A DNA stretch of 64,000 bases from Vibrio tapetis subsp. tapetis (GTDB lineage: Bacteria > Pseudomonadota > Gammaproteobacteria > Enterobacterales > Vibrionaceae): contig NZ_LT960612.1 in the NCBI RefSeq assembly GCF_900233005.1, positions 248,001-312,000 of the forward strand, given 5' to 3'. Below are positions 1-64,000 of the stretch, piece by piece. Position numbers and translations under genes: made by a program. The notes beneath the pieces were generated by a model that saw only the letters and a program-made list of their open reading frames with translations, did not search any database and was not told where the DNA came from. The stretch's first letter is position 1. The number at the start of each line of letters is the position of its first letter.

Positions 1-1826
1 TAACAGAACTGGTAATAATGTGCGCCACCAGCATTAGAAAAAGCATGGTTGAAATCGACGTCCCCTTTCCACACCGAAGACGCCGGGTAAATATCGAGTG
101 CTTCGTCAAGATAATCATCACATTGATCAGTCACCGATTTAAATATCGGATCATTTTGATACAGGTAACGCCCCATGCCTTTCCATTGCGCTCCCTGACC
201 AGTAAAGGCAAGAACCAATCGACTTGCGCCTTGCTTTAATACGCCATCAGTTAACGACGCTGTAAGCTCTTGCCAGTTATGCCCCACTGCCGCGGTACGA
301 TAGTTAAAATGATGTCGATTCCACATCAACGCGTTGCTTGCGGCACGCAGCTCAGATTGGTTTGGTCTATTTTCTGTCAGCCAAGTTTGCCACGAAGCAA
401 CTTGTTCGATTAATGACGCTTCACTTGTGCCACTAAACGTTAATAGGCTGGTATCTTGAGGCTCAATCTGTTGGGGCTGATCATCGGCTTTCAAGCGCGG
501 CGCTTGTTCTAAAATAAGGTGTGCGTTGGTGCCACCAAAACCAAGTGAGCTGATCGCTGCCCGTCGAACATCACACTCCGGCCATGTAAGCAAAGTTTTT
601 GGTAATGCAAAGTGAAACGCGTCAAGGTTCAAAGTAGGATTAGACTCGGTATTGCCTGCATTGGGTGCAATTTTTCCATGGTAAAGAGACAGCACCGTTT
701 TAATAAAACCAGCAATGCCCGCTCCTGCGTTGGCATGACCTATGTTGCTTTTTACAGCACCAAGGTATTTCGTGGACTGTGAATCCCCGTACACTTTACT
801 CAGAGCGCGAACTTCTATTTCATCGCCAAGTTGAGTCCCGGTTCCGTGTGTTTCAATGAATTGAATTTGAGCAGGCAACAGATCTGCCAACTGCAAAGCT
901 TTGTTCATCACGGCAGACTGCCCCTCAACACCAGGAGCCATAAAGTCCATCTTGGCTCGCCCATCATTATTAATTCCAGCACCACGAATCACAGCCCAAA
1001 TATGGTCACCATCATCAACGGCATCTTCCACGCGCTTTAACACTACCGTAGCCACCGCATTGCCATTCAAGGTGCCCGAAGCATCTTGGCTAAACGGTGA
1101 ACACTGCCCATCTTGAGACAAAATACTGCCTTGCTGACGAACGTAACCGACCTCTTGAGGTAAAGTTAACGCTGCCCCACCCGCAATCATCAAATCCGCT
1201 TGATAAGTCTGAAGCTGTAAGCAGGCGTTCGCGATAGCAACCAATGAGCTTGAACACGCCGTCTGAACGGTCAATGCTGGTCCAGTTAAGTTAAGTTTGT
1301 AGGCTGCCCAGGTCGCTAAAAAGTCATTACTGTTACCAGTTAGCACTTGCAATGCTTTGGCATGATGGTTTGCATCCAAATGTGCGGTAACCGTTTCCCC
1401 TAAATAACCGTTCGGATTACTGCAAGCGATGACCCCAGCGTTCAGAGTATTAAGCTTCATTGGGTTATAGCCCGCGTGCTCTATTCCTTTCCAACACGCT
1501 TGAAGGAATCGACGACATTGAGGATCCATTGTCTCTGCCTGTACTGCCGTCATTTCAAAAGCACGGGCATCAAACTGGTCTACATCTTCAATGGGCATTG
1601 ACCACGGAACATAATTTTCATCATGAGTTTTCTGTGCGGGCATACCTATTTTCGTCGCGTTGTCGGGAGAGGTATAACGCCCAGCGCTTTTTCCAGATTT
1701 TAAGAGAGACCAGAACTCATCAATGTTTTTACAGCCAGAAAATTCGCCTGACATACCGATAACGGCAACTGCCCCCAAATCGGATAAGATACTGATGTCC
1801 GCTTGAGCCTTTTTAAAATTTTCCAT
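1..1826 (-). CDS. Type I polyketide synthase, KS-AT start (partial, runs off left edge)
   Basis: This is the first 608 residues of a modular polyketide synthase, translated by eye from the minus strand. A ketosynthase fills about residues 17-440. Its active-site Cys sits in TVQTACSSSL (C191), with HGTGT near residue 325 and SNIGHANAGAG near 360, so the Cys-His-His triad is intact. An acyltransferase begins near residue 537 (AFTGQGAQWKGMGRYL), but its GHS active site lies beyond the edge. Extender specificity therefore cannot be read. The ATG overlaps the upstream NRPS stop (TAATG), so the two are translationally coupled. The PKS should accept the chain from the C-AL-KR-PCP protein and extend it by a two-carbon unit. 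Later domains, including any thioesterase, are outside the window. Family call is secure; substrate is unknown. Confidence 0.93.
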   Translation of the reverse strand, partial: MENFKKAQADISILSDLGAVAVIGMSGEFSGCKNIDEFWSLLKSGKSAGRYTSPDNATKIGMPAQKTHDENYVPWSMPIEDVDQFDARAFEMTAVQAETMDPQCRRFLQACWKGIEHAGYNPMKLNTLNAGVIACSNPNGYLGETVTAHLDANHHAKALQVLTGNSNDFLATWAAYKLNLTGPALTVQTACSSSLVAIANACLQLQTYQADLMIAGGAALTLPQEVGYVRQQGSILSQDGQCSPFSQDASGTLNGNAVATVVLKRVEDAVDDGDHIWAVIRGAGINNDGRAKMDFMAPGVEGQSAVMNKALQLADLLPAQIQFIETHGTGTQLGDEIEVRALSKVYGDSQSTKYLGAVKSNIGHANAGAGIAGFIKTVLSLYHGKIAPNAGNTESNPTLNLDAFHFALPKTLLTWPECDVRRAAISSLGFGGTNAHLILEQAPRLKADDQPQQIEPQDTSLLTFSGTSEASLIEQVASWQTWLTENRPNQSELRAASNALMWNRHHFNYRTAAVGHNWQELTASLTDGVLKQGASRLVLAFTGQGAQWKGMGRYLYQNDPIFKSVTDQCDDYLDEALDIYPASSVWKGDVDFNHAFSNAGGAHYYQFC

Positions 1827-4800
1827 TATTTATTCATCCGTCGCTTAAATCGCTCTTTGACTGACGCATTACGCACCGCGCGATTATCTTTTTCGAGTGG
1901 TTCATTTGGCGTAGTCGCCTCTTGCGGGGTGAGCCTAGTCAACATCAATGTCATTGACTGCAAGGTAGGCGCTGAGAAAAGATCCGCCATCATGACGTTT
2001 TGATATCCCAATTCCTTTTCGATAAGATGCTGAAGCTTGTAGAGCAAAATCGAGCTCCCCCCTAACTCAAAAAAGCTCTGGTTAGCTGGAATATCATTAC
2101 GCCCGAGTAGCTCCTGCCAAACCTTACGCAACGATGCTAGACTCGTTTTATTGATCCCCCCAGCCTCTGAAGGACTTAACTCAACGGTAGGTTGTACTTC
2201 GCCGTTTTTTTCTTTTGTTCCAATCAGGTAATCACCCGATGGAAGAGCAAGGAGGCTAGACAACATGTTCATGCAATCCTTAGCTTGAAGACTTTGTAAT
2301 CCAGCCTGTTTCAGCGCCGTAGTGTCCACTTCACCGACTGACATCCCAGTGTCTTCCCACGCACTCCAACCCAACCAAGAAGCTGATAATCCCTGCTCCC
2401 TAAGTCTTTCAACAGCGCTTCGTGTTGCCGCTTGTGACAAGTTGTAAGAAAGGCTTTGATGTCCCCCACGCACACCATTTAACGAACCAAACACAAGCCA
2501 TTGAATTGATTCAGAATTAATGTAACCGCGTAACAAAGAGACCAACTTTATCAAGCCTCCTTCGTTTACCGCTTTGACCTCTGAAAGTGTGGTCAGATCC
2601 AAATCATCGATGGAATCACGATGAAATTGCGCGGCCAAGTGATAAACACGTCGAGGAGCCTGCTTTAATTGCGGCGCATCGGTTCGACGCTCCTTCCAAT
2701 ACTCATCCAATGATCTCTCATCGGAAAAATCGGTACGAATCCATAGATACTGCCCTGTAAGTAATGTGTTGGTGATCTCTGGCTTGGAGCGAGAAAGCAG
2801 CACAACAAACTCACCTTGATTCACAAGTTCTTGAATAAGATGATGTGCTATGCCACCCGACGCCCCCGTTACCACTGAATAGGTGTCTGTTTTTAACGTC
2901 TGTGACTCGTTCACCTGCCGCCAATCCGTCATGAACTCGCGGTCTTCGAAACCATTCACGCCATCAAAATGAAGACGTTTGATCGTGGAATGTTTCGGCA
3001 ACGAATGAACATTCATAGGGGATTGACAGGTTACTATCTGGATCGACGTATCTATGGCCATCGACTGATATGCCTGCGCCCAAAGCTCCAGGACGGGTCC
3101 TAAAGCTCTCTCGGCTAACAGCACAAGTTGATTGATTCTTCCGTGATGAAGTGCTTGTTGAATCTCACCCTTACTACGTATTAGCAACTCAATGTCATTG
3201 GCCATCACTGCCACAACGGTTCTGTTCGAGCAGGCACGACCACCAACTAGATCAACCGTTGAAATTGGCGAAACACGTTCGATCTTTTGTTGAGGAATAG
3301 GAACAGGAAGTAGCCGAACCATCGCGATCGGGTTGTCATTTAACGCTTTTTCCAGGAGCCAGCGTTCAACCATTTTACGGCGCTGAATTTTTCCTGCGGT
3401 TGTTTTGAGAAAACCTCCATATTCAAGTATCACGAGTTCAGTCGGGTAAAATTGCAGTTTTTCACCCAACTGTCTGCGAATGCGATCTTCTAACTCATCC
3501 AAACTGCTTTGAGATGTTGCTACGTAAAATACGACCGCCGAATCCCCATGATCCTGATAGCCAACAGCAGCCACACAGGTTTCGTCAACACCATCAACCG
3601 AACCAACCAAGGCTTCAATATCATGGTTAAAGAAATTCATGCCATTAAGAACAATGCTCTCTTGCATCCTTCCGGTCAGATATAGCTCCCCCCCAGCGAT
3701 GACACCACAGTCCCCAGTATCAAACCAGCCATCTCCAACAAACGCCTTTTGATTCAATTCTGGCGATTCAAAGTACCCCATGGTGATTGAAGGACCACGC
3801 AGTTGCATTTTTCCCACTTCAAACTCTTTAACGACTTCATTGTGCTCATTCGCGATACGTATTTCGGTGTTGGCAACGGCCTTACCCAATGACACAAATT
3901 CGCTGTGCCCAATCTGGGTATATTCATCTTGGCTATCAATCGAATAACTAGGTAGTGAAAAAGCCTCACCTTGATTGATTGGTTTCGTCGAGATAACTGT
4001 GCACGACTCCGCCATACCAAAAGCAGGCGTTAAAACGTTCGACTTCAACCCCCATGGAGTAAATGCTTCAGTAAATCGGCGCACCGTTTCAGCGACCACC
4101 ATTTCACCGCCATTGATTAACTCTTTAAGTGAAGAAAGGTCATAACGTTGATTCGAGGATGTCGCTTCAGTGATCATCATTTTGTAAGCAAAGTTAGGGC
4201 ACCAACTGTGGGTCACTTTGCACTCTTCAACTAAAGCAAGCCATCGTAAAGGTGACTGGAGCACATAAGGGGTTGAAACATGCACTTGCTCGCATCCGAG
4301 GTAAGTATCACGCAGGTGCGTAAACAATAAGCCACCAACGTGATCAAATCCCATCCAATTCAGAGAGACATCCGTTGAACGTTGCTCTCGGGTTTGGGTG
4401 ATCAAATCGCAATATTCAACAATCGTTTGATGGCTTTGTTGAATGCACTTGCTTTTGCCCGTTGAACCGGACGAAAGCTGAATGATCCCAGGGCTATTCT
4501 CATCAATCGCACACTGGACGTAACTCTGTAGAGGCAAGTGGTTCGGAACCACAATCTGGACATCGTCTGTTTGTTTCAGCAAATCGGCAATAGCACCTTT
4601 TCCAGCCTCGCAACAGACGATCAACGCTTGATTGAGCTGAACAAACGCATCGTAGATTTTTGTTAAGCCTTCCTGCGTTTCCACTTGTGGTGCATTGATT
4701 GTGGCAGGTTGCCCCCCAGCTATGACCACCCCCCAAAAATTCACCAGATATTGTTGTAAATCTGCGGCAAGAACGATCACCGGACGCCCGGCATGAGACC

Positions 4801-6439
4801 AATTTTTCCCTTGTTGCAATTGCCCAGCCACTGTTTTGGCTTTTTGATAAAGTTGGGAATAAGTCAAAACACTCCGAGCCCCATCAACCGCTACGAAAGT
4901 GAGTAACTTATCTGGGTTAATTTGGGCCGTCTTTTCTAGCATTTCCGCTAGATTTTTCGGCAGATCCAACGGCTTTGGTAACTCAGCACCTTTCATCCAA
5001 GCTTGCTCAGGTTTTGGTTCAGACACCAACGAAAATTCGTTCAACGCATGCTCAAACCGCAAGAGTAAGGTATGAATCTCTGCTTCTTCATACCAATTTG
5101 GATCGTACTCCACGTTTATCGTCAATTGTCCGTTGATCGTCGCCATTTGTATCGACAGTGGCAGTTTGGCATAAGAGTTTTTCGCCGCCTCTAACGTGTG
5201 AGGAAGATCAGCATGTTCTTCGTCCCAATCGAAGCTTTGGTAGCCAATAACAACTTGTGTTAACGGATTATCATGGCCAGTTCGCTCATGTTGAACTGAA
5301 TTGACAATATGGCCAAAAGGGACTCCTTGATGAGCAATGCTCTCCAACCATTGCCCTTTAACTGATTCCATCAGCTGCTTAGCGGACGTAGTTAATAGGT
5401 GGTTTTGGGTAACGGGAACCACATTGTTGAAGTAGCCCAAACTGGATTCGATTTCGTTGTGACAATCACGATTTGCAACCGCAACCCCTAACACCATTCG
5501 GTTGCAACAATATTGACGTCCTAAGGCCAAAAACCACGCTGATAACAATGCATTAAATTGTTGGTGATGCTGAACGTGCTTTATCAAATCCATACCAATA
5601 CGGTGATCTACATGACCCGCTCGGCTGCTTTTGGGTGCTTTTCTTGTTAACCAATCATTCTGCATCGGTGCTGATGCGAGCAGAGTTTTCCAGTATTCGA
5701 GACTTTGCAGCCATTCACCTTGCCCACTAGCGTCACGTTGATACTGTGCAAAGCGATCTGAACCTGAGTGTTCTTGCACCTCGGTGGCATTTAAGTTCTG
5801 CCCGTAAGCGTGGCTTAACTGCTCGCGAAATAATGCGGAACTCCAACCATCCCAAACAATATGATGAACAATAATGACCAACCTGCTTGTTTGTTCCGTT
5901 TCAACAAAGAAAAACTGCCATAGAGGTGGCGAACTAAGATCAAACGGCGCTTGACTCACCTTTTTAAGCCAAGTGTCATAGTTTTTTTCTTGCAGCTCGA
6001 TCGATTCAAAAGGAACCTCATCGACTGCACGACGAAACATGACGACATCACCATCCTGACGCTCAAAACCACTGCGCAACGCGGGTTGCTTAGCCTGTAT
6101 AAATGCTAAGGCTTTTTTTAAACGTTCGATGTCAGGTTGTTGTTCAAAACACAGGGAAAAACACAAGTTATAACTCGCGTTAATCGAATCCTTTTGACAC
6201 AACAAATACATATTTTCTTGTGAGATAGAACATTGAGGTGTGCATTTGAGTGAAGCCTCGTCATTCGACACTGACGCTTTTAACAAGGTCACCAGTTGCG
6301 ATTTGTTTCCCTTCAAAAGATCAACTTCTTCACTGGTCAATGAACGCTGCGCTTCATAGCCCAGATTTCCATCATCAGTAATATGCAAAAAAATGCCTTC
6401 TGATCGCATTGATTGCAATAGTTTTAACGCGATTCCCAT
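1826..6439 (-). CDS. NRPS module: docking-C-AMP ligase-KR-PCP (1537 aa)
   Basis: An unusual elongation module. Residues 1-60 resemble a TubC-type N-terminal docking domain. A condensation domain follows with HHIVWDGWS near 195. The AMP-binding domain (about 490-1030) has LSSGSTGKSK near 656, but the region where amino-acid A domains carry Asp235 reads WMGFDHVGGLL, and it ends TTAGKIQRR. Those features resemble fatty-acyl or alpha-keto-acid ligases rather than amino-acid A domains. A ketoreductase follows: TGASGGI near 1192, with plausible catalytic Lys (EVKAVNEGG), Ser (FGSLNG) and Tyr (SYNLSQ). A PCP closes the protein (FFELGGSSIL near 1461). By analogy with A-KR-PCP modules of the aeruginosin type, it may load a keto acid and reduce it to a hydroxy acid; this is inference. 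It overlaps the genes on both sides by one base. Confidence 0.9.
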   Translation of the reverse strand: MGIALKLLQSMRSEGIFLHITDDGNLGYEAQRSLTSEEVDLLKGNKSQLVTLLKASVSNDEASLKCTPQCSISQENMYLLCQKDSINASYNLCFSLCFEQQPDIERLKKALAFIQAKQPALRSGFERQDGDVVMFRRAVDEVPFESIELQEKNYDTWLKKVSQAPFDLSSPPLWQFFFVETEQTSRLVIIVHHIVWDGWSSALFREQLSHAYGQNLNATEVQEHSGSDRFAQYQRDASGQGEWLQSLEYWKTLLASAPMQNDWLTRKAPKSSRAGHVDHRIGMDLIKHVQHHQQFNALLSAWFLALGRQYCCNRMVLGVAVANRDCHNEIESSLGYFNNVVPVTQNHLLTTSAKQLMESVKGQWLESIAHQGVPFGHIVNSVQHERTGHDNPLTQVVIGYQSFDWDEEHADLPHTLEAAKNSYAKLPLSIQMATINGQLTINVEYDPNWYEEAEIHTLLLRFEHALNEFSLVSEPKPEQAWMKGAELPKPLDLPKNLAEMLEKTAQINPDKLLTFVAVDGARSVLTYSQLYQKAKTVAGQLQQGKNWSHAGRPVIVLAADLQQYLVNFWGVVIAGGQPATINAPQVETQEGLTKIYDAFVQLNQALIVCCEAGKGAIADLLKQTDDVQIVVPNHLPLQSYVQCAIDENSPGIIQLSSGSTGKSKCIQQSHQTIVEYCDLITQTREQRSTDVSLNWMGFDHVGGLLFTHLRDTYLGCEQVHVSTPYVLQSPLRWLALVEECKVTHSWCPNFAYKMMITEATSSNQRYDLSSLKELINGGEMVVAETVRRFTEAFTPWGLKSNVLTPAFGMAESCTVISTKPINQGEAFSLPSYSIDSQDEYTQIGHSEFVSLGKAVANTEIRIANEHNEVVKEFEVGKMQLRGPSITMGYFESPELNQKAFVGDGWFDTGDCGVIAGGELYLTGRMQESIVLNGMNFFNHDIEALVGSVDGVDETCVAAVGYQDHGDSAVVFYVATSQSSLDELEDRIRRQLGEKLQFYPTELVILEYGGFLKTTAGKIQRRKMVERWLLEKALNDNPIAMVRLLPVPIPQQKIERVSPISTVDLVGGRACSNRTVVAVMANDIELLIRSKGEIQQALHHGRINQLVLLAERALGPVLELWAQAYQSMAIDTSIQIVTCQSPMNVHSLPKHSTIKRLHFDGVNGFEDREFMTDWRQVNESQTLKTDTYSVVTGASGGIAHHLIQELVNQGEFVVLLSRSKPEITNTLLTGQYLWIRTDFSDERSLDEYWKERRTDAPQLKQAPRRVYHLAAQFHRDSIDDLDLTTLSEVKAVNEGGLIKLVSLLRGYINSESIQWLVFGSLNGVRGGHQSLSYNLSQAATRSAVERLREQGLSASWLGWSAWEDTGMSVGEVDTTALKQAGLQSLQAKDCMNMLSSLLALPSGDYLIGTKEKNGEVQPTVELSPSEAGGINKTSLASLRKVWQELLGRNDIPANQSFFELGGSSILLYKLQHLIEKELGYQNVMMADLFSAPTLQSMTLMLTRLTPQEATTPNEPLEKDNRAVRNASVKERFKRRMNK

Positions 6440-9400
6440 TAGATAATACCTGTTTCTTTAATGCTTGATTTGACGAGATTTGTCGTCGTAAGCGTCTCGA
6501 TTAATTGGGCCATTTCGCTGAGCACAAGCGAGTCGTAAACCAGACCTAAGCGAAGTGATAACCCAAAGGTTTTATTCAATGCATTTGTTAGCGAGTTCAC
6601 CAGCAGAGAGTGGCCTCCCATGTCAAAGAAATGACTTTCTGGATCTTGTGGGTAGATACCTGTCAGCGCCTGCCAAATTTGAGCAATGTCATGTTCGCTT
6701 TTAGTCATTGCTCGCGCATCTACAGGTAAATTAGGGCGTTGCTTAAGGCAATCTGCGGCCGCCTTTAAATCGACTTTTCCCGTTGCTAGCAATGGCATTG
6801 TAGTCACGCCATGCCAAACTTGAGGGCGCATATATCGAGGTAAAAATTGTTCGGCAATACCTTGAAGTGACGTTGCACTTACGCTTTCAGGTGTATAGAT
6901 AACGCCAATACGATGCTCATCCACCATAACCACAGCCAGCTGTGTAACGGCCTCGTGCTGAACAAGGGTTTCCTTTATTTCTGCAAGGGAGACCCTCTGG
7001 CCTCTAATTTTCACTAACTGCTGCTGGCGTCCAACAAATACAACTTCGGTCGTTTCAAGATTCGCATCACCACAGTGAAATTGGGCCATATCTCCAGTTG
7101 CAAACGTCGCTTCTCCAAGTGAATTTTGAGGAAACGCGTTTTCATTGAGATAACCAGAAATGACCTGACGACCAGTAACCGATAACTCACCTTTACCACC
7201 GTGAGGTGTTAGAGCTCCCCAATTGTCGCGTAGAGAAACAGTAGTATTGAGCAGCGGCTGACCCAAAGTAACGTAAGTTCCACTTGACTCTATGCGACAC
7301 GCGAGTACATCAGCCGCCACTTCTGCGCTGCCATATACATTCCATAACTCAATATGAGGCCACAAGGTCAGTACGCGATCAGCCAAGGCCTGCGATAAGG
7401 TTTCACCACTGAGGGTCCAGTACTTAAGAGTCTGATAACACTTGTTAGACTCAGGGTCATTAAGACGGTGTTCGACCAATGTTTCCATCAGTGATGGCAC
7501 CATAACCAAACGTGTGATTTGATATTTTTCAAGGCAGTCCGCGAATGCTTCAGGCGAACACTGCGCCTGAGTTGGAATAACCGCAAGAGGAACGCCTTTA
7601 AGAAGTGGAGTAAATATCTCTGCGATAGAATCAACAAAGCTGATCGATGTTTTCAGTGCAGAGATTTCTCCAGCAACGTAAGGCATATTCTGCCAAGTCC
7701 ATGAGAATCTATTCAGTGCACCCATTTCCGTTGCCGCAACGGCTTTAGGTGTCCCCGTTGACCCAGACGTAAACGTCACATAGAGGAAAGGTTTGTTGGC
7801 CTGCGGATGAACGGTGGTCACCAAGTTTCTCTGGCTCTTAACATCCGTAGAGTCAAGATATGGCGCACCTATATCAAATGTATTACAACCTAAGACCAAC
7901 TCACATTGCGCAATCTCTACCATTTGTTTTAAGCGACCTTCAGGCAGAGTTCTTGCCAGCGGTACATAACACGCAGAAAGCTTGACGATGGCGAGCAATG
8001 ACACCAACAACTCTTCCCCAAGATCAAGGTGAACACCGACTCTTGTTTGATAACCAACACCAACAAACGCTAACTGACGCGCTAATGTCTCTGCTTTGTC
8101 ATTCAATTGTTCAAATGTGCACGTAACACCGTCATCAAAAAAAGCTGGCGCTTTAGGGGTAGCTTCAACCACTTGTTGCCATACTTCGTAGATGCTGCTG
8201 TCCACAATTGGCGTTAACGGCCCTTGCAATACCCCATGTTGATTGTGTGAGTTGTAACAAAGGGCACTTAATTGGCATGAAGGGCGAGCAATCATTTGCT
8301 TCAACACCCCCTGATATTGATCCAATAACTGACGCATACTCGATGCCGTAAATAACCCCTTTCTGAACACCAGATTAATTCGTCCTTCGCCTTTTCCTAG
8401 CTGAACATTCATTTCTAGTTCATTGGAAATCGCAGCCTGTTCCGTGGGCTTAATCACACACCCCAGCTCTCCTTCAAGAGTATTTGAATTGTCTAAAACA
8501 AAGCTGATCTGATAAATAGGATGACGACTTCCATCACCTCCAGCAGCCATCTCACTGACCACTCGTTCAAACGGAACATTTGAGTGCTTCATCGCTGAGA
8601 GTAATGTTTTAGTTTGCTCGGTAATGAGTTGCTCAACACTCCAATCCCCATTCAAACGTTGACGAACCACAATGTTATTCAGGAATAGTCCGGGAATTGA
8701 CTGCATTTGAGCGGTTGGTCGATTGGCAACATGCGTCCCAATGACAACATCATCCTGAGCGAGATATCGGCTAATTAAGAGTTGAAATGCAGCCATCATC
8801 ACAGCGAATTCCGTGGTGCTGTGCTTTTCTGAAAAACCTCGTAAAGACTCAACCATAGAAGCATCCAGTGACAATGCCTCCGTCTGGGCCGTAAAATCTA
8901 TATGTTGAGGATCAAGCTGTGTAGGCAATAACGCCGAGTCTTGAAAGTCCTCTAGCTGTGAACGCCAAAAATCGAGTTCCCCATCAACACCATTCTGCGC
9001 AGATTCCCACTCACAATAGTTGAAATAATCCGCACGTTGAGTGACTAGCAACCCTTCATCGCGGTAGCAGTCTTGCCATGCCTTCAACAGAATTTGCAAA
9101 GACCAACCATCGAACAACACGTGGTGTACGGTCAACAACAACTCACAGTGCCCTTCTTCATGATTGACCAGCAAAGCACCCCAACCCTTTCCGCTGGACA
9201 AATCCAACATTTCAGAAGCCTGCTCTTGACTAAGCTTGTCAATTTCCACTTCATTTAACGGCAGACTCTCTAACACAACGCGCGGGGTATTGGCAGTACG
9301 CACCCATTGACCATTCACCAATTTCGACTGAAACACATCAAACAGGGACAGGGTTTTCTCTAACGCACTTTTTAACCGTTCTGCTTCACAATCACGTCCT

Positions 9401-9552
9401 AAAGCAATTCTGAAAGGCAAATTGAATAGGTTTTTTCTTTGCGTCATTTGCTCAACAAAACAAATACGCTTTTGGCTTTGAGAAAGCTCAACAGAATCAA
9501 GCCGTTCTTCGGATAATGCCAAAACGTTGCTGCCAGCACTCTCTAACATCAA
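6439..9552 (-). CDS. NRPS module: C-A-PCP, predicted beta-alanine-like specificity (1037 aa)
   Basis: A condensation domain carries HHVLFDGWS near residue 145. The adenylation domain has FTSGSTGTPKAV near 595 and ends in the A10 motif ATGKVD. The PCP has FFDMGGHSLL near 975. There is no docking or thioesterase domain. The A4 region reads SFVDSIAEIF, placing Val-Asp where alpha-amino-acid domains have Asp-Xaa, and A5 reads YGSAEVAADV. Aligned by eye, the ten-residue specificity code is about VDAVTSVADK, close to the beta-alanine code VDWVISLADK. A beta-amino acid is therefore the best guess. The start overlaps the stop of the Cy-A-PCP gene (ATGA), and its own stop overlaps the next ATG, so synthesis is coupled along the assembly line. 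Domain calls are firm; substrate is inferred. Confidence 0.93.
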   Translation of the reverse strand: MMLESAGSNVLALSEERLDSVELSQSQKRICFVEQMTQRKNLFNLPFRIALGRDCEAERLKSALEKTLSLFDVFQSKLVNGQWVRTANTPRVVLESLPLNEVEIDKLSQEQASEMLDLSSGKGWGALLVNHEEGHCELLLTVHHVLFDGWSLQILLKAWQDCYRDEGLLVTQRADYFNYCEWESAQNGVDGELDFWRSQLEDFQDSALLPTQLDPQHIDFTAQTEALSLDASMVESLRGFSEKHSTTEFAVMMAAFQLLISRYLAQDDVVIGTHVANRPTAQMQSIPGLFLNNIVVRQRLNGDWSVEQLITEQTKTLLSAMKHSNVPFERVVSEMAAGGDGSRHPIYQISFVLDNSNTLEGELGCVIKPTEQAAISNELEMNVQLGKGEGRINLVFRKGLFTASSMRQLLDQYQGVLKQMIARPSCQLSALCYNSHNQHGVLQGPLTPIVDSSIYEVWQQVVEATPKAPAFFDDGVTCTFEQLNDKAETLARQLAFVGVGYQTRVGVHLDLGEELLVSLLAIVKLSACYVPLARTLPEGRLKQMVEIAQCELVLGCNTFDIGAPYLDSTDVKSQRNLVTTVHPQANKPFLYVTFTSGSTGTPKAVAATEMGALNRFSWTWQNMPYVAGEISALKTSISFVDSIAEIFTPLLKGVPLAVIPTQAQCSPEAFADCLEKYQITRLVMVPSLMETLVEHRLNDPESNKCYQTLKYWTLSGETLSQALADRVLTLWPHIELWNVYGSAEVAADVLACRIESSGTYVTLGQPLLNTTVSLRDNWGALTPHGGKGELSVTGRQVISGYLNENAFPQNSLGEATFATGDMAQFHCGDANLETTEVVFVGRQQQLVKIRGQRVSLAEIKETLVQHEAVTQLAVVMVDEHRIGVIYTPESVSATSLQGIAEQFLPRYMRPQVWHGVTTMPLLATGKVDLKAAADCLKQRPNLPVDARAMTKSEHDIAQIWQALTGIYPQDPESHFFDMGGHSLLVNSLTNALNKTFGLSLRLGLVYDSLVLSEMAQLIETLTTTNLVKSSIKETGII

Positions 9553-12500
9553 CTCGCGTGCTGAGCAACCGTTCTCAATTCGAATAGACTGACTACCGAT
9601 TGAGTGTCGTGACCTTGTGGAAACATAAGAGCAAACAGCTCAACCGCAGCGAGTGAATGGCCACCAAACAAAAAGAAATCATCGTTTGTCTTTTGAGGGG
9701 CTCTACCGAGTACTTGCTTCCATAGCATGGCGACGCGCTTGTGCTCGGAGAGTAAAATGTCCGCCGCGTCGATTTGGCTGAACGCTAGCAACTGACTATC
9801 TGACGAAGCTAAAGCTGCTTTATCTACTTTGCCATTGCCCGTTAATGGTATTGCCTTAACGACAAAATAGACGGAAGGGATCATTTGCTCAGGCAACATA
9901 TTCCTAAGCAAGGAGTCCAGTTGCCCTGCTGACACGGTGTGATCGTGTTCCCCCACAACAAACGCCTGCAATTGACCGTTGTCGACCAAAATTTGAGCCT
10001 GATTTACGCCTTTGTGACTCTCTAAGGCACGATGGATTTCTTGAGATTCAATTCGGTAGCCTCCCACCATGATCTGATCATCTTTACGTCCAATGAACTC
10101 GATTTCACCATCTGCACGATAGCGACCTATGTCTCCAGTGCGGTAATAACGGCATCCATCTTCAGGCTCAAAGAATTTATCAACCTCAAGTTCAGGGCGA
10201 TTTAAATACCCCTGTGTCACACCGATTCCGCTGCAACACATTTCTCCCTCAACCCAAGGTGGGCAATCTCTTCCGTGACGATCTAAGATTCGATATTGGT
10301 TGTTCGCAATAGGTTTGCCATATGGCACACTCGACCAAGTATTGTCGAAAATATCGACCTCATACATGATATTCCAAAGCGTTGTTTCCGTTGGTCCGCC
10401 AACAGAAACCAAGCGTGCATTGGGAAGAGAAGTCTTCATGTCTGAGTTCGTTGAAAGTGGGATCCAATCCCCTCCTAAAAAGGCAATACGAACACTGCTT
10501 AATGCACCAGGGCTCTTCTGCTTTAACGCCGTCAGCAGCATTTGCATCAATTGTGGTACGCTGTTCCAACACGTAACCCCATAACGCTCAATCTGGCGGT
10601 TCCACGCAAGCGGATCACGACAATCCTTAGATGCCGGGTAGACGAGTTGCCCCCCAGTCTTGACAGCAGCCAACAGATCAAACCATGCCATGTCATGATG
10701 AAGCTGAGTCAGGCCGAAGAAAACGTCTCGATGATCAAATTGGAATCGTTCAATGGTTGCACTCACCGCATTGTTCATCGCGACTGCAGAGATCTTCACG
10801 CCTTTCGGCTGCCCTGTTGAACCTGAGGTATAAATGATCAACATGGTCTCAGAGTAAGGCTGTGTTCTCGCCACTGCACCATTGCCCGATACTTTCGCAA
10901 TATCCAATATCGGCAACCCGAGCTTAGCCGCTTTTTCCTCATAAATTTCAGTACACAAAATCAGTGGCGCTCTAGTATCATCGGAAATAAATTGAATGCG
11001 CTCGGCGGGATTTGAACAATCAAGCGGGACAGCAATATGACCTTGATGCATCACTGATAAAGAGGCAGCAACTTGCTTCCATCCTTTTTCAGCCATGATG
11101 AGAATTGGCTGACTCGGAGCTAGGTTGAGTGATGAAATGTGGCCAGAGAGTGCATTCACGCGTTCATTCAATTGCGCCCACGTCATTTCACCGTCTTCAC
11201 ACACAATCGCAACCTTGTTTGGGTAACGTAAGACTGTATTTGAAAAATCGGCCCACAAACTTTCTTGTAATAAATGTTCTTCCGGTATCAGAGCCACGCT
11301 GTCTACTTTAGGACGTTGCTCTTTCTCAGGTTGTTCAACCAAATCTAAAATGCCATTTAGAAACAAATCGAACATCTGCTCAATTTGATCCGGATAAAAC
11401 GCGTCTTCTCTTGCATCCCAAAATACGTAAAGCCCATCGCGACTCTCATGGTACTGGCAATCAACCTTTACTTGCGGCGTTTGCGAAATTGCGTATTCCA
11501 GTGGACCTAATTGTCGAAGGGTATCAATGAATGACTGTTTTTCACCGCTTTGAGTCACCCATTCAGGGGCATTGGTGAACACAAAAGGCATTGTTTGAAC
11601 ACTTTGCGAAAGCTCATTTCTTTTTCGTAAGATGTCGACGCCAGATACACCGGCTTCCACACTTTCTAATACTACTTTCTGAGCGTGCTTAATTCGGCTC
11701 ACACGGTCCATTTCAACAGTAAAATCAAAACTAATCAGTGAAAATGTCGCGAACTCACCAATAATATGATTAACCCTAGAATCGTCAGTATTGCGATTAA
11801 ACCGTGGAACATTCACAGTAAAAGAATCATTGCTTGACCACAGTTGTAGCACTTCTGCATACAAGGTCAGCAAGGTTGAAGCCAACGTGACGCCTTTGTT
11901 TGAGCACCAATTCTTAAGCTGCTGTACCTTTTTGTCCGACAACCAGCGCTCATAACGCTGAAATCTCGGCACCGACTGTGAGAGTGAACATTCAGGCAAA
12001 CTAGGCGCTGGAGGTAAACTACCCGCCATATTATCGATATAGTCTTGCTGCTGTATTGAACATTGCTCGCTATTAAGGTGAGTACAATAATCTCTGAAGG
12101 TCAGTTCAACCTCGGATAATGCCCCTTCGTCCCGATACAACTGCAACCACTCCTGAAAGAGGATTTGGTAACTCCAGCCATCGATGCACCAGCAATCAAT
12201 ACTCAAGCATAAGGTTTTCTTATTGCTAGAGGTTACAACCTGAAAAGTGTGCTGGGGCCATTTCGTTAGATCATAGTTAGCATGAGACAGGCGGTTCCGT
12301 GTATTGAGCAAAGCTGCGTCAAAATTCGGTTTATTAGCCTCAATCATACGAAAAGGGGCTACAGTCACCTCTTTGAGAATCCTCTGTTGCCCATCTGAAG
12401 TGACGACAGCGCGAAGCATGTCATGGCGTCGTACCATGGTATCCCAGGTATTGTGAAGCCTATTTATATCCAACTCAGTCGCATCTATTTCAAAATAAAG

Positions 12501-12815
12501 ATGGATAGCGACACCACCCCCGTCAACAGACGCACTGCGACCTAACCAGTAGGCCTGTTGATTTTCATTGAGGTTAAAAGGTTCAAATCGTTGCTCGACA
12601 AATGAAGCAATCGTTCCATTGCTTGATTTTTCACTTAAATAACTAAGCAATTTGTCTTTATTGAGTGTGAGCAGCTCCCTCGTTTCAGCGTCTAGCGTTC
12701 CACTTTGAATAGACACCTTTAACTGCCCATTCAACGCCCTCAATTTGATGCCTTTCGCTTTAAATTGTTTTAAAAGAGAATATGTGTCTTTATGATTCAT
12801 TGTTAAAACGTCCAT
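9549..12815 (-). CDS. NRPS module: docking-heterocyclization (Cy)-A-PCP (1088 aa)
   Basis: Residues 6-60 look like a TubC-type docking domain. The next domain begins LNENQQAYWLGR and carries DCWCIDGWS near 210, matching the heterocyclization signature DxxxxDxxS in place of HHxxxDG. It should therefore make a thiazoline or oxazoline from Cys, Ser or Thr. The A domain has YTSGSTGQPKGV near 661, HHDMAWFDLL at A4, FLGGDWIP and GGPTETTLW. The by-eye code is about DMFNFGVLWK, nearest in style to the Cys domain of pyochelin and yersiniabactin synthetases (DLYNLSLIWK), though not identical. The PCP has FFLFGGHSLA near 1052. There is no epimerase, methyltransferase or reductase. ATG at 12800 is an alternative start just after the upstream stop and would begin the docking domain neatly. 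Confidence 0.92.
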   Translation of the reverse strand: MDVLTMNHKDTYSLLKQFKAKGIKLRALNGQLKVSIQSGTLDAETRELLTLNKDKLLSYLSEKSSNGTIASFVEQRFEPFNLNENQQAYWLGRSASVDGGGVAIHLYFEIDATELDINRLHNTWDTMVRRHDMLRAVVTSDGQQRILKEVTVAPFRMIEANKPNFDAALLNTRNRLSHANYDLTKWPQHTFQVVTSSNKKTLCLSIDCWCIDGWSYQILFQEWLQLYRDEGALSEVELTFRDYCTHLNSEQCSIQQQDYIDNMAGSLPPAPSLPECSLSQSVPRFQRYERWLSDKKVQQLKNWCSNKGVTLASTLLTLYAEVLQLWSSNDSFTVNVPRFNRNTDDSRVNHIIGEFATFSLISFDFTVEMDRVSRIKHAQKVVLESVEAGVSGVDILRKRNELSQSVQTMPFVFTNAPEWVTQSGEKQSFIDTLRQLGPLEYAISQTPQVKVDCQYHESRDGLYVFWDAREDAFYPDQIEQMFDLFLNGILDLVEQPEKEQRPKVDSVALIPEEHLLQESLWADFSNTVLRYPNKVAIVCEDGEMTWAQLNERVNALSGHISSLNLAPSQPILIMAEKGWKQVAASLSVMHQGHIAVPLDCSNPAERIQFISDDTRAPLILCTEIYEEKAAKLGLPILDIAKVSGNGAVARTQPYSETMLIIYTSGSTGQPKGVKISAVAMNNAVSATIERFQFDHRDVFFGLTQLHHDMAWFDLLAAVKTGGQLVYPASKDCRDPLAWNRQIERYGVTCWNSVPQLMQMLLTALKQKSPGALSSVRIAFLGGDWIPLSTNSDMKTSLPNARLVSVGGPTETTLWNIMYEVDIFDNTWSSVPYGKPIANNQYRILDRHGRDCPPWVEGEMCCSGIGVTQGYLNRPELEVDKFFEPEDGCRYYRTGDIGRYRADGEIEFIGRKDDQIMVGGYRIESQEIHRALESHKGVNQAQILVDNGQLQAFVVGEHDHTVSAGQLDSLLRNMLPEQMIPSVYFVVKAIPLTGNGKVDKAALASSDSQLLAFSQIDAADILLSEHKRVAMLWKQVLGRAPQKTNDDFFLFGGHSLAAVELFALMFPQGHDTQSVVSLFELRTVAQHAS

Positions 12816-15109
12816 TCTTCAGTCGTGTCATCTTCCATTTGATTCCATTGCTGTAGTTCAACCCAATCGCATACCTCAACAGGCGACGAATTTTCGGCCA
12901 AAAATGACAGTTCAATGCTGTGAGAAAACGTCTCGCGCAGTTCCGTTAAGAGCTGCATTAAGTGAAGTGAGTTACCACCGAGTTCAAACAATGACGAATC
13001 GATACGAGTGACAGGAGCACATAGCAGTGCTTCATAGAGGGATAAAACTTTGCGCATGGTCCGAGATACGCTTTCAATCGGCTCAACAGCGCGTTTTTGA
13101 TCAATAATGGCATCCAACGCTTTCTGATCGATTTTGCCATTTGGATTAAGAGGAATGCTAGGAACCCAGCAAATATCAGTAGGCTGCATATAGTGCGGCA
13201 TATTTGAAAGCATAAGGCGAACGTCATCAATATCTACGTCAGAACCACTTGTAATAAATGCTTGGATCTGGCGTTTCTGCGTACTTAAACGAACATAAGC
13301 CGTCGATATCTTCGCATGATTCCTTATTGCACTCTCAATTTCGCCCAGCTCAATACGAAAGCCATTCAGCTTGATTTGCGAATCCACACGCCCAACAAAT
13401 TCAATATTGTTCATTGCAGAAAAGCGGGCGTAATCACCAGTCAAATAGCCTCTATGACCTTTAAAATCAATGAATTTTTCTTCCGTTTGCCCCTTCGAAC
13501 CCACATATCCTGTTGCTAAACCTTCACCAAAACACACTAGCTGACCAACTTTACCTTGTGGTACGGGCATAAAGTCATTATCTAAAAGAGCAACGTATGT
13601 CCCTGTTACTGGTTTTCCAATTGGGATGTCTTTCAAATAGTTCACGGAGTTGGATTCGACAACGTGTGTCGTGGTAAAAATTCCGTTTTCAGTTGGACCG
13701 TAACAATGAATAAACTGAGCATTCGGAGCTAGACTCAACGCTCGTTGCACATGAGAAACCGACACCTTTTCTCCTCCGAACATCACGTAAGAAAGAGAGT
13801 CAAAGATCAACGCATCTGCATCGGAAATTCGGTTAAACAAACCTGAAGTGAAAAACGAGGTTGTGACGTTGAATTCCCTCAACTTCCGCGATAGCAACTC
13901 AACATCCAACACCTCATCTTTATTCAATATTGCCAATGTCGCACCGTTATACAGCGCTCCCCACAATTCCAATGCTGATGCATCAAATGCCAGGTTAGCA
14001 ATATAACTAATGATTTGCTCCGTCATAGGACCTAAAAAATTAGGTTGGTCGATGATTCTCGCGATGGCTAGCCCGGGAAGAGCGACCCCTTTAGGCATCC
14101 CCTCTGAACCCGAAGTAAAGTACACATAGCTAGGCTTTTCCAGCGCTAAGGGCCGCAGTTGTTGAGGGCTGATTTGACGACTAGTGCTTTGATTCTTAGC
14201 TTCAAGTAGATACTCAATCGTTATCACATTTGTTTTACTTTGTAGCTCATTCGCTTTTTCAACAGAAGTGATAATACTTTGGCACTCAACAAGCGATAAC
14301 TGTTGTTTTACGCGCTCAAGCGGTGTGTCGTAGTAGATAGGGACAGCCGCACAACCCAGTGCGTGGCAAGCTAATGTCGCCACGATTTGATAGACATCTC
14401 TTTCCAAGTAAAGCGCAATTGGATCATTAGATTCTAGGTATGGCACGACTTGAGAAATAATCGCTTCAGTTTCAGCCAAAAGTTCAGCGTATGTCCATTT
14501 CACATTGGTGGATATGATCGCTAATTTATTCGGATTACTAAGCGCTTGGTTGCGGAAAGTTGAGTACAACGAATGATCGGGATTGCATTTCTTCGTCTCG
14601 CCCACCATAAATACGTTGCCAAGTAAATCCTCGCTCTCACAATGTTGAATAAACAGTTCGATCTCTTTCGCATCATAACCGTCCGTAAAGTAGATAACAT
14701 TGTCACGGCCTAACGACACAACCAACGCATCAGCATTTAAACCCAGCAACACATGAAGCTCACTTGGTTTTTTGGAATCAAAGCTCACTATCGTGCGTAC
14801 GTTTTTCTTCGGTAAAGCAGCCGCTTCAAAACAGAACTGTTTTATTTTCTGCTGTCGAAGTGACCATTCGAGTGAAGCTGTATGCCATTGTTCATCCATC
14901 AAAACGTTGCATTCAACGTACCCTTGGCCGGTCATTGAAGCACCGACTGAGAGAAGGTGACGAACGTATGCCTGTACATTTTCCCTGTCCAAAGCTTGTA
15001 TCGGCCGTGAGTTTAACGCTGAAAACTCCGATACATCGCGCCCAACGGGAAGTAGGAAGTAATGGGCACCCTGCTCTCTTTCAAGCGGAGAAGTTTGTTC
15101 TACTAACAC
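12803..15109 (-). CDS. NRPS loading protein: unknown N-terminus-A-PCP (768 aa)
   Basis: First gene of the biosynthetic operon. An A domain spans about residues 200-680 (FTSGSEGMPKGV near 333, LAFDASALELWG at A4, FGGEKVS, YGPTENGIF, NPNGKIDQKAL at A10). A PCP follows with FELGGNSLHL near 711. There is no condensation domain, which fits an initiation module. The by-eye code is about DALFMGCIFK; it shares several positions with branched-chain codes such as DAFFYGITFK, so a hydrophobic aliphatic amino acid is suggested weakly. The first 190 residues match no domain I recognise. The start is GTG with GGGA eight bases upstream; an in-frame TAA lies just upstream and the next Met is far inside. The stop overlaps the next gene by 13 bases. 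Confidence 0.9.
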   Translation of the reverse strand: MLVEQTSPLEREQGAHYFLLPVGRDVSEFSALNSRPIQALDRENVQAYVRHLLSVGASMTGQGYVECNVLMDEQWHTASLEWSLRQQKIKQFCFEAAALPKKNVRTIVSFDSKKPSELHVLLGLNADALVVSLGRDNVIYFTDGYDAKEIELFIQHCESEDLLGNVFMVGETKKCNPDHSLYSTFRNQALSNPNKLAIISTNVKWTYAELLAETEAIISQVVPYLESNDPIALYLERDVYQIVATLACHALGCAAVPIYYDTPLERVKQQLSLVECQSIITSVEKANELQSKTNVITIEYLLEAKNQSTSRQISPQQLRPLALEKPSYVYFTSGSEGMPKGVALPGLAIARIIDQPNFLGPMTEQIISYIANLAFDASALELWGALYNGATLAILNKDEVLDVELLSRKLREFNVTTSFFTSGLFNRISDADALIFDSLSYVMFGGEKVSVSHVQRALSLAPNAQFIHCYGPTENGIFTTTHVVESNSVNYLKDIPIGKPVTGTYVALLDNDFMPVPQGKVGQLVCFGEGLATGYVGSKGQTEEKFIDFKGHRGYLTGDYARFSAMNNIEFVGRVDSQIKLNGFRIELGEIESAIRNHAKISTAYVRLSTQKRQIQAFITSGSDVDIDDVRLMLSNMPHYMQPTDICWVPSIPLNPNGKIDQKALDAIIDQKRAVEPIESVSRTMRKVLSLYEALLCAPVTRIDSSLFELGGNSLHLMQLLTELRETFSHSIELSFLAENSSPVEVCDWVELQQWNQMEDDTTEEWTF

Positions 15110-15167
15110 GTGAGATGTCCCAATAATGTTTTAAAAGATCATCAGGTTAAACAAATATTACCCAAAT

Positions 15168-15186
15168 GCTAATGATATCCATTATC
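15168..15186. promoter_or_regulatory. Fur box, NRPS/MATE divergent promoter
   Basis: GCTAATGATATCCATTATC matches the consensus GATAATGATAATCATTATC at 16 of 19 positions, counted by eye. It sits 59 bases upstream of the NRPS GTG and 105 bases upstream of the MATE ATG, so one Fur dimer pair could repress both directions when iron is plentiful. Confidence 0.82.
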
Positions 15187-15290
15187 AAATCCGTAGGGTG
15201 AATATATTGCTCCGCATAATGACAAAAACATTGTTTCCCACATGCCACAATACCGAAATCGAGCAACATAACTTAACCATGGATTAATAC

Positions 15291-16646
15291 ATGAACAAGA
15301 AAACACCGATTTATAAAGAGATAATCAAACTCTCTTTACCACTAATGTTTATCCAAATATGCCAAGCTTCACTAGGACTCGTCGACACCCTTCTCGCCGG
15401 ACAATACCATTACAAGGATCTCGCAGCGGTGGGACTGGCTAGTAACATATGGACTCCTATCGCCATTCTTATTACGGGCATTATGTACGCGTTGGTCCCG
15501 AAGTTTTCAGCGGCAGATGCTAAACAAGATAATGCAGCTTGCGCGAAATTGTTGGCTATGGGTAAACGTAATGCCGCGGCGCTGTCTGTGATTGGATTCA
15601 TTGCATTACAGCTTTGTGCCTTCTCAGCCCCCTATATCATCTCTGATCAGGAGGTCGCAAAAATAAGTCAAAACTATCTTCACGCTGTTGCCTTCGCCGT
15701 ACCCGGTCTTACTTATATGATTCTTTATCGATTTTTCAATGAAGGTCGGGGAAAAATGCTACCGATTGCAGTTACTGGGGCTCTACTGTTGATGCTCAAT
15801 AGCGTTCTCAATATTGTTCTTGTTAATGGTTATCTAGGGTTACCAGAACTCGGAGGATTAGGTTGTGGGGTAGCAACGGCAATCACGACGTATTGTGCTC
15901 TTATTTGTCTATTCGCCCTTTCCAGAAAGTCACTTAAATCCACAACTCATCAACATATCCACTTTGAGAACTCGGAAGCAAGAAACTTAATGCTAGAGGG
16001 CTTACCGATCGGCATTGCGCTCATCCTAGAAGTATTGGCACTGACTGCGTTAGCTTTCTTTGCTTCGGCACTTGGCACCAAAGTGATCGCTGCACATCAA
16101 GTCGCCATAAATATTGCTATGGTCGTATTCATGATTCCGGTAGCAATAAGCAGTGCCGCGACCATTCAGGTATCCAAATATAGGGGAATGACTTTGCCAT
16201 TGGAATCTAAACGTTCTGGTATCGCAGCTCTCACCATAGCAACCCTATATGGAGGGATCATGACGGTACTCATTTTAGTGTTTGGTAATCAAATCGCACC
16301 TTGGTTTAGCGATGATCCAGAAGTAACAACGCTCATTTCGAGCCTGATTATTTTCATTGCGATGTTTCAGCTCGTCGACGCAATACAAATGGTCGCCGCA
16401 GGTATCTTACGTGGCCTAGAAGAATTTGTGCGACCTCTAGTGACGGTGTTGTTTGTCTATTGGATTGTCATTATACCTATCAGTTATTTAATTGGAGTCA
16501 AAGGTTGGCTAGTTGACCAACCTAACATCGAACATATCTGGCTCTTGCTCACCTGTGGACTTACCTTTGCTGCGTTGTTGTTAGGTACTCAAAGCTACCT
16601 TCAGTTAACAAAAAATGTACACAAATCCGAGCTAGCAAGCGCATAG
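15291..16646 (+). CDS. MATE-family efflux transporter (451 aa)
   Basis: A polytopic inner-membrane protein of normal MATE length with about twelve hydrophobic segments in two similar halves. The N-terminal segment reads IIKLSLPLMFIQICQASLGL and the second half contains ALGTKVIAAHQVAINIA, both typical of the family. Members exchange Na+ or H+ for organic cations and drugs. Transcribed divergently from the NRPS operon across a shared Fur box, it is well placed to export the finished siderophore, as MFS or RND pumps do in other systems; that role is inference. A weak GGA lies upstream of the ATG. It is followed by a bidirectional terminator shared with the AraC gene. Confidence 0.87.
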   Translation: MNKKTPIYKEIIKLSLPLMFIQICQASLGLVDTLLAGQYHYKDLAAVGLASNIWTPIAILITGIMYALVPKFSAADAKQDNAACAKLLAMGKRNAAALSVIGFIALQLCAFSAPYIISDQEVAKISQNYLHAVAFAVPGLTYMILYRFFNEGRGKMLPIAVTGALLLMLNSVLNIVLVNGYLGLPELGGLGCGVATAITTYCALICLFALSRKSLKSTTHQHIHFENSEARNLMLEGLPIGIALILEVLALTALAFFASALGTKVIAAHQVAINIAMVVFMIPVAISSAATIQVSKYRGMTLPLESKRSGIAALTIATLYGGIMTVLILVFGNQIAPWFSDDPEVTTLISSLIIFIAMFQLVDAIQMVAAGILRGLEEFVRPLVTVLFVYWIVIIPISYLIGVKGWLVDQPNIEHIWLLLTCGLTFAALLLGTQSYLQLTKNVHKSELASA

Positions 16647-16679
16647 AAAAAAGGCTCAAGCAATGCTTGAGCCTTTTTT
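16647..16679. terminator. Bidirectional rho-independent terminator
   Basis: GGCTCAAGC and GCTTGAGCC flank a three-base AAT loop, with A-run on the left and T-run on the right. It separates the convergent MATE and AraC genes; the AraC stop codon overlaps the T-run. Confidence 0.93.
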
Positions 16680-17641
16680 TACCCTACGTGAACCGATTTT
16701 CGTCGGTAATGTTTTGGGCTACACATGTACTGCTCTTTAAACTTTTTTGAAAAGTGTCCTACGTGTTTAAATCCAACAATATGCGCCACTTCCTGAACGG
16801 AGAGATCACCCACAGCCAAGAGTTCTCCAGCCTTAGCCATGCGCTTATTGGATAAAAACCCATACACAGTATCTCCGAAGACCATCTTAAAATTTTTCTT
16901 CAGTTTGTTGTCGTTAATACCAATTTGGCGGGACAGCTCGATTAATGATGGAGGCGAGTCCATACGCTCTTCCATAATTCGAGCCGCTAGCTGAATACAA
17001 TCCATGTCTCGCGGCGTCATTCCACAACATATATTTACCTCTCGGTGCATGTTGTGATAAATAAGGGCAAGCAGTTCCAACACTTTACCTTGCAAATAAA
17101 GAATGTTGGCGGTTTTTCCTAGTTTAGAACGAAAGATTTCATCTACGTTCTTGACAATATCAGAGGTCACTTGAACAGACTCAAATCGATTAATTTCAAA
17201 ATGTGCACCCGAACCATCTTCAAATAACGACTCCATCATTGCCTTGGGAACACAGAAGTTTATAAACTTCACTCGAGATGTATCGTAACGAAACTCCAAT
17301 TCCCCTTCGTGACAAACAAAAAACAGCGCCTTATCTTTATCTATAATTATCGATTCTTTCTCACCTGATACTAATACCTCAACCTCTCCTTCAATTGCGA
17401 GGCATGCTCCAAAGTAGTCCTGCGCAACCTCTTTAAAGCTAGTAGGGCTATTAAAAGTAACGTCACTGTAGGTGATATTTAGGCCAGGAGCTAATTCAAC
17501 AATGTAACCATGACCTAAACATACATTTTCATCGAGCTCGACTTTTGTTGTTGCATAATCCGCAAGTCGATTTTCGCCGCCCCCTTCAAACCCTTCACAC
17601 ATTTTAAAAGCAGACTGAACGTTACTTTTTACATAGGCCAT
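16679..17641 (-). CDS. AraC-family transcriptional regulator of the metallophore locus (320 aa)
   Basis: The C-terminal 100 residues form a two-helix-turn-helix AraC domain: LIELSRQIGINDNKLKKNF and then VQEVAHIVGFKHVGHFSKKF, ending SPKHYRRK. The N-terminal 200 residues are a ligand-sensing region with a cupin-like beta-rich stretch (CLAIEGEVEVLVSGEK). Length and layout match YbtA and PchR, which bind the iron-loaded siderophore and activate receptor and synthesis genes. It lies beside the ABC transporter genes but has its own 130-base leader containing a Fur box, so it is probably a separate transcription unit that is iron-repressed. Its target sites are not obvious, though the palindrome at 23557-23594 is a candidate region. 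Function as the cognate siderophore sensor is inferred from context. Confidence 0.88.
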   Translation of the reverse strand: MAYVKSNVQSAFKMCEGFEGGGENRLADYATTKVELDENVCLGHGYIVELAPGLNITYSDVTFNSPTSFKEVAQDYFGACLAIEGEVEVLVSGEKESIIIDKDKALFFVCHEGELEFRYDTSRVKFINFCVPKAMMESLFEDGSGAHFEINRFESVQVTSDIVKNVDEIFRSKLGKTANILYLQGKVLELLALIYHNMHREVNICCGMTPRDMDCIQLAARIMEERMDSPPSLIELSRQIGINDNKLKKNFKMVFGDTVYGFLSNKRMAKAGELLAVGDLSVQEVAHIVGFKHVGHFSKKFKEQYMCSPKHYRRKSVHVG

Positions 17642-17691
17642 GATTACATCTCTTAGCTTTTATTCTCTAGTGAGTAGCCCTTGAAAATACT

Positions 17692-17710
17692 ACAAATGAT
17701 AATTATTATC
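17692..17710. promoter_or_regulatory. Fur box upstream of the AraC-type regulator
   Basis: ACAAATGATAATTATTATC matches the 19-base Fur consensus at 15 positions and contains the palindromic core GATAATTATTATC. It lies 51 bases upstream of the regulator ATG and downstream of the ABC gene stop, so it should control the regulator. Confidence 0.82.
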
Positions 17711-17770
17711 AATTGGGTTAATAGTTGTACAAATGTTAGAATCGAGAGATAAGCTTATAAAAACAATATG

Positions 17771-19492
17771 TTAAGCAACCCAGCCTTGCGATTCTAACTG
17801 GTCATTCCACAGTGTTTTATATACATTGGACGATTTCATCAACTGCTTATGGGTACCAATCGCTTCTATATTGCCATTAGCCAAGACAACTATCTGATCA
17901 GCATGGACCACATTCAACAGATTATGAGCCACGACGATCACTGTTTTGTCTTTCACTAAAGAGGAAATAGCTCCTTGTACAAGCATTTCATTATTCGCAT
18001 CCAAAGCCGAAGTCGCCTCATCAAGTAGAACAATAGGTGCACATTTTATCAGCGCTCTGGCGATAGAAATTCGTTGTTTTTCACCACCAGAAAGTCTCGT
18101 CCCTCCCTCACCGACAATCGTTTGTAATCCTTCCGGAAAACGATGAATGAACTCCCAACATTGAGCTTGACGACAAACCATCTCCAATTTTGATGATGAA
18201 ATTTCTTGTCCCATCACCAAATTGTTATAGATAGTATCGTCAAAAAGGTAAACCTCTTGAAAAACCATACTAATATGTTCAGAGATCTCGGTTTGACTCA
18301 TGTTTTTTACATTCTTTCCGCCAATAGTGATGGTGCCTTCATCCGTGTCCCAAAAACGAGCAAGCAAACTCATCATTGTTGATTTACCTGATCCCGACGG
18401 TCCTACTATCGCCGTTACAGAGCGCTCAGGAAAAGTAACATTCATACGATTGAAAAACGGTGCATCTTGATAACTAAAGTGCACATTATTGAAACTCACT
18501 TCATGACCTTCGTTTTTCAGTACAGTCTCAGTCTCTTCCTCCAGTTCTTCTTGCTCTAATACCCCTTCAATACGAGACATAGAAATCTTAAAATATTGAA
18601 ATTGAGTCAGTAAAATGGCAAGTTGCGTGAGAGGGCGATAGAATTGCATTGAGACAAGTAAGAATAACAAAAAAACAGTAATTGGAAGCGTTTCTGTCCC
18701 GATAAAATAAAGACCAAACATGATCAAGCTGGCAAAACCTGACTCAGAAAAAATAATGAATGCGGCTGGGGCTAAACTCGCTCTCATTTCATATTTTAGA
18801 TGAGCGTCTCGTGCACTTTTCATTTTGTCGTCAAGTTCGAGGAACTCTCCATCAGCTTGCCCATGCGCTCTAAGTACTCGTATTCCCATAATGTACTCAA
18901 AGATTGCGCTACTTAATTTGTCTGCGGTTCGAAACAGTTTACTTTTCCCCTGTTGACTTAAACGAGACAAAACCACGAACATAACGATCGCTATAGGAAA
19001 ACCGATCAGCATGCTCAACGCTAAACGCCAGTCAAATATGAATAGACCAACCATTAACAATACAAGAACACAGGCAATTCCGAGCACATAACTAATAACG
19101 TGAGATAATGTATGCTCTGTAAACTCAACATCTTTTAATAAAGTATTATTGAGCTTTCCTAAATCCATAGAGAGTAATGAACCTAATGGAATGTGAGTGA
19201 GCTTTCTCATCATATCTTTACGCATTTTGTAACCGGAACGACTACTAAATTCACTGTGCGTAGTGAACGTCATTTTCACTGCGATCAGCCGGGCGACCAA
19301 ACAAACAACAATTAAACCACAATAAAAAAAGAGGTTGTTTATAGATGGCGTTGGAGCCAACATTTCGGTAAGGATAAAGAACACACAAAAATTCGGAATA
19401 ATCATTGTTACCGCATCAGCTATCGTTACGGCTATATTTTTCCCAATCGTTGCCATCGAGCAACCAGATAAACGCATTATTTGATCAAGCAC
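17771..19492 (-). CDS. ABC half-transporter, YbtP/YbtQ-like (573 aa)
   Basis: An exporter-fold half-transporter: six membrane segments in residues 1-310, then a nucleotide-binding domain with GPSGSGKST (Walker A), LSGGEKQRISIARAL (signature), IVLLDEATSALD (Walker B and D-loop) and VIVVAHNL (H-loop). Its partner is the adjacent 591-residue protein, whose stop it overlaps by eight bases. The start is GTG, supported by GAGGAA seven bases upstream within the previous gene. Such pairs beside an AraC regulator and a FyuA-like receptor are YbtP/YbtQ in yersiniabactin loci (IrtA/IrtB in mycobacteria), where they import the ferric siderophore across the inner membrane despite the exporter fold. Import here is an inference; export cannot be excluded from sequence. 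Confidence 0.9.
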   Translation of the reverse strand: MLDQIMRLSGCSMATIGKNIAVTIADAVTMIIPNFCVFFILTEMLAPTPSINNLFFYCGLIVVCLVARLIAVKMTFTTHSEFSSRSGYKMRKDMMRKLTHIPLGSLLSMDLGKLNNTLLKDVEFTEHTLSHVISYVLGIACVLVLLMVGLFIFDWRLALSMLIGFPIAIVMFVVLSRLSQQGKSKLFRTADKLSSAIFEYIMGIRVLRAHGQADGEFLELDDKMKSARDAHLKYEMRASLAPAAFIIFSESGFASLIMFGLYFIGTETLPITVFLLFLLVSMQFYRPLTQLAILLTQFQYFKISMSRIEGVLEQEELEEETETVLKNEGHEVSFNNVHFSYQDAPFFNRMNVTFPERSVTAIVGPSGSGKSTMMSLLARFWDTDEGTITIGGKNVKNMSQTEISEHISMVFQEVYLFDDTIYNNLVMGQEISSSKLEMVCRQAQCWEFIHRFPEGLQTIVGEGGTRLSGGEKQRISIARALIKCAPIVLLDEATSALDANNEMLVQGAISSLVKDKTVIVVAHNLLNVVHADQIVVLANGNIEAIGTHKQLMKSSNVYKTLWNDQLESQGWVA

Positions 19493-21260
19493 AATTCATT
19501 TCCTCATTCTTTGCTTTGTTGGTCACTGACCACTTTTGAGCATTTTGGCTGGTACGCCACATTGAACCATATAAGCCATTAAGTGCGATCAATTCATCAT
19601 GCGTCCCTTTCTCAATAAGCTTCCCTTCGTCTATAACGAGGATCTGGTCTGCCCGCTGAATCGTGACCAGACGATGAGCAATAATGATCACTGTTTTTCC
19701 TATCATCAGTTTGTTCAAGGCGCTTTGAATAAGCTTTTGATTTGTAGCATCGGAATGAGAGGTCGGCTCATCCAAAATTATGATTGGTGCATCTTTCAAT
19801 ATCGCGCGTGCAATGGATAGCCTTTGTTTTTGACCACCACTAAGTCGTGTATCTTTGCCGATCACGGTGTCATACCCATCAGGAAGCTTACAAATAAAAT
19901 CATGAGCATTTGCCGATTTTGCTGCCGCTACAATCGCCTCTGTTGAATAATATTTACCCATCGAAAGGTTATTCGATACCGACTGAGTAAATACAAAAGG
20001 GTCTTGGTAAACCATTGCTATGGCATCCATACGCTTCTCTTCAGACATCTGTGATAAAGCGACCCCGCCAATAAGAATTTCGCCTCCAGTCAACGGCCAG
20101 AAACCTGCTAACAAAGAAGCCAACGTGGTTTTCCCTGCCCCAGAAGGACCAACGATAGCAGTAAGACTTCCGGAAGGTAACGTGAAGCTAACATCATTGA
20201 TCGCCTTGCGTTGCTGCTCTTCATAGCAAAAGTCGACATTTTTAAACTCTATGTCATGCCGATGTATTTCGGATTGACTCGCAATGCCTTCCATTTCCGG
20301 TAAATTGGCTATTCTTATTAAACGCGCAACACCTTCAAATACTTGCCCAAGATAGGTACTTAATAACGTGAGATTAAACAGCGGCTCTAACATACCCACA
20401 CCAAGCAAGATGCACAGTAGAAAGCTAGAGATACTTAACGAACCCTGAGCCCAAAAATACAAGCCGAAAGGCACCAGAAAGACAAGCCCAGAACTAAGAA
20501 CGATTTTAAATAAAGCAAACGGCCAACCCGCACTTTTAGTCCATGATTCAATATAGTTCTTATGGTGTTGTATATCATTGTCTAGCTGGCTATAAGAGTG
20601 CTCACCAATACCAAATAAACGCACAACGGGCATAGCTTTAATAAATTCAGTCACAGAGCTGTTTAGTTTTTCAACGGACTCATGATATTGCTCAGCCTTC
20701 GACTTATAGTCCTTAAACAGCACAGCCTGACATAGAATAGCTAACGGAATTGGTACTAATGCGATCAGCGCCATTCTAGTGTCAATCACCAATAACAAAA
20801 TAAAAGTCGCCAATGGGATAATAAAAGAGGACACCAAATCAGGGAGTTGATGTGCAATAAATACCTCGATCCGATCGATATCTTCCGTCAGATTCTTTTT
20901 CAGCTCTCCACTGTTTGTTTGACTAAAAAAGCCGAGTCTTATTTTTGAAAGGCGATTTATTACCGAGAGCCTAATATTATATTGAATATGAAAAGCGCAA
21001 TGATGGGACAAATAAACTGACATCAATAGAGATACGTAACGTGCAACCATGATGGTAAACGCAATAACCGATAGCGACCAAAGCTGGTCCCAACCTGCGC
21101 CCACTAACAGTTTATCGACAATTAAATAAACAACATAATAAGGTCCAAGGGCAAGAACAGCAGCGGTCAACGAAAATAGAACCGCTAACCAAAGCATCCA
21201 CTGTTGTACCTTACATTGATTGAGCAACCATTTTAAAGGGTGAGAATCTGTTTGTTGCAT
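19485..21260 (-). CDS. ABC half-transporter, YbtP/YbtQ-like (591 aa)
   Basis: The second half-transporter of the pair. The membrane domain covers about residues 15-300 and the nucleotide-binding domain has GPSGAGKTT, LSGGQKQRLSIARAI, IIILDEPTS and VIIIAHRL. Its D-loop reads SHSDATN in place of the usual SALD, so the two ATP sites of the heterodimer may not be equal, as in many YbtPQ/IrtAB-type pairs. I chose ATG 21260 because AAGGAT lies upstream; a longer frame reaches 21302 but would begin inside the terminator hairpin that follows the receptor gene. It lies between the receptor and the other half-transporter. Likely role: inner-membrane uptake of the ferric siderophore. Confidence 0.9.
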   Translation of the reverse strand: MQQTDSHPLKWLLNQCKVQQWMLWLAVLFSLTAAVLALGPYYVVYLIVDKLLVGAGWDQLWSLSVIAFTIMVARYVSLLMSVYLSHHCAFHIQYNIRLSVINRLSKIRLGFFSQTNSGELKKNLTEDIDRIEVFIAHQLPDLVSSFIIPLATFILLLVIDTRMALIALVPIPLAILCQAVLFKDYKSKAEQYHESVEKLNSSVTEFIKAMPVVRLFGIGEHSYSQLDNDIQHHKNYIESWTKSAGWPFALFKIVLSSGLVFLVPFGLYFWAQGSLSISSFLLCILLGVGMLEPLFNLTLLSTYLGQVFEGVARLIRIANLPEMEGIASQSEIHRHDIEFKNVDFCYEEQQRKAINDVSFTLPSGSLTAIVGPSGAGKTTLASLLAGFWPLTGGEILIGGVALSQMSEEKRMDAIAMVYQDPFVFTQSVSNNLSMGKYYSTEAIVAAAKSANAHDFICKLPDGYDTVIGKDTRLSGGQKQRLSIARAILKDAPIIILDEPTSHSDATNQKLIQSALNKLMIGKTVIIIAHRLVTIQRADQILVIDEGKLIEKGTHDELIALNGLYGSMWRTSQNAQKWSVTNKAKNEEMNCA

Positions 21261-21281
21261 AATAAATCCTTTTTTAAACGC

Positions 21282-21308
21282 AAAAAAGGCAGCACATTGC
21301 ATGCTGCC
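21282..21308 (-). terminator. Rho-independent terminator/attenuator after the receptor gene
   Basis: On the minus strand GGCAGCA and TGCTGCC close a seven-base loop and are followed by six T. It lies between the TonB receptor stop and the ABC start, so transporter transcription depends on read-through or on a separate promoter. Confidence 0.85.
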
Positions 21309-21347
21309 TGAAATGAAATGAGCGAATGCATGCTCAAAGTTGCTTAG

Positions 21348-23414
21348 TTAGAATTTTGCCTCTAAATCCAACCCAAACCTTAATGGTTCTCCGTAAGTAC
21401 TGTACGAGCCAAAAGAGAAAGTTTGATAACGTTCATCGGTTAAATTAGCCCCCCATAAACGGACCGAGTAATTGTCACGATATGAAAAATCAAGATTGGC
21501 GTTGACAACAAAGTACGGTTCTTGGAATTTTTCGCCTCGCCCATCTTGAGCCACTTTTCCGAAATACCCCATGCTCATCGTAGGCGTAAAGCTCCAATCA
21601 TCGTTGATATCAGCGAAGTATGTCGTTTCAACGTGAACATTGTGATCTGGCGCATACGGCACTCGATTGCCTTCGGCCATACTTGCCCCGGTATAACCGT
21701 CCACTTTAGTGATCTTTGCATCATTAAAACCAAACCTTAGGGCAGCTTGCCAAGCGTCGGTCAATAATGCAGAGACAGCCCCTTCAATTCCCCGAGAACG
21801 AACTTCTTGTATACTTGCAATACGAGTATTACCACCGGCATCTGGGTAAGCGTATTGAAAATTTTCTACTCGAGCATCAAATAGATTGATATTGGTCATT
21901 ACCGAACGATCAAGCCAATAACTTTTATAACCAACTTCAAAGACTTTACTTGTTTCCGGAGCATAAGTTTTCCCGTAACCCAATCGTTCTCCAGAAGAGG
22001 TAGTTTCCTCATACATCCAACTGCCACCACCACTCAAAAGCCCTTCCCCATAACTTGTATAGACCGTGTGATCTCGCCCGAAATCTTTTGATAAAGCGGC
22101 TTTTGGCATGAACTTCGAATAGTCCGTGTTATAGTTACCCTGAGTCACCGATGGCTTTGAAAAAGAAGAATCTATATCATAATTCTCTTTTGTATAGCGT
22201 CCACCTAGATTAAGTGACCATGTGGGTGCAAAGCGCCAATTTGCATCAACGTAAGCGGTATAACTATCTCGGCTAAAATTACCTCTCGTTTTCGTCAACG
22301 CCGTATTAGACACTTTCATTGCAAATTGTTGATTATTATCTTCCGTTACTTTGTAATATGCTGCGCCGAAAATCCAATCGATAGGTAGCTCGCTAGGTGT
22401 TGATACGAGCCTAAGCTCTTGAAAATAATCTTTTTCCCTTATCCATGTATCGATCAACGTTGATGTGGCATCCGGTGTAACGGCTAGATCAGCATCAAAC
22501 CTACCGAAAGAACTGATGTTTCGATATCCAGAAACAGAGCTTAATGTCCATTGACGGGAAATATTCCAATCTAAGCTTATCGCGGCGCCCTTTGACGTTT
22601 GGTCAAAGAGGCCTTCTACATCAAATGCAGTCTTAAGATCGTCACCACGGCTTGGTTTTGATGTCTCAGGCACATATGGGTACGCACCTCCTTTAGTTTC
22701 ACCATAATCCATATACAACGTTGCCGACCAATCCTCATTCGGGGTCCAATATAAACTTATCGCTATATTGTTTTGTTTTTTATCATCAACAGGCTTGTCT
22801 AAATGTGTGTTATAAACAAAACCATCACGTTGTAAGTGATTGACGGCGATTTTTGCACTCAACTCATCTTCAATTAGTGGACTTGACGCTAAGACCTGAG
22901 CACTCTTTTCATTGTAGTTAGCGGCACCAAGCTTCACTCTGGCCGTTGGTTCATTAGCAGGCTTTTTCGTCGTAATGACAATAATGCCATCTCGGGCATT
23001 GCTACCATATATATTGCCCTGAGGTCCCCTTAGGAATTCGATAGATTCAACATCTACCAATGATAAATTCAATCCATACAAGCTAGTTTGCGGCACGCCA
23101 TCGACATAAATAGGCACGTTAGCTTGCTCTAAATTTCTTGGTAGGCCTCGAACTTGAACATAATTGTAGTCCCCTGCAATATCAGATAATGACATGTTTG
23201 GGATCGACTTTATTGCATCGGAAACGGTCCGATATCGTTGTGTCTCCATATCTTCTGACGTTAGAGAATCCATACTCTGTGGAATGTCTTTAATATCTTT
23301 CCCTACTCGGGCTGCTTGCACGATCATCGTCTCATCGACGTTATCATTTGCAACCACAGGTAAAGTTCCCAGAAGCGCAGCAATCGCGGTTCCTACCACT
23401 GTTAAATTATTCAT
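21348..23414 (-). CDS. TonB-dependent outer-membrane siderophore receptor, FyuA-like (688 aa)
   Basis: A signal peptide of about 22 residues (cleavage near VVA-ND) is followed by a TonB box-like ETMIVQAAR. The plug domain has IPNMSLSDIAGDYNYVQVRG, YVDGVPQTSLYG and VESIEFLRGPQGNIYG. The rest is a 22-strand-type barrel ending in an aromatic C-terminus (RFGLDLEAKF). Length and the phrases YVDGVPQ and LRGPQG resemble the yersiniabactin receptor FyuA. It imports the ferric siderophore across the outer membrane with TonB energy. It heads the uptake gene group, with a terminator before the first ABC gene. A weak Fur-box match lies upstream. The siderophore is presumably the product of the adjacent NRPS/PKS. 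Confidence 0.92.
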   Translation of the reverse strand: MNNLTVVGTAIAALLGTLPVVANDNVDETMIVQAARVGKDIKDIPQSMDSLTSEDMETQRYRTVSDAIKSIPNMSLSDIAGDYNYVQVRGLPRNLEQANVPIYVDGVPQTSLYGLNLSLVDVESIEFLRGPQGNIYGSNARDGIIVITTKKPANEPTARVKLGAANYNEKSAQVLASSPLIEDELSAKIAVNHLQRDGFVYNTHLDKPVDDKKQNNIAISLYWTPNEDWSATLYMDYGETKGGAYPYVPETSKPSRGDDLKTAFDVEGLFDQTSKGAAISLDWNISRQWTLSSVSGYRNISSFGRFDADLAVTPDATSTLIDTWIREKDYFQELRLVSTPSELPIDWIFGAAYYKVTEDNNQQFAMKVSNTALTKTRGNFSRDSYTAYVDANWRFAPTWSLNLGGRYTKENYDIDSSFSKPSVTQGNYNTDYSKFMPKAALSKDFGRDHTVYTSYGEGLLSGGGSWMYEETTSSGERLGYGKTYAPETSKVFEVGYKSYWLDRSVMTNINLFDARVENFQYAYPDAGGNTRIASIQEVRSRGIEGAVSALLTDAWQAALRFGFNDAKITKVDGYTGASMAEGNRVPYAPDHNVHVETTYFADINDDWSFTPTMSMGYFGKVAQDGRGEKFQEPYFVVNANLDFSYRDNYSVRLWGANLTDERYQTFSFGSYSTYGEPLRFGLDLEAKF

Positions 23415-23454
23415 TTAATAAATCTCTACCACTTAATCCATAACCACCCAAATA

Positions 23455-23473
23455 CTAAATGAAAACTATTCTC
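23455..23473. promoter_or_regulatory. Possible weak Fur box upstream of receptor
   Basis: CTAAATGAAAACTATTCTC matches the Fur consensus at about 12 of 19 positions. It lies 41 bases upstream of the receptor ATG, where such a site is expected, but the score is marginal. Confidence 0.4.
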
Positions 23474-23556
23474 GTTAAAACGCAACGAACATCATTGAAA
23501 GGAGCAATTCAATCACTGTAAGGATTAGAGATAGATAAACGAGATCTAAGAGCGTC

Positions 23557-23594
23557 GTACTAAATGAGTTCCTTATTTAAAACTCATTTAGTAC
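23557..23594. repeat. Perfect 14-bp inverted repeat upstream of receptor
   Basis: GTACTAAATGAGTT and AACTCATTTAGTAC flank ten bases (23571-23580). No T-run follows on either strand, so it is not an ordinary terminator. It could be an operator or the structure of a small RNA. Confidence 0.75.
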
Positions 23595-23874
23595 ACTTCA
23601 CATGTATGAAGAGACTTTGTTACATCATTTAAGAGGGATTAAATCCAGAGGCTAGAAATCAGAAGCTTTGCGCCCTGAGTTAAGTAAGTACGATTGCTAA
23701 CGAGGTAAGCAATTATAACGTCGTGAGTAATGTTGCAAGCATCTCAATCAGTAGAGCGCTTTCAAAAAAAAGAAGGAGACTTACGCAGACAAAAAGGGAA
23801 GGACTATTAAAATACCAAACAATAGACTTAGGCATCGTAAGAAAGGTCGCTGTAGATTCAATGCAACAGATACG

Positions 23875-23896
23875 CAAAAAACGCACTTAAGCGTTT
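23875..23896 (-). terminator. Rho-independent terminator of tRNA-Gly
   Basis: On the minus strand, AAACGC and GCGTTT flank a six-base loop and are followed by six T. It lies 40 bases past the tRNA CCA end. Confidence 0.7.
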
Positions 23897-23936
23897 CATT
23901 TTTTAATTTGGAAAATTGTACCGAGAAAGGAGAAGT

Positions 23937-24011
<75 letters not shown>

Positions 24012-24184
24012 ACATCGTTGGTACGAGATAGATAATGCCACATCGACCGAGAAAGAAAAGCCCTAATTTGAATTTTTCTCCTAAAACTCAACTGTTTGCT
24101 GAAAATTCACACAAAGCGTACAAAGACTCAGCGATTTATACAGGCTAGCCGTCATAGGTCACGGCCTATCTCACACGAAACAGA

Positions 24185-24210
24185 AGAAAAGCAAGGGCCC
24201 TCACCCTTGC
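24185..24210 (-). terminator. Rho-independent terminator after DUF3360 gene
   Basis: GCAAGGG and CCCTTGC flank a six-base loop; on the minus strand TTTTCTTCTG follows. It lies 16 bases past the stop at 24226. Confidence 0.85.
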
Positions 24211-24225
24211 TGTTCTTCTATGAAC

Positions 24226-25681
24226 TTACAATAATGCAGGAATTCCTGGCAATTGGCCCACGACAGCCAATGCGCCGACACAAATAATGACGGCCGTTAA
24301 TGGGATAGCAATGCGGTCAGTACGAGATAAAGAAGCCGTACGTTCTTTATTGCCAATTAACCCCATATTATCGAGCAGCATTGTGATGGCCCAACCGAAA
24401 ACGGGATTAACCAAAGCACAAGCAAACATACAGATGCCAGCACTTTGGGAGTTACGTGCATTTTTGACCATCTGCATTCCCGCTTCCAACAACGGTAAAA
24501 ATACGCCCACGAGTAATGCAACGCGTAAAACCGGCTCCCATATGGCTAAATCCATCGGATAGCCCAGTACAGCGGCAAATACGCATAAAAAACCAGTCAG
24601 TAAAGCACCACCAGGGATCGGGCGCTTAGCAATAGCCGCTGGGATCATGTACGTTCCCCAAGATGAAGCAAGGTTGCCCCCCCCCTAAACCGGCTCCAAC
24701 AATCTGACGAATGGAACAAACCGTCATAGTGTCGTCTACATCCATTAATGCGCCTTTCGCTTTCTTCGGATAATTAAGCTCCTGAAACACTCGATGGCCT
24801 AAAAAGTCCGGCGACCACATGGCTACTGCGAGAATCGCAAACGGAATAACCGCTATATAATGCTCTAGCGTTGGCCAGCCTAATTGCCACCCCGTATTTT
24901 CACCCCACCAATAAAATGGGCTCATATTAGGTAGCCCTGGGCTGGTAGAAAATTCAAATGGAACCCCCATCAAATAAGCGACGACTCCCGCAATAAACGA
25001 ACAAAGCGGAATCGCAAGCCATCTCTTTTCTATTTTTGCTAAATACGCATAAATAACAATGGTGGCACTAATCACAATGAAAGAAACGGCATCAAGCCCT
25101 GCGTTAACAGACCAAGATTCAAATTTATTTAATTGACCAATTAACCCTACTGAACCTAAGTATATTAACAGCCCACCTCTCACCCCTTCTCCCGTTAATT
25201 TAACGAGCTTAGACCCACCTTTGGTTGCACTTAATATTAGCCCAAATACCCCGACCATTATTCCCAATGCCAACGGGTGACCACCAGCCGCAGCAATAAG
25301 TGGAATTAAGGGGATCATAGGTCCATGAGTTCCCGCGAGATTGGTTAACGGGTTCATAATCGCAGAAAAGAATACAACAAAGATGACACCTGCGATTAAT
25401 AACTCGAAACGAACATTTTCTGCGACGAACTCTGGCGACAAGCCAAATTGAGCGGCAAATGCGGCAACCATTGCGGTTACCATCACTACTTTGCCTATCG
25501 TTGCGGCAATGGCTGGAACCCAGTCTTCAATTTCTATACCAAAGTCTCTAAAAGGTAAATGGACTCGCCAACGGCGTAAATCCATAATAGTCAGTTCATG
25601 CTCTAAGTACTCTGAACGTGTATCAAACTCTTTGGCCTTCTTCCGACGTGTTTGATAATCGCTACCCTGAAATTCACTCAT
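24226..25681 (-). pseudogene. DUF3360-family membrane protein, frameshifted at a G9 tract
   Basis: Two overlapping frames together encode one polytopic membrane protein of about 484 residues. The first part starts MSEFQGSDYQTRRKK (ATG 25681, with GGAG seven bases upstream) and contains IMNPLTNLAGTHGPMIPLIPLI and GVRGGLLIYLGSVGLIGQL. It resembles the DUF3360 putative transporter family common in vibrios. At 24676-24684 a run of nine C (nine G in the mRNA) shifts the frame; with eight, the reading continues as GLGGGNLASSWGTYMIPAAI into the C-terminal part ending at 24226. The break may be a real null, a phase-variable tract, or a sequencing error. Both halves are well preserved, so the change is recent. 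The substrate is unknown. Confidence 0.82.
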
Positions 25682-26214
25682 TACAACTCCGTATGTTTTT
25701 ATTATTCCCTCTACGATTATTGATGCGATGAATAATTTCTTATTGATACAAGTCAATATTAATAATTTACGTCATTTCATTCTTTGATTAATTCGCGTTC
25801 GTTCACAAATAGCCCCACACTATGAGAAGCTCATCACAAAAAGATTTATATATCGTTTAAACTCAAAAACCCAATTAACTCATTAATAAAGGCTCCGCAC
25901 TGGTTAATAAATTCAATTTAATGCAGACAATCGTAATATTACAGAAACAATAAACACCTTGTCACATAAGTAATCTGTTCAATAATATTAAATCAGTGTC
26001 ATTATATAATAACTTGCCACCCAAGTTAGACATAATTCAACTGACCAAGCTATCTTGGGGAATAAGTATGTACTTAGTACCGGCGACAATAAACCTTACT
26101 AAAAGAAAACCTATTAAGCCTGGAGGGTACCAAAGCAGCACGTTGAACTAGCCTTTACAGACAGATCATTTACAATACAACGCCAAGCATCATCGCGACT
26201 TAACAAGGAATACA
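25682..26214. other. Intergenic stretch between DUF3360 and dgkA
   Basis: AT-rich divergent region that must hold promoters for both neighbours. I see no gene, no clear operator and no riboswitch. A short inverted repeat (AAGTATGTACTTAG near 26065-26078) is the only structure noted. Confidence 0.5.
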
Positions 26215-26574
26215 ATGAAACCCGGAGCTACAGGCTTAACTCGAATATTTCACGCTACACGTTACTCAATCCAAGGGCTAGAAGCTGCGTGGAAAAACGA
26301 AGCCGCTATCAGACAAGAAATCGCGTTGCTCGTCATTTTTGTACCGGTTACCTTTTTCTTACCCGTGACCAAGCTGGAACAAATAGCGCTGATTGTTTCC
26401 CTGCTTCTCATTTTACTTGTTGAATTACTTAACTCTGCAATTGAAGCGGTCGTAGATAGGATTGGGCCGGAGCATCACGAGCTCAGTGGCCGCGCAAAAG
26501 ACATAGGCTCTGCGGCCGTAATGATTGCTCTGTTCATCGCGGCAATTATTTGGGGTGGGATTGTGTTGCTTTAG
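26215..26574 (+). CDS. dgkA: Diacylglycerol kinase (119 aa)
   Basis: A small trimeric inner-membrane enzyme that phosphorylates diacylglycerol with ATP, recycling the lipid left by membrane-derived glucan or LPS modification. It has normal family length, an amphipathic N-terminus (TRIFHATRYSIQGLEAAWKNEAA), three membrane segments and the catalytic signature ELLNSAIEAVVDRIG. AAGGA lies seven bases before the ATG. It stands alone between the DUF3360 gene and a convergent histidine kinase gene. Confidence 0.96.
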   Translation: MKPGATGLTRIFHATRYSIQGLEAAWKNEAAIRQEIALLVIFVPVTFFLPVTKLEQIALIVSLLLILLVELLNSAIEAVVDRIGPEHHELSGRAKDIGSAAVMIALFIAAIIWGGIVLL

Positions 26575-26593
26575 AGCGACTGATCGCATTATT

Positions 26594-28966
26594 TCATTGC
26601 CGATCCAGCTGCTGATTTTTAGTTTCTCTCATACGCTGCGCGTGATGTACGTTCACAGCCATAAGATTGACTAATTCTTGAAGTCGATCTATTTCGGGCA
26701 ATTGCCCCCTTGCTAGATCGGCTTTAATTCTGTTTTGCAAACCCACCATATTTGTCAGTCCGAGCCTACTCGCGAACTCACTCAACTGGCCAAGGCTCTG
26801 GTTAAGGCTGTCTAAGTCAGTTTGCATATAACCAACAATCAGAGCCTCAATACCATCGTCAAACTTCTCTGCACACTCATCAATTAACGCGAGGTAGGCC
26901 TCTTCATCTTGTTCTAGCAATTGAAGCGCTTTACTGTGTGTTAACTCTTCTTCCGTTAGCGTTAGCCGCTCAAGCGTTTCACGCTGTAAGAGCTGACCAT
27001 CGTGCTCAGTTTCATGCCTGCGTTGTTTCTTGTTTTCGCCTAAATGCTCATCTAACGTCAACCGATTGGAGAATTGACTTAAGGCATCGCTAAAGCTGGA
27101 ACGCTGCAACGGTTTGGTTAAGACATGATCAGCACCAGAGGCAATCAGGTTGTCGTGTGCTTCTCTAAATACATCCGCAGTATACGCAAAGATCACCGTC
27201 TCGCAGTTTAATTCTTGTCGAATATAACGAGTCGCTTCAACCCCATTCATTTCAGGCATGTGATTATCCATCAAAATCAAATCATATGATTTCTCTTGCA
27301 CCATCTGTGTCGCAATTAAGCCGTTCACTGCAATATCAACCGAATGACCCAGCTTGAGACAGAAAGATTTTGCGACGATGGCATTTACTCGGTTGTCCTC
27401 AGCCAACAATATTTGCAATGATTTAGAGTCGGGCTTAGGGTCAACGGAAATATTCGCCGTTGCTTCGGTTGAGGTCGATCTAACGACGGACCGAATGGGT
27501 AGTATGACTGAGAACGAACTGCCTAAACCAACGGTGCTTCTCAGTTCAATTCGTCCTCCCATCAGTTGTGTTAAGCGCTTAACAATGGCAAGCCCTAGTC
27601 CTGTTCCGCCAAATTTGCGTGTGGTCGAAGAGTCAGCCTGCTCAAATGACTCAAACACCACGCTTTGCTTATCTTGCGCAATCCCATCACCGGTATCGGT
27701 TACTGTCAGTTGTAGCGAACGCTCGGGGTCATCCCGCTGCTCGGCACGAACTCGGACATAACCTTGTTGGGTAAACTTAACGGCATTGCCGACAAGGTTG
27801 AAGACAATCTGCCTAATGCGTGCGATATCCCCTTCAAATTGCACCTCAGCGTCCACTTTATTTTCAATCAGCAGTTCCAGTTTCTTTTCATTCGCTAGCG
27901 GAGACACCGCGCTGATTACCGGCTTAATAACATCAGTAATATCGAATAGGACTTTCTCAAAGCTCAGTTTATTCTCTTCTACCTTCGAGTAATCAAGAAT
28001 ATCATTTAATAGTGTCACCAAATGCTGGCCGGATTCGAGTATCAACTTTATGTTTTCCTTCGTTGAATCCTCTTTGGTTTCACTCAACACAATTTCAGAA
28101 AGCCCCAACACGCCGTTCATTGGCGTCCTTAATTCATGACTCATCGTTGCCAAAAAGTTTGCCTTAGCTTTCGCCGCTTTTTGCGCTTGTTTTGATTGAA
28201 AGGCAAGCCGTTGGTTTAAAATCCGAAGCTTCTTCAATTGGTACAGGATATTGTGGACGACCAATAACGCAATCAAGAAAAAGCTCAACAAGAGCGTACT
28301 CCCTGCCAATAAGGTTTCCATCTGCTTAAGGTCATACAGCTTTTGCTCTGCCGTGCCAATAAACACAAACCCATGCTGTTCAACGATGTCTTGCGTCACA
28401 CCCTGAATACGCTGCTCTATTTCACTCAGTTGAGTGGAAAACAATCGAATTTGGCTGTCTTGAATCGAGTCTCCGATCACTTGATCCATGAAGTTAAAAA
28501 GTTGCCATTCCAACCAACTCTCTTTTTTATACGATGCCAGTTTTCCTTCCAAAAATGAGTGTAATCGAAATAGGGTGTATTTTTTTGCCACCTGTAACCC
28601 AACCAGCATGTCTATTTTCTGAGTTTGTTCTCTGAGTTCTAAAGCAAATTCTTGTGCAGTATTGTGCACCGCTGATGAAGAGTCGAGTAATGAAAAACGG
28701 CCAAAATCTTGGGTCTCTTTAACCAACTTTTGTGCTTGGTTTTCTGTCTCGACCAAATGCTTGGTTAGTTCGAACGCCCTTACATCACTGGATGCATTTC
28801 GATGAAGGATATTGTCTCTTTGAATAATCAACTCAATGCCAATCTGAGAAAGCTTTACCTGAGTCTTCTCGATATACTGACTATTGCTATAAGCCAGTAT
28901 CGACAAAGCTAAACTCCCAAAGAGTAACAAGACACAAATTAGGTTATACAATCGCGACCTATTCAC
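26594..28966 (-). CDS. Hybrid sensor histidine kinase with REC and degenerate Hpt-like tail (790 aa)
   Basis: Two membrane segments (about 10-30 and 220-245) bracket a helical periplasmic sensor of about 190 residues. Then come a HisKA domain (MSHELRTPMNG, His near residue 276), an HATPase domain (NAVKF, DTGDGI, GGTGLGLAI) and a receiver domain (YDLILMDNHMPEMNG, Asp near 565; TKP at its end). The last 110 residues are helical and resemble an Hpt domain, but the usual phospho-His is not visible (LNQSLGQLSEFASRLGL). Start: a frame begins with TTG at 28972, but GTG 28966 has GAGG nine bases upstream. It overlaps the di-heme peroxidase gene by eight bases, so the two are co-expressed and may share a redox or oxidative signal. 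No response-regulator gene is adjacent. Confidence 0.88.
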   Translation of the reverse strand: MNRSRLYNLICVLLLFGSLALSILAYSNSQYIEKTQVKLSQIGIELIIQRDNILHRNASSDVRAFELTKHLVETENQAQKLVKETQDFGRFSLLDSSSAVHNTAQEFALELREQTQKIDMLVGLQVAKKYTLFRLHSFLEGKLASYKKESWLEWQLFNFMDQVIGDSIQDSQIRLFSTQLSEIEQRIQGVTQDIVEQHGFVFIGTAEQKLYDLKQMETLLAGSTLLLSFFLIALLVVHNILYQLKKLRILNQRLAFQSKQAQKAAKAKANFLATMSHELRTPMNGVLGLSEIVLSETKEDSTKENIKLILESGQHLVTLLNDILDYSKVEENKLSFEKVLFDITDVIKPVISAVSPLANEKKLELLIENKVDAEVQFEGDIARIRQIVFNLVGNAVKFTQQGYVRVRAEQRDDPERSLQLTVTDTGDGIAQDKQSVVFESFEQADSSTTRKFGGTGLGLAIVKRLTQLMGGRIELRSTVGLGSSFSVILPIRSVVRSTSTEATANISVDPKPDSKSLQILLAEDNRVNAIVAKSFCLKLGHSVDIAVNGLIATQMVQEKSYDLILMDNHMPEMNGVEATRYIRQELNCETVIFAYTADVFREAHDNLIASGADHVLTKPLQRSSFSDALSQFSNRLTLDEHLGENKKQRRHETEHDGQLLQRETLERLTLTEEELTHSKALQLLEQDEEAYLALIDECAEKFDDGIEALIVGYMQTDLDSLNQSLGQLSEFASRLGLTNMVGLQNRIKADLARGQLPEIDRLQELVNLMAVNVHHAQRMRETKNQQLDRQ

Positions 28967-29930
28967 TTTCAAACACCTCTAGTATGTATGGACGCGGTGC
29001 CGTTAGGGATTTTAAAAACGCTTCAATGTCTTTAACAGAATCAGGAGGGAGAGACACGCCTAGCTGTCCTTTTGCCATGATGTCTATGGCTTCTTGTAAA
29101 CGTTGTGTTCTGCCATCATGGAAATATGGTGGGGTAATGGCGACATTTCTCAAGCTGGCAACCCGAAAATAGAACTTGTCTAGGCTGTTATTCGTCACTA
29201 AATGCTTGCCTGTATCAAGAGCACCGGGTTGCGGAACAAAGTAGCCAAACTTCTGGATCATACTGCCACCAATATTAGGGCCTTGATGGCACTGAATACA
29301 GCCAACAGTTTGAAACAAGTTCCACCCTCTTTTTGCGGCGTCATCAATGGCGAATAAATTACCGTTCAAGTATCGATCAAATGGGGCATTGGGTGTCACT
29401 AAGGCTTCCATAAAGGCGATCAAGCCTTGTTTTATATGCTCCTCGTTAATCTCCAAGTCGAGTTGTTCAAATAACCGTTGATATTGGGTAGAGCTTTCCA
29501 TGTACTCAACGATATACGGCCAGCTAGAGGCCATTTCTAGAGGGTTATGTATTGGGCCATCTATTTGTTCCGAAAGTGAGTTCGCTCTGCCATCCCAAAA
29601 AAAACGATAATTTAACGACGCATTAAAAACCGTAATTGAGTTCCTTGGTCCCTGACCTCCTACCCCCGTAGAAACAGAGGAAGCTTCCGCACCATTTGAA
29701 CTAAGATCATGACAAGATGCACAGCTAATAAGATGGTTGCTAGAAAGTTTAGGATCGTTAAAAACGGTCCACCCCAGCCGTGCCATATTGGTATTTACCG
29801 GGCTATCAGTTTCAATGGGTTGAACCCACAAAGAGACATCATTAGCAGAGGTGGGTAACCAACAAGTAGGAAGCAAAAATGCAGCGATGAATAGCGAACA
29901 ATTATAAGAAAACCCACGAGAAAAGACCAT
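28959..29930 (-). CDS. Di-heme cytochrome c peroxidase, CCP/MauG family (323 aa)
   Basis: A signal peptide (about 30 residues) leads to a periplasmic protein with two heme motifs, CASCH near residue 76 and CIQCH near 211. Family landmarks follow each: RNSITVFNASLN and FFWDGRANSLSEQ after the first, RNVAITPPYFHDG after the second. Family members reduce H2O2 with electrons from small c-type cytochromes, though MauG-like members oxidise other substrates. The gene is the first of a two-gene operon with the hybrid kinase. Which reaction applies is not clear from sequence. Confidence 0.9.
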   Translation of the reverse strand: MVFSRGFSYNCSLFIAAFLLPTCWLPTSANDVSLWVQPIETDSPVNTNMARLGWTVFNDPKLSSNHLISCASCHDLSSNGAEASSVSTGVGGQGPRNSITVFNASLNYRFFWDGRANSLSEQIDGPIHNPLEMASSWPYIVEYMESSTQYQRLFEQLDLEINEEHIKQGLIAFMEALVTPNAPFDRYLNGNLFAIDDAAKRGWNLFQTVGCIQCHQGPNIGGSMIQKFGYFVPQPGALDTGKHLVTNNSLDKFYFRVASLRNVAITPPYFHDGRTQRLQEAIDIMAKGQLGVSLPPDSVKDIEAFLKSLTAPRPYILEVFESE

Positions 29931-30049
29931 TTAGGCGCCTATAAAATTAATCTATAATATTAATCTAGATGCTCAATGATATTTGTCCAACTTTTCCAAG
30001 GTTTACCGGTTTAAATAGTGCTAAATGATGTGATTAGACGTGAATGACC

Positions 30050-30100
30050 AAAAAAAAGCCCTATTCAAACATCGCGATTAAGCGACTTTTGAATAGGGCT
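30050..30100 (-). terminator. Hairpin-terminator overlapping the arfA 3' coding end
   Basis: On the minus strand AGCCCTATTCAAA (30100-30088) pairs perfectly with TTTGAATAGGGCT (30069-30057), with an inner TCGC/GCGA stem in the loop, followed by eight T. The upstream arm lies in the arfA coding sequence and the stop codon lies in the loop. Confidence 0.93.
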
Positions 30101-30293
30101 CTTCGCCTCTATGTTTTCCTTTTCTCTTGAAACTCCCCTTCCCTTTTTTGGCTTTCTCTACTCTTGTTGTAAATAGCTTACTCGTCACAACCGCTTTCAA
30201 TGCGTTGTCTTTAATTGTCCCTCGACCGAATTCGGTATCGCCATCGTGGCTTTCGATGTTATTCGGTTGAGATATTGAACGCTTCGCCTTCAT
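30078..30293 (-). CDS. arfA: Alternative ribosome-rescue factor ArfA (71 aa)
   Basis: A small basic protein containing [29 protein letters not shown] and KRKGKHRG, which align well with E. coli ArfA (KGQIKDNAIEALL, RVEKNKKGKGSY, RKGKHG). ArfA recruits RF2 to free ribosomes stalled on mRNAs lacking a stop codon and backs up tmRNA. ATG 30293 is chosen because GGAG precedes it; a frame open to 30365 is longer than the family. The transcription terminator lies across the end of the gene, so many transcripts should lack the stop codon. In other proteobacteria such non-stop arfA mRNAs make ArfA only when tmRNA fails. It is divergent from the DUF4344 gene. Confidence 0.93.
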
Positions 30294-30398
30294 TTTTATC
30301 TCCAAGTTAAAACATGCACAATTTTTGTGCGCTGGTATGTTGACTTTATCAAGCTTTAAAGTCAAATTTTAGTTAGCTCACATTCAAAAGGACTTCCA

Positions 30399-31163
30399 AT
30401 GAAAAAGCTAGCAAAAGCTTTACTGGCCATCACCACAATCAGTTCATTCTCTACTTTGGCTAACAACATTACTGTCAGTTATCTAAAGCCAACAAATAGT
30501 GATGATAAAGCAAGTCTTATCCAGCTCCAAGAAAGCCAAATTAACGAGTTAGTTGTCGAGCTAGGGAAAACGCATTTTCCATTTGATAACCCATTAACCA
30601 TTGAATACGGCTCTGACGATGGTCCATTGTTTAACCCGGAAACAAATACAATTCAAATGCCATATCACTTTATGGCCGAAGCGAATCATTACTTTTCCAA
30701 AAACAAATACGATGAAAAATTCAATAAATCAGCTCAAGATGGGGCTATCGATACCGTTCTTCACACTCTATTCCATGAAATAGCGCACGCGTATATTGCA
30801 GACAAGAATATCCCTATATTAGGCAAAGAAGAAGATGCTGCGGATAACCTGGCAGCGGTGATGATGATCGAATACGTTGATAATGGAGCCGACAGCGCCA
30901 TCAGTGCCGCAGACATGTTTGCATTTGAAAGTGAGGACATGCCCCAAGATATTCAAGCAGCAGAATACATTGATGAACACAGCTTTAACTTACAACGTTA
31001 CTTCCAAACACTATGCTTGGTCTATGGCAGTGATCCCGAGCAATACTCAACGTTACTCGATGAGATTGGGGAAGACGGCCTTGAAGACAGACAAGCATTC
31101 TGTGAGATGAACTACCAAGACATTTATAATAATTGGCATGTTTATTTAGGCAAAGCGCCTTAG
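30399..31163 (+). CDS. Exported DUF4344 zinc metallopeptidase-like protein (254 aa)
   Basis: A signal peptide (cleavage near TLA-NN) is followed by a single domain with HTLFHEIAHAYI, a zinc-binding HExxH motif, and then the DUF4344 hallmark ILGKEEDAADNLAAVMM, where a Glu or Asp could be the third ligand. Family members are putative periplasmic or secreted metallopeptidases of unknown substrate. AAGGA lies seven bases before the ATG. Divergent from arfA, with no cognate neighbours. Confidence 0.85.
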   Translation: MKKLAKALLAITTISSFSTLANNITVSYLKPTNSDDKASLIQLQESQINELVVELGKTHFPFDNPLTIEYGSDDGPLFNPETNTIQMPYHFMAEANHYFSKNKYDEKFNKSAQDGAIDTVLHTLFHEIAHAYIADKNIPILGKEEDAADNLAAVMMIEYVDNGADSAISAADMFAFESEDMPQDIQAAEYIDEHSFNLQRYFQTLCLVYGSDPEQYSTLLDEIGEDGLEDRQAFCEMNYQDIYNNWHVYLGKAP

Positions 31164-31558
31164 CAAACCTGAACAATGTTGTCACGACTGCATATCTCAG
31201 CGTAGCGATACATACTATGTATCGCTACGAACAAAGTTAAGATCGGCAGTCAGGCTAGCTACGTTCTTTGCCGTGCTCGCTTCCTTTGCCTTTTCCACTC
31301 CACTCCCAACTAAGCCAAGCCAAAACCCACCGAAACCTCTTCAAAAAAAGCACCATAAAGCCCTTAAAACGGCCCGCTGTCCATAAACGTTCTTTACAAA
31401 TATTACCCTTTAATGTGCCTAGATAATTAATTACTCATTATTTAGGTGAAGAAACCGGTCATCTCAGCGTTAATGGTTGCTCCATTTAAAATCATTCAAT
31501 AATACGGTTGAGCTAAGTCGTACAACTCAGTAGCCAATAAAAACAGGAAGCTATTGAT
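31164..31558. other. Intergenic stretch with perfect palindrome
   Basis: No gene seen. It contains the 31201-31229 palindrome and then about 300 bases of unassigned sequence. The promoter of the porin gene must lie at its right end. Confidence 0.5.
31201..31229. repeat. Perfect 14-bp inverted repeat, one-base loop
   Basis: CGTAGCGATACATA and TATGTATCGCTACG flank a single C. A second, outer pair (GACTGC at 31186-31191, GCAGTC at 31246-31251) could extend the structure. No T-run follows, so a classic terminator is doubtful. Confidence 0.8.
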
Positions 31559-32679
31559 ATGAACAAAACATGTCTATCAAAATCGAAGTTACTTATGACT
31601 TTTGTCGCGGCTAATACCCTACTGATTTCAGCTGAAGTCACCTCTTCTGAGCATAAACCGATAAGTGTGGTCGGTGATTATTATATGTTTGGTCTATCTT
31701 CTAGTGATCCACTTCAAGGGAAGGATAATAGCGCGGCTTCGGGTATTGCCAGAATAACGTTAGATTGGCTAGCGTTAGAAGATGAGTCCACTTTAGATAA
31801 GGGGTCATTTCGAATAAGAGTCGACCATAAGCACTCCTATACTGAGGACTCTCCTTCTAACTACGTGATGAACAATATCGGTGGTTTTGGCTTGATACAA
31901 CCCGCGTTTAGTGACATCGGGTTAAGGCTAACTAACCTGTATTGGAAACAAGAGTTTAATAGCCAAGATACTGAACTGATGGTCGGTTTTTTAGACAGTA
32001 CGGATTACGTCGACACTTATGCATTAGGAAACCCGTATTCAGGATTTTCCAACCTACATTCAGCACAGGTGCAGGCGCGATCGCTATTCCAGATGAATCG
32101 ACGTTCGGGGCCTCTGTGCGTCACATGTTATCGGATAACTACTATTCTTACGTGAGTTTCTCTGATGCAAAAGCTGACTCAACAGAACCTTTTATTGGTG
32201 TCAGCAATTTCTTTAAAGATACTCAATACTTTAAGTCATTAGAACTGGGCTGGGTTCCATCTAAAGAAGCGTTTTATATGCAGAATTCTCACCTAATTGT
32301 ATGGCACAGTGATGGCCCTAGAAAACAAGCCAGTGATAATTATGGTGCTAACTGGTCAACGATTTACAAAATGGGGAAATGGGTGCCATTCTTCAGGGCT
32401 GGGGTAGCTAAGGGGCCTGAAGCTCTTTATAAATCATCTGTCGTTGCCGGTACTGGCTATTTGGGTGTTTGGGATGGAACCTTGGGTTTAGCCGTTGGCT
32501 GGGCGTCGCCCAACGCTTCACTTGATGACACCTACAACTCAGAGATCTATTATCGAATAAACTTCGGCCCGGTATCTCTCACTCCTAACATCCAGTATAT
32601 CAACTCGCTTCCTTTTAATTCTAAGTCTGATGACGCATGGATATTTGGTTTGAGGGGGCATATCAACGTCAGTTTATAG
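31559..32679 (+). pseudogene. OprB-like outer-membrane porin, frameshifted
   Basis: Two frames join into one protein of about 373 residues. The first (from ATG 31559) has a signal peptide and LMVGFLDSTDYVDTYALGNP. The second, entered near 32056 by a missing base, continues FSTGAGAIAIPDESTFGASV, then MLSDNYYSYVSFSDAKAD, and ends with a barrel-like C-terminus (WIFGLRGHINVSL). The style resembles OprB-type carbohydrate porins. In the first frame translation ends early, at 32155. Both parts are intact apart from the shift, so this is a recent mutation or a base-calling error. If real, no functional porin is made. Substrate unknown. Confidence 0.78.
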
Positions 32680-32764
32680 ATACGCATTTTACACCGCCGA
32701 TGACTCACATTGTGACAATGAAAAAACGTCACACTGAGTCTCTACTGCTGCGTAACGTAAACGA

Positions 32765-32794
32765 CTGAAAGGTATGTATTTACATACCTTTCTT
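32765..32794. terminator. Rho-independent terminator
   Basis: GAAAGGTATGTA and TACATACCTTTC form a 12-bp perfect stem with a two-base loop, then TTTG on the plus strand. It lies between the convergent porin and 82-aa genes. Confidence 0.75.
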
Positions 32795-32829
32795 TGCGTC
32801 GCTCGCTGACTGGATTCTGAGTCTATCTA

Positions 32830-33078
32830 TTATTCTGAGCCCGTTCGGTTATACCATGCATCGAGTAATTCTTTACCAAAGATAACTTCTGTTTGCATGT
32901 GCATAACAATCAACGCGACCACCACGAATGCGCACACGATATTGAACCATCGGGTTATTTTGTCACGCTGACGTTTATCAAATATGGCTATTTGTAATCC
33001 AACTAATGCAAGCGGGTAGCCGAATACAATCACAAAGAACCAGCCCAAAAAACTAGAAATTGCCATCGGTGTATTCAT
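32830..33078 (-). CDS. Small membrane protein of unknown function (82 aa)
   Basis: Two hydrophobic segments are visible (SSFLGWFFVIVFGYPLALVG and FNIVCAFVVVALIVMHM) with a charged loop KRQRDKITRW between them. AGGAGA lies seven bases before the ATG, which supports a real gene. I do not recognise the family. Neighbours give no clue. Confidence 0.7.
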   Translation of the reverse strand: MNTPMAISSFLGWFFVIVFGYPLALVGLQIAIFDKRQRDKITRWFNIVCAFVVVALIVMHMQTEVIFGKELLDAWYNRTGSE

Positions 33079-33230
33079 TTTGTCTCTCCTTGACTAAAAA
33101 GCACGAAGAAACTGTATCGCGTTATTAATTATGGTTTCTGACTGAGAATGCTGAATGTCTAAAGCACAACGCTAGATAGGGCACGAGTTGGAGGTAGCTT
33201 AACTCAGGGTTAAGTCGTCGTGAGCGGAAG

Positions 33231-33266
33231 AAAATAGCCCTAGCGAAAGAATTCCCTGCTAGGGCT
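33231..33266 (-). terminator. Rho-independent terminator of chemoreceptor gene
   Basis: AGCCCTAGC and GCTAGGGCT flank 13 bases; on the minus strand ATTTTC follows. It lies 15 bases past the stop at 33281. Confidence 0.75.
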
Positions 33267-33280
33267 CGGACACACGGTAA

Positions 33281-34930
33281 CTATACCGTAAATCTATCGA
33301 CTAAGTGGGCGAGTTCGTTGGCTTTGCCTTTTAGAGCGGTGCTTCCCGAACGGTTCTCGTTTGCCAGTTCTGCTGAACTTGCACTTTGATCCGAAATTAC
33401 CACGATACGTTCAGATATTTCTTGCCCAACGATACTTTGCTCCTCGGTCGCTGTCGCAATTAACGCGTTCATATCCATAATGTTGTGAATGAATTCTTGC
33501 ACTTGCTCTAGTGCGATGCTGGCCGCTTTTGCTTCCTCAACGGTACCTTGGCTCCTTTGTTGACTGGAATTCATCACACTGACCGCAGCATCAGAGGCAG
33601 ACTTAAGTTGTTCGATCATTTTGTGAATTTCGCCGGTACTATCTTGGGTTCTACTTGCTAGTTTTCGGACTTCATCCGCCACGACCGCAAACCCTCGACC
33701 TTGCTCCCCTGCCCTTGCAGCTTCAATGGCAGCGTTAAGCGCTAAGAGATTAGTCTGTTCGGCAATATCTTGAATCACCTCTAGTAGGCTAGAAATATTT
33801 TTCACATCCCCTTCAAGCCTAGAAATCACTTCGTTTGCATTGGAAATTTCGTTCGCTAGTTCAATGACAGACTCTGCCGCAGCTTCAACAATACGATTGG
33901 CATGTTTGGTGTGGTCGTCGGCATCTTTCGCCGAGCTTGCAGCCTGATTCGCGTTGTTGGAAATGTCGTTAGCCGTCGTTGTCATTTCGGTCATCGCCGT
34001 TGCGACTTGTTCTGTTTCACTTCGCTGCCCGTCAGCAATGGTATCGACTTTAGAGGCGCGTTCAGACATGTCGTTGGTTTCTGACACCACTTGTTCACTC
34101 ACAGACGTGACGTTAGTAATGATAAGCTGCAAACTTTCTACAAAATGATTAAAGTTACGGCTAAGCTCCGCAAATTCAGGCACTTTGAACGCTGGCATTC
34201 TCGCGGTTAAGTCGGCATCGCCACCAGCAAAGCTCTTAATTGACTCATCAAACATCGCCAGTGGTCTCAAAATACTTCTATTTACCAGCATTGCTAACAA
34301 TGAAACACACCCGACGACCACCAAACCAATAATAATGATATTCATAATGGCTCGATTTAACTGCTCATGACTGGCTGCCGCCATTTCGTTAATCGTTTTA
34401 TCCACATCATCAGTATAAAAGCCCGTACCAATCATTAAATCCCATTGTGGGAAGAAAACAGAATAGCTTAACTTGGGTAGTGGCGTTGTTTCACCGGGTT
34501 TTGGAAAGAAATAGGTGGTGAAATCACCAGTTTTGGCGTTTTTCAGTAGCTCTCGTATTAGATAAGTTCCATTACTGTCTTGTAGATCCCAATAGCTATT
34601 GCCAACGCCTGTGTCACTCTGACCTTGGATCACCCGTATCCCTTTGGAGTCATAGCCAAAAATGTAGCCGCTACCACTGAACTTAATACTTTTAAGCACC
34701 ACCGATGCTTCTTCTAAGGTTCCATTCGTATCGGTAATTGGCTTTAGGGCTGTTTTGGCAATTTCTAAGAAGGCTTTTAGCTCATCACGCTTCATTTCCA
34801 TCATGTTGTCACGAGCTAAGGCCATTTGATTATCTGTTAACTTATTGGTTTCATAATACGTTAACAACATCAGGCTCAAGGAGATGATAATGAGAGGCGC
34901 TATAGAGAGGTTTCGGATTGTTAGGTTCAT
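33281..34930 (-). CDS. Methyl-accepting chemotaxis protein, single-Cache sensor (549 aa)
   Basis: A membrane segment (about 8-27), a periplasmic single-Cache (sCache_2) domain with [16 protein letters not shown] and [17 protein letters not shown], a second membrane segment near 195-215, a HAMP domain and a long signalling hairpin. The tip reads [36 protein letters not shown] (positions as in all receptors), so it should couple to CheW and CheA. sCache_2 sensors often bind small organic acids, but the ligand here is unknown. AAGGAC precedes the ATG. It is a close paralogue of the next gene upstream, though each has its own terminator. Confidence 0.95.
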
Positions 34931-35176
34931 GTTCAGACGTCCTTATAATGATAGCAAGCTACCGATGGACAACTGACGTTTGTTATTATTTGTGGTTGAT
35001 TGAATTACTACACGCTTGCTCTCGGGCAATTAGGCGTAATATTCAATTTCTTTCTCTTTAGTCTTGACCATATGTGACGTTTGTCAAACTAATGTCTTAT
35101 AAAAAATGTGGTTTAAAGGAAAGCATACCCGTTTGGCTCAAAGGAAGCACTCAAGTGCCGTAACAGCACGAAATAA

Positions 35177-35203
35177 AAAAGCGAGCAATACCCGCTCGCT
35201 TTT
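35177..35203 (-). terminator. Rho-independent terminator of upstream chemoreceptor
   Basis: AAAAGCGAGC and GCTCGCTTTT flank a seven-base loop; T-rich sequence follows on the minus strand. It lies 32 bases past the stop at 35235, between the two paralogous chemoreceptor genes. Confidence 0.85.
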
Positions 35204-35234
35204 CCTATTGCCTATCAAGAGAGCCTGACAAATT

Positions 35235-36896
35235 TTACACTGTAAATCGGCCTACCAGCTCTGATAGTTCGTTTGCTTTACCATTGAGTATTTTACTACC
35301 CGAACGATTTTCATTAGCTAATGAGGCTGAACTTGCACTTTGATCTGAAATCACTACGATTCGCTCCGAGATCTCTTGCCCTACGATGCTTTGTTCTTCT
35401 GTTGCGGTAGCGATAAGCGCATTCATATCCATGATTACGTGAATTGACTGTTGCACTTGATCAAGCGCTTTACTTGCCGCGTTCGCTTCTTCAACCGTGC
35501 TTTGGCTTCTATCTTGGCTTGAGTTCATTGCACTTACTGCTGCATCTGATGCGGCTTTAAGCTGCTCGATCATTTTATGGATCTCACCGGTACTCTCTTG
35601 AGTTCGGCTAGCCAGCTTACGAACTTCATCTGCAACCACGGCAAAACCTCGGCCTTGCTCCCCAGCTCGAGCGGCTTCAATCGCTGCGTTCAATGCCAGA
35701 AGGTTGGTTTGTTCTGCGATGTCTTGGATCACCTCAAGTGACGAAGATATATTCTTAACGTCTCCTTCGAGATCTGAAATCACACTGTTCGCTTGAGAGA
35801 TTTCTTCCGCTAACGCTTCTACGGATCTCGCTGCCGATACAACGATGCTATTGGCATTAATCGCATTATCATCTGCGTCTTTTGCAGACTGGGCGGCCTG
35901 ATTGGCGTTGGCTGAAATATCATGTGCAGTGGTGGTCATTTCGGTCATCGCAGTAGCCACTTGCTCTGTTTCTTCACGTTGACCCGATGCGAGCTTGTCA
36001 ACTTGAGACGCTCTGCGCGACATATCGTTCGTTTCGCCGACTACCTGAATACTCACATCGGATACGTTCTTAATGATATTTTGTAAGCTTTTAACAAATA
36101 GGTTGAAGTTACCGCTTAACGACCCGAATTCTGGCACGCTGAATTTCTCCATTCGCGCAGTTAAGTCGGCATCACCGTTGGCAAATGACTTAATGGACTG
36201 TTCGAACACTTCTAGCGGTCTCATTATGCTTCTGTTTACCATAACCGCAACCACAAGAACAAAACCCGCTATAACAAGGCCAATGATCGCTATCTTTATA
36301 ATCGCGTCATTCACCTTTTTGTCTGCTCTTGCATCCATGGTCGCGACGACGGCATCGATATCATCGGTATAAAAACCGGTACCAATTGCGAGATCCCACT
36401 GAGGAAAATAAACAGAGAGCGCTAATTTAGGAAGAGACTCGCTTTGGCCTGGTTTTGGAAAGTAATAGGTACTGAATTCTTTAGTTTTAGCATTATTAAT
36501 GATGTCTTGGATAAAAGAATTGCCAGCGGTGTCTTTTGAAGTCCAAAAGTTTTCACCAATTCCTTTGTTTTGAGAACCGAGTAAAACACGGTCGCCTTTA
36601 CTGTTATATCCGAAGAAGTAACCACTTTTACCAAACTTAATGCCCCGTAGCACCTCTAGAGCCTCTTCTAATGAAGCTTGTCTTTTTGTTAACGGGATCA
36701 AGGCGGTTTCTGCTATGTCGATGTAAGAACGAAGTTCGGTTTTCTTCATGTCCATCATGGTTGTACGAGCTTCCTGAGTCTGCTCATGACTTAAGTCCAA
36801 TACCTCGACATAAGTAATGTACATTAAGCTCAGGGCGATAATCAGTAATGGTGCTATTGAGAGCACATAAAGGCGGCTGCGAATTGTTAGATTCAT
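35235..36896 (-). CDS. Methyl-accepting chemotaxis protein, single-Cache sensor (553 aa)
   Basis: Same architecture as its downstream neighbour: membrane segment, sCache_2 domain ([34 protein letters not shown]), membrane segment, HAMP and signalling domain. The signalling halves are almost identical while the sensor domains differ, which is the pattern of a tandem duplication with sensor divergence. ATG 36896 ([13 protein letters not shown]) is chosen over an upstream ATG at 36923 because it matches the paralogue's MNLTIR start and is preceded by AAGGAC. Confidence 0.95.
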
Positions 36897-37465
36897 GGTT
36901 GTGTCCTTAAAACAATCAGTCATAACGAGCTTAATTAGCCAACCGCTCGAGTCTCAATACCACGACAGAATCTAAGTTCTATTTACCGCGGCAATTATAT
37001 ATATTTTAAAGGCTTATTAACCTCAACTTTAGTGTCGTCTAAACTTTTAGATTGTCAAACAACACACCGGCTAAATGATACCTCACATCCAAATACAACA
37101 ATCACATAGTCTGAACTAATGCACTTAGTTGTTACCCACAGAACACCTTGCTCAATAATCATCCAGTTGACTCACATTTCTACGTAAACCGAGGCAAAAA
37201 CCGCGCAAACGTTTTACAGCTCTCACTTTGATGATTTTATTTACTTTTTTTTTTGCCAAACTTAGCTAATGTTTAACTTATGACCGTTCCCCTGACATTG
37301 CTCTAACATTGTAGAGCCCAGCAGTTAGTACTCTAGGCGACTGTCTTTCATTTTTGTTAGCATGGATTGCTGCATAAATTGCTAAAAATTAAACATGTTC
37401 ATTCAATATTTTTATTAGCAAGGTCGGAATAAAGGAGCCGAAAACAGACAAAGAAAAGAGGTTTT
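36897..37465. other. Intergenic stretch between chemoreceptor and gltS
   Basis: A 569-base divergent AT-rich region. It must contain the promoters of both neighbours, but I cannot assign them with confidence. No gene, operator or RNA was recognised. Confidence 0.5.
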
Positions 37466-38692
37466 ATGAACGTTTCATATTCCATTGGCCCGCTAGAATC
37501 ATTCTTGATCGCTATTAGCGTTCTTTTTATTGGCCACCTAGTTAACGCTAAAATCCCTACATTAAAAAAATACAATATCCCAGAGCCCATCGTCGGTGGT
37601 CTTATTGTTGCCATTGCAATCACGGTTTTGCATTTTAACGGCGTTGACCTTGAGTTTTCGTTGCCTTTGCAAAATACGTTTATGTTGATGTTTTTCAGCA
37701 CCGTTGGTTTAGCGGCCAACTACAAACAGTTAATGAAAGGAGGAGCAAAAGTCTTCCTATTCCTTGCGATAGCGTCTATCTACATCATCATCCAAAATGG
37801 TGTTGGCGTTTCATTGGCGACGGCTTTAGGGCTTGATCCTCTTATGGGGTTAATCGCCGGTTCCATAACGCTAAGTGGTGGACACGGTACTGGAGCTGCT
37901 TGGTCGCAAACTTTTGCAGAAAACTATGGCATGGCTAACACCCTTGAAATTGCCATGGCTTCCGCTACTTTCGGCTTGATCATTGGCGGTATCATCGGTA
38001 GCCCTGTCGCTCAGCGCCTAATTAACAAACATAATATTGAATCGGAGTATGGTTCTGGTAACCACACCCACGAGCGCTTTCCTGAATTGGTTACATATAA
38101 CGAATTAGAAGAAGACAAGGTCACCGCCAAGAAGGTCATTGAAACACTGTTTGTTTTACTGATCTGTGTGACTGGCGCAAATTATCTGGAGCAGTTTGTC
38201 AGCACATTTGAGATCAGCTGGTTACGTATTCCGGACTTTGTTTACGCACTGTTTATTGGTGTTTTCATCACAAACCTAATGGAAGTCACTAAAGCGCATA
38301 AGATTGATACTGAAACCGTTGATATTCTAGGCACCGTTTCGTTAGCGCTGTTTTTATCTATGGCATTAATGAGCCTAAAGCTTTGGAATATCTTTGATTT
38401 AGCCATTCCGTTTTTGGTTATATTGTCTGTACAGTCGGTTATTTTAGGCTTGTTCTGTTACTTTGTGACCTTTAGAGCAATGGGCAGTAATTATGATGCG
38501 GCGGTTATTGCCGGAGGACATTGCGGGTTTGGCTTAGGCGCAACCCCGACCGCAGTGATGAACATGGGTTCTTTGGTTTCTCGCTTTGGGCCATCACCAC
38601 AAGCCTTTATGGTCGTGCCAATCGTCGGGGCTTTCTTTATTGACATCGTAAACCTGATCATTCTTCAGACTTATATTTCGTTTATCGGTTAG
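37466..38692 (+). CDS. gltS: Sodium/glutamate symporter (408 aa)
   Basis: GltS imports L- or D-glutamate with Na+ across the inner membrane. Length is typical. It has about ten membrane segments in two inverted halves; each half carries the re-entrant Gly-rich signature, GSITLSGGHGTGAAW in the first and VIAGGHCGFGLGATPTAVMN in the second. It is monocistronic with a strong terminator after it. Confidence 0.96.
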   Translation: MNVSYSIGPLESFLIAISVLFIGHLVNAKIPTLKKYNIPEPIVGGLIVAIAITVLHFNGVDLEFSLPLQNTFMLMFFSTVGLAANYKQLMKGGAKVFLFLAIASIYIIIQNGVGVSLATALGLDPLMGLIAGSITLSGGHGTGAAWSQTFAENYGMANTLEIAMASATFGLIIGGIIGSPVAQRLINKHNIESEYGSGNHTHERFPELVTYNELEEDKVTAKKVIETLFVLLICVTGANYLEQFVSTFEISWLRIPDFVYALFIGVFITNLMEVTKAHKIDTETVDILGTVSLALFLSMALMSLKLWNIFDLAIPFLVILSVQSVILGLFCYFVTFRAMGSNYDAAVIAGGHCGFGLGATPTAVMNMGSLVSRFGPSPQAFMVVPIVGAFFIDIVNLIILQTYISFIG

Positions 38693-38710
38693 TTTTACGA
38701 TCAACCCCAA

Positions 38711-38736
38711 AACGCCGAGCCAGACTCGGCGTTTTT
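38711..38736 (+). terminator. Rho-independent terminator of gltS
   Basis: AACGCCGAG and CTCGGCGTT flank a five-base loop and run into six T. It begins 19 bases past the gltS stop. Confidence 0.95.
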
Positions 38737-38790
38737 TGTTGCTGTTCCTCTATACTATTTAGTATCGATTTCTTACCTTATTGAACCAAA

Positions 38791-39354
38791 ATGCTGCGCG
38801 TTTTTCTCGCTATTCTACAAAGTCTTAACTTACTACCTATCGTGCTCACTAATGGTACGACGCGCCTGAGCAAATTAGCATTACCCTTTTTCATAGGGAG
38901 CGCTTTTGTCTTTAGCTCATTAAGCCATGCCGCAGTAGATCTGGTAAAAGTAGACAAATCTAAACGACGCATGTACTTACTGGATAATCAGGTGGTGGTT
39001 GCTGAGTTTCAAATAGCGCTTGGCAAGTCACCTAAAGGCCACAAACAGCAAGAGGGAGATCAAAAAACACCAGAAGGACGCTACATCCTAGATTACATCA
39101 AAACTGATTCTGCATTTCATTTGTCCATCCACATTAGCTATCCCAATAACTCAGATAAACAACAAGCGAAACAACGAGGCGTTGATCCTGGCGGTATGAT
39201 TATGATTCATGGCCAAAAAAACTGGCACCCTGACTTTGCCCCTATCGCTCAACAATTCGATTGGACTGACGGTTGCATTGCGATAACCAATGACGAAATG
39301 CAACTGTTCGCTGAAATGGTTAAGCTCGGCACTCCCATTGAGATTGAATGGTAG
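38791..39354 (+). CDS. L,D-transpeptidase family protein, YkuD domain (187 aa)
   Basis: A hydrophobic signal region (cleavage near SHA-AV) precedes a YkuD catalytic domain. It has KSPKGHKQQEGDQKTPEG, the catalytic His in MIMIHG, and the catalytic Cys in DWTDGCIAITNDEM, in the family order HG followed by (S/T)DGC. Such enzymes link or edit peptidoglycan peptides in the periplasm, or attach lipoproteins to the wall; which applies cannot be told. This is a short form without LysM or peptidoglycan-binding domains. Confidence 0.88.
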   Translation: MLRVFLAILQSLNLLPIVLTNGTTRLSKLALPFFIGSAFVFSSLSHAAVDLVKVDKSKRRMYLLDNQVVVAEFQIALGKSPKGHKQQEGDQKTPEGRYILDYIKTDSAFHLSIHISYPNNSDKQQAKQRGVDPGGMIMIHGQKNWHPDFAPIAQQFDWTDGCIAITNDEMQLFAEMVKLGTPIEIEW

Positions 39355-39567
39355 TCATGGCACCTATCGACAATGTCATCAATTTAATTTGTTCACTTTT
39401 GATACTATTTTGAAGAAACTACCCCACACCTCTTATTCCTAAAGAAAAATCTCACATAAATACATTAGATAAACTAATCCGATTAATAGAAAACAATCTT
39501 GCTGAAACACCCAGTTTTCTATTGCTTGCTATGCGCAATACCACTACTATCTCGCCGTTCCAACACA

Positions 39568-39583
39568 GTGTGATCTATCACAC
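39568..39583. promoter_or_regulatory. Palindrome upstream of emrD, possible operator
   Basis: GTGTGATCTATCACAC lies 56 bases before emrD. It resembles a CRP site, but the half-site spacing is four bases where CRP needs six, so the cognate protein is uncertain. Confidence 0.35.
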
Positions 39584-39638
39584 ATTTTTATATCTTTCAC
39601 TGTTCCCATATTGATAGTGACTTTTCAGGAGTTTCAGC

Positions 39639-40838
39639 ATGTCCGCTTCTGTGCCTTTGGCTCGGTTGACGTTTCTTATCGCCATCTTAGCTGCCGTAGG
39701 TCAAATGACTCAAACTATGTACGTACCATCTATTGGTCACATGGCAAATGAGTTTTTGGTCGATCCTAGTGCGCTTCAAGCAGTAATGGCGTGTTACCTG
39801 ATCCCATATGGCTTATCTCAATTTGTTTATGGCCCGTTATCTGATCGCATTGGCCGTAAGCCTGTCATTATTATTGGCATGAGCATTTATCTTGTTGGTA
39901 CGGTTGCCGCGTTATTCGCGTGGAATTTTGAACTGTTTCTCCTAGGTAGCTTTGTACAAGGCGTAGGTATTGGATGTGGTGGTGCCATGGCAAGAACCCT
40001 GACCCGCGACTGTTTTTCTGGCTCTGACTTGCTCAGAGCCAATAGCCTGATCAGCATGTGTTTGATGTTTTCGCCCTTAGTCGCGCCCGTTTTAGGCGGC
40101 TTCTTAACGGAAAGTTTTGGCTGGCGTAGCAGTTATCTATTTTTGGCCTTATTTGGCATTGCAGTGTCACTAACCATGATGACAAGCTTACATGAGACGC
40201 TACCAAAAGAGAGACGTAAGAACGAATCCGTAGTCGAAAGCTATCGCTTCGTGCTGAGCAATCGTCAATTCCAAGGTTTTTTGATAACACTGGTCGCCAC
40301 GTTTGCAGGCGTTGCGGTGTTTGAAGCAGCCGCTGGGGTATTGCTCGGCGGTACGCTTGGCTTACCGGCAACAACCGTGAGCATGCTGTTCATTGTGCCG
40401 ATTCCTGGCTACTTAGCCGGTGCGGGTATTTCCAGTGTTATTGCCGATAAATGGTCTGAACGTACCTCTTTGCTTGGTGGCCTAATCGCGATTACGCTTG
40501 GCTCCGCCATCGTGCTCGTTCCTGGTTTGTTTGACCAAACGACCGTACTGACACTGGTCGGTGGTGCAACCATCTACTTCTTAGGTGCGGGTATTTTGTT
40601 CCCGGCGGCAACCACGGGTGCGCTTACGCCTTTTCCCTCTCATGCGGGGACAGCGGGTGCCATTTTGGGCGGTTTTCAAAATTTTGGGGCGGGCTTAGCA
40701 ACATTGGTTGCATCATTTATGTCGTCAGAAAATCAAATGTCTTTGGGTGCAATCATGCTATTAGCGTCAATCCTAGCCTTCATCGGATTATGGCACTGCG
40801 ACAAACCGGACTCGGCGCAACAAGCTCCAATCGCTTAA
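39639..40838 (+). CDS. emrD: MFS multidrug efflux transporter EmrD (399 aa)
   Basis: A twelve-segment major-facilitator pump of the DHA1 drug/proton antiporter group. It has MTQTMYVPSIGHMANEF in the first segment, the motif A signature GPLSDRIGRKPVI between segments 2 and 3, and motif C-like LVAPVLGGFL in segment 5. Length and sequence fit EmrD, which expels amphipathic compounds and uncouplers. AGGAG lies upstream of the ATG. Monocistronic. Confidence 0.87.
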   Translation: MSASVPLARLTFLIAILAAVGQMTQTMYVPSIGHMANEFLVDPSALQAVMACYLIPYGLSQFVYGPLSDRIGRKPVIIIGMSIYLVGTVAALFAWNFELFLLGSFVQGVGIGCGGAMARTLTRDCFSGSDLLRANSLISMCLMFSPLVAPVLGGFLTESFGWRSSYLFLALFGIAVSLTMMTSLHETLPKERRKNESVVESYRFVLSNRQFQGFLITLVATFAGVAVFEAAAGVLLGGTLGLPATTVSMLFIVPIPGYLAGAGISSVIADKWSERTSLLGGLIAITLGSAIVLVPGLFDQTTVLTLVGGATIYFLGAGILFPAATTGALTPFPSHAGTAGAILGGFQNFGAGLATLVASFMSSENQMSLGAIMLLASILAFIGLWHCDKPDSAQQAPIA

Positions 40839-40887
40839 GTCGTAAGAGACAAAACCGCTTCTGCCTCAAGCTTCAAACTATCTTCTG

Positions 40888-42270
40888 TCACTCAATTGGT
40901 GATAGAAGATAGCGAGCTTCCAACTTGTTAAATATCGACTTGCCTATAACATCACTCACCGCTTCGACAAACTCCACAGGAAGCCTTACATCACGACCTT
41001 CTTCCGTTTGATTGCTATTCTCGCTTGATCCATCACTTTTCATTTGCAACAACGACACATAGTTATCTAAGCTGCGCTGCTTACGTTGTAAGTGTAAATC
41101 TAGATCTAACCAAAACGCAGTCCCTTTCAAATAGAACAAGGGGTAATATTGCATCAAGCCTTGCTTAGACACTTTATCACTTGCCAAATACAACCCTGTA
41201 CTTGCGACTGGCAGTTTTTCAGATTTTTTTCGCCACACTTGCACCGGATCGGGAAAAGCGTATTCAGTATCCACCAAAGATTTTTGCGCATAATACTCAG
41301 CCAAACTTTCACTCAGCCAAATGGGTGAATCTACCGATGAAATAAAGTGAAGTGACTCATGAGCTGATATTTTCAAAAAGTGATTTAACGCGTCGACTTG
41401 AAGTTCGCCTTTTTCCAGTGGCACGTTAGTCATAAACACACGGTTACCTGCGGCGCCCCCTATGCTGCCAGCACTTACTTCCCTGCCCAATGCGACCAAG
41501 CTCCAAGGTTTCGTTCGGTACGCAGAAAACACACCCATCAAATACCCCATTTGCTCTTCCATTATGGGTAGCCATTGCTGTTGATTCTCGAGTAAAGCAG
41601 GGACGTCAGTAAACAAAGCCAGCGGTTGCTTATACAAAGACAACTCATGCTTAGGCATATTGAACGTCATGAATAAAGGCGCTTCGGTTAAGGTAGGAAG
41701 GCCTTGGCAATGCGTTGTATCAAAACACACCTTAATCGGTTTAGACGTTTTTAATCTAGGTAGAGAATGCCATTCTGTTAGTAAATACCACGGCTTTTTA
41801 CGACTTTTGCTGACTGGAAAGTAACTATTAACTTGAGCCGAGGCATCTAGGCCAAGTTCTGGTGCAGTGGTAAATGTGATAGGCCATGAAACTTTATCGC
41901 AACTCTGAGTGACCTCATATGGCAAACTATTTGTTTGTGCGCCATTGTGACACGTCAATTCAACCGGATCCGACTCTCCTAGACTGCGAGCAGCAGACCA
42001 AAAACTGGTTTCCATGAGTGACGTATCAACCTCAATTAACGCCTGATTGGGGTTATCATCATTAAGGTGGATTTGATAAATAAACTGATTGGGTAATATC
42101 GAACCTTCATCTTTGGCTTTAGTACTGTCGGGTAAAGCGATCACCTCTATAGATGAAGAATGGCTCATGTTAGGTGCTGCAACACCGTCAGCGAAAACGG
42201 GTTGCGCGCCTAATAAGCTCGCAACCAAAAACGCACACTTTACCGGCCTAAAACCAAGCTCAACGCCCAT
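40888..42270 (-). CDS. Exported HExxH protein, gluzincin-like (460 aa)
   Basis: A signal peptide (cleavage near VFA-DG) leads to about 430 residues. The centre carries SAHESLHFISSVDSPIWLSE, an HExxH followed by a Glu about 16 residues on (WLSESLAEYYA), the gluzincin zinc arrangement. Before it is a beta-rich domain (TTHCQGLPTLTEAPLF). This suggests a periplasmic metallopeptidase or peptidase-like protein of unknown substrate. It starts one base after the stop of the oxidoreductase gene upstream, so the two form an operon. Confidence 0.75.
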   Translation of the reverse strand: MGVELGFRPVKCAFLVASLLGAQPVFADGVAAPNMSHSSSIEVIALPDSTKAKDEGSILPNQFIYQIHLNDDNPNQALIEVDTSLMETSFWSAARSLGESDPVELTCHNGAQTNSLPYEVTQSCDKVSWPITFTTAPELGLDASAQVNSYFPVSKSRKKPWYLLTEWHSLPRLKTSKPIKVCFDTTHCQGLPTLTEAPLFMTFNMPKHELSLYKQPLALFTDVPALLENQQQWLPIMEEQMGYLMGVFSAYRTKPWSLVALGREVSAGSIGGAAGNRVFMTNVPLEKGELQVDALNHFLKISAHESLHFISSVDSPIWLSESLAEYYAQKSLVDTEYAFPDPVQVWRKKSEKLPVASTGLYLASDKVSKQGLMQYYPLFYLKGTAFWLDLDLHLQRKQRSLDNYVSLLQMKSDGSSENSNQTEEGRDVRLPVEFVEAVSDVIGKSIFNKLEARYLLSPIE

Positions 42271-42271
42271 A

Positions 42272-43264
42272 TTACAAGACCTTACTCGTATCTGCGGGGA
42301 AGATCACGCCGGTTTGTTTACGGATTTTAGTAATGACTCTGGCTGTAATCAAAGATCGACCGACGGCAGCCTCATCCATCTCTCCATTCTTGATCTGCAA
42401 GGCAAAATGTTCCGCCTCATAGCGCATACTCAACTCATCACTTTCAATGGTCAAATCTTTGGCTGGTTCTGCATTCATATGCAAGGTCACCTGCTTAGCT
42501 TCTGAAAGGTGCGCGATAGATAGCGCGCCTTTCTCGCCCTGCACTTCGCTTAAAATACTGGAGTTCGACACTTTGGAATGCGCAATCATCACATCAAACC
42601 CGGCATAACTCATTAAAACACTGCCATGACCATCAACCCCTGAAGGCAATAAATCTGCGCTTGCGAAAATACTTGTCGGTTCCCCAAACAGTTCTATTGC
42701 GCTTGCAACACAATAGTAGCCAATGTCCATGATTGAACCGTTTGAAAATTCAGGGTTAAACGTATTTGGGTTTTCTCCGTTAAGGTATTTCTGGTATCTC
42801 GAAGAATACTGGCAGTAGTTAAAAAGCACTTTTCGTAAAGGCGCTATCTCGCTCAAGCTATTTCTCAATTGACCAAAGTTTGGCAAGTATGGCGTTTTAA
42901 ATGCTTCAAACAACACCACGTTATTTGCTTGGGCAGTGTTATACATCGCTTCGACCTGGCTCAAGTTTGAACCCAGCGGCTTTTCACATATCACGTGTTT
43001 TTTTGCCGTTAATAATGCAATGGACTGTTCACAATGCAGAGAGTTCGGGCTGGCGACATAGACAGCTTGAGTCTTGGTGTCTTGGCAAAAGTCATTGAAA
43101 TCGTCAAATACCGTTACATCGGCGTTGTATTGTTTGGCAAATTCACGCCCTTTATCAGCCGAACGAGAATAGACACTGACCAGTTCGAACTGGCCACTCG
43201 CGAGCGCAGCGCGAATAAAACTGTCGGTGATCCAATTTGTACCAATTATCCCAAGCTTAATCAT
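42272..43264 (-). CDS. Gfo/Idh/MocA-family oxidoreductase (330 aa)
   Basis: The N-terminal Rossmann fold has IGTNWITDSF for NAD(P) binding, and VASPNSLHCEQS and HVICEKPLGSN hold the family catalytic Lys region. A C-terminal alpha/beta domain with GSIMDIGYYCV follows. Members oxidise or reduce sugars, inositols and related polyols; the substrate here is unknown. Length is normal. First gene of a two-gene unit with the HExxH protein, divergent from acetoacetyl-CoA synthetase. Confidence 0.9.
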   Translation of the reverse strand: MIKLGIIGTNWITDSFIRAALASGQFELVSVYSRSADKGREFAKQYNADVTVFDDFNDFCQDTKTQAVYVASPNSLHCEQSIALLTAKKHVICEKPLGSNLSQVEAMYNTAQANNVVLFEAFKTPYLPNFGQLRNSLSEIAPLRKVLFNYCQYSSRYQKYLNGENPNTFNPEFSNGSIMDIGYYCVASAIELFGEPTSIFASADLLPSGVDGHGSVLMSYAGFDVMIAHSKVSNSSILSEVQGEKGALSIAHLSEAKQVTLHMNAEPAKDLTIESDELSMRYEAEHFALQIKNGEMDEAAVGRSLITARVITKIRKQTGVIFPADTSKVL

Positions 43265-43428
43265 TTAGCAATCCTATGTATGAAGTCCTTTTCTTTATAC
43301 ACAAAGCGCCACAAAATTGCTGTGATTTTACAAGCCAAAGCCAATATTTTGCTCACAATTGCCCGTCGTTACATTGCAACTAAGGTATTTCACACTATCT
43401 TTGATACAAGAAGATAGAAAATATCGCG

Positions 43429-45426
43429 ATGAATGTCGCCACTTCTGTCATAAAGACTGAGAACGTTATGCCTAAAACACAGCCAATGTGGACCCCAAGC
43501 GAGCAACGCATCACCAATGCAAACATGACCCTGTTTATTGATCATGTGAATGCCGCCTGCTCGCTCTCCATTCAAAGCTATCAAGATCTACATCAGTGGT
43601 CGATAAAGAACCCTGACGTGTTCTGGGGGCTACTTTGGGATTACTTCGATATCGTGGGAACAAAAGGTGAAGAAATTTGCTGTAGCGGCCCGAGCAAGCA
43701 CGGGGATTTCATTCCACAAAGAGACACGCTATGGTTTCCAAACGCGAACATAAATTACACCGAAAATGTCCTCGCCCACGCTTTTCAAAACCCGAGCCAA
43801 ACAGCGCTGTTTTTTGAGAATGAACAAGGGCAAGCGCGTCAAATCACTTGGCAAAGGTTGTGCGACAAAGTGTCTGTCACACAACAATGGCTGCGTGATT
43901 GTAACGTTGGTGAAGGAGATGTGGTTGCGGGTTACTTGCCGAATATTCCTGAGGCCATCATTGCGATGTTAGCCACCAGCAGCTTAGGCGCGATATGGAC
44001 AGCAACCTCGCCGGACTTTGGGGTAGACAGCGTTACCGAGCGATTTGGGCAAGTTCAGCCTAAAGTCTTGTTTTGTGTCGATGGCTATAGCTTCCATGGA
44101 CAAGCCTTTTGCATGAACAGTAAAAACCAACAGGTCGTTGCAAACTTACCCTCAGTGACTCAAGTCTGCCAAATTAACTACTTACACCCAGACAGTGAAA
44201 GTACGTTTTCAGAATGGCACCACATGCTGGAAGGATACCAAGCAACGGGCATGCGCTACTGTCGCCAAGGGTTTAATGCTCCATTGGCCATTCTGTATTC
44301 GTCTGGCACAACGGGTAAACCTAAGTGCATCACACACAGTGTCGGGGGCACCTTATTAAACCATCTAAAAGAACACCAACTTCACTGCGACATCAAGCCA
44401 AACGACCGCGTATTCTATTACACCACCTGCAGTTGGATGATGTGGAACTGGCTGACCTCAGCACTCGCAAGTGGAGCCAGTATTGTTGTTTACGACGGCC
44501 ATACCACTTACCCGAATACCGATGCATTGTGGCAAATGGTTGAGCGCTTACAAGTGACCTTATTTGGTGCTTCTGCCAAATATTTAGAGGTCATCCAAAA
44601 GCTCAATTATGCGCCGAATAAATACCACGATCTAAACTGTTTAAAAACAGTCTGCTCCACAGGTTCAGTGCTACACGCTCATCAATTTGACTACGTTTAT
44701 CAGTGCATTAATAACGACGTGCATTTGGCCTCTATTTCTGGCGGAACGGATATTTGCGGCTGCTTTGTTCTAGGTAATCCCATATCCCCTGTTTTTAGAG
44801 GGGAGATTCAAGGCGCTGCATTAGGGATGGATGTGCAAGTCTTTAACTCTGAAGGCTTGCCTAAAACGCAAGAAATAGGTGAGCTCGTTTGTTGTAATAG
44901 TTTTCCGAATCAGCCGATTGGTTTTTGGCTTGATGATGGCGAGCGATACCATAATGCCTACTGGAAAAAATACGATAACACATGGCATCACGGCGATGAG
45001 GTTATGCTTACTGAGCATCTCGGAATGGTGTTTTATGGCAGAAGTGATACCACGCTAAACCCAGCAGGCGTTCGTATTGGCACCGCTGAGATCTACCAAC
45101 AGGTCAATCAATTACCTTTTATTCGTGACGCATTGGCTGTTGGACGATTACTGCAAGGAGACGAACGTGTCGTCCTCTTTATTCAGCTTGAAGACGGCTA
45201 TCAACTCGATGAGGAATTGGAAAAAGAAATTCGCACGTGTTTAAAGCTAAAGTGCTCTCCACGTCATGTTCCCTCTTATATTTATACCCTATCTGAAATG
45301 CCACGCACCAAGTCTGGCAAGTTAGTCGAGCTGGCTGTTAAGCAGATATTGGCCGGGAAAACGATAGAGAATATCGGAGCCATTGCCAACCCTGAAGTAC
45401 TGGATGAAGTTGCCCTGTATGTTTGA
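43429..45426 (+). CDS. aacS: Acetoacetyl-CoA synthetase (665 aa)
   Basis: A ligase of the ANL superfamily that activates acetoacetate with ATP and CoA, feeding ketone bodies or PHB breakdown products into metabolism. It has the AMP-binding motif [39 protein letters not shown] and the C-terminal [11 protein letters not shown]ys region, all as in AacS. ATG 43468 ([11 protein letters not shown]) is an alternative start that better matches the usual N-terminus MxxPxWTPS; neither start has a strong ribosome-binding site. Monocistronic. Confidence 0.92.
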
Positions 45427-45533
45427 TTAATAGGCCCTACCTAGCTGGACTCGGGCAAGATATCTCCCATGGATAAACTCTGCATAAGTGCCGTTCTTAG
45501 CTAAAATAAGATTACTATTGGCATTTATTTTTA

Positions 45534-45556
45534 AAGGTGTATTATAAATGCATCTT
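45534..45556 (+). promoter_or_regulatory. NsrR operator upstream of nnrS
   Basis: On the minus strand it reads AAGATGCATTT, two bases, then a half that matches AATGCATCTT with changes (AATACACCTT). This fits the NsrR consensus of two inverted 11-base halves. It lies 22 bases upstream of the nnrS ATG, where repression would block transcription until nitric oxide is sensed. Confidence 0.85.
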
Positions 45557-45577
45557 TAAAAATCGAGAACAAACCTT

Positions 45578-46762
45578 ATGTTAAACATCACCGATATGAA
45601 AGAGGAAAACAAGATCCCACCGCTACTGCGTTTGGGGTTTCGTCCTTTTTTCTTGTTTGGTTCCGTTTACGCCCTAATTGCTATTGTGGTTTGGGTTTAT
45701 GCCTTTCAAAACGGCCAACCAGATCTGCTCTCTGTTCCTGCCCTATGGTGGCATGTGCATGAAATGTTGTTTGGCTTTGCAATGGCCATTGTTGCCGGGT
45801 TTGTTCTAACCGCTGTACAAAACTGGACCGGTATCAACGGCACCAAAAAAGGCATGTTGGCCTTGGTCTTTGGGCTCTGGTTAGCCCCAAGAATCCTGTT
45901 TTGGACTCCTGCTCCACTCTGGCTTACGTCCAGTATTGAAGGGTTATTTTTTGCCGTACTCGCCTATGAAATAGGCTCACGTGTCGTCAAGTCGAAAGGC
46001 TGGAAGAACTTGTTCTTCGTTCCCCTTTTTATTCTGGCTTTGGTTGCCAACTTTGCGAGTTACGCAACCATTAAAGGGATGCCACCTTTCCCTTCGTCGG
46101 CAGTTTGGCAAGCCATGATTTGGTGGTTTATCTTGTTGCTTTCCGTCATGGGTGGCCGCGTCATTCCATTTTTTACTGCTCGTCGCTTCCAGTTCGAAAA
46201 GCCGCAGCCCATTGTTTGGTTAGACTACGTCGGTAATTTACCACTTGTGCTGCTGTTCATATTGAGCTTTTTCCCAATGGCTCAAAGTGAGTTATCTCAA
46301 CCCCTGATGCTCATTGCGGCTATCGCGCATTCTATTCGGATCTATCGATGGAAACCTTGGAAGACCGTCAGTGAACCACTCGTTTGGTCACTGCACCTGG
46401 CTTACGCTTGTATTCCATTAACGCTCTGGGTACGTGGCCTAACAGACCAACCATTTATTGAACACAACATGCTCCACTTATTTGCCATTGGCGCGTTGGC
46501 GGGCTTAATACTAGCCATGATAAGCCGCGTTACGCTTGGTCATACTGGCCGTAACATTTACGAAGGCCCCAATATGACATTAGCATTCATCGCACTCTTT
46601 ATCGCAGCCCTACTTCGTAGCATAGGCGTCGCTCTAATGCCCGAACACATGATGCTATTCATTAATATCTCGGCAACCTTATGGGTATTTGCATTCGCGA
46701 TGTTTGTTGGAAAATATGGATTGATGTTGATGAAACCGAGGGAAGATGGTCGACCGGGGTAA
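45578..46762 (+). CDS. nnrS: NnrS family heme/copper membrane protein (394 aa)
   Basis: A twelve-segment membrane protein induced by nitric oxide; in Vibrio cholerae it protects against nitrosative stress, perhaps by limiting iron nitrosyl damage. Family hallmarks are LRLGFRPFFLFGSVYALI, WWHVHEMLFGFAMAIVAGFVLTAV and conserved His residues near the C-terminus (MLHLFAIGALAG). The ATG is preceded by an NsrR operator. Monocistronic. Confidence 0.93.
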   Translation: MLNITDMKEENKIPPLLRLGFRPFFLFGSVYALIAIVVWVYAFQNGQPDLLSVPALWWHVHEMLFGFAMAIVAGFVLTAVQNWTGINGTKKGMLALVFGLWLAPRILFWTPAPLWLTSSIEGLFFAVLAYEIGSRVVKSKGWKNLFFVPLFILALVANFASYATIKGMPPFPSSAVWQAMIWWFILLLSVMGGRVIPFFTARRFQFEKPQPIVWLDYVGNLPLVLLFILSFFPMAQSELSQPLMLIAAIAHSIRIYRWKPWKTVSEPLVWSLHLAYACIPLTLWVRGLTDQPFIEHNMLHLFAIGALAGLILAMISRVTLGHTGRNIYEGPNMTLAFIALFIAALLRSIGVALMPEHMMLFINISATLWVFAFAMFVGKYGLMLMKPREDGRPG

Positions 46763-46787
46763 GGGTTTGAGGCGTTAGGCAGAAACT

Positions 46788-46831
46788 TAAAAAGGCTAAG
46801 TGCGAATCCAATCACACTTAGCCTTTTCTTT
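46788..46831. terminator. Bidirectional terminator between nnrS and chemoreceptor
   Basis: AAAAGGCTAAGTG and CACTTAGCCTTTT flank 12 bases, with T-rich ends on both strands. It separates the two convergent genes. Confidence 0.9.
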
Positions 46832-46834
46832 TAG

Positions 46835-46890
46835 CTTTCAATACTTCGCTTTTAGTACCTAGCTTTTAGCACTTCGCTCTCAGCACTTCG
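46835..46890. repeat. Four 14-bp imperfect tandem repeats
   Basis: CTTTCAATACTTCG, CTTTTAGTACCTAG, CTTTTAGCACTTCG and CTCTCAGCACTTCG follow each other without gaps. They sit between the shared terminator and the chemoreceptor stop codon at 46895, in its 3' untranslated region. Confidence 0.85.
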
Positions 46891-46894
46891 CCCC

Positions 46895-48523
46895 CTACAA
46901 CTTAAAGAACGATAACTGGTGTTTCTGTTGTTCTGCTAAACGCGATAATTCATTACTCGCACTCGCGCTTTGGCTAATGCCCGTTACGTTTTGATTAACA
47001 AGCTCAGACATATTGTTGATGTTTCGGTTGATATCTTGAGTCACCTGAGATTGCTGCTCAGCGGCTGTTGCGACTTGAGCATTCATATCATTAATGTCGT
47101 TAACAGACTCAGTGATACCAACAACAGAGTCATTTGCTTGGCGACTCAATTCTTCGTTCTGCGCCAGCATTTGAATGCTGGTTTGCATACTTTGGTTAGC
47201 AATAAGAGATTTTGATTGTAAAGACTCAATGATAATTTGAATCTCTTTAGTAGAGTCTTGTGTTCTTGCGGCCAGCATACGTACTTCATCTGCAACCACG
47301 GCGAAACCACGGCCAGATTCACCAGCACGTGCGGCTTCAATTGCAGCGTTCAATGCAAGTAAGTTGGTTTGGTCAGAAACACCACGAATCACTTCAATGA
47401 CATCGTTGATCTCATCAGACTGATCTTTAAGCTGAGTTACCACTTCCGCCGCTTCATTCAGCGCAACAGACATTTGTTCATTGGCGTCACCGGCTTGAGC
47501 AAATACTTCTAGGCTTGCTTTTGCTAGCTCATCCGCTTGTTTTGCTGTTGAATCTGCAGCCGTTGCGTTATCAGAAACGTTGTCTGCTGTGCTTGCTAAT
47601 TCCGTTACCGCTGAAGCCACTTGATCAAGCTCGTTGCGTTCTTGGTGTGCGTTCGCTTCTGATTGCGTCATCACTGCCGCAAGTTCTGTTGACGCTGACG
47701 CCACTTCTTCACTGATGCGAGCCAATGCTTCAACCGTTTCATGCAATTGAACAACGGTCTGGTTTACATCCGCGCTGAGTTTGGCAATTTCATTTTCGCC
47801 GTCTTGATCTGCTCTCACGGTTAAATGACCTTCCGCCAGTTTACGCATAACGCCTTGAAGCTTAACGATAGGAGAAACGATTAGACCCGATAACCACCAA
47901 GCCACGACAAGCGAAATAACAAACACGGTCAGTACTAAGTAGCTCGCCGTTTGTTTCACTTGCTCATTTCGTGCAATGCTGTCATCTAAATCGCGCATTG
48001 AGTACTGGTTAACATCACGAGAAAGTGTGTTGATAGACTCAACCATTTCGTTACCAACAGCACGGTAGCCTGCAATAAAGGCATCAAATTCTGATTGTGT
48101 GACCTGATTGCTGTCATGACGTTCAAACATAGTCAGAGCGCGTTTAGAATAATCAACGTACGCTTGAATTGACTGTTTAACATGAGTCACTTCACTTCGA
48201 AAGTCAGGGTTAGTCACAAGTTTGCTTAACGAATTATCAACCATACTTGGGATCGTCGTTAGCTTGTTGCTGAACGTTGTTCGGCGAGCGCTATCATAAA
48301 TGGCGTAAACCGCGTCAATTCGCAAAGGATAAATTTCGTCATCTAAACCGGCTAAGGCATCTTTGTATTCAACAAGCGCATGGGTATTATCAGCCATGTC
48401 TTGTTGTTCGATCTCTAGGTTCGTTTTTGTCACCAACAGAGCACAAAAAAGTGAAATGACAAGAAGTAACACAGGAATTAGAACTTGAACTTTAATAGAT
48501 ATATTTTTCAACGAAAATTGCAT
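46895..48523 (-). CDS. Methyl-accepting chemotaxis protein, four-helix-bundle sensor (542 aa)
   Basis: Membrane segments at about 12-32 and 195-215 bracket a helical periplasmic sensor rather than a Cache domain. A HAMP domain ([18 protein letters not shown]) and a signalling hairpin follow, with the conserved tip [20 protein letters not shown]. It has no obvious C-terminal pentapeptide for the adaptation enzymes. The ligand is unknown. It is a single gene; its sensor differs from those of the two chemoreceptors at 33-37 kb. Confidence 0.94.
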
Positions 48524-48913
48524 AAATGCCTCATACAGTAATTAAACTGCGTCCATGCCGGAATGTGATCTAGGGCACAGAATATAAACTCTAATTACAT
48601 AGATGTCCATGATGAGTTGTTATTTTCCAATAAAGATCAGTCATTTAATGCGACATTAATTTGCCCCTCAGTCAATCAGTTGGCGAAACTTCCCATATCT
48701 ATACGATTAAGACTGAATATATAAATGTATGAATACTTGTGTGCTTTGTAGCAACATTGTTAGTAATTAAATAAATGGTTCAAATTATTTGCCATCCATT
48801 TGTTTGCATTCATTCGGGATCACATTCTATATATGAAATTCTGCTACTATTTAAAGGCTCAGAATCGGCTATTTAGTTAAATGGCTACACAGTAATACAA
48901 CATACGGTACTTA
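48524..48913. other. Intergenic stretch between chemoreceptor and cyclase genes
   Basis: A 390-base AT-rich divergent region holding the promoters of both motility-related neighbours. I looked for flagellar sigma-28 and sigma-54 promoter motifs and found no convincing match. Confidence 0.5.
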
Positions 48914-50470
48914 ATGAACATATCTCACTTCAGCTTACGGCAGCTTTCAGTGGTTATTTCGACAACCATTTGCCTACTTTTTGTCGGTGGATATATGCTT
49001 ATAAAATACACTTGGTCTCATGACCGAGCGGTAGTAGAAGCGATCCAATTACAAGATTTAGAAGTCGAGCGGGTCAAAGCCGCAATCAATATTGAAAAAC
49101 AAGATCTAGGCTCTACTCTCAGCGATTATGCATCATGGGATGAACTGCGTACTATCGCCATCTCAAAAGATCCTCAGCAATTAACTCGAGTAATTAACGA
49201 TTACGTGTTTAAGAGTAAAATGCTCGATGGTGTCTTTGTATTTGATGGTGATGTGCAACTTCTATGGGGGATGCGTTACGACCATAACACCGAACAACCA
49301 ACTCAATTTGGCACAATAAAGTACAAGTTTGGCTCTTTGCTAGCAGAGACTCTTCGCTCTGATACTGATAAGTTTGAACCTTTTGTTAGGCTGCTGGTAA
49401 TCGATGATTCTCCTCACTTACTGGCCACCAGCCGAATTTGTAACAACCACGGCACCTCGTGTGAAAACGGCTTTTTGATGTTTATTAAGAAAGTCAGAGC
49501 ACCCCTTATCAACCAAATTGAAGGCTCTACTGGGCTAGACATCAAGTTTGATGTTATGCCACAAGAAGCCGCCAAAAAACTGGTTAAACACGACAATCAC
49601 TCCCACATTATTAAAAATGACCGTCAATACCCGTTGTCGGTGGTTGTCGAAGTTTCTCATTCAATCAAAATCCCTAGCTTTTTACGCTGGGACGAAATCT
49701 CGGCTTTAGCTTGCTTCTCGTTGCTCATGCTGGCATTTAATCTGTTTGCTGCATCAACATTTGTAAGCCCTTTTAGGCGTGCTCAAATTGGATTAAAACG
49801 ATTTAGAAAAACGGGAGTTCTACCGCCCGACGATCAATTCATGTCTTACGAAATGCAAGATTTTGCTCGAAACATGAAGCAACTGATTATTGAATTAGAA
49901 GAAAACCGCAAAGAACTCGCTTGGCAGTCAGCCCATGATCCACTCACCAGTGTTGCAAACCGTCGTGAACTTGAGCGTGTCATTAAGGAGCAGATAAAGG
50001 TTAAACGAGCACCGAATATGCTGGTATTGCTGGTAGACATTGACCACTTCAAGCTCTATAACGACAATTACAGCCACCTTGATGGTGACAAAGTCATTAG
50101 GAAAGTTGCCCAAGCACTTGATGCCGTCGACTTTGTTGGAGAAGCCTGTGTTGCCAGAATTGGCGGTGAGGAATTCAGCGTCTGTTTATTCAGCGCAGAG
50201 CCCATCGATGCAACAAAACAAGCCAAACGATTAATGGCCGCCATTGAACAGTTACAGATCCCTCATGAGCATTCGCCGACCAAATCGACAATGACGATAA
50301 GCGTTGGAGCAGCCGGCACCACCAACCCAACATTGGATAGCTACATGATGATGTTCCAAGGTGCCGATAGAGCCTTGTACCAATCGAAAACGCGCGGTCG
50401 CAACCGATACACCATTCACAACGAACAAGAACGCTCCGAAAAAGAGCCAACGACTGAAACATCGCCTTAA
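48914..50470 (+). CDS. Diguanylate cyclase with CHASE4-like sensor (518 aa)
   Basis: Two membrane segments (about 13-30 and 260-280) flank a periplasmic CHASE4-like domain (SDYASWDELRTI and MLDGVFVFDGDVQLLWG). A GGDEF-type domain follows, with VDIDHFKLYNDNYSHLDGD and the active site RIGGEEF near residue 417, so it should make cyclic di-GMP from two GTP. The allosteric I-site RxxD expected just before the active site is absent (FVGEACVARIGGEEF), so product inhibition may be lost. Signal unknown. Together with the adjacent chemoreceptor and Tad pilus genes it suggests surface behaviour, but no direct link is visible. Confidence 0.92.
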   Translation: MNISHFSLRQLSVVISTTICLLFVGGYMLIKYTWSHDRAVVEAIQLQDLEVERVKAAINIEKQDLGSTLSDYASWDELRTIAISKDPQQLTRVINDYVFKSKMLDGVFVFDGDVQLLWGMRYDHNTEQPTQFGTIKYKFGSLLAETLRSDTDKFEPFVRLLVIDDSPHLLATSRICNNHGTSCENGFLMFIKKVRAPLINQIEGSTGLDIKFDVMPQEAAKKLVKHDNHSHIIKNDRQYPLSVVVEVSHSIKIPSFLRWDEISALACFSLLMLAFNLFAASTFVSPFRRAQIGLKRFRKTGVLPPDDQFMSYEMQDFARNMKQLIIELEENRKELAWQSAHDPLTSVANRRELERVIKEQIKVKRAPNMLVLLVDIDHFKLYNDNYSHLDGDKVIRKVAQALDAVDFVGEACVARIGGEEFSVCLFSAEPIDATKQAKRLMAAIEQLQIPHEHSPTKSTMTISVGAAGTTNPTLDSYMMMFQGADRALYQSKTRGRNRYTIHNEQERSEKEPTTETSP

Positions 50471-50486
50471 ATTACACCATAGAAGC

Positions 50487-50529
50487 AAAAAAACCTTAGG
50501 TCAACCACTGATGGGATTGACCTAAGGTT
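50487..50529 (-). terminator. Rho-independent terminator of the Tad operon
   Basis: AACCTTAGGTCAA and TTGACCTAAGGTT form a 13-bp stem with a 12-base loop; the minus strand continues with seven T. It ends the tad operon and may also serve the converging cyclase gene. Confidence 0.9.
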
Positions 50530-50606
50530 CTATATCTTCCATTTACTTCTCTTTAGCCAGCTCCTACCCGAGGCCTTGCGCCCCGAGCCTTAAGCCTTCT
50601 TTAGCT

Positions 50607-51248
50607 TTAAATCTTAATTTCTACACGGCGGTTCTTTTCGCGCCCTTGTTGCGTTGCGTTGTCAGACACTGGCTGGCTTTCACCTTTACTCATGGCTTGC
50701 ATGGTATTTGGGTTAATGCCTTTAGCGATTAGGTACTTTTCAACTTCTTGGCTACGACGAAGACCCAATGCTAAGTTGTATTCTTTACTGCCCATGGCAT
50801 CCGTATGGCCTTCTAGCGTTACCATGTTTGGGCTGTTTTTCAACTGTTCTGCAATGTGGTCTAAAATGCGTACTGATGTTTCACTTAGCTGAGAACGGTC
50901 AAAATGAAAGAAGACACGAGCCAAAATAGGTTCACCTTTGTAGGTGACTTTGGCTTTACTGCTACTTACCTTAAGCACGCTACGATGCTGAAGATATGCC
51001 AAGCAATCGTCAGAAATGCTGTTATTCGCCACAAGCAACGGAGCAAAACGAGAGAGGTCCATGTCTTTTGCCTCTTGCCCTGAAACCAAACGGCCATTGC
51101 GATGATTGGCAATCACAACGGGGGTGTCCATCGTCACGGTCAACTCTTGGTTAAAAGCCGTGGTTTCACACATCTGTTGCAATAATGTTTGCTCTGCGAA
51201 AGCTTGAGTTGAAAGCGTAATAAGCACGCCAAGTAGCCACTGTTTCAT
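50607..51248 (-). CDS. OmpA-family protein of the Tad locus (213 aa)
   Basis: A signal peptide (cleavage near AFA-EQ), about 90 residues with no recognised domain, then an OmpA-like peptidoglycan-binding domain (VTLEGHTDAMGSKEYN and GLRRSQEVEKYL). It may anchor the pilus machine to the cell wall; its place as last gene of the tad operon is common in vibrios. It starts two bases after the stop of tadD. Confidence 0.88.
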   Translation of the reverse strand: MKQWLLGVLITLSTQAFAEQTLLQQMCETTAFNQELTVTMDTPVVIANHRNGRLVSGQEAKDMDLSRFAPLLVANNSISDDCLAYLQHRSVLKVSSSKAKVTYKGEPILARVFFHFDRSQLSETSVRILDHIAEQLKNSPNMVTLEGHTDAMGSKEYNLALGLRRSQEVEKYLIAKGINPNTMQAMSKGESQPVSDNATQQGREKNRRVEIKI

Positions 51249-51250
51249 TG

Positions 51251-52042
51251 TTATACCTCTTCGATTGTCATCGACGGTTGCGAAAGAACCTCCGATGTAA
51301 ATGATTCGCCCGAAGGCAATAAAGTCGGTTCTTGCAAGCGATTAAGGTCATCCTTCAATTGAACAAACACTCGCAGCGCCTTCTCTTCGTCCATTTCTTG
51401 CAAAAGCATTTGCTTGACGACCGACTCTTGATTAGATCGCATTAAGCTCACGATCAAGTTAGCTTTAATGGTTGGATCTGAGCTGCGCTTTTTATACAGA
51501 GGCATTAAACGTTCTGCAGCTTCCTGATACTTGCCTTCCATCATCTCGGTCATCGCCAAGTTATTTTTGATCGCATCTTCGTCTTGAAACCCCAAGCGCG
51601 CCTCGAAAAAATACTGTTTCGCGAGCTTATATTCCCCTTCAATTGATAGGATGATCCCATACAAGTTTTTGACCTGAAAAGCATCTTTACCTACCGCTAA
51701 ACTGTAATCGATAAAGTACTTTGCGTTTTCATAGTCTTCGTTGGAATAGGCAATGTTGGCACGAGTTAGCCAGCAACCATCTTGCACACTGCACGCTTCA
51801 TCTGGAATTTGATCGATGTAATAGCTGGCGGCTTCTACATCCCCAGCCCGAAAATACACCTGAGATAACTTGACCGATGCTTCATGATCTTTTGGGTTCT
51901 TTTGCAAACGTTCACGGTAGTTTTCTTGTAATCCTTGGTAATTCTCCGTGATTTCCATTCTTTTTTCGTCGCTAATGGTACTTTGCGGCGTTGCGCTACA
52001 GCCCGCTAACATCATCAGCAGCAATATTGGAATTAGTCTCAT
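51251..52042 (-). CDS. tadD: TadD-like TPR lipoprotein (263 aa)
   Basis: A lipoprotein signal (LMMLAGCSA, lipobox LAGC) followed by tetratricopeptide-type helical repeats (HEASVKLSQVYFRAGDVEAA and DEDAIKNNLAMTEMMEGKYQ). TadD helps assemble or localise the RcpA secretin. ATG 52042 is chosen because AGGA lies seven bases upstream; an ATG at 52069 would put extra residues before the signal. Called by repeat type and position between tadC and the last gene. Confidence 0.87.
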   Translation of the reverse strand: MRLIPILLLMMLAGCSATPQSTISDEKRMEITENYQGLQENYRERLQKNPKDHEASVKLSQVYFRAGDVEAASYYIDQIPDEACSVQDGCWLTRANIAYSNEDYENAKYFIDYSLAVGKDAFQVKNLYGIILSIEGEYKLAKQYFFEARLGFQDEDAIKNNLAMTEMMEGKYQEAAERLMPLYKKRSSDPTIKANLIVSLMRSNQESVVKQMLLQEMDEEKALRVFVQLKDDLNRLQEPTLLPSGESFTSEVLSQPSMTIEEV

Positions 52043-52180
52043 TGTTTTTCCTAACGGCATATCATGCATTACCGTTCGTCTTCATGACGTTTCTGTAATG
52101 CGTATTTAGTACATGCTTGGTTATTAATTACTTCGTTAATGCATCCGCCATTAACACATGGTCTGCCAATTTTTCGGCCG

Positions 52181-53041
52181 CTATTGCATCAGCCTCATGA
52201 CGCCCGGTGCAATAATCAAAATAACGATGGGCATCATGATAAAAATAATCAAAGGCACACTCATTTTTGCCGAAAGGGAACCAATCTTTTCTTCCGTTTC
52301 CAGCATCTGAACTTCGCGGATGTCTTTCGACAAGGTAATCAACACCTGATAAATAGAGCTACCGTGTTGTAGGCTTTGCAATAAAGTAAAAGTAAAGCTG
52401 CGCACTTCTTGAGTATTAATACGAACCGCTAGCTCAGTTAAGGCGCTTTCTAGCCCTGTTAACCTCGCCCGCTCTGCGGTTTTCTTGATGTGGAACGCCA
52501 GATCTTTATCAAACCCTTCCAGTTCATCGGCCAAATACGCTAATGCAGATTCTAACGTCATACCGGTTTGAACACAGACCGCCATTAAATCAATTAAGTA
52601 AGGCAGTTCGCGACCAACACTGCGTTCGACACTTTTCTTTTTAGACGCCAACACCATGTCTGGTACCACAATCACAGCGACTAAAATACCAAAAACAGGA
52701 ATCAGCACATCTTCCAGAACCCAACTGTCGGTAAATACCATGAATCCGGCAATGCCGAAGGAGAGCAAAATGATGCCGAATTTGACGGGCAGGTAATACA
52801 GCGCCAAACCTCGGTTATAAATGCCAGCCTGTTCCAACTTTTGCTCAAATTCTTGCTTGTTTTCTGCACTGATCTTGGTCATTGCAATGCGAAACTTCTT
52901 TCGAGCTTCCGTCTCGACTTCTTCACTTTGAAGTAACTTATGCATTCGAGTACGTTGCTTCGCTTGAGACGAATTACGCAGCGTGGAATACACAACAATA
53001 CTGAGCAAAAAGGTAATAATAGAAACGATCATCGAAGACAT
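52181..53041 (-). CDS. tadC: Tad pilus inner-membrane platform protein TadC (286 aa)
   Basis: A polytopic protein of the T2SS-F family with ERSVGRELPYLIDLMAVCVQTGMTLE and LLQSLQHGSSIYQVL, typical of TadC. With TadB it forms the inner-membrane platform on which TadA drives Flp assembly. ATG 53041 overlaps the tadB stop (TAATG), a better start than the upstream in-frame alternative. Normal length. Confidence 0.94.
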   Translation of the reverse strand: MSSMIVSIITFLLSIVVYSTLRNSSQAKQRTRMHKLLQSEEVETEARKKFRIAMTKISAENKQEFEQKLEQAGIYNRGLALYYLPVKFGIILLSFGIAGFMVFTDSWVLEDVLIPVFGILVAVIVVPDMVLASKKKSVERSVGRELPYLIDLMAVCVQTGMTLESALAYLADELEGFDKDLAFHIKKTAERARLTGLESALTELAVRINTQEVRSFTFTLLQSLQHGSSIYQVLITLSKDIREVQMLETEEKIGSLSAKMSVPLIIFIMMPIVILIIAPGVMRLMQ

Positions 53042-53958
53042 TAGCGAATACCTCGAATTAGGAACCAAATAATCGCCATGCCGATGGTTTCACTACCGAT
53101 CAGGTAATACAAAATCATACGGCCGCCTTCATCATGAATCACGAAATCAAAGTTCTCTGGGCTCATGTATTTCATGCCAAACAAGAAGAGAAAGGGAATT
53201 GCCCCTACTATTTTGGCGGAAAGACGCGCTTCAGAGGTCATGGCATTGGTTTTCTTTTCCACCGACCGAGCATCAAACAACACACGGTTTAGCCGAGCCA
53301 TGATCTCTTTGAGCTGACCACCCCGGCTCATGTTGGCGCGCAGTGTAATGATGAAAAAGCGATAACTTTTATAGGGGCAGTTCTGGCAAGAACGTTTAAA
53401 AATTTCGTCTGGAGACTCACCAATTTGTAGGCGTTGCCCCATCCATTTAAATTCTTTACCTACTTCGCTATCTAATTTATCACCCACAAACTGAATCGCT
53501 TGCATCACACTCTCACCTGAACCTACCGCACTGGTCATCAAGTTGATGGCGTCAGGAAACGAGGCTTCGAATCGCTTCTTACGACGAGCAATCAAAAAAC
53601 GAATCAGCAAAAATGTTGCAACAAATGGGGTTGCCGCCAATGTCGCCATACCAGATACAAAGCCGAGGGCAAGATACACACCAACCACATAGCTCATGAC
53701 GAAGCTAATCAATGTGATACCCACGATGGCTTGCATCAACCCTTTTTTACCCAACTGCTTAGCGACGGCTTTCAATTTGATCAACAACTTATCTTTTACA
53801 CTGTCACCTTTTAATGATGACAAGTTGACTAAATCGATGTCGTCTTCGGCAAGTGAGTGCTTGTCTTTTATGATCATGTTTACTTTTTGCTTTTTCAGCA
53901 TGCGGCTGTAATAAAACGCCACGGCTCCAATCAGCAAAATAGAAAGATATAATTGCAT
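53041..53958 (-). CDS. tadB: Tad pilus inner-membrane platform protein TadB (305 aa)
   Basis: A T2SS-F family protein with three or four membrane segments and FEASFPDAINLMTSAVGSGE and TLRANMSRGGQLKEIMARL, as in TadB. It partners TadC. It lies four bases downstream of the tadA stop and shares a TAATG junction with tadC. Confidence 0.94.
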   Translation of the reverse strand: MQLYLSILLIGAVAFYYSRMLKKQKVNMIIKDKHSLAEDDIDLVNLSSLKGDSVKDKLLIKLKAVAKQLGKKGLMQAIVGITLISFVMSYVVGVYLALGFVSGMATLAATPFVATFLLIRFLIARRKKRFEASFPDAINLMTSAVGSGESVMQAIQFVGDKLDSEVGKEFKWMGQRLQIGESPDEIFKRSCQNCPYKSYRFFIITLRANMSRGGQLKEIMARLNRVLFDARSVEKKTNAMTSEARLSAKIVGAIPFLFLFGMKYMSPENFDFVIHDEGGRMILYYLIGSETIGMAIIWFLIRGIR

Positions 53959-53962
53959 TGCC

Positions 53963-55231
53963 CTACCTAAACGCCGCCATCAGCTCTTCATACAAGCCAA
54001 AGAAACGGGCTTTTTTCGCTAACTCTGAACGCTGCATTAAGCCTGGCGTCATAAAGCGGCCGGAGATCTTCTCCCCTTCGCCTTGGCGCTCGTCCGCTTC
54101 GAAACGGAAGATCTCTTCCATCACCACGTTTTCGCCTTCCAAGCCTACAACTTCAGAAATAGACGTGACTTTACGAGTGCCGTCGTGTAAACGGTTGGCT
54201 TGAATCACAATATTCACGGCGCTCACAATAGTGCGGCGAATGGCTTCAAGCGGTAAGCTCAAGTTGGCCATCATGATCATACTTTCTACACGAGCCAACT
54301 CATCACGGGGGGTGTTGGCGTGCAAGGTAGACATAGAACCATCGTGGCCTGTGTTCATCGCTTGCAACATTTCAAACGCTTCAGAGCCACGACACTCACC
54401 AATAATTATGCGATCCGGCCTCATACGAAGGGCGTTAATCACCAAATCGCGCTGCGAGATAGTGCCTGTGCCTTCTGTACCGGCGACGCGAGTTTCCAAG
54501 CGCAAAACATGAGGTTGTTGTAGCTTCAGTTCCGCGGCATCTTCAATGGTCAAAACACGTTCTTTTTCAGAAATGTATTGAGACAAGCCATTTAACAACG
54601 TCGTTTTACCTGAACCCGTACCGCCTGAAATCAAAATGTTGCAACGACAGCGCGACGCAATCATCAACACTTTTGCCATTTGCGGGCTCAGTGCGCCAAA
54701 TTCAACCAACTCTGGTAAACCAATGCTTTGCTTTTTGAATTTACGGATTGAGATAGCCGTACCATCAATACTGATTGGGCTGATCACCGCATTCACACGG
54801 CTACCATCGGGCAAGCGGGCATCCGCCATTGGGGTCGATTCATCAATACGGCGGCCAACGCGAGAAACAATGCGCTGGGCAATTTGGCGAAGTTGGTTGT
54901 CGTCCACAAAACTGATGTCGGTTTTTTCAACCATGCCATGGCGCTCAACAAATATATTGTCTGGGCCGTTGACCATGATATCGGTAATGTCTTCGTCATC
55001 CATTAGTGGCTGTAAGGGCCCTAAGCCTGTGAGTTCGTCTATTAAATTGGTGACAAACTGACGACGCATGATCGCAGGAATAGGCTGTTCCATTTGCTCA
55101 ACCAACATATCAACACCGTTGGTTAATTGAGTGCGAAGCTGCTCCTTGTTCGCATTTTCGACCGCTGAGGTATCAAGGGCTTCATAGATTCGGCTACGAA
55201 TGTCTAGATATAGGGATTTGGCAGCACTCAT
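53963..55231 (-). CDS. tadA: Tad pilus assembly ATPase TadA/CpaF (422 aa)
   Basis: A secretion ATPase of the GspE/VirB11 type. The Walker A motif GGTGSGKTTLLNGL lies near residue 205, the Asp box is LTIEDAAELKL, Walker B is RMRPDRIIIGECRG and the His box follows (HDGSMSTLHANTPRD). TadA powers both extension and retraction of Flp pili. Normal CpaF length. Confidence 0.96.
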   Translation of the reverse strand: MSAAKSLYLDIRSRIYEALDTSAVENANKEQLRTQLTNGVDMLVEQMEQPIPAIMRRQFVTNLIDELTGLGPLQPLMDDEDITDIMVNGPDNIFVERHGMVEKTDISFVDDNQLRQIAQRIVSRVGRRIDESTPMADARLPDGSRVNAVISPISIDGTAISIRKFKKQSIGLPELVEFGALSPQMAKVLMIASRCRCNILISGGTGSGKTTLLNGLSQYISEKERVLTIEDAAELKLQQPHVLRLETRVAGTEGTGTISQRDLVINALRMRPDRIIIGECRGSEAFEMLQAMNTGHDGSMSTLHANTPRDELARVESMIMMANLSLPLEAIRRTIVSAVNIVIQANRLHDGTRKVTSISEVVGLEGENVVMEEIFRFEADERQGEGEKISGRFMTPGLMQRSELAKKARFFGLYEELMAAFR

Positions 55232-55249
55232 TTAATGACTCACTATTTA

Positions 55250-56515
55250 TTATTTGGCGAACTTCAATTTAAATTGCTGCAGAGCAGCGACAAACGGATT
55301 GGTTTTTATAATGATGGAACGGCCTAACACCAAACTTGCTAGGTTCAACATGCGAGTAGAGAATTTCCCTCTCATGTCGGTAAATCGCTTACCTGATAAC
55401 AAAACCGACGGGATGTCTTTTTCGTAACCGATCTCAACGTCCACTTTGCGCTTTAATTGTTGTTCGATTTCTTGGGCATAAAGCACGCCATCTCGGTACG
55501 TTCTGTGTTGATTGAGTACTAGCAAAGAGCGAGGCGTTTTTAAGCTGTTACGTGCAGCAATATCTAAGTTATGCAATACACGTTTAGCGGAACGTACCGC
55601 AGAAACCGTCGGATCGGTCACAACCAAAATTGAATCGAAATGCTCACAGAGGTGAAGATAATCTATTGGAAACTCAACCGAGCTAGAGAAGTCCTCTACC
55701 ACCATGTTGTAACGACGCAACAACAAAGACACCATGACGTCGGTTTGCTTAGTGCAATCATCAATCGCGGCTTTTTCGCCATCCACAGCCAGCAATGAAA
55801 TACCACTGCAGACCTTTTGCATCAGGCCTTGGGCCGAGTCTTCATCGAGCTGAGAAACCTGTACAGACGATTTATTCATATCGAGCTTTTCGTATTCATC
55901 AATGCCCAACAGAACATCCAGATTACTGTCACGATAGTTATGATCAACCAGCATCACTCGGCTATGGGTTTCTTTATGTAAGAAGCTGGCAAGCTCACAA
56001 GCAACTAAAGAGCAACCCACACCGCCTTTCGCACCAATCACAGCAATGCGCTTTGCTTTACGCTCTTTGCCTAAGCCTTTTCCCCCATGGTGGTTACGTA
56101 CTACATGGCGCATGAAGTCACTCAATTCGGCTTTAACGACTGGCCAGAAAACGTAGTAGAACCCCATTTCTTTTAAAGAACGTATGGTTGAAATGGCGTC
56201 TTCTTTACCAATAACCACAACAGACGCGGTATTAGGGATTTGCGGAGATAACTCTGCAATTTTGGCGATCACATCGTCACATTCAGTCAGTTCAATTAGA
56301 ACAAGATCAAGGCGAATGGTATTGGTTTCAAAAAATTCATTCCAAGCCGTTGGTTTCATTTCCAACAGATCAGGTTCACCCAGTGAATCAAAACTGAACA
56401 CTTCCTGAACTAAACGTTGGCAATGCTCCGATTGATAAAATAGGGCTGAGTTTAAGCCTTCTTTGGTTTCGGTAAGCGATTCGGTCGCTTTAAGCGCAGA
56501 GGTAAGATCTAACAT
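55250..56515 (-). CDS. tadZ: Pilus localisation ATPase TadZ/CpaE (421 aa)
   Basis: An N-terminal receiver-like domain without phospho-Asp is followed by a ParA/MinD-type ATPase with the deviant Walker A IGAKGGVGCSLVACELA near residue 160 and VMLVDHNYRDSNLD. TadZ marks the cell pole and recruits TadA. The ATG overlaps the stop of the previous gene (TAATG). Confidence 0.93.
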   Translation of the reverse strand: MLDLTSALKATESLTETKEGLNSALFYQSEHCQRLVQEVFSFDSLGEPDLLEMKPTAWNEFFETNTIRLDLVLIELTECDDVIAKIAELSPQIPNTASVVVIGKEDAISTIRSLKEMGFYYVFWPVVKAELSDFMRHVVRNHHGGKGLGKERKAKRIAVIGAKGGVGCSLVACELASFLHKETHSRVMLVDHNYRDSNLDVLLGIDEYEKLDMNKSSVQVSQLDEDSAQGLMQKVCSGISLLAVDGEKAAIDDCTKQTDVMVSLLLRRYNMVVEDFSSSVEFPIDYLHLCEHFDSILVVTDPTVSAVRSAKRVLHNLDIAARNSLKTPRSLLVLNQHRTYRDGVLYAQEIEQQLKRKVDVEIGYEKDIPSVLLSGKRFTDMRGKFSTRMLNLASLVLGRSIIIKTNPFVAALQQFKLKFAK

Positions 56516-57048
56516 TACAGCCCCTCTTGATCGTATATTGACAACTCAGAAACAACAGGCGTGAGTGTTGACGGAGTGGCCAACGATTTTTGGCGCGCAC
56601 GATCAACAAAGCAGCCGTCTTGCATACTCCAGGTATTACTACTGCTGAGTTGAGGACAAGGTGGCATGATCACCTGAGTGCGATGAGAGGTAAGCACTAT
56701 GTCTGACGTTGCTTTGCCATTGTCTTGCTGTTGGTATTCGATCCACTGCTGGTATTTGCCTAAGTCGCTTTTTAACTTAGCTTGCAGTTGCTTACCGGCT
56801 TTTGTGTGGGCAACAATGACGATACGCTCGGCGTCTTGTTCAAACTGGCTAACAACAAAGTCTCGCGCTTTTTGCTCTAGCTTATTTTTTTCAACTTGCT
56901 TAGTCGACTTATAGCCCAGCTTTAGCTCCGCTTTCACAGGAACCAATACCGCTTCTGTCCCTGTAATCGGCTTACCACTGCAACCCGCTAACAGAGTGAT
57001 TGCTGCCAAGGTTACAAGGGTGTGTTTTATTCTTGTTATTTGGATCAT
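56515..57048 (-). CDS. rcpB: RcpB/CpaD-like pilus assembly lipoprotein (177 aa)
   Basis: A lipoprotein signal (LAAITLLAGCSG) and about 155 residues rich in charged helices, with Cys residues near the C-terminus (MPPCPQLSS and MQDGCFVDR). The sequence is only weakly familiar; the name rests on size, lipobox and its place between rcpA and tadZ, as in the Aggregatibacter tad locus. Overlaps rcpA by four bases. Confidence 0.72.
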   Translation of the reverse strand: MIQITRIKHTLVTLAAITLLAGCSGKPITGTEAVLVPVKAELKLGYKSTKQVEKNKLEQKARDFVVSQFEQDAERIVIVAHTKAGKQLQAKLKSDLGKYQQWIEYQQQDNGKATSDIVLTSHRTQVIMPPCPQLSSSNTWSMQDGCFVDRARQKSLATPSTLTPVVSELSIYDQEGL

Positions 57049-58373
57049 TTTTTAAACCCACCTTGAGAGAGTAGATCGTAAGTCACTTGATATTTAGGCG
57101 TGTCACTCATGCCAAACAAACGCTTTAACGTGCTGGTTGGGTACATGCTTGGCAGCTGAATTTCAGATGCATGTTGTGGTTTAACGCGGTTTACGGTGGC
57201 TACGATAACAAGCTCGCGTTTTTCGCGTTTAGTGGCGGCGCTTCGAAATAACGCACCAATGATAGGGATGTCACCAGCACCAGGGATTTTTGAAATACCT
57301 TCAACGTCTTCACTACTCATCAAGCCACCGATCACAAAACTTTCGCCATCTTTTAATTCAAGAGTGGTGTCAGCCTTACGTGTTCTTAAAGAAGGGTAGA
57401 ACGAACCCGAATCTTTATAGGACTGATCTAACGTGCTCACTTCTGGCTTTAACTTCAACCGAATTCTACCGCTTTCCAGCGTTTTGGCAGCAAAGCCAAG
57501 TTTGATTCCGTATTCTTTATATGAAACGCTTTGCCCGTTAGCACTGGAGCTAACGACTGGGAGCTCTCCCCCGACAAGAAAACTCGCAGACTCACCCGAA
57601 ATCACAGACAAGTTTGGCTCTGCTAGCATTTGTCCCAACGTATTGTCGTTCAAGGCAGAGATTAAGGTACTCAGGTTTTCAGCTTTAAAATTTGTTAATA
57701 AGAACTGCCCTGCATTTCCGGTATCTGCTGCCCACTTAAAACCAAGCTCTTCATTAAGTTGACGACTTACTTCTGCAATGGACAATTTCACGTTGATTTG
57801 ATCAGCAGAAGCGATTTTCAACTTGTCGACCAAGCCTTTGTATTCCACTTTGGTATTAAAATCAGCGACAACGGGTTTCATCTCAGTCGGCTTAGACTTA
57901 TCGTCATCTTTACTGTCTTTTTTATCTTCAATTTTTTCTAGCTTGAGCAATTCACCAATCAGCTTGATCACTTCTAAATGCTGAGTTTGGTTAATGATTT
58001 CGCCTTGTACTAACACCTGCTCGTCAATCGCTTCAACTTTCACGTTGAGATCTGGGTAGTGCAACTTTAGTTGGCGATTCACTAGTCTAACATCACGAAC
58101 AACGCTCACTTTGCGCTCGTAAATTTTGCTGTTGTCCTTGGCAAATACCATGATGCGAGTATCACCACGTTCTTTGCCAAAAATAACGAATTTATTAGCA
58201 TCCAATATTTGATAATCTGCAATGTCTGGCGATGAAACAAAAATGGTGCCTATTTCTTGTTTAGTTGAAACGCTAGTGGCGTCCCCTAAAGAAATGGTGA
58301 TGTTTGCCGCCATGCTTGGGGCAGCAACACTTACACAAGCCGCAGCGACGACTGGTAGAATAGATAATTTCAT
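57045..58373 (-). CDS. rcpA: Tad pilus outer-membrane secretin RcpA/CpaC (442 aa)
   Basis: A signal peptide, an N-terminal CpaC pilus-secretin N domain (ITISLGDATSVSTKQEIG), a BON-like stretch and a secretin core (GESASFLVGGELPVVSS, YKEYGIKLGFAAKTLESGRI and ELKDGESFVIGGLMSSE). It forms the outer-membrane channel for the Flp pilus. Normal length. Confidence 0.95.
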   Translation of the reverse strand: MKLSILPVVAAACVSVAAPSMAANITISLGDATSVSTKQEIGTIFVSSPDIADYQILDANKFVIFGKERGDTRIMVFAKDNSKIYERKVSVVRDVRLVNRQLKLHYPDLNVKVEAIDEQVLVQGEIINQTQHLEVIKLIGELLKLEKIEDKKDSKDDDKSKPTEMKPVVADFNTKVEYKGLVDKLKIASADQINVKLSIAEVSRQLNEELGFKWAADTGNAGQFLLTNFKAENLSTLISALNDNTLGQMLAEPNLSVISGESASFLVGGELPVVSSSANGQSVSYKEYGIKLGFAAKTLESGRIRLKLKPEVSTLDQSYKDSGSFYPSLRTRKADTTLELKDGESFVIGGLMSSEDVEGISKIPGAGDIPIIGALFRSAATKREKRELVIVATVNRVKPQHASEIQLPSMYPTSTLKRLFGMSDTPKYQVTYDLLSQGGFKK

Positions 58374-58387
58374 AATAGCTCCAGTGA

Positions 58388-59185
58388 TTAGCTGCGACGT
58401 GAACCGCGAAGTTCCACAATGCCTTGATAGCCAGGTAAAATGTCTTTGGTTTGCGCTTCCGGCAAATACATTTGGTTACGAGACTTATACACTTCCAATG
58501 CGGACAAACGACGAGCGAGCGTCATTTTACTGATGAATTTGTGTGGTATTTCCAGAACCAAAGTAATCATGGTGCTGGCTTCATCTTGGCTGTAATGAAT
58601 AAGATCTTGATCATCGTACGTTTTACCGCGAACGGCTAATACTCGAACTTGATTGAGTAATGGCTTCACATCAATGTTGGCGTCTCGTGGCGATTCAACT
58701 TCATCACGTCTTGCCATGTTTTGCTGCAAAGAAGTGAGTGCCAAAATATCGATAAAATCGCCGGCTTTAATGCCTGCAGCCACAATATGACGTTGCTCCA
58801 TCGCCAATGGGAAAGCACTCATGCCGTTGCTTATAATGGTATCGACGTAATCTGGGTTGTCTGGCGTAATAAGGTCGTCAGGGGTTAACATTTCACCCGG
58901 ACGAATACGGTGACGAAATACCGCACCTTTGCTGTAAGGGAGATCTAACAAGGCAAAGTCAGCTTCATCTTCTAAGCGCATTTCAGCTTCTACTAACTTC
59001 GCCGAAAAATTGCTACCACGCTCAATGGTTTGGTTGGCAAGCCATACGCGTACTTTACGCTCTGGCACTTCAACGTGTTCAAACGCAGTAGGCTCAGGTT
59101 TCGTCGCGAATACTTCGTTAAATACGCCATAAACGCCAACAACAAGCGCTAGAATGGCTAAAAGGTGGGTAAATCTCTGTTTCAT
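58388..59185 (-). CDS. rcpC: Tad pilus assembly protein RcpC/CpaB (265 aa)
   Basis: One N-terminal membrane anchor, a SAF domain (VRVWLANQTIERGSNFSAKL) and the RcpC/CpaB core (IVAAGIKAGDFIDILAL). It stabilises or modifies the secretin channel. ATG 59185 is chosen because it overlaps the tadV stop (ATGA); a longer frame would need a TTG at 59212. Confidence 0.92.
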   Translation of the reverse strand: MKQRFTHLLAILALVVGVYGVFNEVFATKPEPTAFEHVEVPERKVRVWLANQTIERGSNFSAKLVEAEMRLEDEADFALLDLPYSKGAVFRHRIRPGEMLTPDDLITPDNPDYVDTIISNGMSAFPLAMEQRHIVAAGIKAGDFIDILALTSLQQNMARRDEVESPRDANIDVKPLLNQVRVLAVRGKTYDDQDLIHYSQDEASTMITLVLEIPHKFISKMTLARRLSALEVYKSRNQMYLPEAQTKDILPGYQGIVELRGSRRS

Positions 59186-59646
59186 AGGTTGGATGGGTCC
59201 AATACTAAACAAACGATATTAAAAGTACTGACACTAGCTATTGCGATCCCATACGGGACACCTCGTTCCTTTAGCTCTTGGTAACCTGCAGTCAAATATG
59301 CCCAGCCAAACTGAAACATCACCACCACACCGCCTACCAACAAAAATCCAATTAAATTATTCAGCGCGAGAGAAAAATCAAAACACAATGAATAGCCCAT
59401 TAATAACTTAATATCGCCGGCGCCAAACACTTTATATTTAAAAAGAAATAAACCAATAACAAAAGTAATTAGGGATATAACCAAACCTTGCCAAATTGGG
59501 GAAACATCCAATAGCAAAGCGATAAACAAACAGACTGCAAAGTTAAGGGCGACCAGTTTGTTGCTGATCAGCCTTTCTTTCCAGTCTGAGATACAAATAT
59601 TGACCGCCAAGACGGTCAATATTGAAAGAAAAATAACAACCGTCAT
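59182..59646 (-). CDS. tadV: Flp prepilin peptidase TadV/CpaA (154 aa)
   Basis: An A24-type aspartyl membrane peptidase. One catalytic Asp is in ICISDWKERLISNKLV and the other in FGAGDIKLL (GxGD motif). It cleaves the leader from Flp and TadE/TadF pre-pseudopilins. Short form lacking the methyltransferase domain, as usual for TadV. Confidence 0.94.
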   Translation of the reverse strand: MTVVIFLSILTVLAVNICISDWKERLISNKLVALNFAVCLFIALLLDVSPIWQGLVISLITFVIGLFLFKYKVFGAGDIKLLMGYSLCFDFSLALNNLIGFLLVGGVVVMFQFGWAYLTAGYQELKERGVPYGIAIASVSTFNIVCLVLDPSNL

Positions 59647-59844
59647 TTATGGACCGACAGATGGGTTGTCAATTTGATTCGTAATTTTGATAAAGGCACG
59701 ATCTATCGCACTTCGAAGGCCACTTTCATTATCCGTACCTAGAGCAACTCCAAGAACAGAAGCCATTGCAACTCCAATTACAGCATATTCAATCGCCGTT
59801 ACACCGCTTTGGTCTTTCAGAAAAGATTTAAGTAAACTTGTCAT
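59647..59844 (-). CDS. flp: Flp-type pilin (65 aa)
   Basis: A short leader ending in Gly (KDQSG) is followed by the conserved Flp motif VTAIEYAVIGVAMASVLGVA, with Glu5 and Tyr6 of the mature chain (E and Y in IEY). Flp pilins make thin bundled adhesive fibres. It is a close paralogue of the neighbouring pilin. Confidence 0.95.
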   Translation of the reverse strand: MTSLLKSFLKDQSGVTAIEYAVIGVAMASVLGVALGTDNESGLRSAIDRAFIKITNQIDNPSVGP

Positions 59845-59880
59845 TATTAAATACCAGCTTTTAGATTGTAGTTACTCGAA

Positions 59881-60066
59881 TTATTTTATATCAATTTGGT
59901 TGCTAATTTTCACGAATGCTCGATTAATCGCCCCACGTAAACCGGCGTCATTATCAGCACCAATAGCAACACCCAAAACTGCCGCCATAGCCACTCCAAT
60001 AACTGCATATTCAATAGCCGTAACACCGTCTTCATTTTTGATAAACTGGTTAATTAGGTTTTTCAT
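59881..60066 (-). CDS. flp: Flp-type pilin (61 aa)
   Basis: Same layout as the downstream pilin: leader ending DG, then VTAIEYAVIGVAMAAVLGVA and a short variable tail. It heads the flp-rcp-tad operon. AAGAGAAAG lies just before the ATG. The C-terminal tails of the two pilins differ, so they may have different roles or levels. Confidence 0.95.
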   Translation of the reverse strand: MKNLINQFIKNEDGVTAIEYAVIGVAMAAVLGVAIGADNDAGLRGAINRAFVKISNQIDIK

Positions 60067-60449
60067 TTTTACTTTCTCTTTTTATAAGATTTAATGCAAA
60101 GCTAGAAACACTGAAAAGGACAAAGGTTTAACTAGCAACGTTTTTTTGACACCGCCTAGTTTACTGAATCAACATCACATTACAAGTTATTTATTTGATA
60201 TAATACCACTCTTGACAGAACACTGACATTCAATAGGAAACAGATACTTAAATCAATAATGGGTTATTTTTCGATCAGCCAATCGTCCTACCATCAAGCT
60301 AATAGGCTGAAATTGTAAACAATCAAACACTTGCCAGAACATTAGAAAAACTTGGCGCCATAAAAATGACGCTCATGGTATTACGTGAGCTTATCTATAA
60401 AAAAGAGGCCCACAATTGTGGACCTCGTTACTAAGGGGGCTGATGGGTG
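60067..60449. other. Leader of the flp operon
   Basis: No gene seen. It contains the tadG terminator at its right end and must carry the flp promoter. I could not assign a specific promoter sequence. Confidence 0.55.
60398..60426 (-). terminator. Rho-independent terminator after tadG
   Basis: On the minus strand GAGGTCCACAA and TTGTGGGCCTC pair with one mismatch, followed by six T. It ends the tadE-tadF-tadG unit and separates it from the flp operon. Confidence 0.88.
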
Positions 60450-61964
60450 CTAGCGTTCTACATTGTAAGATGTCGTGGTACTGAGTAACTCCATAATGAC
60501 GTCTTTAAGTTTGCTCAAGTCTTTTACTTCGTAGATGTGTTTGCCAAAGCAATCTTTATAAGCTTGAGCCTTATTGTTAAACTTAAGGCCAATTACAAAC
60601 ATTTCAAATTTAACCGCCTCACCTTTCTCATTTGTACTCAGCTCATTGCGAATATTTTCGCATAAGCCATTGTTTACCAATTTTTTAAAACTATTATTGT
60701 TTTCTTCACCATCTGACAATACAAATATAAATCGATTCTTATTCTTCCCTCTATATAATTGTTGTGGCGCAGCCAATAAGCCTTGATACATATCTGTCCC
60801 ACCACCGATTCTCATCTTATTGATATCGTTGTTGAATTTACTTAGCTGCGTACTCGAGTTCATTTCGACCCTCTCCAGCATATAGTGCGCCGGCGTAGAT
60901 GATCTTGTTGAGCAAAAGCTTTCATTAGCCGTTTTTGTCACGCTTGAACCCAATTTTAGAGGCGTCATTAACTTAAGTTCATCCGACAGCTGAATTTCTT
61001 TGGCCGTTCGCCTATAGTCTATATGATCTCTAAACTCATCATTCCATCCGCTTCGACATCCACTACCGTGATTACAATCTAACCCTAATACCCGATAATA
61101 TGAGCGAGATCTCGCCCACGTAACATACTTCTCACTCACCCTTCTTTCTTCGCTAGTAAATCTATTGTCTTTATACCAACGTTCTCTATCGCTGCTACTA
61201 ACTAACGAGTCAAAAGTGTTATTTCCTCTCGGCCTATCAAATATAGATAACTTTTTCCCCAACAGTAACGATGAACAAAAGAACTTATCCCCCTTTCTAA
61301 CTACAATTCGCTTAGAGAATGGCACAAAACCAAAAGATGAATCATTAATCGTTTCATTTGGGTGTTTTTGTTTTAGTTCTTGTGTTGCGTCAAAGATGGT
61401 CGTAGTAACGCTTTTAATTGCTTTTTTAAGGTTACCAATTCGATTGTAATTCTTCATCGACCCTGAGAAATCCGACACAAACACCACATCGACGGGTTCA
61501 AAATCTGTCCTCACCCTAGCAGCCGTCGCTTTGTTGTATACTTTCTGCTGTTTATCAAAGGAAGGTAATCCTTTCATGTACATCCAGGAATCTTGTGTAG
61601 TGGTACTATCGATTTTGTAATGATGAACTGTGCGTTCAACAAAGACCTTAGGTTTCACTTCTTTCTTGTAGGTATGTTTTTCTCGAGAGACGGTAAAATC
61701 AGCCCCTTTATTATCGGGAACTAAATAATTGACCCAAGCGGTTGCCGTCTTCGTCGCTCTTTTTTGGTCAAACCCTGCTTCATCACGAATCTCATCACTC
61801 TCAGATACCGCAATAGCAGTTGCTTCCATAACGTCACCTAGGTGAGCTTTTTCAGTGATATATCTGCTCCCTTCTACACCAAGAGCACCCATGCTTAAAA
61901 TGGCAATCGCGATAAACACAAAGTAGATAGCAGCAGCACCGGATTGTTTTTTTAATGACCTCAT
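60450..61964 (-). CDS. tadG: TadG-like protein with von Willebrand A domain (504 aa)
   Basis: A type IV pilin-like N-terminus (SGAAAIYFVFIAIAILSMGALG) is followed by a von Willebrand factor A domain with the metal-binding DFSGS near residue 163 and FIFVLSDGEENN. TadG proteins are often larger, without clear function; here the domain suggests a pilus-tip adhesin, though that is inference. It is the last of a three-gene unit, starting four bases after tadF. Confidence 0.87.
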   Translation of the reverse strand: MRSLKKQSGAAAIYFVFIAIAILSMGALGVEGSRYITEKAHLGDVMEATAIAVSESDEIRDEAGFDQKRATKTATAWVNYLVPDNKGADFTVSREKHTYKKEVKPKVFVERTVHHYKIDSTTTQDSWMYMKGLPSFDKQQKVYNKATAARVRTDFEPVDVVFVSDFSGSMKNYNRIGNLKKAIKSVTTTIFDATQELKQKHPNETINDSSFGFVPFSKRIVVRKGDKFFCSSLLLGKKLSIFDRPRGNNTFDSLVSSSDRERWYKDNRFTSEERRVSEKYVTWARSRSYYRVLGLDCNHGSGCRSGWNDEFRDHIDYRRTAKEIQLSDELKLMTPLKLGSSVTKTANESFCSTRSSTPAHYMLERVEMNSSTQLSKFNNDINKMRIGGGTDMYQGLLAAPQQLYRGKNKNRFIFVLSDGEENNNSFKKLVNNGLCENIRNELSTNEKGEAVKFEMFVIGLKFNNKAQAYKDCFGKHIYEVKDLSKLKDVIMELLSTTTSYNVER

Positions 61965-61968
61965 GATC

Positions 61969-62493
61969 TTAACGCCCTACAAAAATTGAAGTGGATTGAA
62001 GTACGCGGTCATCTTTTTCATTATCGTCACCGATCACTTTTTCAAAGAAAACAGGCACGCGTCGGCATACCGTTACCCGGTAAACATTGAGATCGTGTTT
62101 ACTGCCGTCGACGAGCTCATTAGTCATTTGGGCTGCATTACAAGGAATGCTTGAATCCCCAGCAGTCAGTGAAAACTCATTTTTTTTGCCACTTTTAAAT
62201 CCGATATTAACGCGTATGTCCGTTTGCTTAGCGTCTAAAAGTCGACGCGCCATCTGGTACATTTCTTTCGCTTGAGTCTGATTAATATCCCAGTTGGTAC
62301 TGCGAGTTCCTTTGGTATAGAAGCCTTTTCTTTCTTTAAGCACAGACACCATAGCATACGAGGTACGGTTAAGTTGACTTTTTTGTATAACCTGAAAGCC
62401 CAAGTCAAAGATAAAAAATAGAAATGCGGTCATGCCTAGCAGAACGAAAGCCAGTTCAATGCTAAATACACCCTTTTGATTCTTGATATTCAT
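61969..62493 (-). CDS. tadF: TadF-like pseudopilin (174 aa)
   Basis: A prepilin-type leader and hydrophobic stretch (QKGVFSIELAFVLLGMTAFL), a TadE/TadF-family signature with Glu5 of the mature chain. The C-terminal part is globular, with Cys pairs likely in a disulfide. It is processed by TadV and probably packs at the pilus base. Confidence 0.85.
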   Translation of the reverse strand: MNIKNQKGVFSIELAFVLLGMTAFLFFIFDLGFQVIQKSQLNRTSYAMVSVLKERKGFYTKGTRSTNWDINQTQAKEMYQMARRLLDAKQTDIRVNIGFKSGKKNEFSLTAGDSSIPCNAAQMTNELVDGSKHDLNVYRVTVCRRVPVFFEKVIGDDNEKDDRVLQSTSIFVGR

Positions 62494-62494
62494 G

Positions 62495-63085
62495 TCATTC
62501 GCCTTTCAACTTGCTACGAAACATCGCCGTATCTTGGACAATTAACAAACGCCTAGTAATCGGTCGTTCCGTAAAAGACCAACGAAACATAATAGGGCTG
62601 TAGGTGTAAGTCACTGTGTACTCAGCCAACGCAGCTTCATCCCACATTTTTTGGCCTTTATATGCTTTCCCTGACACGTAATCCTGAGGTGATTTGTATG
62701 GCACTACAGACAGGCTATAGTCATTCTCACTCGTAAATATTTTCCAAAGAGGGGTCGCATTTTCTTTAATGAACGCGTAATACCAGATTGCTAAATCATT
62801 ACCCGCCATCTTTTGAACTCGATGGCATTCCTGAAGCTTTTTGGGATCATCTTTATAATCTGAATCACAATTGGCTAACTTATACTCTGAGAATTTTTTA
62901 CTCTTCTCTAGTTGAACCCGAGCATCCCTCGCCGCTTCCGCAGTCGCGTAGTCCAACACCGAGCAAATATACGTCAACCGACAAGTCTCAAAAATCAGCA
63001 TAGTGAACATAAAAAGCACGATAAAACCAAGGGCAAATTCAATAACGAACATCCCATTTTGTTTGTTTCTTCCTATCTTTCTCAT
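62495..63085 (-). CDS. tadE: TadE-like pseudopilin (196 aa)
   Basis: Leader and hydrophobic stretch (NGMFVIEFALGFIVLFMFTM) of the TadE family, with a globular C-terminus containing Cys. First gene of the tadE-tadF-tadG unit, whose promoter lies in the gap to the right. Confidence 0.85.
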   Translation of the reverse strand: MRKIGRNKQNGMFVIEFALGFIVLFMFTMLIFETCRLTYICSVLDYATAEAARDARVQLEKSKKFSEYKLANCDSDYKDDPKKLQECHRVQKMAGNDLAIWYYAFIKENATPLWKIFTSENDYSLSVVPYKSPQDYVSGKAYKGQKMWDEAALAEYTVTYTYSPIMFRWSFTERPITRRLLIVQDTAMFRSKLKGE

Positions 63086-63619
63086 TTTTTTAATCGTTAT
63101 ATTTAATTTATAAAGAACGGGTTACATGCAAGCAAATTGTAAAACCCTTGGTTCATTGCCATCAATACGTGACATTAGTTCGAAATCGTACATTATTGTA
63201 TTATGTAAAACAATCAGCGTAGGTTATTTCATGTGCATCTCTGACGATAAATTGACATTGACGGGAATTTGCCAGTTAATTGACACCTAACTCATTAATG
63301 AGACACGCAGACATCCAACAAGCCACTTCTAGGACATTCTCGGACAGAATCGAAAGTTAATATGGTGTAACATGACCACCATTCGTTGGTGAGATTAACC
63401 AACCATTGGTTTTCATCGCATAACTGCGCGCCACGCTGATTTTTAAGTCGGTGTAAGTCATTATTAATATTAACTTTTTATTTGGCGCGTTTTTTGCGAA
63501 GGGTTTTGTGAGCAGTTTTATAAATGCCAACTAGCATTTGGATGTAAACAGAATCAACGTTTCGAATAATTATGACGTCACTTCGCCGATTTGGGCGAAA
63601 TTTGATACTAGGGATATGT
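63086..63619. other. Intergenic stretch between tadE and the efflux gene
   Basis: A divergent 534-base region that must hold both promoters. It contains short inverted repeats (TTGGT and ACCAA around 63384-63400) but no gene or operator I can name. Confidence 0.5.
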
Positions 63620-64000
63620 ATGTTTAAAAAGATCATCAAATGGCTACTGCCTATTTTGATTGTACTGGCTTCTTATGCGGGCTATACCGCGATACAACAC
63701 GCCGCACCGGAAGATGATACACCGCCACCCATTGCCACAGCACCAACAGTAACGACCCAGTCGATTTTACCTACAGACCATCAAGTTATTATATCAAGCT
63801 TTGGTGAACTGGCTCCGCTAGAAGCAACGCAGCTTTCTGCCCAAGTATCAGGAGAAGTCACCAGTTGGCACCCAAATTTTGTCGCCGGTGGTGTCGTTAA
63901 GCGTGGCGAAGTCTTATTCACCTTAGAGCAAGACAATTACCAAGCCGCAGTCTTACAAGCAGAAGCACAATTGGCCAAAGCTCAGGCGAGCCTGATTGAA
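63620..64000 (+). CDS. RND efflux membrane-fusion protein (partial, runs off right edge)
   Basis: The first 127 residues of an HlyD/AcrA-type periplasmic adaptor. A membrane anchor or signal (IIKWLLPILIVLASYAGYTA) is followed by a beta-barrel/lipoyl stretch with GEVTSWHPNFVAGGVVKRGE and the start of a helical hairpin (AAVLQAEAQLAKAQASLIE). It would join an inner-membrane RND pump to an outer-membrane channel. AGGGA lies six bases before ATG 63620. The partner pump is presumably beyond the window. Confidence 0.85.
   Translation, partial: MFKKIIKWLLPILIVLASYAGYTAIQHAAPEDDTPPPIATAPTVTTQSILPTDHQVIISSFGELAPLEATQLSAQVSGEVTSWHPNFVAGGVVKRGEVLFTLEQDNYQAAVLQAEAQLAKAQASLIE

Follow-up and report, generated by a model that had tools for sequence, protein, structure and literature searches.

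A hybrid NRPS-PKS locus of Vibrio tapetis predicted to make and recover a non-aromatic metallophore

A hybrid NRPS-PKS locus of ~46 kb in Vibrio tapetis subsp. tapetis (C2:225447-271414) would, with a probability of roughly 0.84, make and recover a metallophore that is non-aromatic and most likely binds iron(III), the compound behaving as a public good. Its right half fills positions 1-23414 of the window, by which we mean the whole stretch of 64,000 nucleotides that was analysed; coordinates are those of the window, negative ones lying to its left. The original prediction, made from the window sequence, had listed A-PCP, Cy-A-PCP, C-A-PCP, C-AMP ligase-KR-PCP and KS-AT proteins, a MATE exporter, an AraC regulator, two half-transporters and a TonB receptor, and all of them are present. 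It had also suspected a missing left end: the KS-AT gene is indeed cut at the window edge, and the locus runs further left, where a second Cy-Cys module, beta-amino-acid and PKS modules and reductive release are encoded. Besides the modules, the locus holds a PanP-like decarboxylase, the MATE and AraC genes, a YbtPQ-like pair, the TonB receptor and an MMPL/LolA-like set. No printed description of it was found in the open-licence literature.

Module order and predicted product

Nine modules are predicted from the domain order: A-T / Cy-A-T / C-A-T / C-A-KR-T / KS-AT-ACP / Cy-A-T / C-A-T / KS, AT-ACP / C-A-T-TD. Their predicted substrates would be, in order, hydrophobic, cysteine, beta-alanine, an alpha-keto acid, a ketide (KS-AT-ACP), cysteine, a beta-amino acid and a ketide (KS, AT-ACP), the last C-A-T-TD giving reductive release; the A-domain codes are read with their customary substrate meanings. 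Within the window the biosynthetic genes, all on the minus strand, abut or overlap one another.

The starter A-PCP protein (12803..15109; Pfam) has the hydrophobic code DALFMGCIF. The ~170 residues before its A domain match no Pfam family, and the predicted fold of the first 190 residues (mean pLDDT 61.5; best Foldseek E-value 0.043) gives several weak condensation-domain matches, so that this region is perhaps a vestigial condensation domain; used as a query, it matched four proteins, the window's own included. The module for the first thiazoline (TubC_N-Cy-A-PCP, 9549..12815) combines a TubC_N docking domain, the Cy motif DCWCID and the Cys-like code DMFNFGVLW, and the second Cy domain, in the left half, carries DLWCID, again with a Cys-like code in its module. 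Both Cys-like codes are unchanged in every relative having the module (5/5 and 4/4 sequences). These DxxxxD motifs and codes bear out the thiazoline that had been proposed, and they point to Cy-A(Cys)-PCP modules of the yersiniabactin/piscibactin type.

The C-A-PCP protein that follows (6439..9552; Pfam) has a beta-alanine-type code, VDAVTSVAD, retained with at most three changes in 5/5 sequences; in Vibrio sp. Of7-15, V. ouci and Aliivibrio it is fused with Cy-A-PCP as one gene. The VDxxxSxAD pattern and the PanP-like decarboxylase within the cluster agree with the beta-alanine-like module expected earlier, and this cluster-specific enzyme would probably make beta-alanine from aspartate. Its gene was found in 6/6 loci searched and is separate from the housekeeping PanP. 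A threshold search with the decarboxylase matched 1 of 369 class genomes and 20 of 394 order genomes (own genome included in both), but it does not map the cluster, because 19 of the 20 order genomes belong to one other genus, at 44-47%.

The next protein, C-A-KR-PCP (1826..6439; Pfam Condensation, AMP-binding, KR and PP-binding), is predicted to activate and then reduce an alpha-keto acid. In the PDB its A domain lies closest to StsA (6ulw, 277 bits; 6ulx, 272), McyG being almost level (4r0m, 271), and a KR comes next, as a keto-acid-like module would require. The nucleotide motif, Ser1319 and Tyr1332 of the KR are invariant in a ten-sequence alignment, the lysine being the majority residue and not invariant. 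An A domain followed by a KR with catalytic residues suggests a keto-acid A-KR-T module of the StsA type (6ulw), which would form a depsipeptide. Like StsA-type modules, it joins an A domain nearest StsA to a KR and a PCP; unlike them, it belongs to a metallophore-type line, where a C domain precedes it and a PKS module follows, and McyG is nearly as close. A substrate reading of the keto-acid A-domain code was dropped, as two alignments place the code residues differently.

The window-edge gene (1..1826; whole gene C2:246869-249826, 985 aa) encodes KS-AT-ACP (Pfam ketoacyl-synt, Acyl_transf_1 and PP-binding) with AT motifs GHSLG and HGFHS, and Pfam matched no KR, DH or ER family in this protein. 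At the other end of the line, the TD scores 248.5 bits against TIGR01746 (cut-off 213.35) and keeps its SDR motifs in 12/12 aligned sequences, which points to a thioester reductase and to reductive release.

If the line works colinearly, the chain would run hydrophobic amino acid, thiazoline, beta-alanine, ester-linked alpha-hydroxy acid and unreduced C2 ketide, and then thiazoline, beta-amino acid, unreduced C2 ketide and hydrophobic amino acid. The terminal reductase would free it as an aldehyde, perhaps with later cyclisation. Hydroxamate, catechol, phenolate and beta-hydroxyaspartate groups are all absent from the predicted product, so any ligand set is a guess.

Transport, uptake and Fur boxes

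Export would probably be carried out by the MATE protein (15291..16646, plus strand; PF01554, TIGR00797 above cut-off), and the AraC-family regulator (16679..17641, minus strand; PF12833) may tune expression. Two ABC half-transporters follow on the minus strand. The best single-half PDB match of the first (17771..19492) is YbtQ (8vsi_B, 274 bits); that of the second (19485..21302) is YbtP, the chain paired with YbtQ (6p6i_A, 337 bits), with IrtA next. NCBIfam ranks MsbA first for both, under its cut-off. These matches uphold the YbtP/YbtQ-like assignment and suggest an importer pair.

The TonB-dependent siderophore receptor (21348..23414, minus strand; PF00593, PF07715) scores 168 bits against TIGR01783, under the cut-off of 223.5. 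It had been called FyuA-type, and FyuA (4epa) is in fact its nearest PDB match; the likeness is only remote, at 75 bits against 72 for the enantio-pyochelin receptor, and the protein is 25% identical to FrpA, with several unrelated receptors equally near. The receptor and the YbtPQ-like pair would carry out recovery, probably along with the MMPL/LolA-like set.

The Fur boxes foreseen for the locus are present, each inside a promoter: one at 15168..15186 (16/19), between the divergent MATE and A-PCP genes, and one at 17692..17710 (15/19), upstream of the AraC gene, both matched in Of7-15, V. ouci, Aliivibrio and the Pseudoalteromonas KG3 plasmid. A third promoter Fur-like site lies at -16526, left of the window. 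In the 97-kb composite, five sites reach at least 15/19 against 0.17 expected from six first-order Markov simulations, and three of the five (15168, 17692 and -16526) have counterparts scoring 14-16 of 19 at the corresponding promoters of Of7-15, V. ouci and Aliivibrio. As for the other two, -9932 falls within the KS coding sequence, where a site in the same position of the Of7-15 gene reflects coding conservation, and 34331 falls outside the locus. The stretch just upstream of the receptor gene lacks any Fur-like site scoring at least 13/19, a threshold at which ~21 chance matches are expected in 97 kb. Under iron sufficiency Fur would repress the locus, and Fur sites beside dedicated TonB and ABC uptake genes argue for an NRPS metallophore.

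Relatives, uptake-only loci and broken genes

The locus has versions in Vibrio sp. Of7-15, V. ouci and an Aliivibrio MAG, a shorter form in an Osedax symbiont and a rearranged one on a Halomonas cheese-rind plasmid. The last, pHaKG2_1 of Halomonas sp. KG2, for which no description was found in the open-licence literature, shares the Cys-like / beta-Ala-like / keto-acid-KR triad, there present twice, and also a PanP-like decarboxylase, KS-AT-ACP, PPTase, TE-type hydrolase, MATE, TonB receptor and two ABC half-transporters. It differs in that the MMPL set and the TD were not seen in the 43 kb read and in that its receptor is just 23% identical to ours; its module order is incomplete because the record ends inside the first ORF.

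Uptake genes also occur on their own. Four of 227 Vibrio genomes hold them without the tested synthetase genes (C-A-KR-T protein absent), as does a Pseudoalteromonas KG3 cheese-rind plasmid, with a relic of the starter gene (42 kb read). This supports a shared metallophore, that is, a public good that some bacteria would recover but not make. Might the main role of the product, as a thiazoline peptide aldehyde or cyclic imine, instead be cytotoxic or antibiotic, with the TonB and ABC genes serving re-uptake, signalling or immunity? TD release and an amino-acid starter lacking an acylating domain recall aldehyde- and imine-forming NRPSs, and MATE and MMPL transporters are in the locus; yet three Fur boxes are conserved in position, the receptor is of siderophore type and comes with a YbtPQ-like pair, and uptake genes persist where synthesis genes are missing, as expected of scavenging, all of which makes this improbable.

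Several genes are broken in this assembly. The last-module C-A-T-TD gene, a single ORF in Of7-15, is split here over three ORFs and broken upstream of its TD portion, and a shortened KS gene has an altered tail, so that this strain may not produce. The end of a 392-aa protein is altered too (predicted fold mostly strands, mean pLDDT 40.7; barrel-like, at a guess), and the Cy-A-T / C-A-T pair is split into two genes. One rather doubtful explanation is that the locus is decaying and its host turning into a receptor-only user of relatives' compound: the damage falls on these genes, whereas the receptor, ABC, AraC and MATE genes are all full length, and related loci without synthesis exist. But Cy-A-T and C-A-T could naturally be separate genes, and outside the locus a DUF3360 gene (24226-25756) is split and an OprB porin gene (31559-32679) may be. 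Since breakage reaches at least one gene beyond the locus, assembly error is possible. Short A/T runs lie near 3/5 cluster breaks and are uninformative, such runs being so common (480 of at least five bases in 97 kb).

A tRNA-Gly lies at 23937-24011, and tRNA-Leu and tRNA-Cys lie to the left of the locus. No exact 13-base word is common to the border stretches -26500 to -22200 and 23415 to 24200, which leaves tRNA-targeted integration unsupported. Flanks outside the cluster in three putative producers gave short or weak matches only among the best 15 listed for each, the longest being chemotaxis-type genes.

Relation to known metallophores

With the yersiniabactin and piscibactin loci (Irp/Ybt), the locus shares Cy-A(Cys) modules, a hybrid NRPS-PKS line, AraC, a YbtPQ-type pair, a TonB receptor, Fur boxes and a type II TE. 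In contrast to them, it has an amino-acid starter, beta-alanine and keto-acid modules, two PKS modules without reducing domains, a TD in place of a TE and a receptor distant from FrpA. No salicylate synthase gene lies in the locus, the four PF00425 (chorismate-binding) matches of the genome all falling outside it, and the locus ORFs that were scanned include no stand-alone aryl-acid ligase, which argues against a product of that type; an isochorismatase-fold gene (-28598 to -28059) lies ~5.5 kb left of the locus.

Lusichelins, fatuamide A and leptochelins are likewise marine thiazoline NRPS-PKS metallophores and, as described in PMC12210259 and PMC11877528, differ from the predicted product in being phenolate, salicylate-capped and cyanobacterial. 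According to the same sources, lusichelins and fatuamide A, thiazoline peptide-polyketides, bind copper or several metals, so a zincophore, chalkophore or broad metallophore could be imagined here; we consider this unlikely, since a search for Fur-type sites, Fur being the regulator type sought, found them. For the metallophore that we favour, a bolder version has about even odds: a new class built on a thiazoline/beta-alanyl/alpha-hydroxyacyl tri-module, with thiazoline N and unreduced beta-keto or hydroxy O as ligands and an end reductively released and possibly cyclised, whose uptake cassette, without synthesis, moved between Vibrio and Pseudoalteromonas, once onto a cheese-rind plasmid, creating a natural producer/pirate system.

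If the proposal is right, the locus would represent a metallophore family lacking the usual aromatic, hydroxamate or beta-hydroxyaspartate chelating groups, and the nine-module prediction is explicit enough to steer mass spectrometry. Close loci with and without the biosynthetic block would then offer, in Vibrio and in cheese-rind Pseudoalteromonas, a natural experiment on public-good loss and the use of foreign siderophores.

Extent, regulation and integrity of the locus

The source genome (5.73 Mb in three contigs) carries the window on its 1.86-Mb contig C2, at 248001-312000. The original prediction had described a partial view with the left end missing, and this was borne out: C2:215001-251000 of the same genome showed the rest of the locus left of base 1 (negative positions below), and the whole locus, which spans around 46 kb and holds six of the seven condensation-type domains of the genome, was analysed. 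From right to left, the minus strand encodes the TonB receptor (21348-23414), YbtP-like (19485-21302) and YbtQ-like (17771-19492) proteins and an AraC regulator (16679-17641); a MATE gene (15291-16646) is the only one on the plus strand. The minus strand continues with A-T (12803-15109), TubC_N-Cy-A-T (9549-12815), C-A-T (6439-9552), C-A-KR-T (1826-6439), KS-AT-ACP (-1131 to 1826), Cy-A-T (-4349 to -1128), C-A-T (-7585 to -4352), a PLP decarboxylase (-9152 to -7602), KS (-10291 to -9149), AT-ACP (-12174 to -10456) and pieces with C, A and A-T-TD domains (between -12158 and -16395). Genes for MMPL, LolA-like and 392-aa proteins, the last without a Pfam family, lie left of the TD pieces as far as -20900, followed by a type II thioesterase (-21811 to -21014) and an Sfp-type PPTase (-22553 to -21777). 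An isochorismatase-fold gene, of a broad family, is found at -28598 to -28059, around 5.5 kb left of the locus, and window 50607-62493 contains Tad/Flp pilus-type genes (a T2SSF pair, RcpC/CpaB, prepilin peptidase, a Tad/VWA protein and OmpA).

Recurring Fur-like sites were found at three promoters, MATE/A-T (15168), AraC (17692) and MMPL (-16526), all with counterparts in the producer-type relatives Vibrio sp. Of7-15, V. ouci and Aliivibrio; those at MATE/A-T and AraC also occur on a Pseudoalteromonas plasmid. Two more sites matching 15 of 19 bases lie within the KS gene (present in Of7-15 too) and beyond the locus, and none of at least 13/19 was found near the receptor gene.

Several genes are broken in this assembly and intact in relatives. 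The last-module gene is three ORFs, whereas Of7-15, V. ouci and Aliivibrio have a single ORF of 1425-1435 aa; the KS gene lacks its tail, the 392-aa protein has an altered end compared with relatives, and Cy-A-T and C-A-T are two genes here and one in relatives. Beyond the locus, a DUF3360 gene (24226-25756) is also split into two overlapping ORFs, where most relatives have one ORF of about 485-560 aa. At 31559-32679 there may be a further split gene: two ORFs overlap, and the second matches an OprB porin in its C-terminal part. Because this splitting reaches outside the locus, decay is no more likely than an error in the assembly.

Predicted substrates, product release and beta-alanine supply

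The A-domain codes of the starter (DALFMGCIF) and of the last module (DALFGGLIF) are, we assume, hydrophobic. DMFNFGVLW and DMFNIGVVW, which we take to be Cys-like, each sit behind a DxxxxD heterocyclisation domain (DCWCID, DLWCID) and are unchanged in every relative having the module (5/5 and 4/4 sequences). VDAVTSVAD is presumably of beta-alanine type and VDWYYTLDI of another beta-amino-acid type. The remaining codes vary at no more than four positions between relatives, those of an Osedax symbiont being the most divergent. For the A domain of C-A-KR-T, PDB matches were to StsA (6ulw, 277 bits; 6ulx, 272) and McyG (271), and it is the KR behind this domain that favours a keto-acid substrate. 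Ten aligned sequences all keep the nucleotide motif, Ser1319 and Tyr1332 of the KR, and most of them also have the lysine. The domain scan found no reducing domains in either PKS module, and the AT motifs (GHSLG; HGFHS and QAYHS) resemble the malonyl more than the methylmalonyl type. The SDR motifs of the TD domain are kept in 12 of 12 sequences; if a beta-ketoacyl amino aldehyde is released, it could cyclise to a pyrrolinone, or its aldehyde could form a cyclic imine with the starter amine.

The decarboxylase, a candidate for beta-alanine supply, scored 447 bits against TIGR03799 (PanP), under the 606-bit cut-off. It was found in all six genomes or records searched (95, 84, 76, 58 and 50% identity to the window copy). 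Four of these have a separate PanP at 38-39% identity; none at that level was listed for the Osedax symbiont or a Halomonas plasmid. In an unrooted tree of 13 sequences, the six cluster enzymes split from four housekeeping copies and three of another genus with support 99.

By sequence, the locus resembles yersiniabactin-type systems in uptake and regulation, but it lacks their salicylate synthase gene and its predicted product release differs. Four chorismate-binding genes occur in the genome, all outside the locus. One of them, around 1.15 Mb away on the same contig, neighbours the seventh NRPS condensation domain (C2:1417943-1422731), and the two may belong to another siderophore locus, of catechol or phenolate type.

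Relatives with and without synthesis

A genome scan with the C-A-KR-T protein gave 334 related stretches, from which 79 loci were kept. The neighbourhoods of the best four of the 79 were examined, and their gene content shows the locus in each: Vibrio sp. Of7-15, V. ouci BEI176, Aliivibrio MAG NORP241 and Osedax symbiont Rs1. The Rs1 version is without KS-AT-ACP and the next Cy-A-T and C-A-T, and its 48.8-kb contig has no receptor; an IS66-type transposase ORF (3073-4689 of the stretch read) lies inside its first Cy gene. Protein searches also returned V. caribbeanicus and Vibrio sp. M260112. In a sample of 100 genomes that included the source genome, the latter alone matched the C-A-KR-T protein over its full length; the next best matches (E 2e-55 or weaker) cover the A domain alone or are ordinary NRPSs. 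Halomonas sp. KG2, a Vermont cheese-rind bacterium, has a related metallophore-type line on its 98-kb plasmid pHaKG2_1 (CP098529.1), which holds the Cys-like, beta-Ala-like and keto-acid-KR triad twice, together with decarboxylase, KS-AT-ACP, PPTase, MATE, receptor and ABC pair.

How widely does uptake occur without synthesis? An orthologous receptor, at around 59% identity or more, is present in six of 227 Vibrio genomes, own included. Of the five besides the source genome, V. ouci also has a C-A-KR-T match (E 1e-20 or better); the other four do not, and no cluster synthetase genes were seen in the 20-40 kb around their receptors. One of them, G146 (C2:533407-544834), has receptor, YbtP, YbtQ, AraC, MMPL, LolA-like and 403-aa genes contiguous, that is, both flanks of the locus joined without the biosynthetic block and MATE, and its junction DNA matches only AraC-end and MMPL-upstream sequence. 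Retention of the MMPL set here argues for a role in uptake or handling, beyond export only. The other three (G161, G241, G048) have receptor-YbtP-YbtQ-AraC at around 60, 50, 48 and 61% identity, respectively, the G048 receptor gene being split. Pseudoalteromonas sp. KG3 likewise comes from Vermont cheese rind. The 42 kb read of its 184-kb plasmid (NZ_CP098525.1) contain receptor-YbtP-YbtQ-AraC-MATE, then a starter-gene relic (74% over 139 aligned aa) and IS3 elements; many IS elements surround this cassette (20001-28769 of the stretch read). A tree built from four genes of eight taxa pairs KG3 with G146 (support 98; 94% identical) and places them among the producers once G161 and G241 are set as outgroup. 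The simplest reading is that synthesis was lost and the uptake set was transferred between genera.

Receptor-only carriage in Vibrio is already described for piscibactin (PMC5812596). It is thus a known phenomenon, and as far as the openly licensed literature goes we found no earlier account of the present system. The locus is real, conserved and metallophore-type, with a module order that is apparently undescribed among NRPS-PKS metallophore systems.
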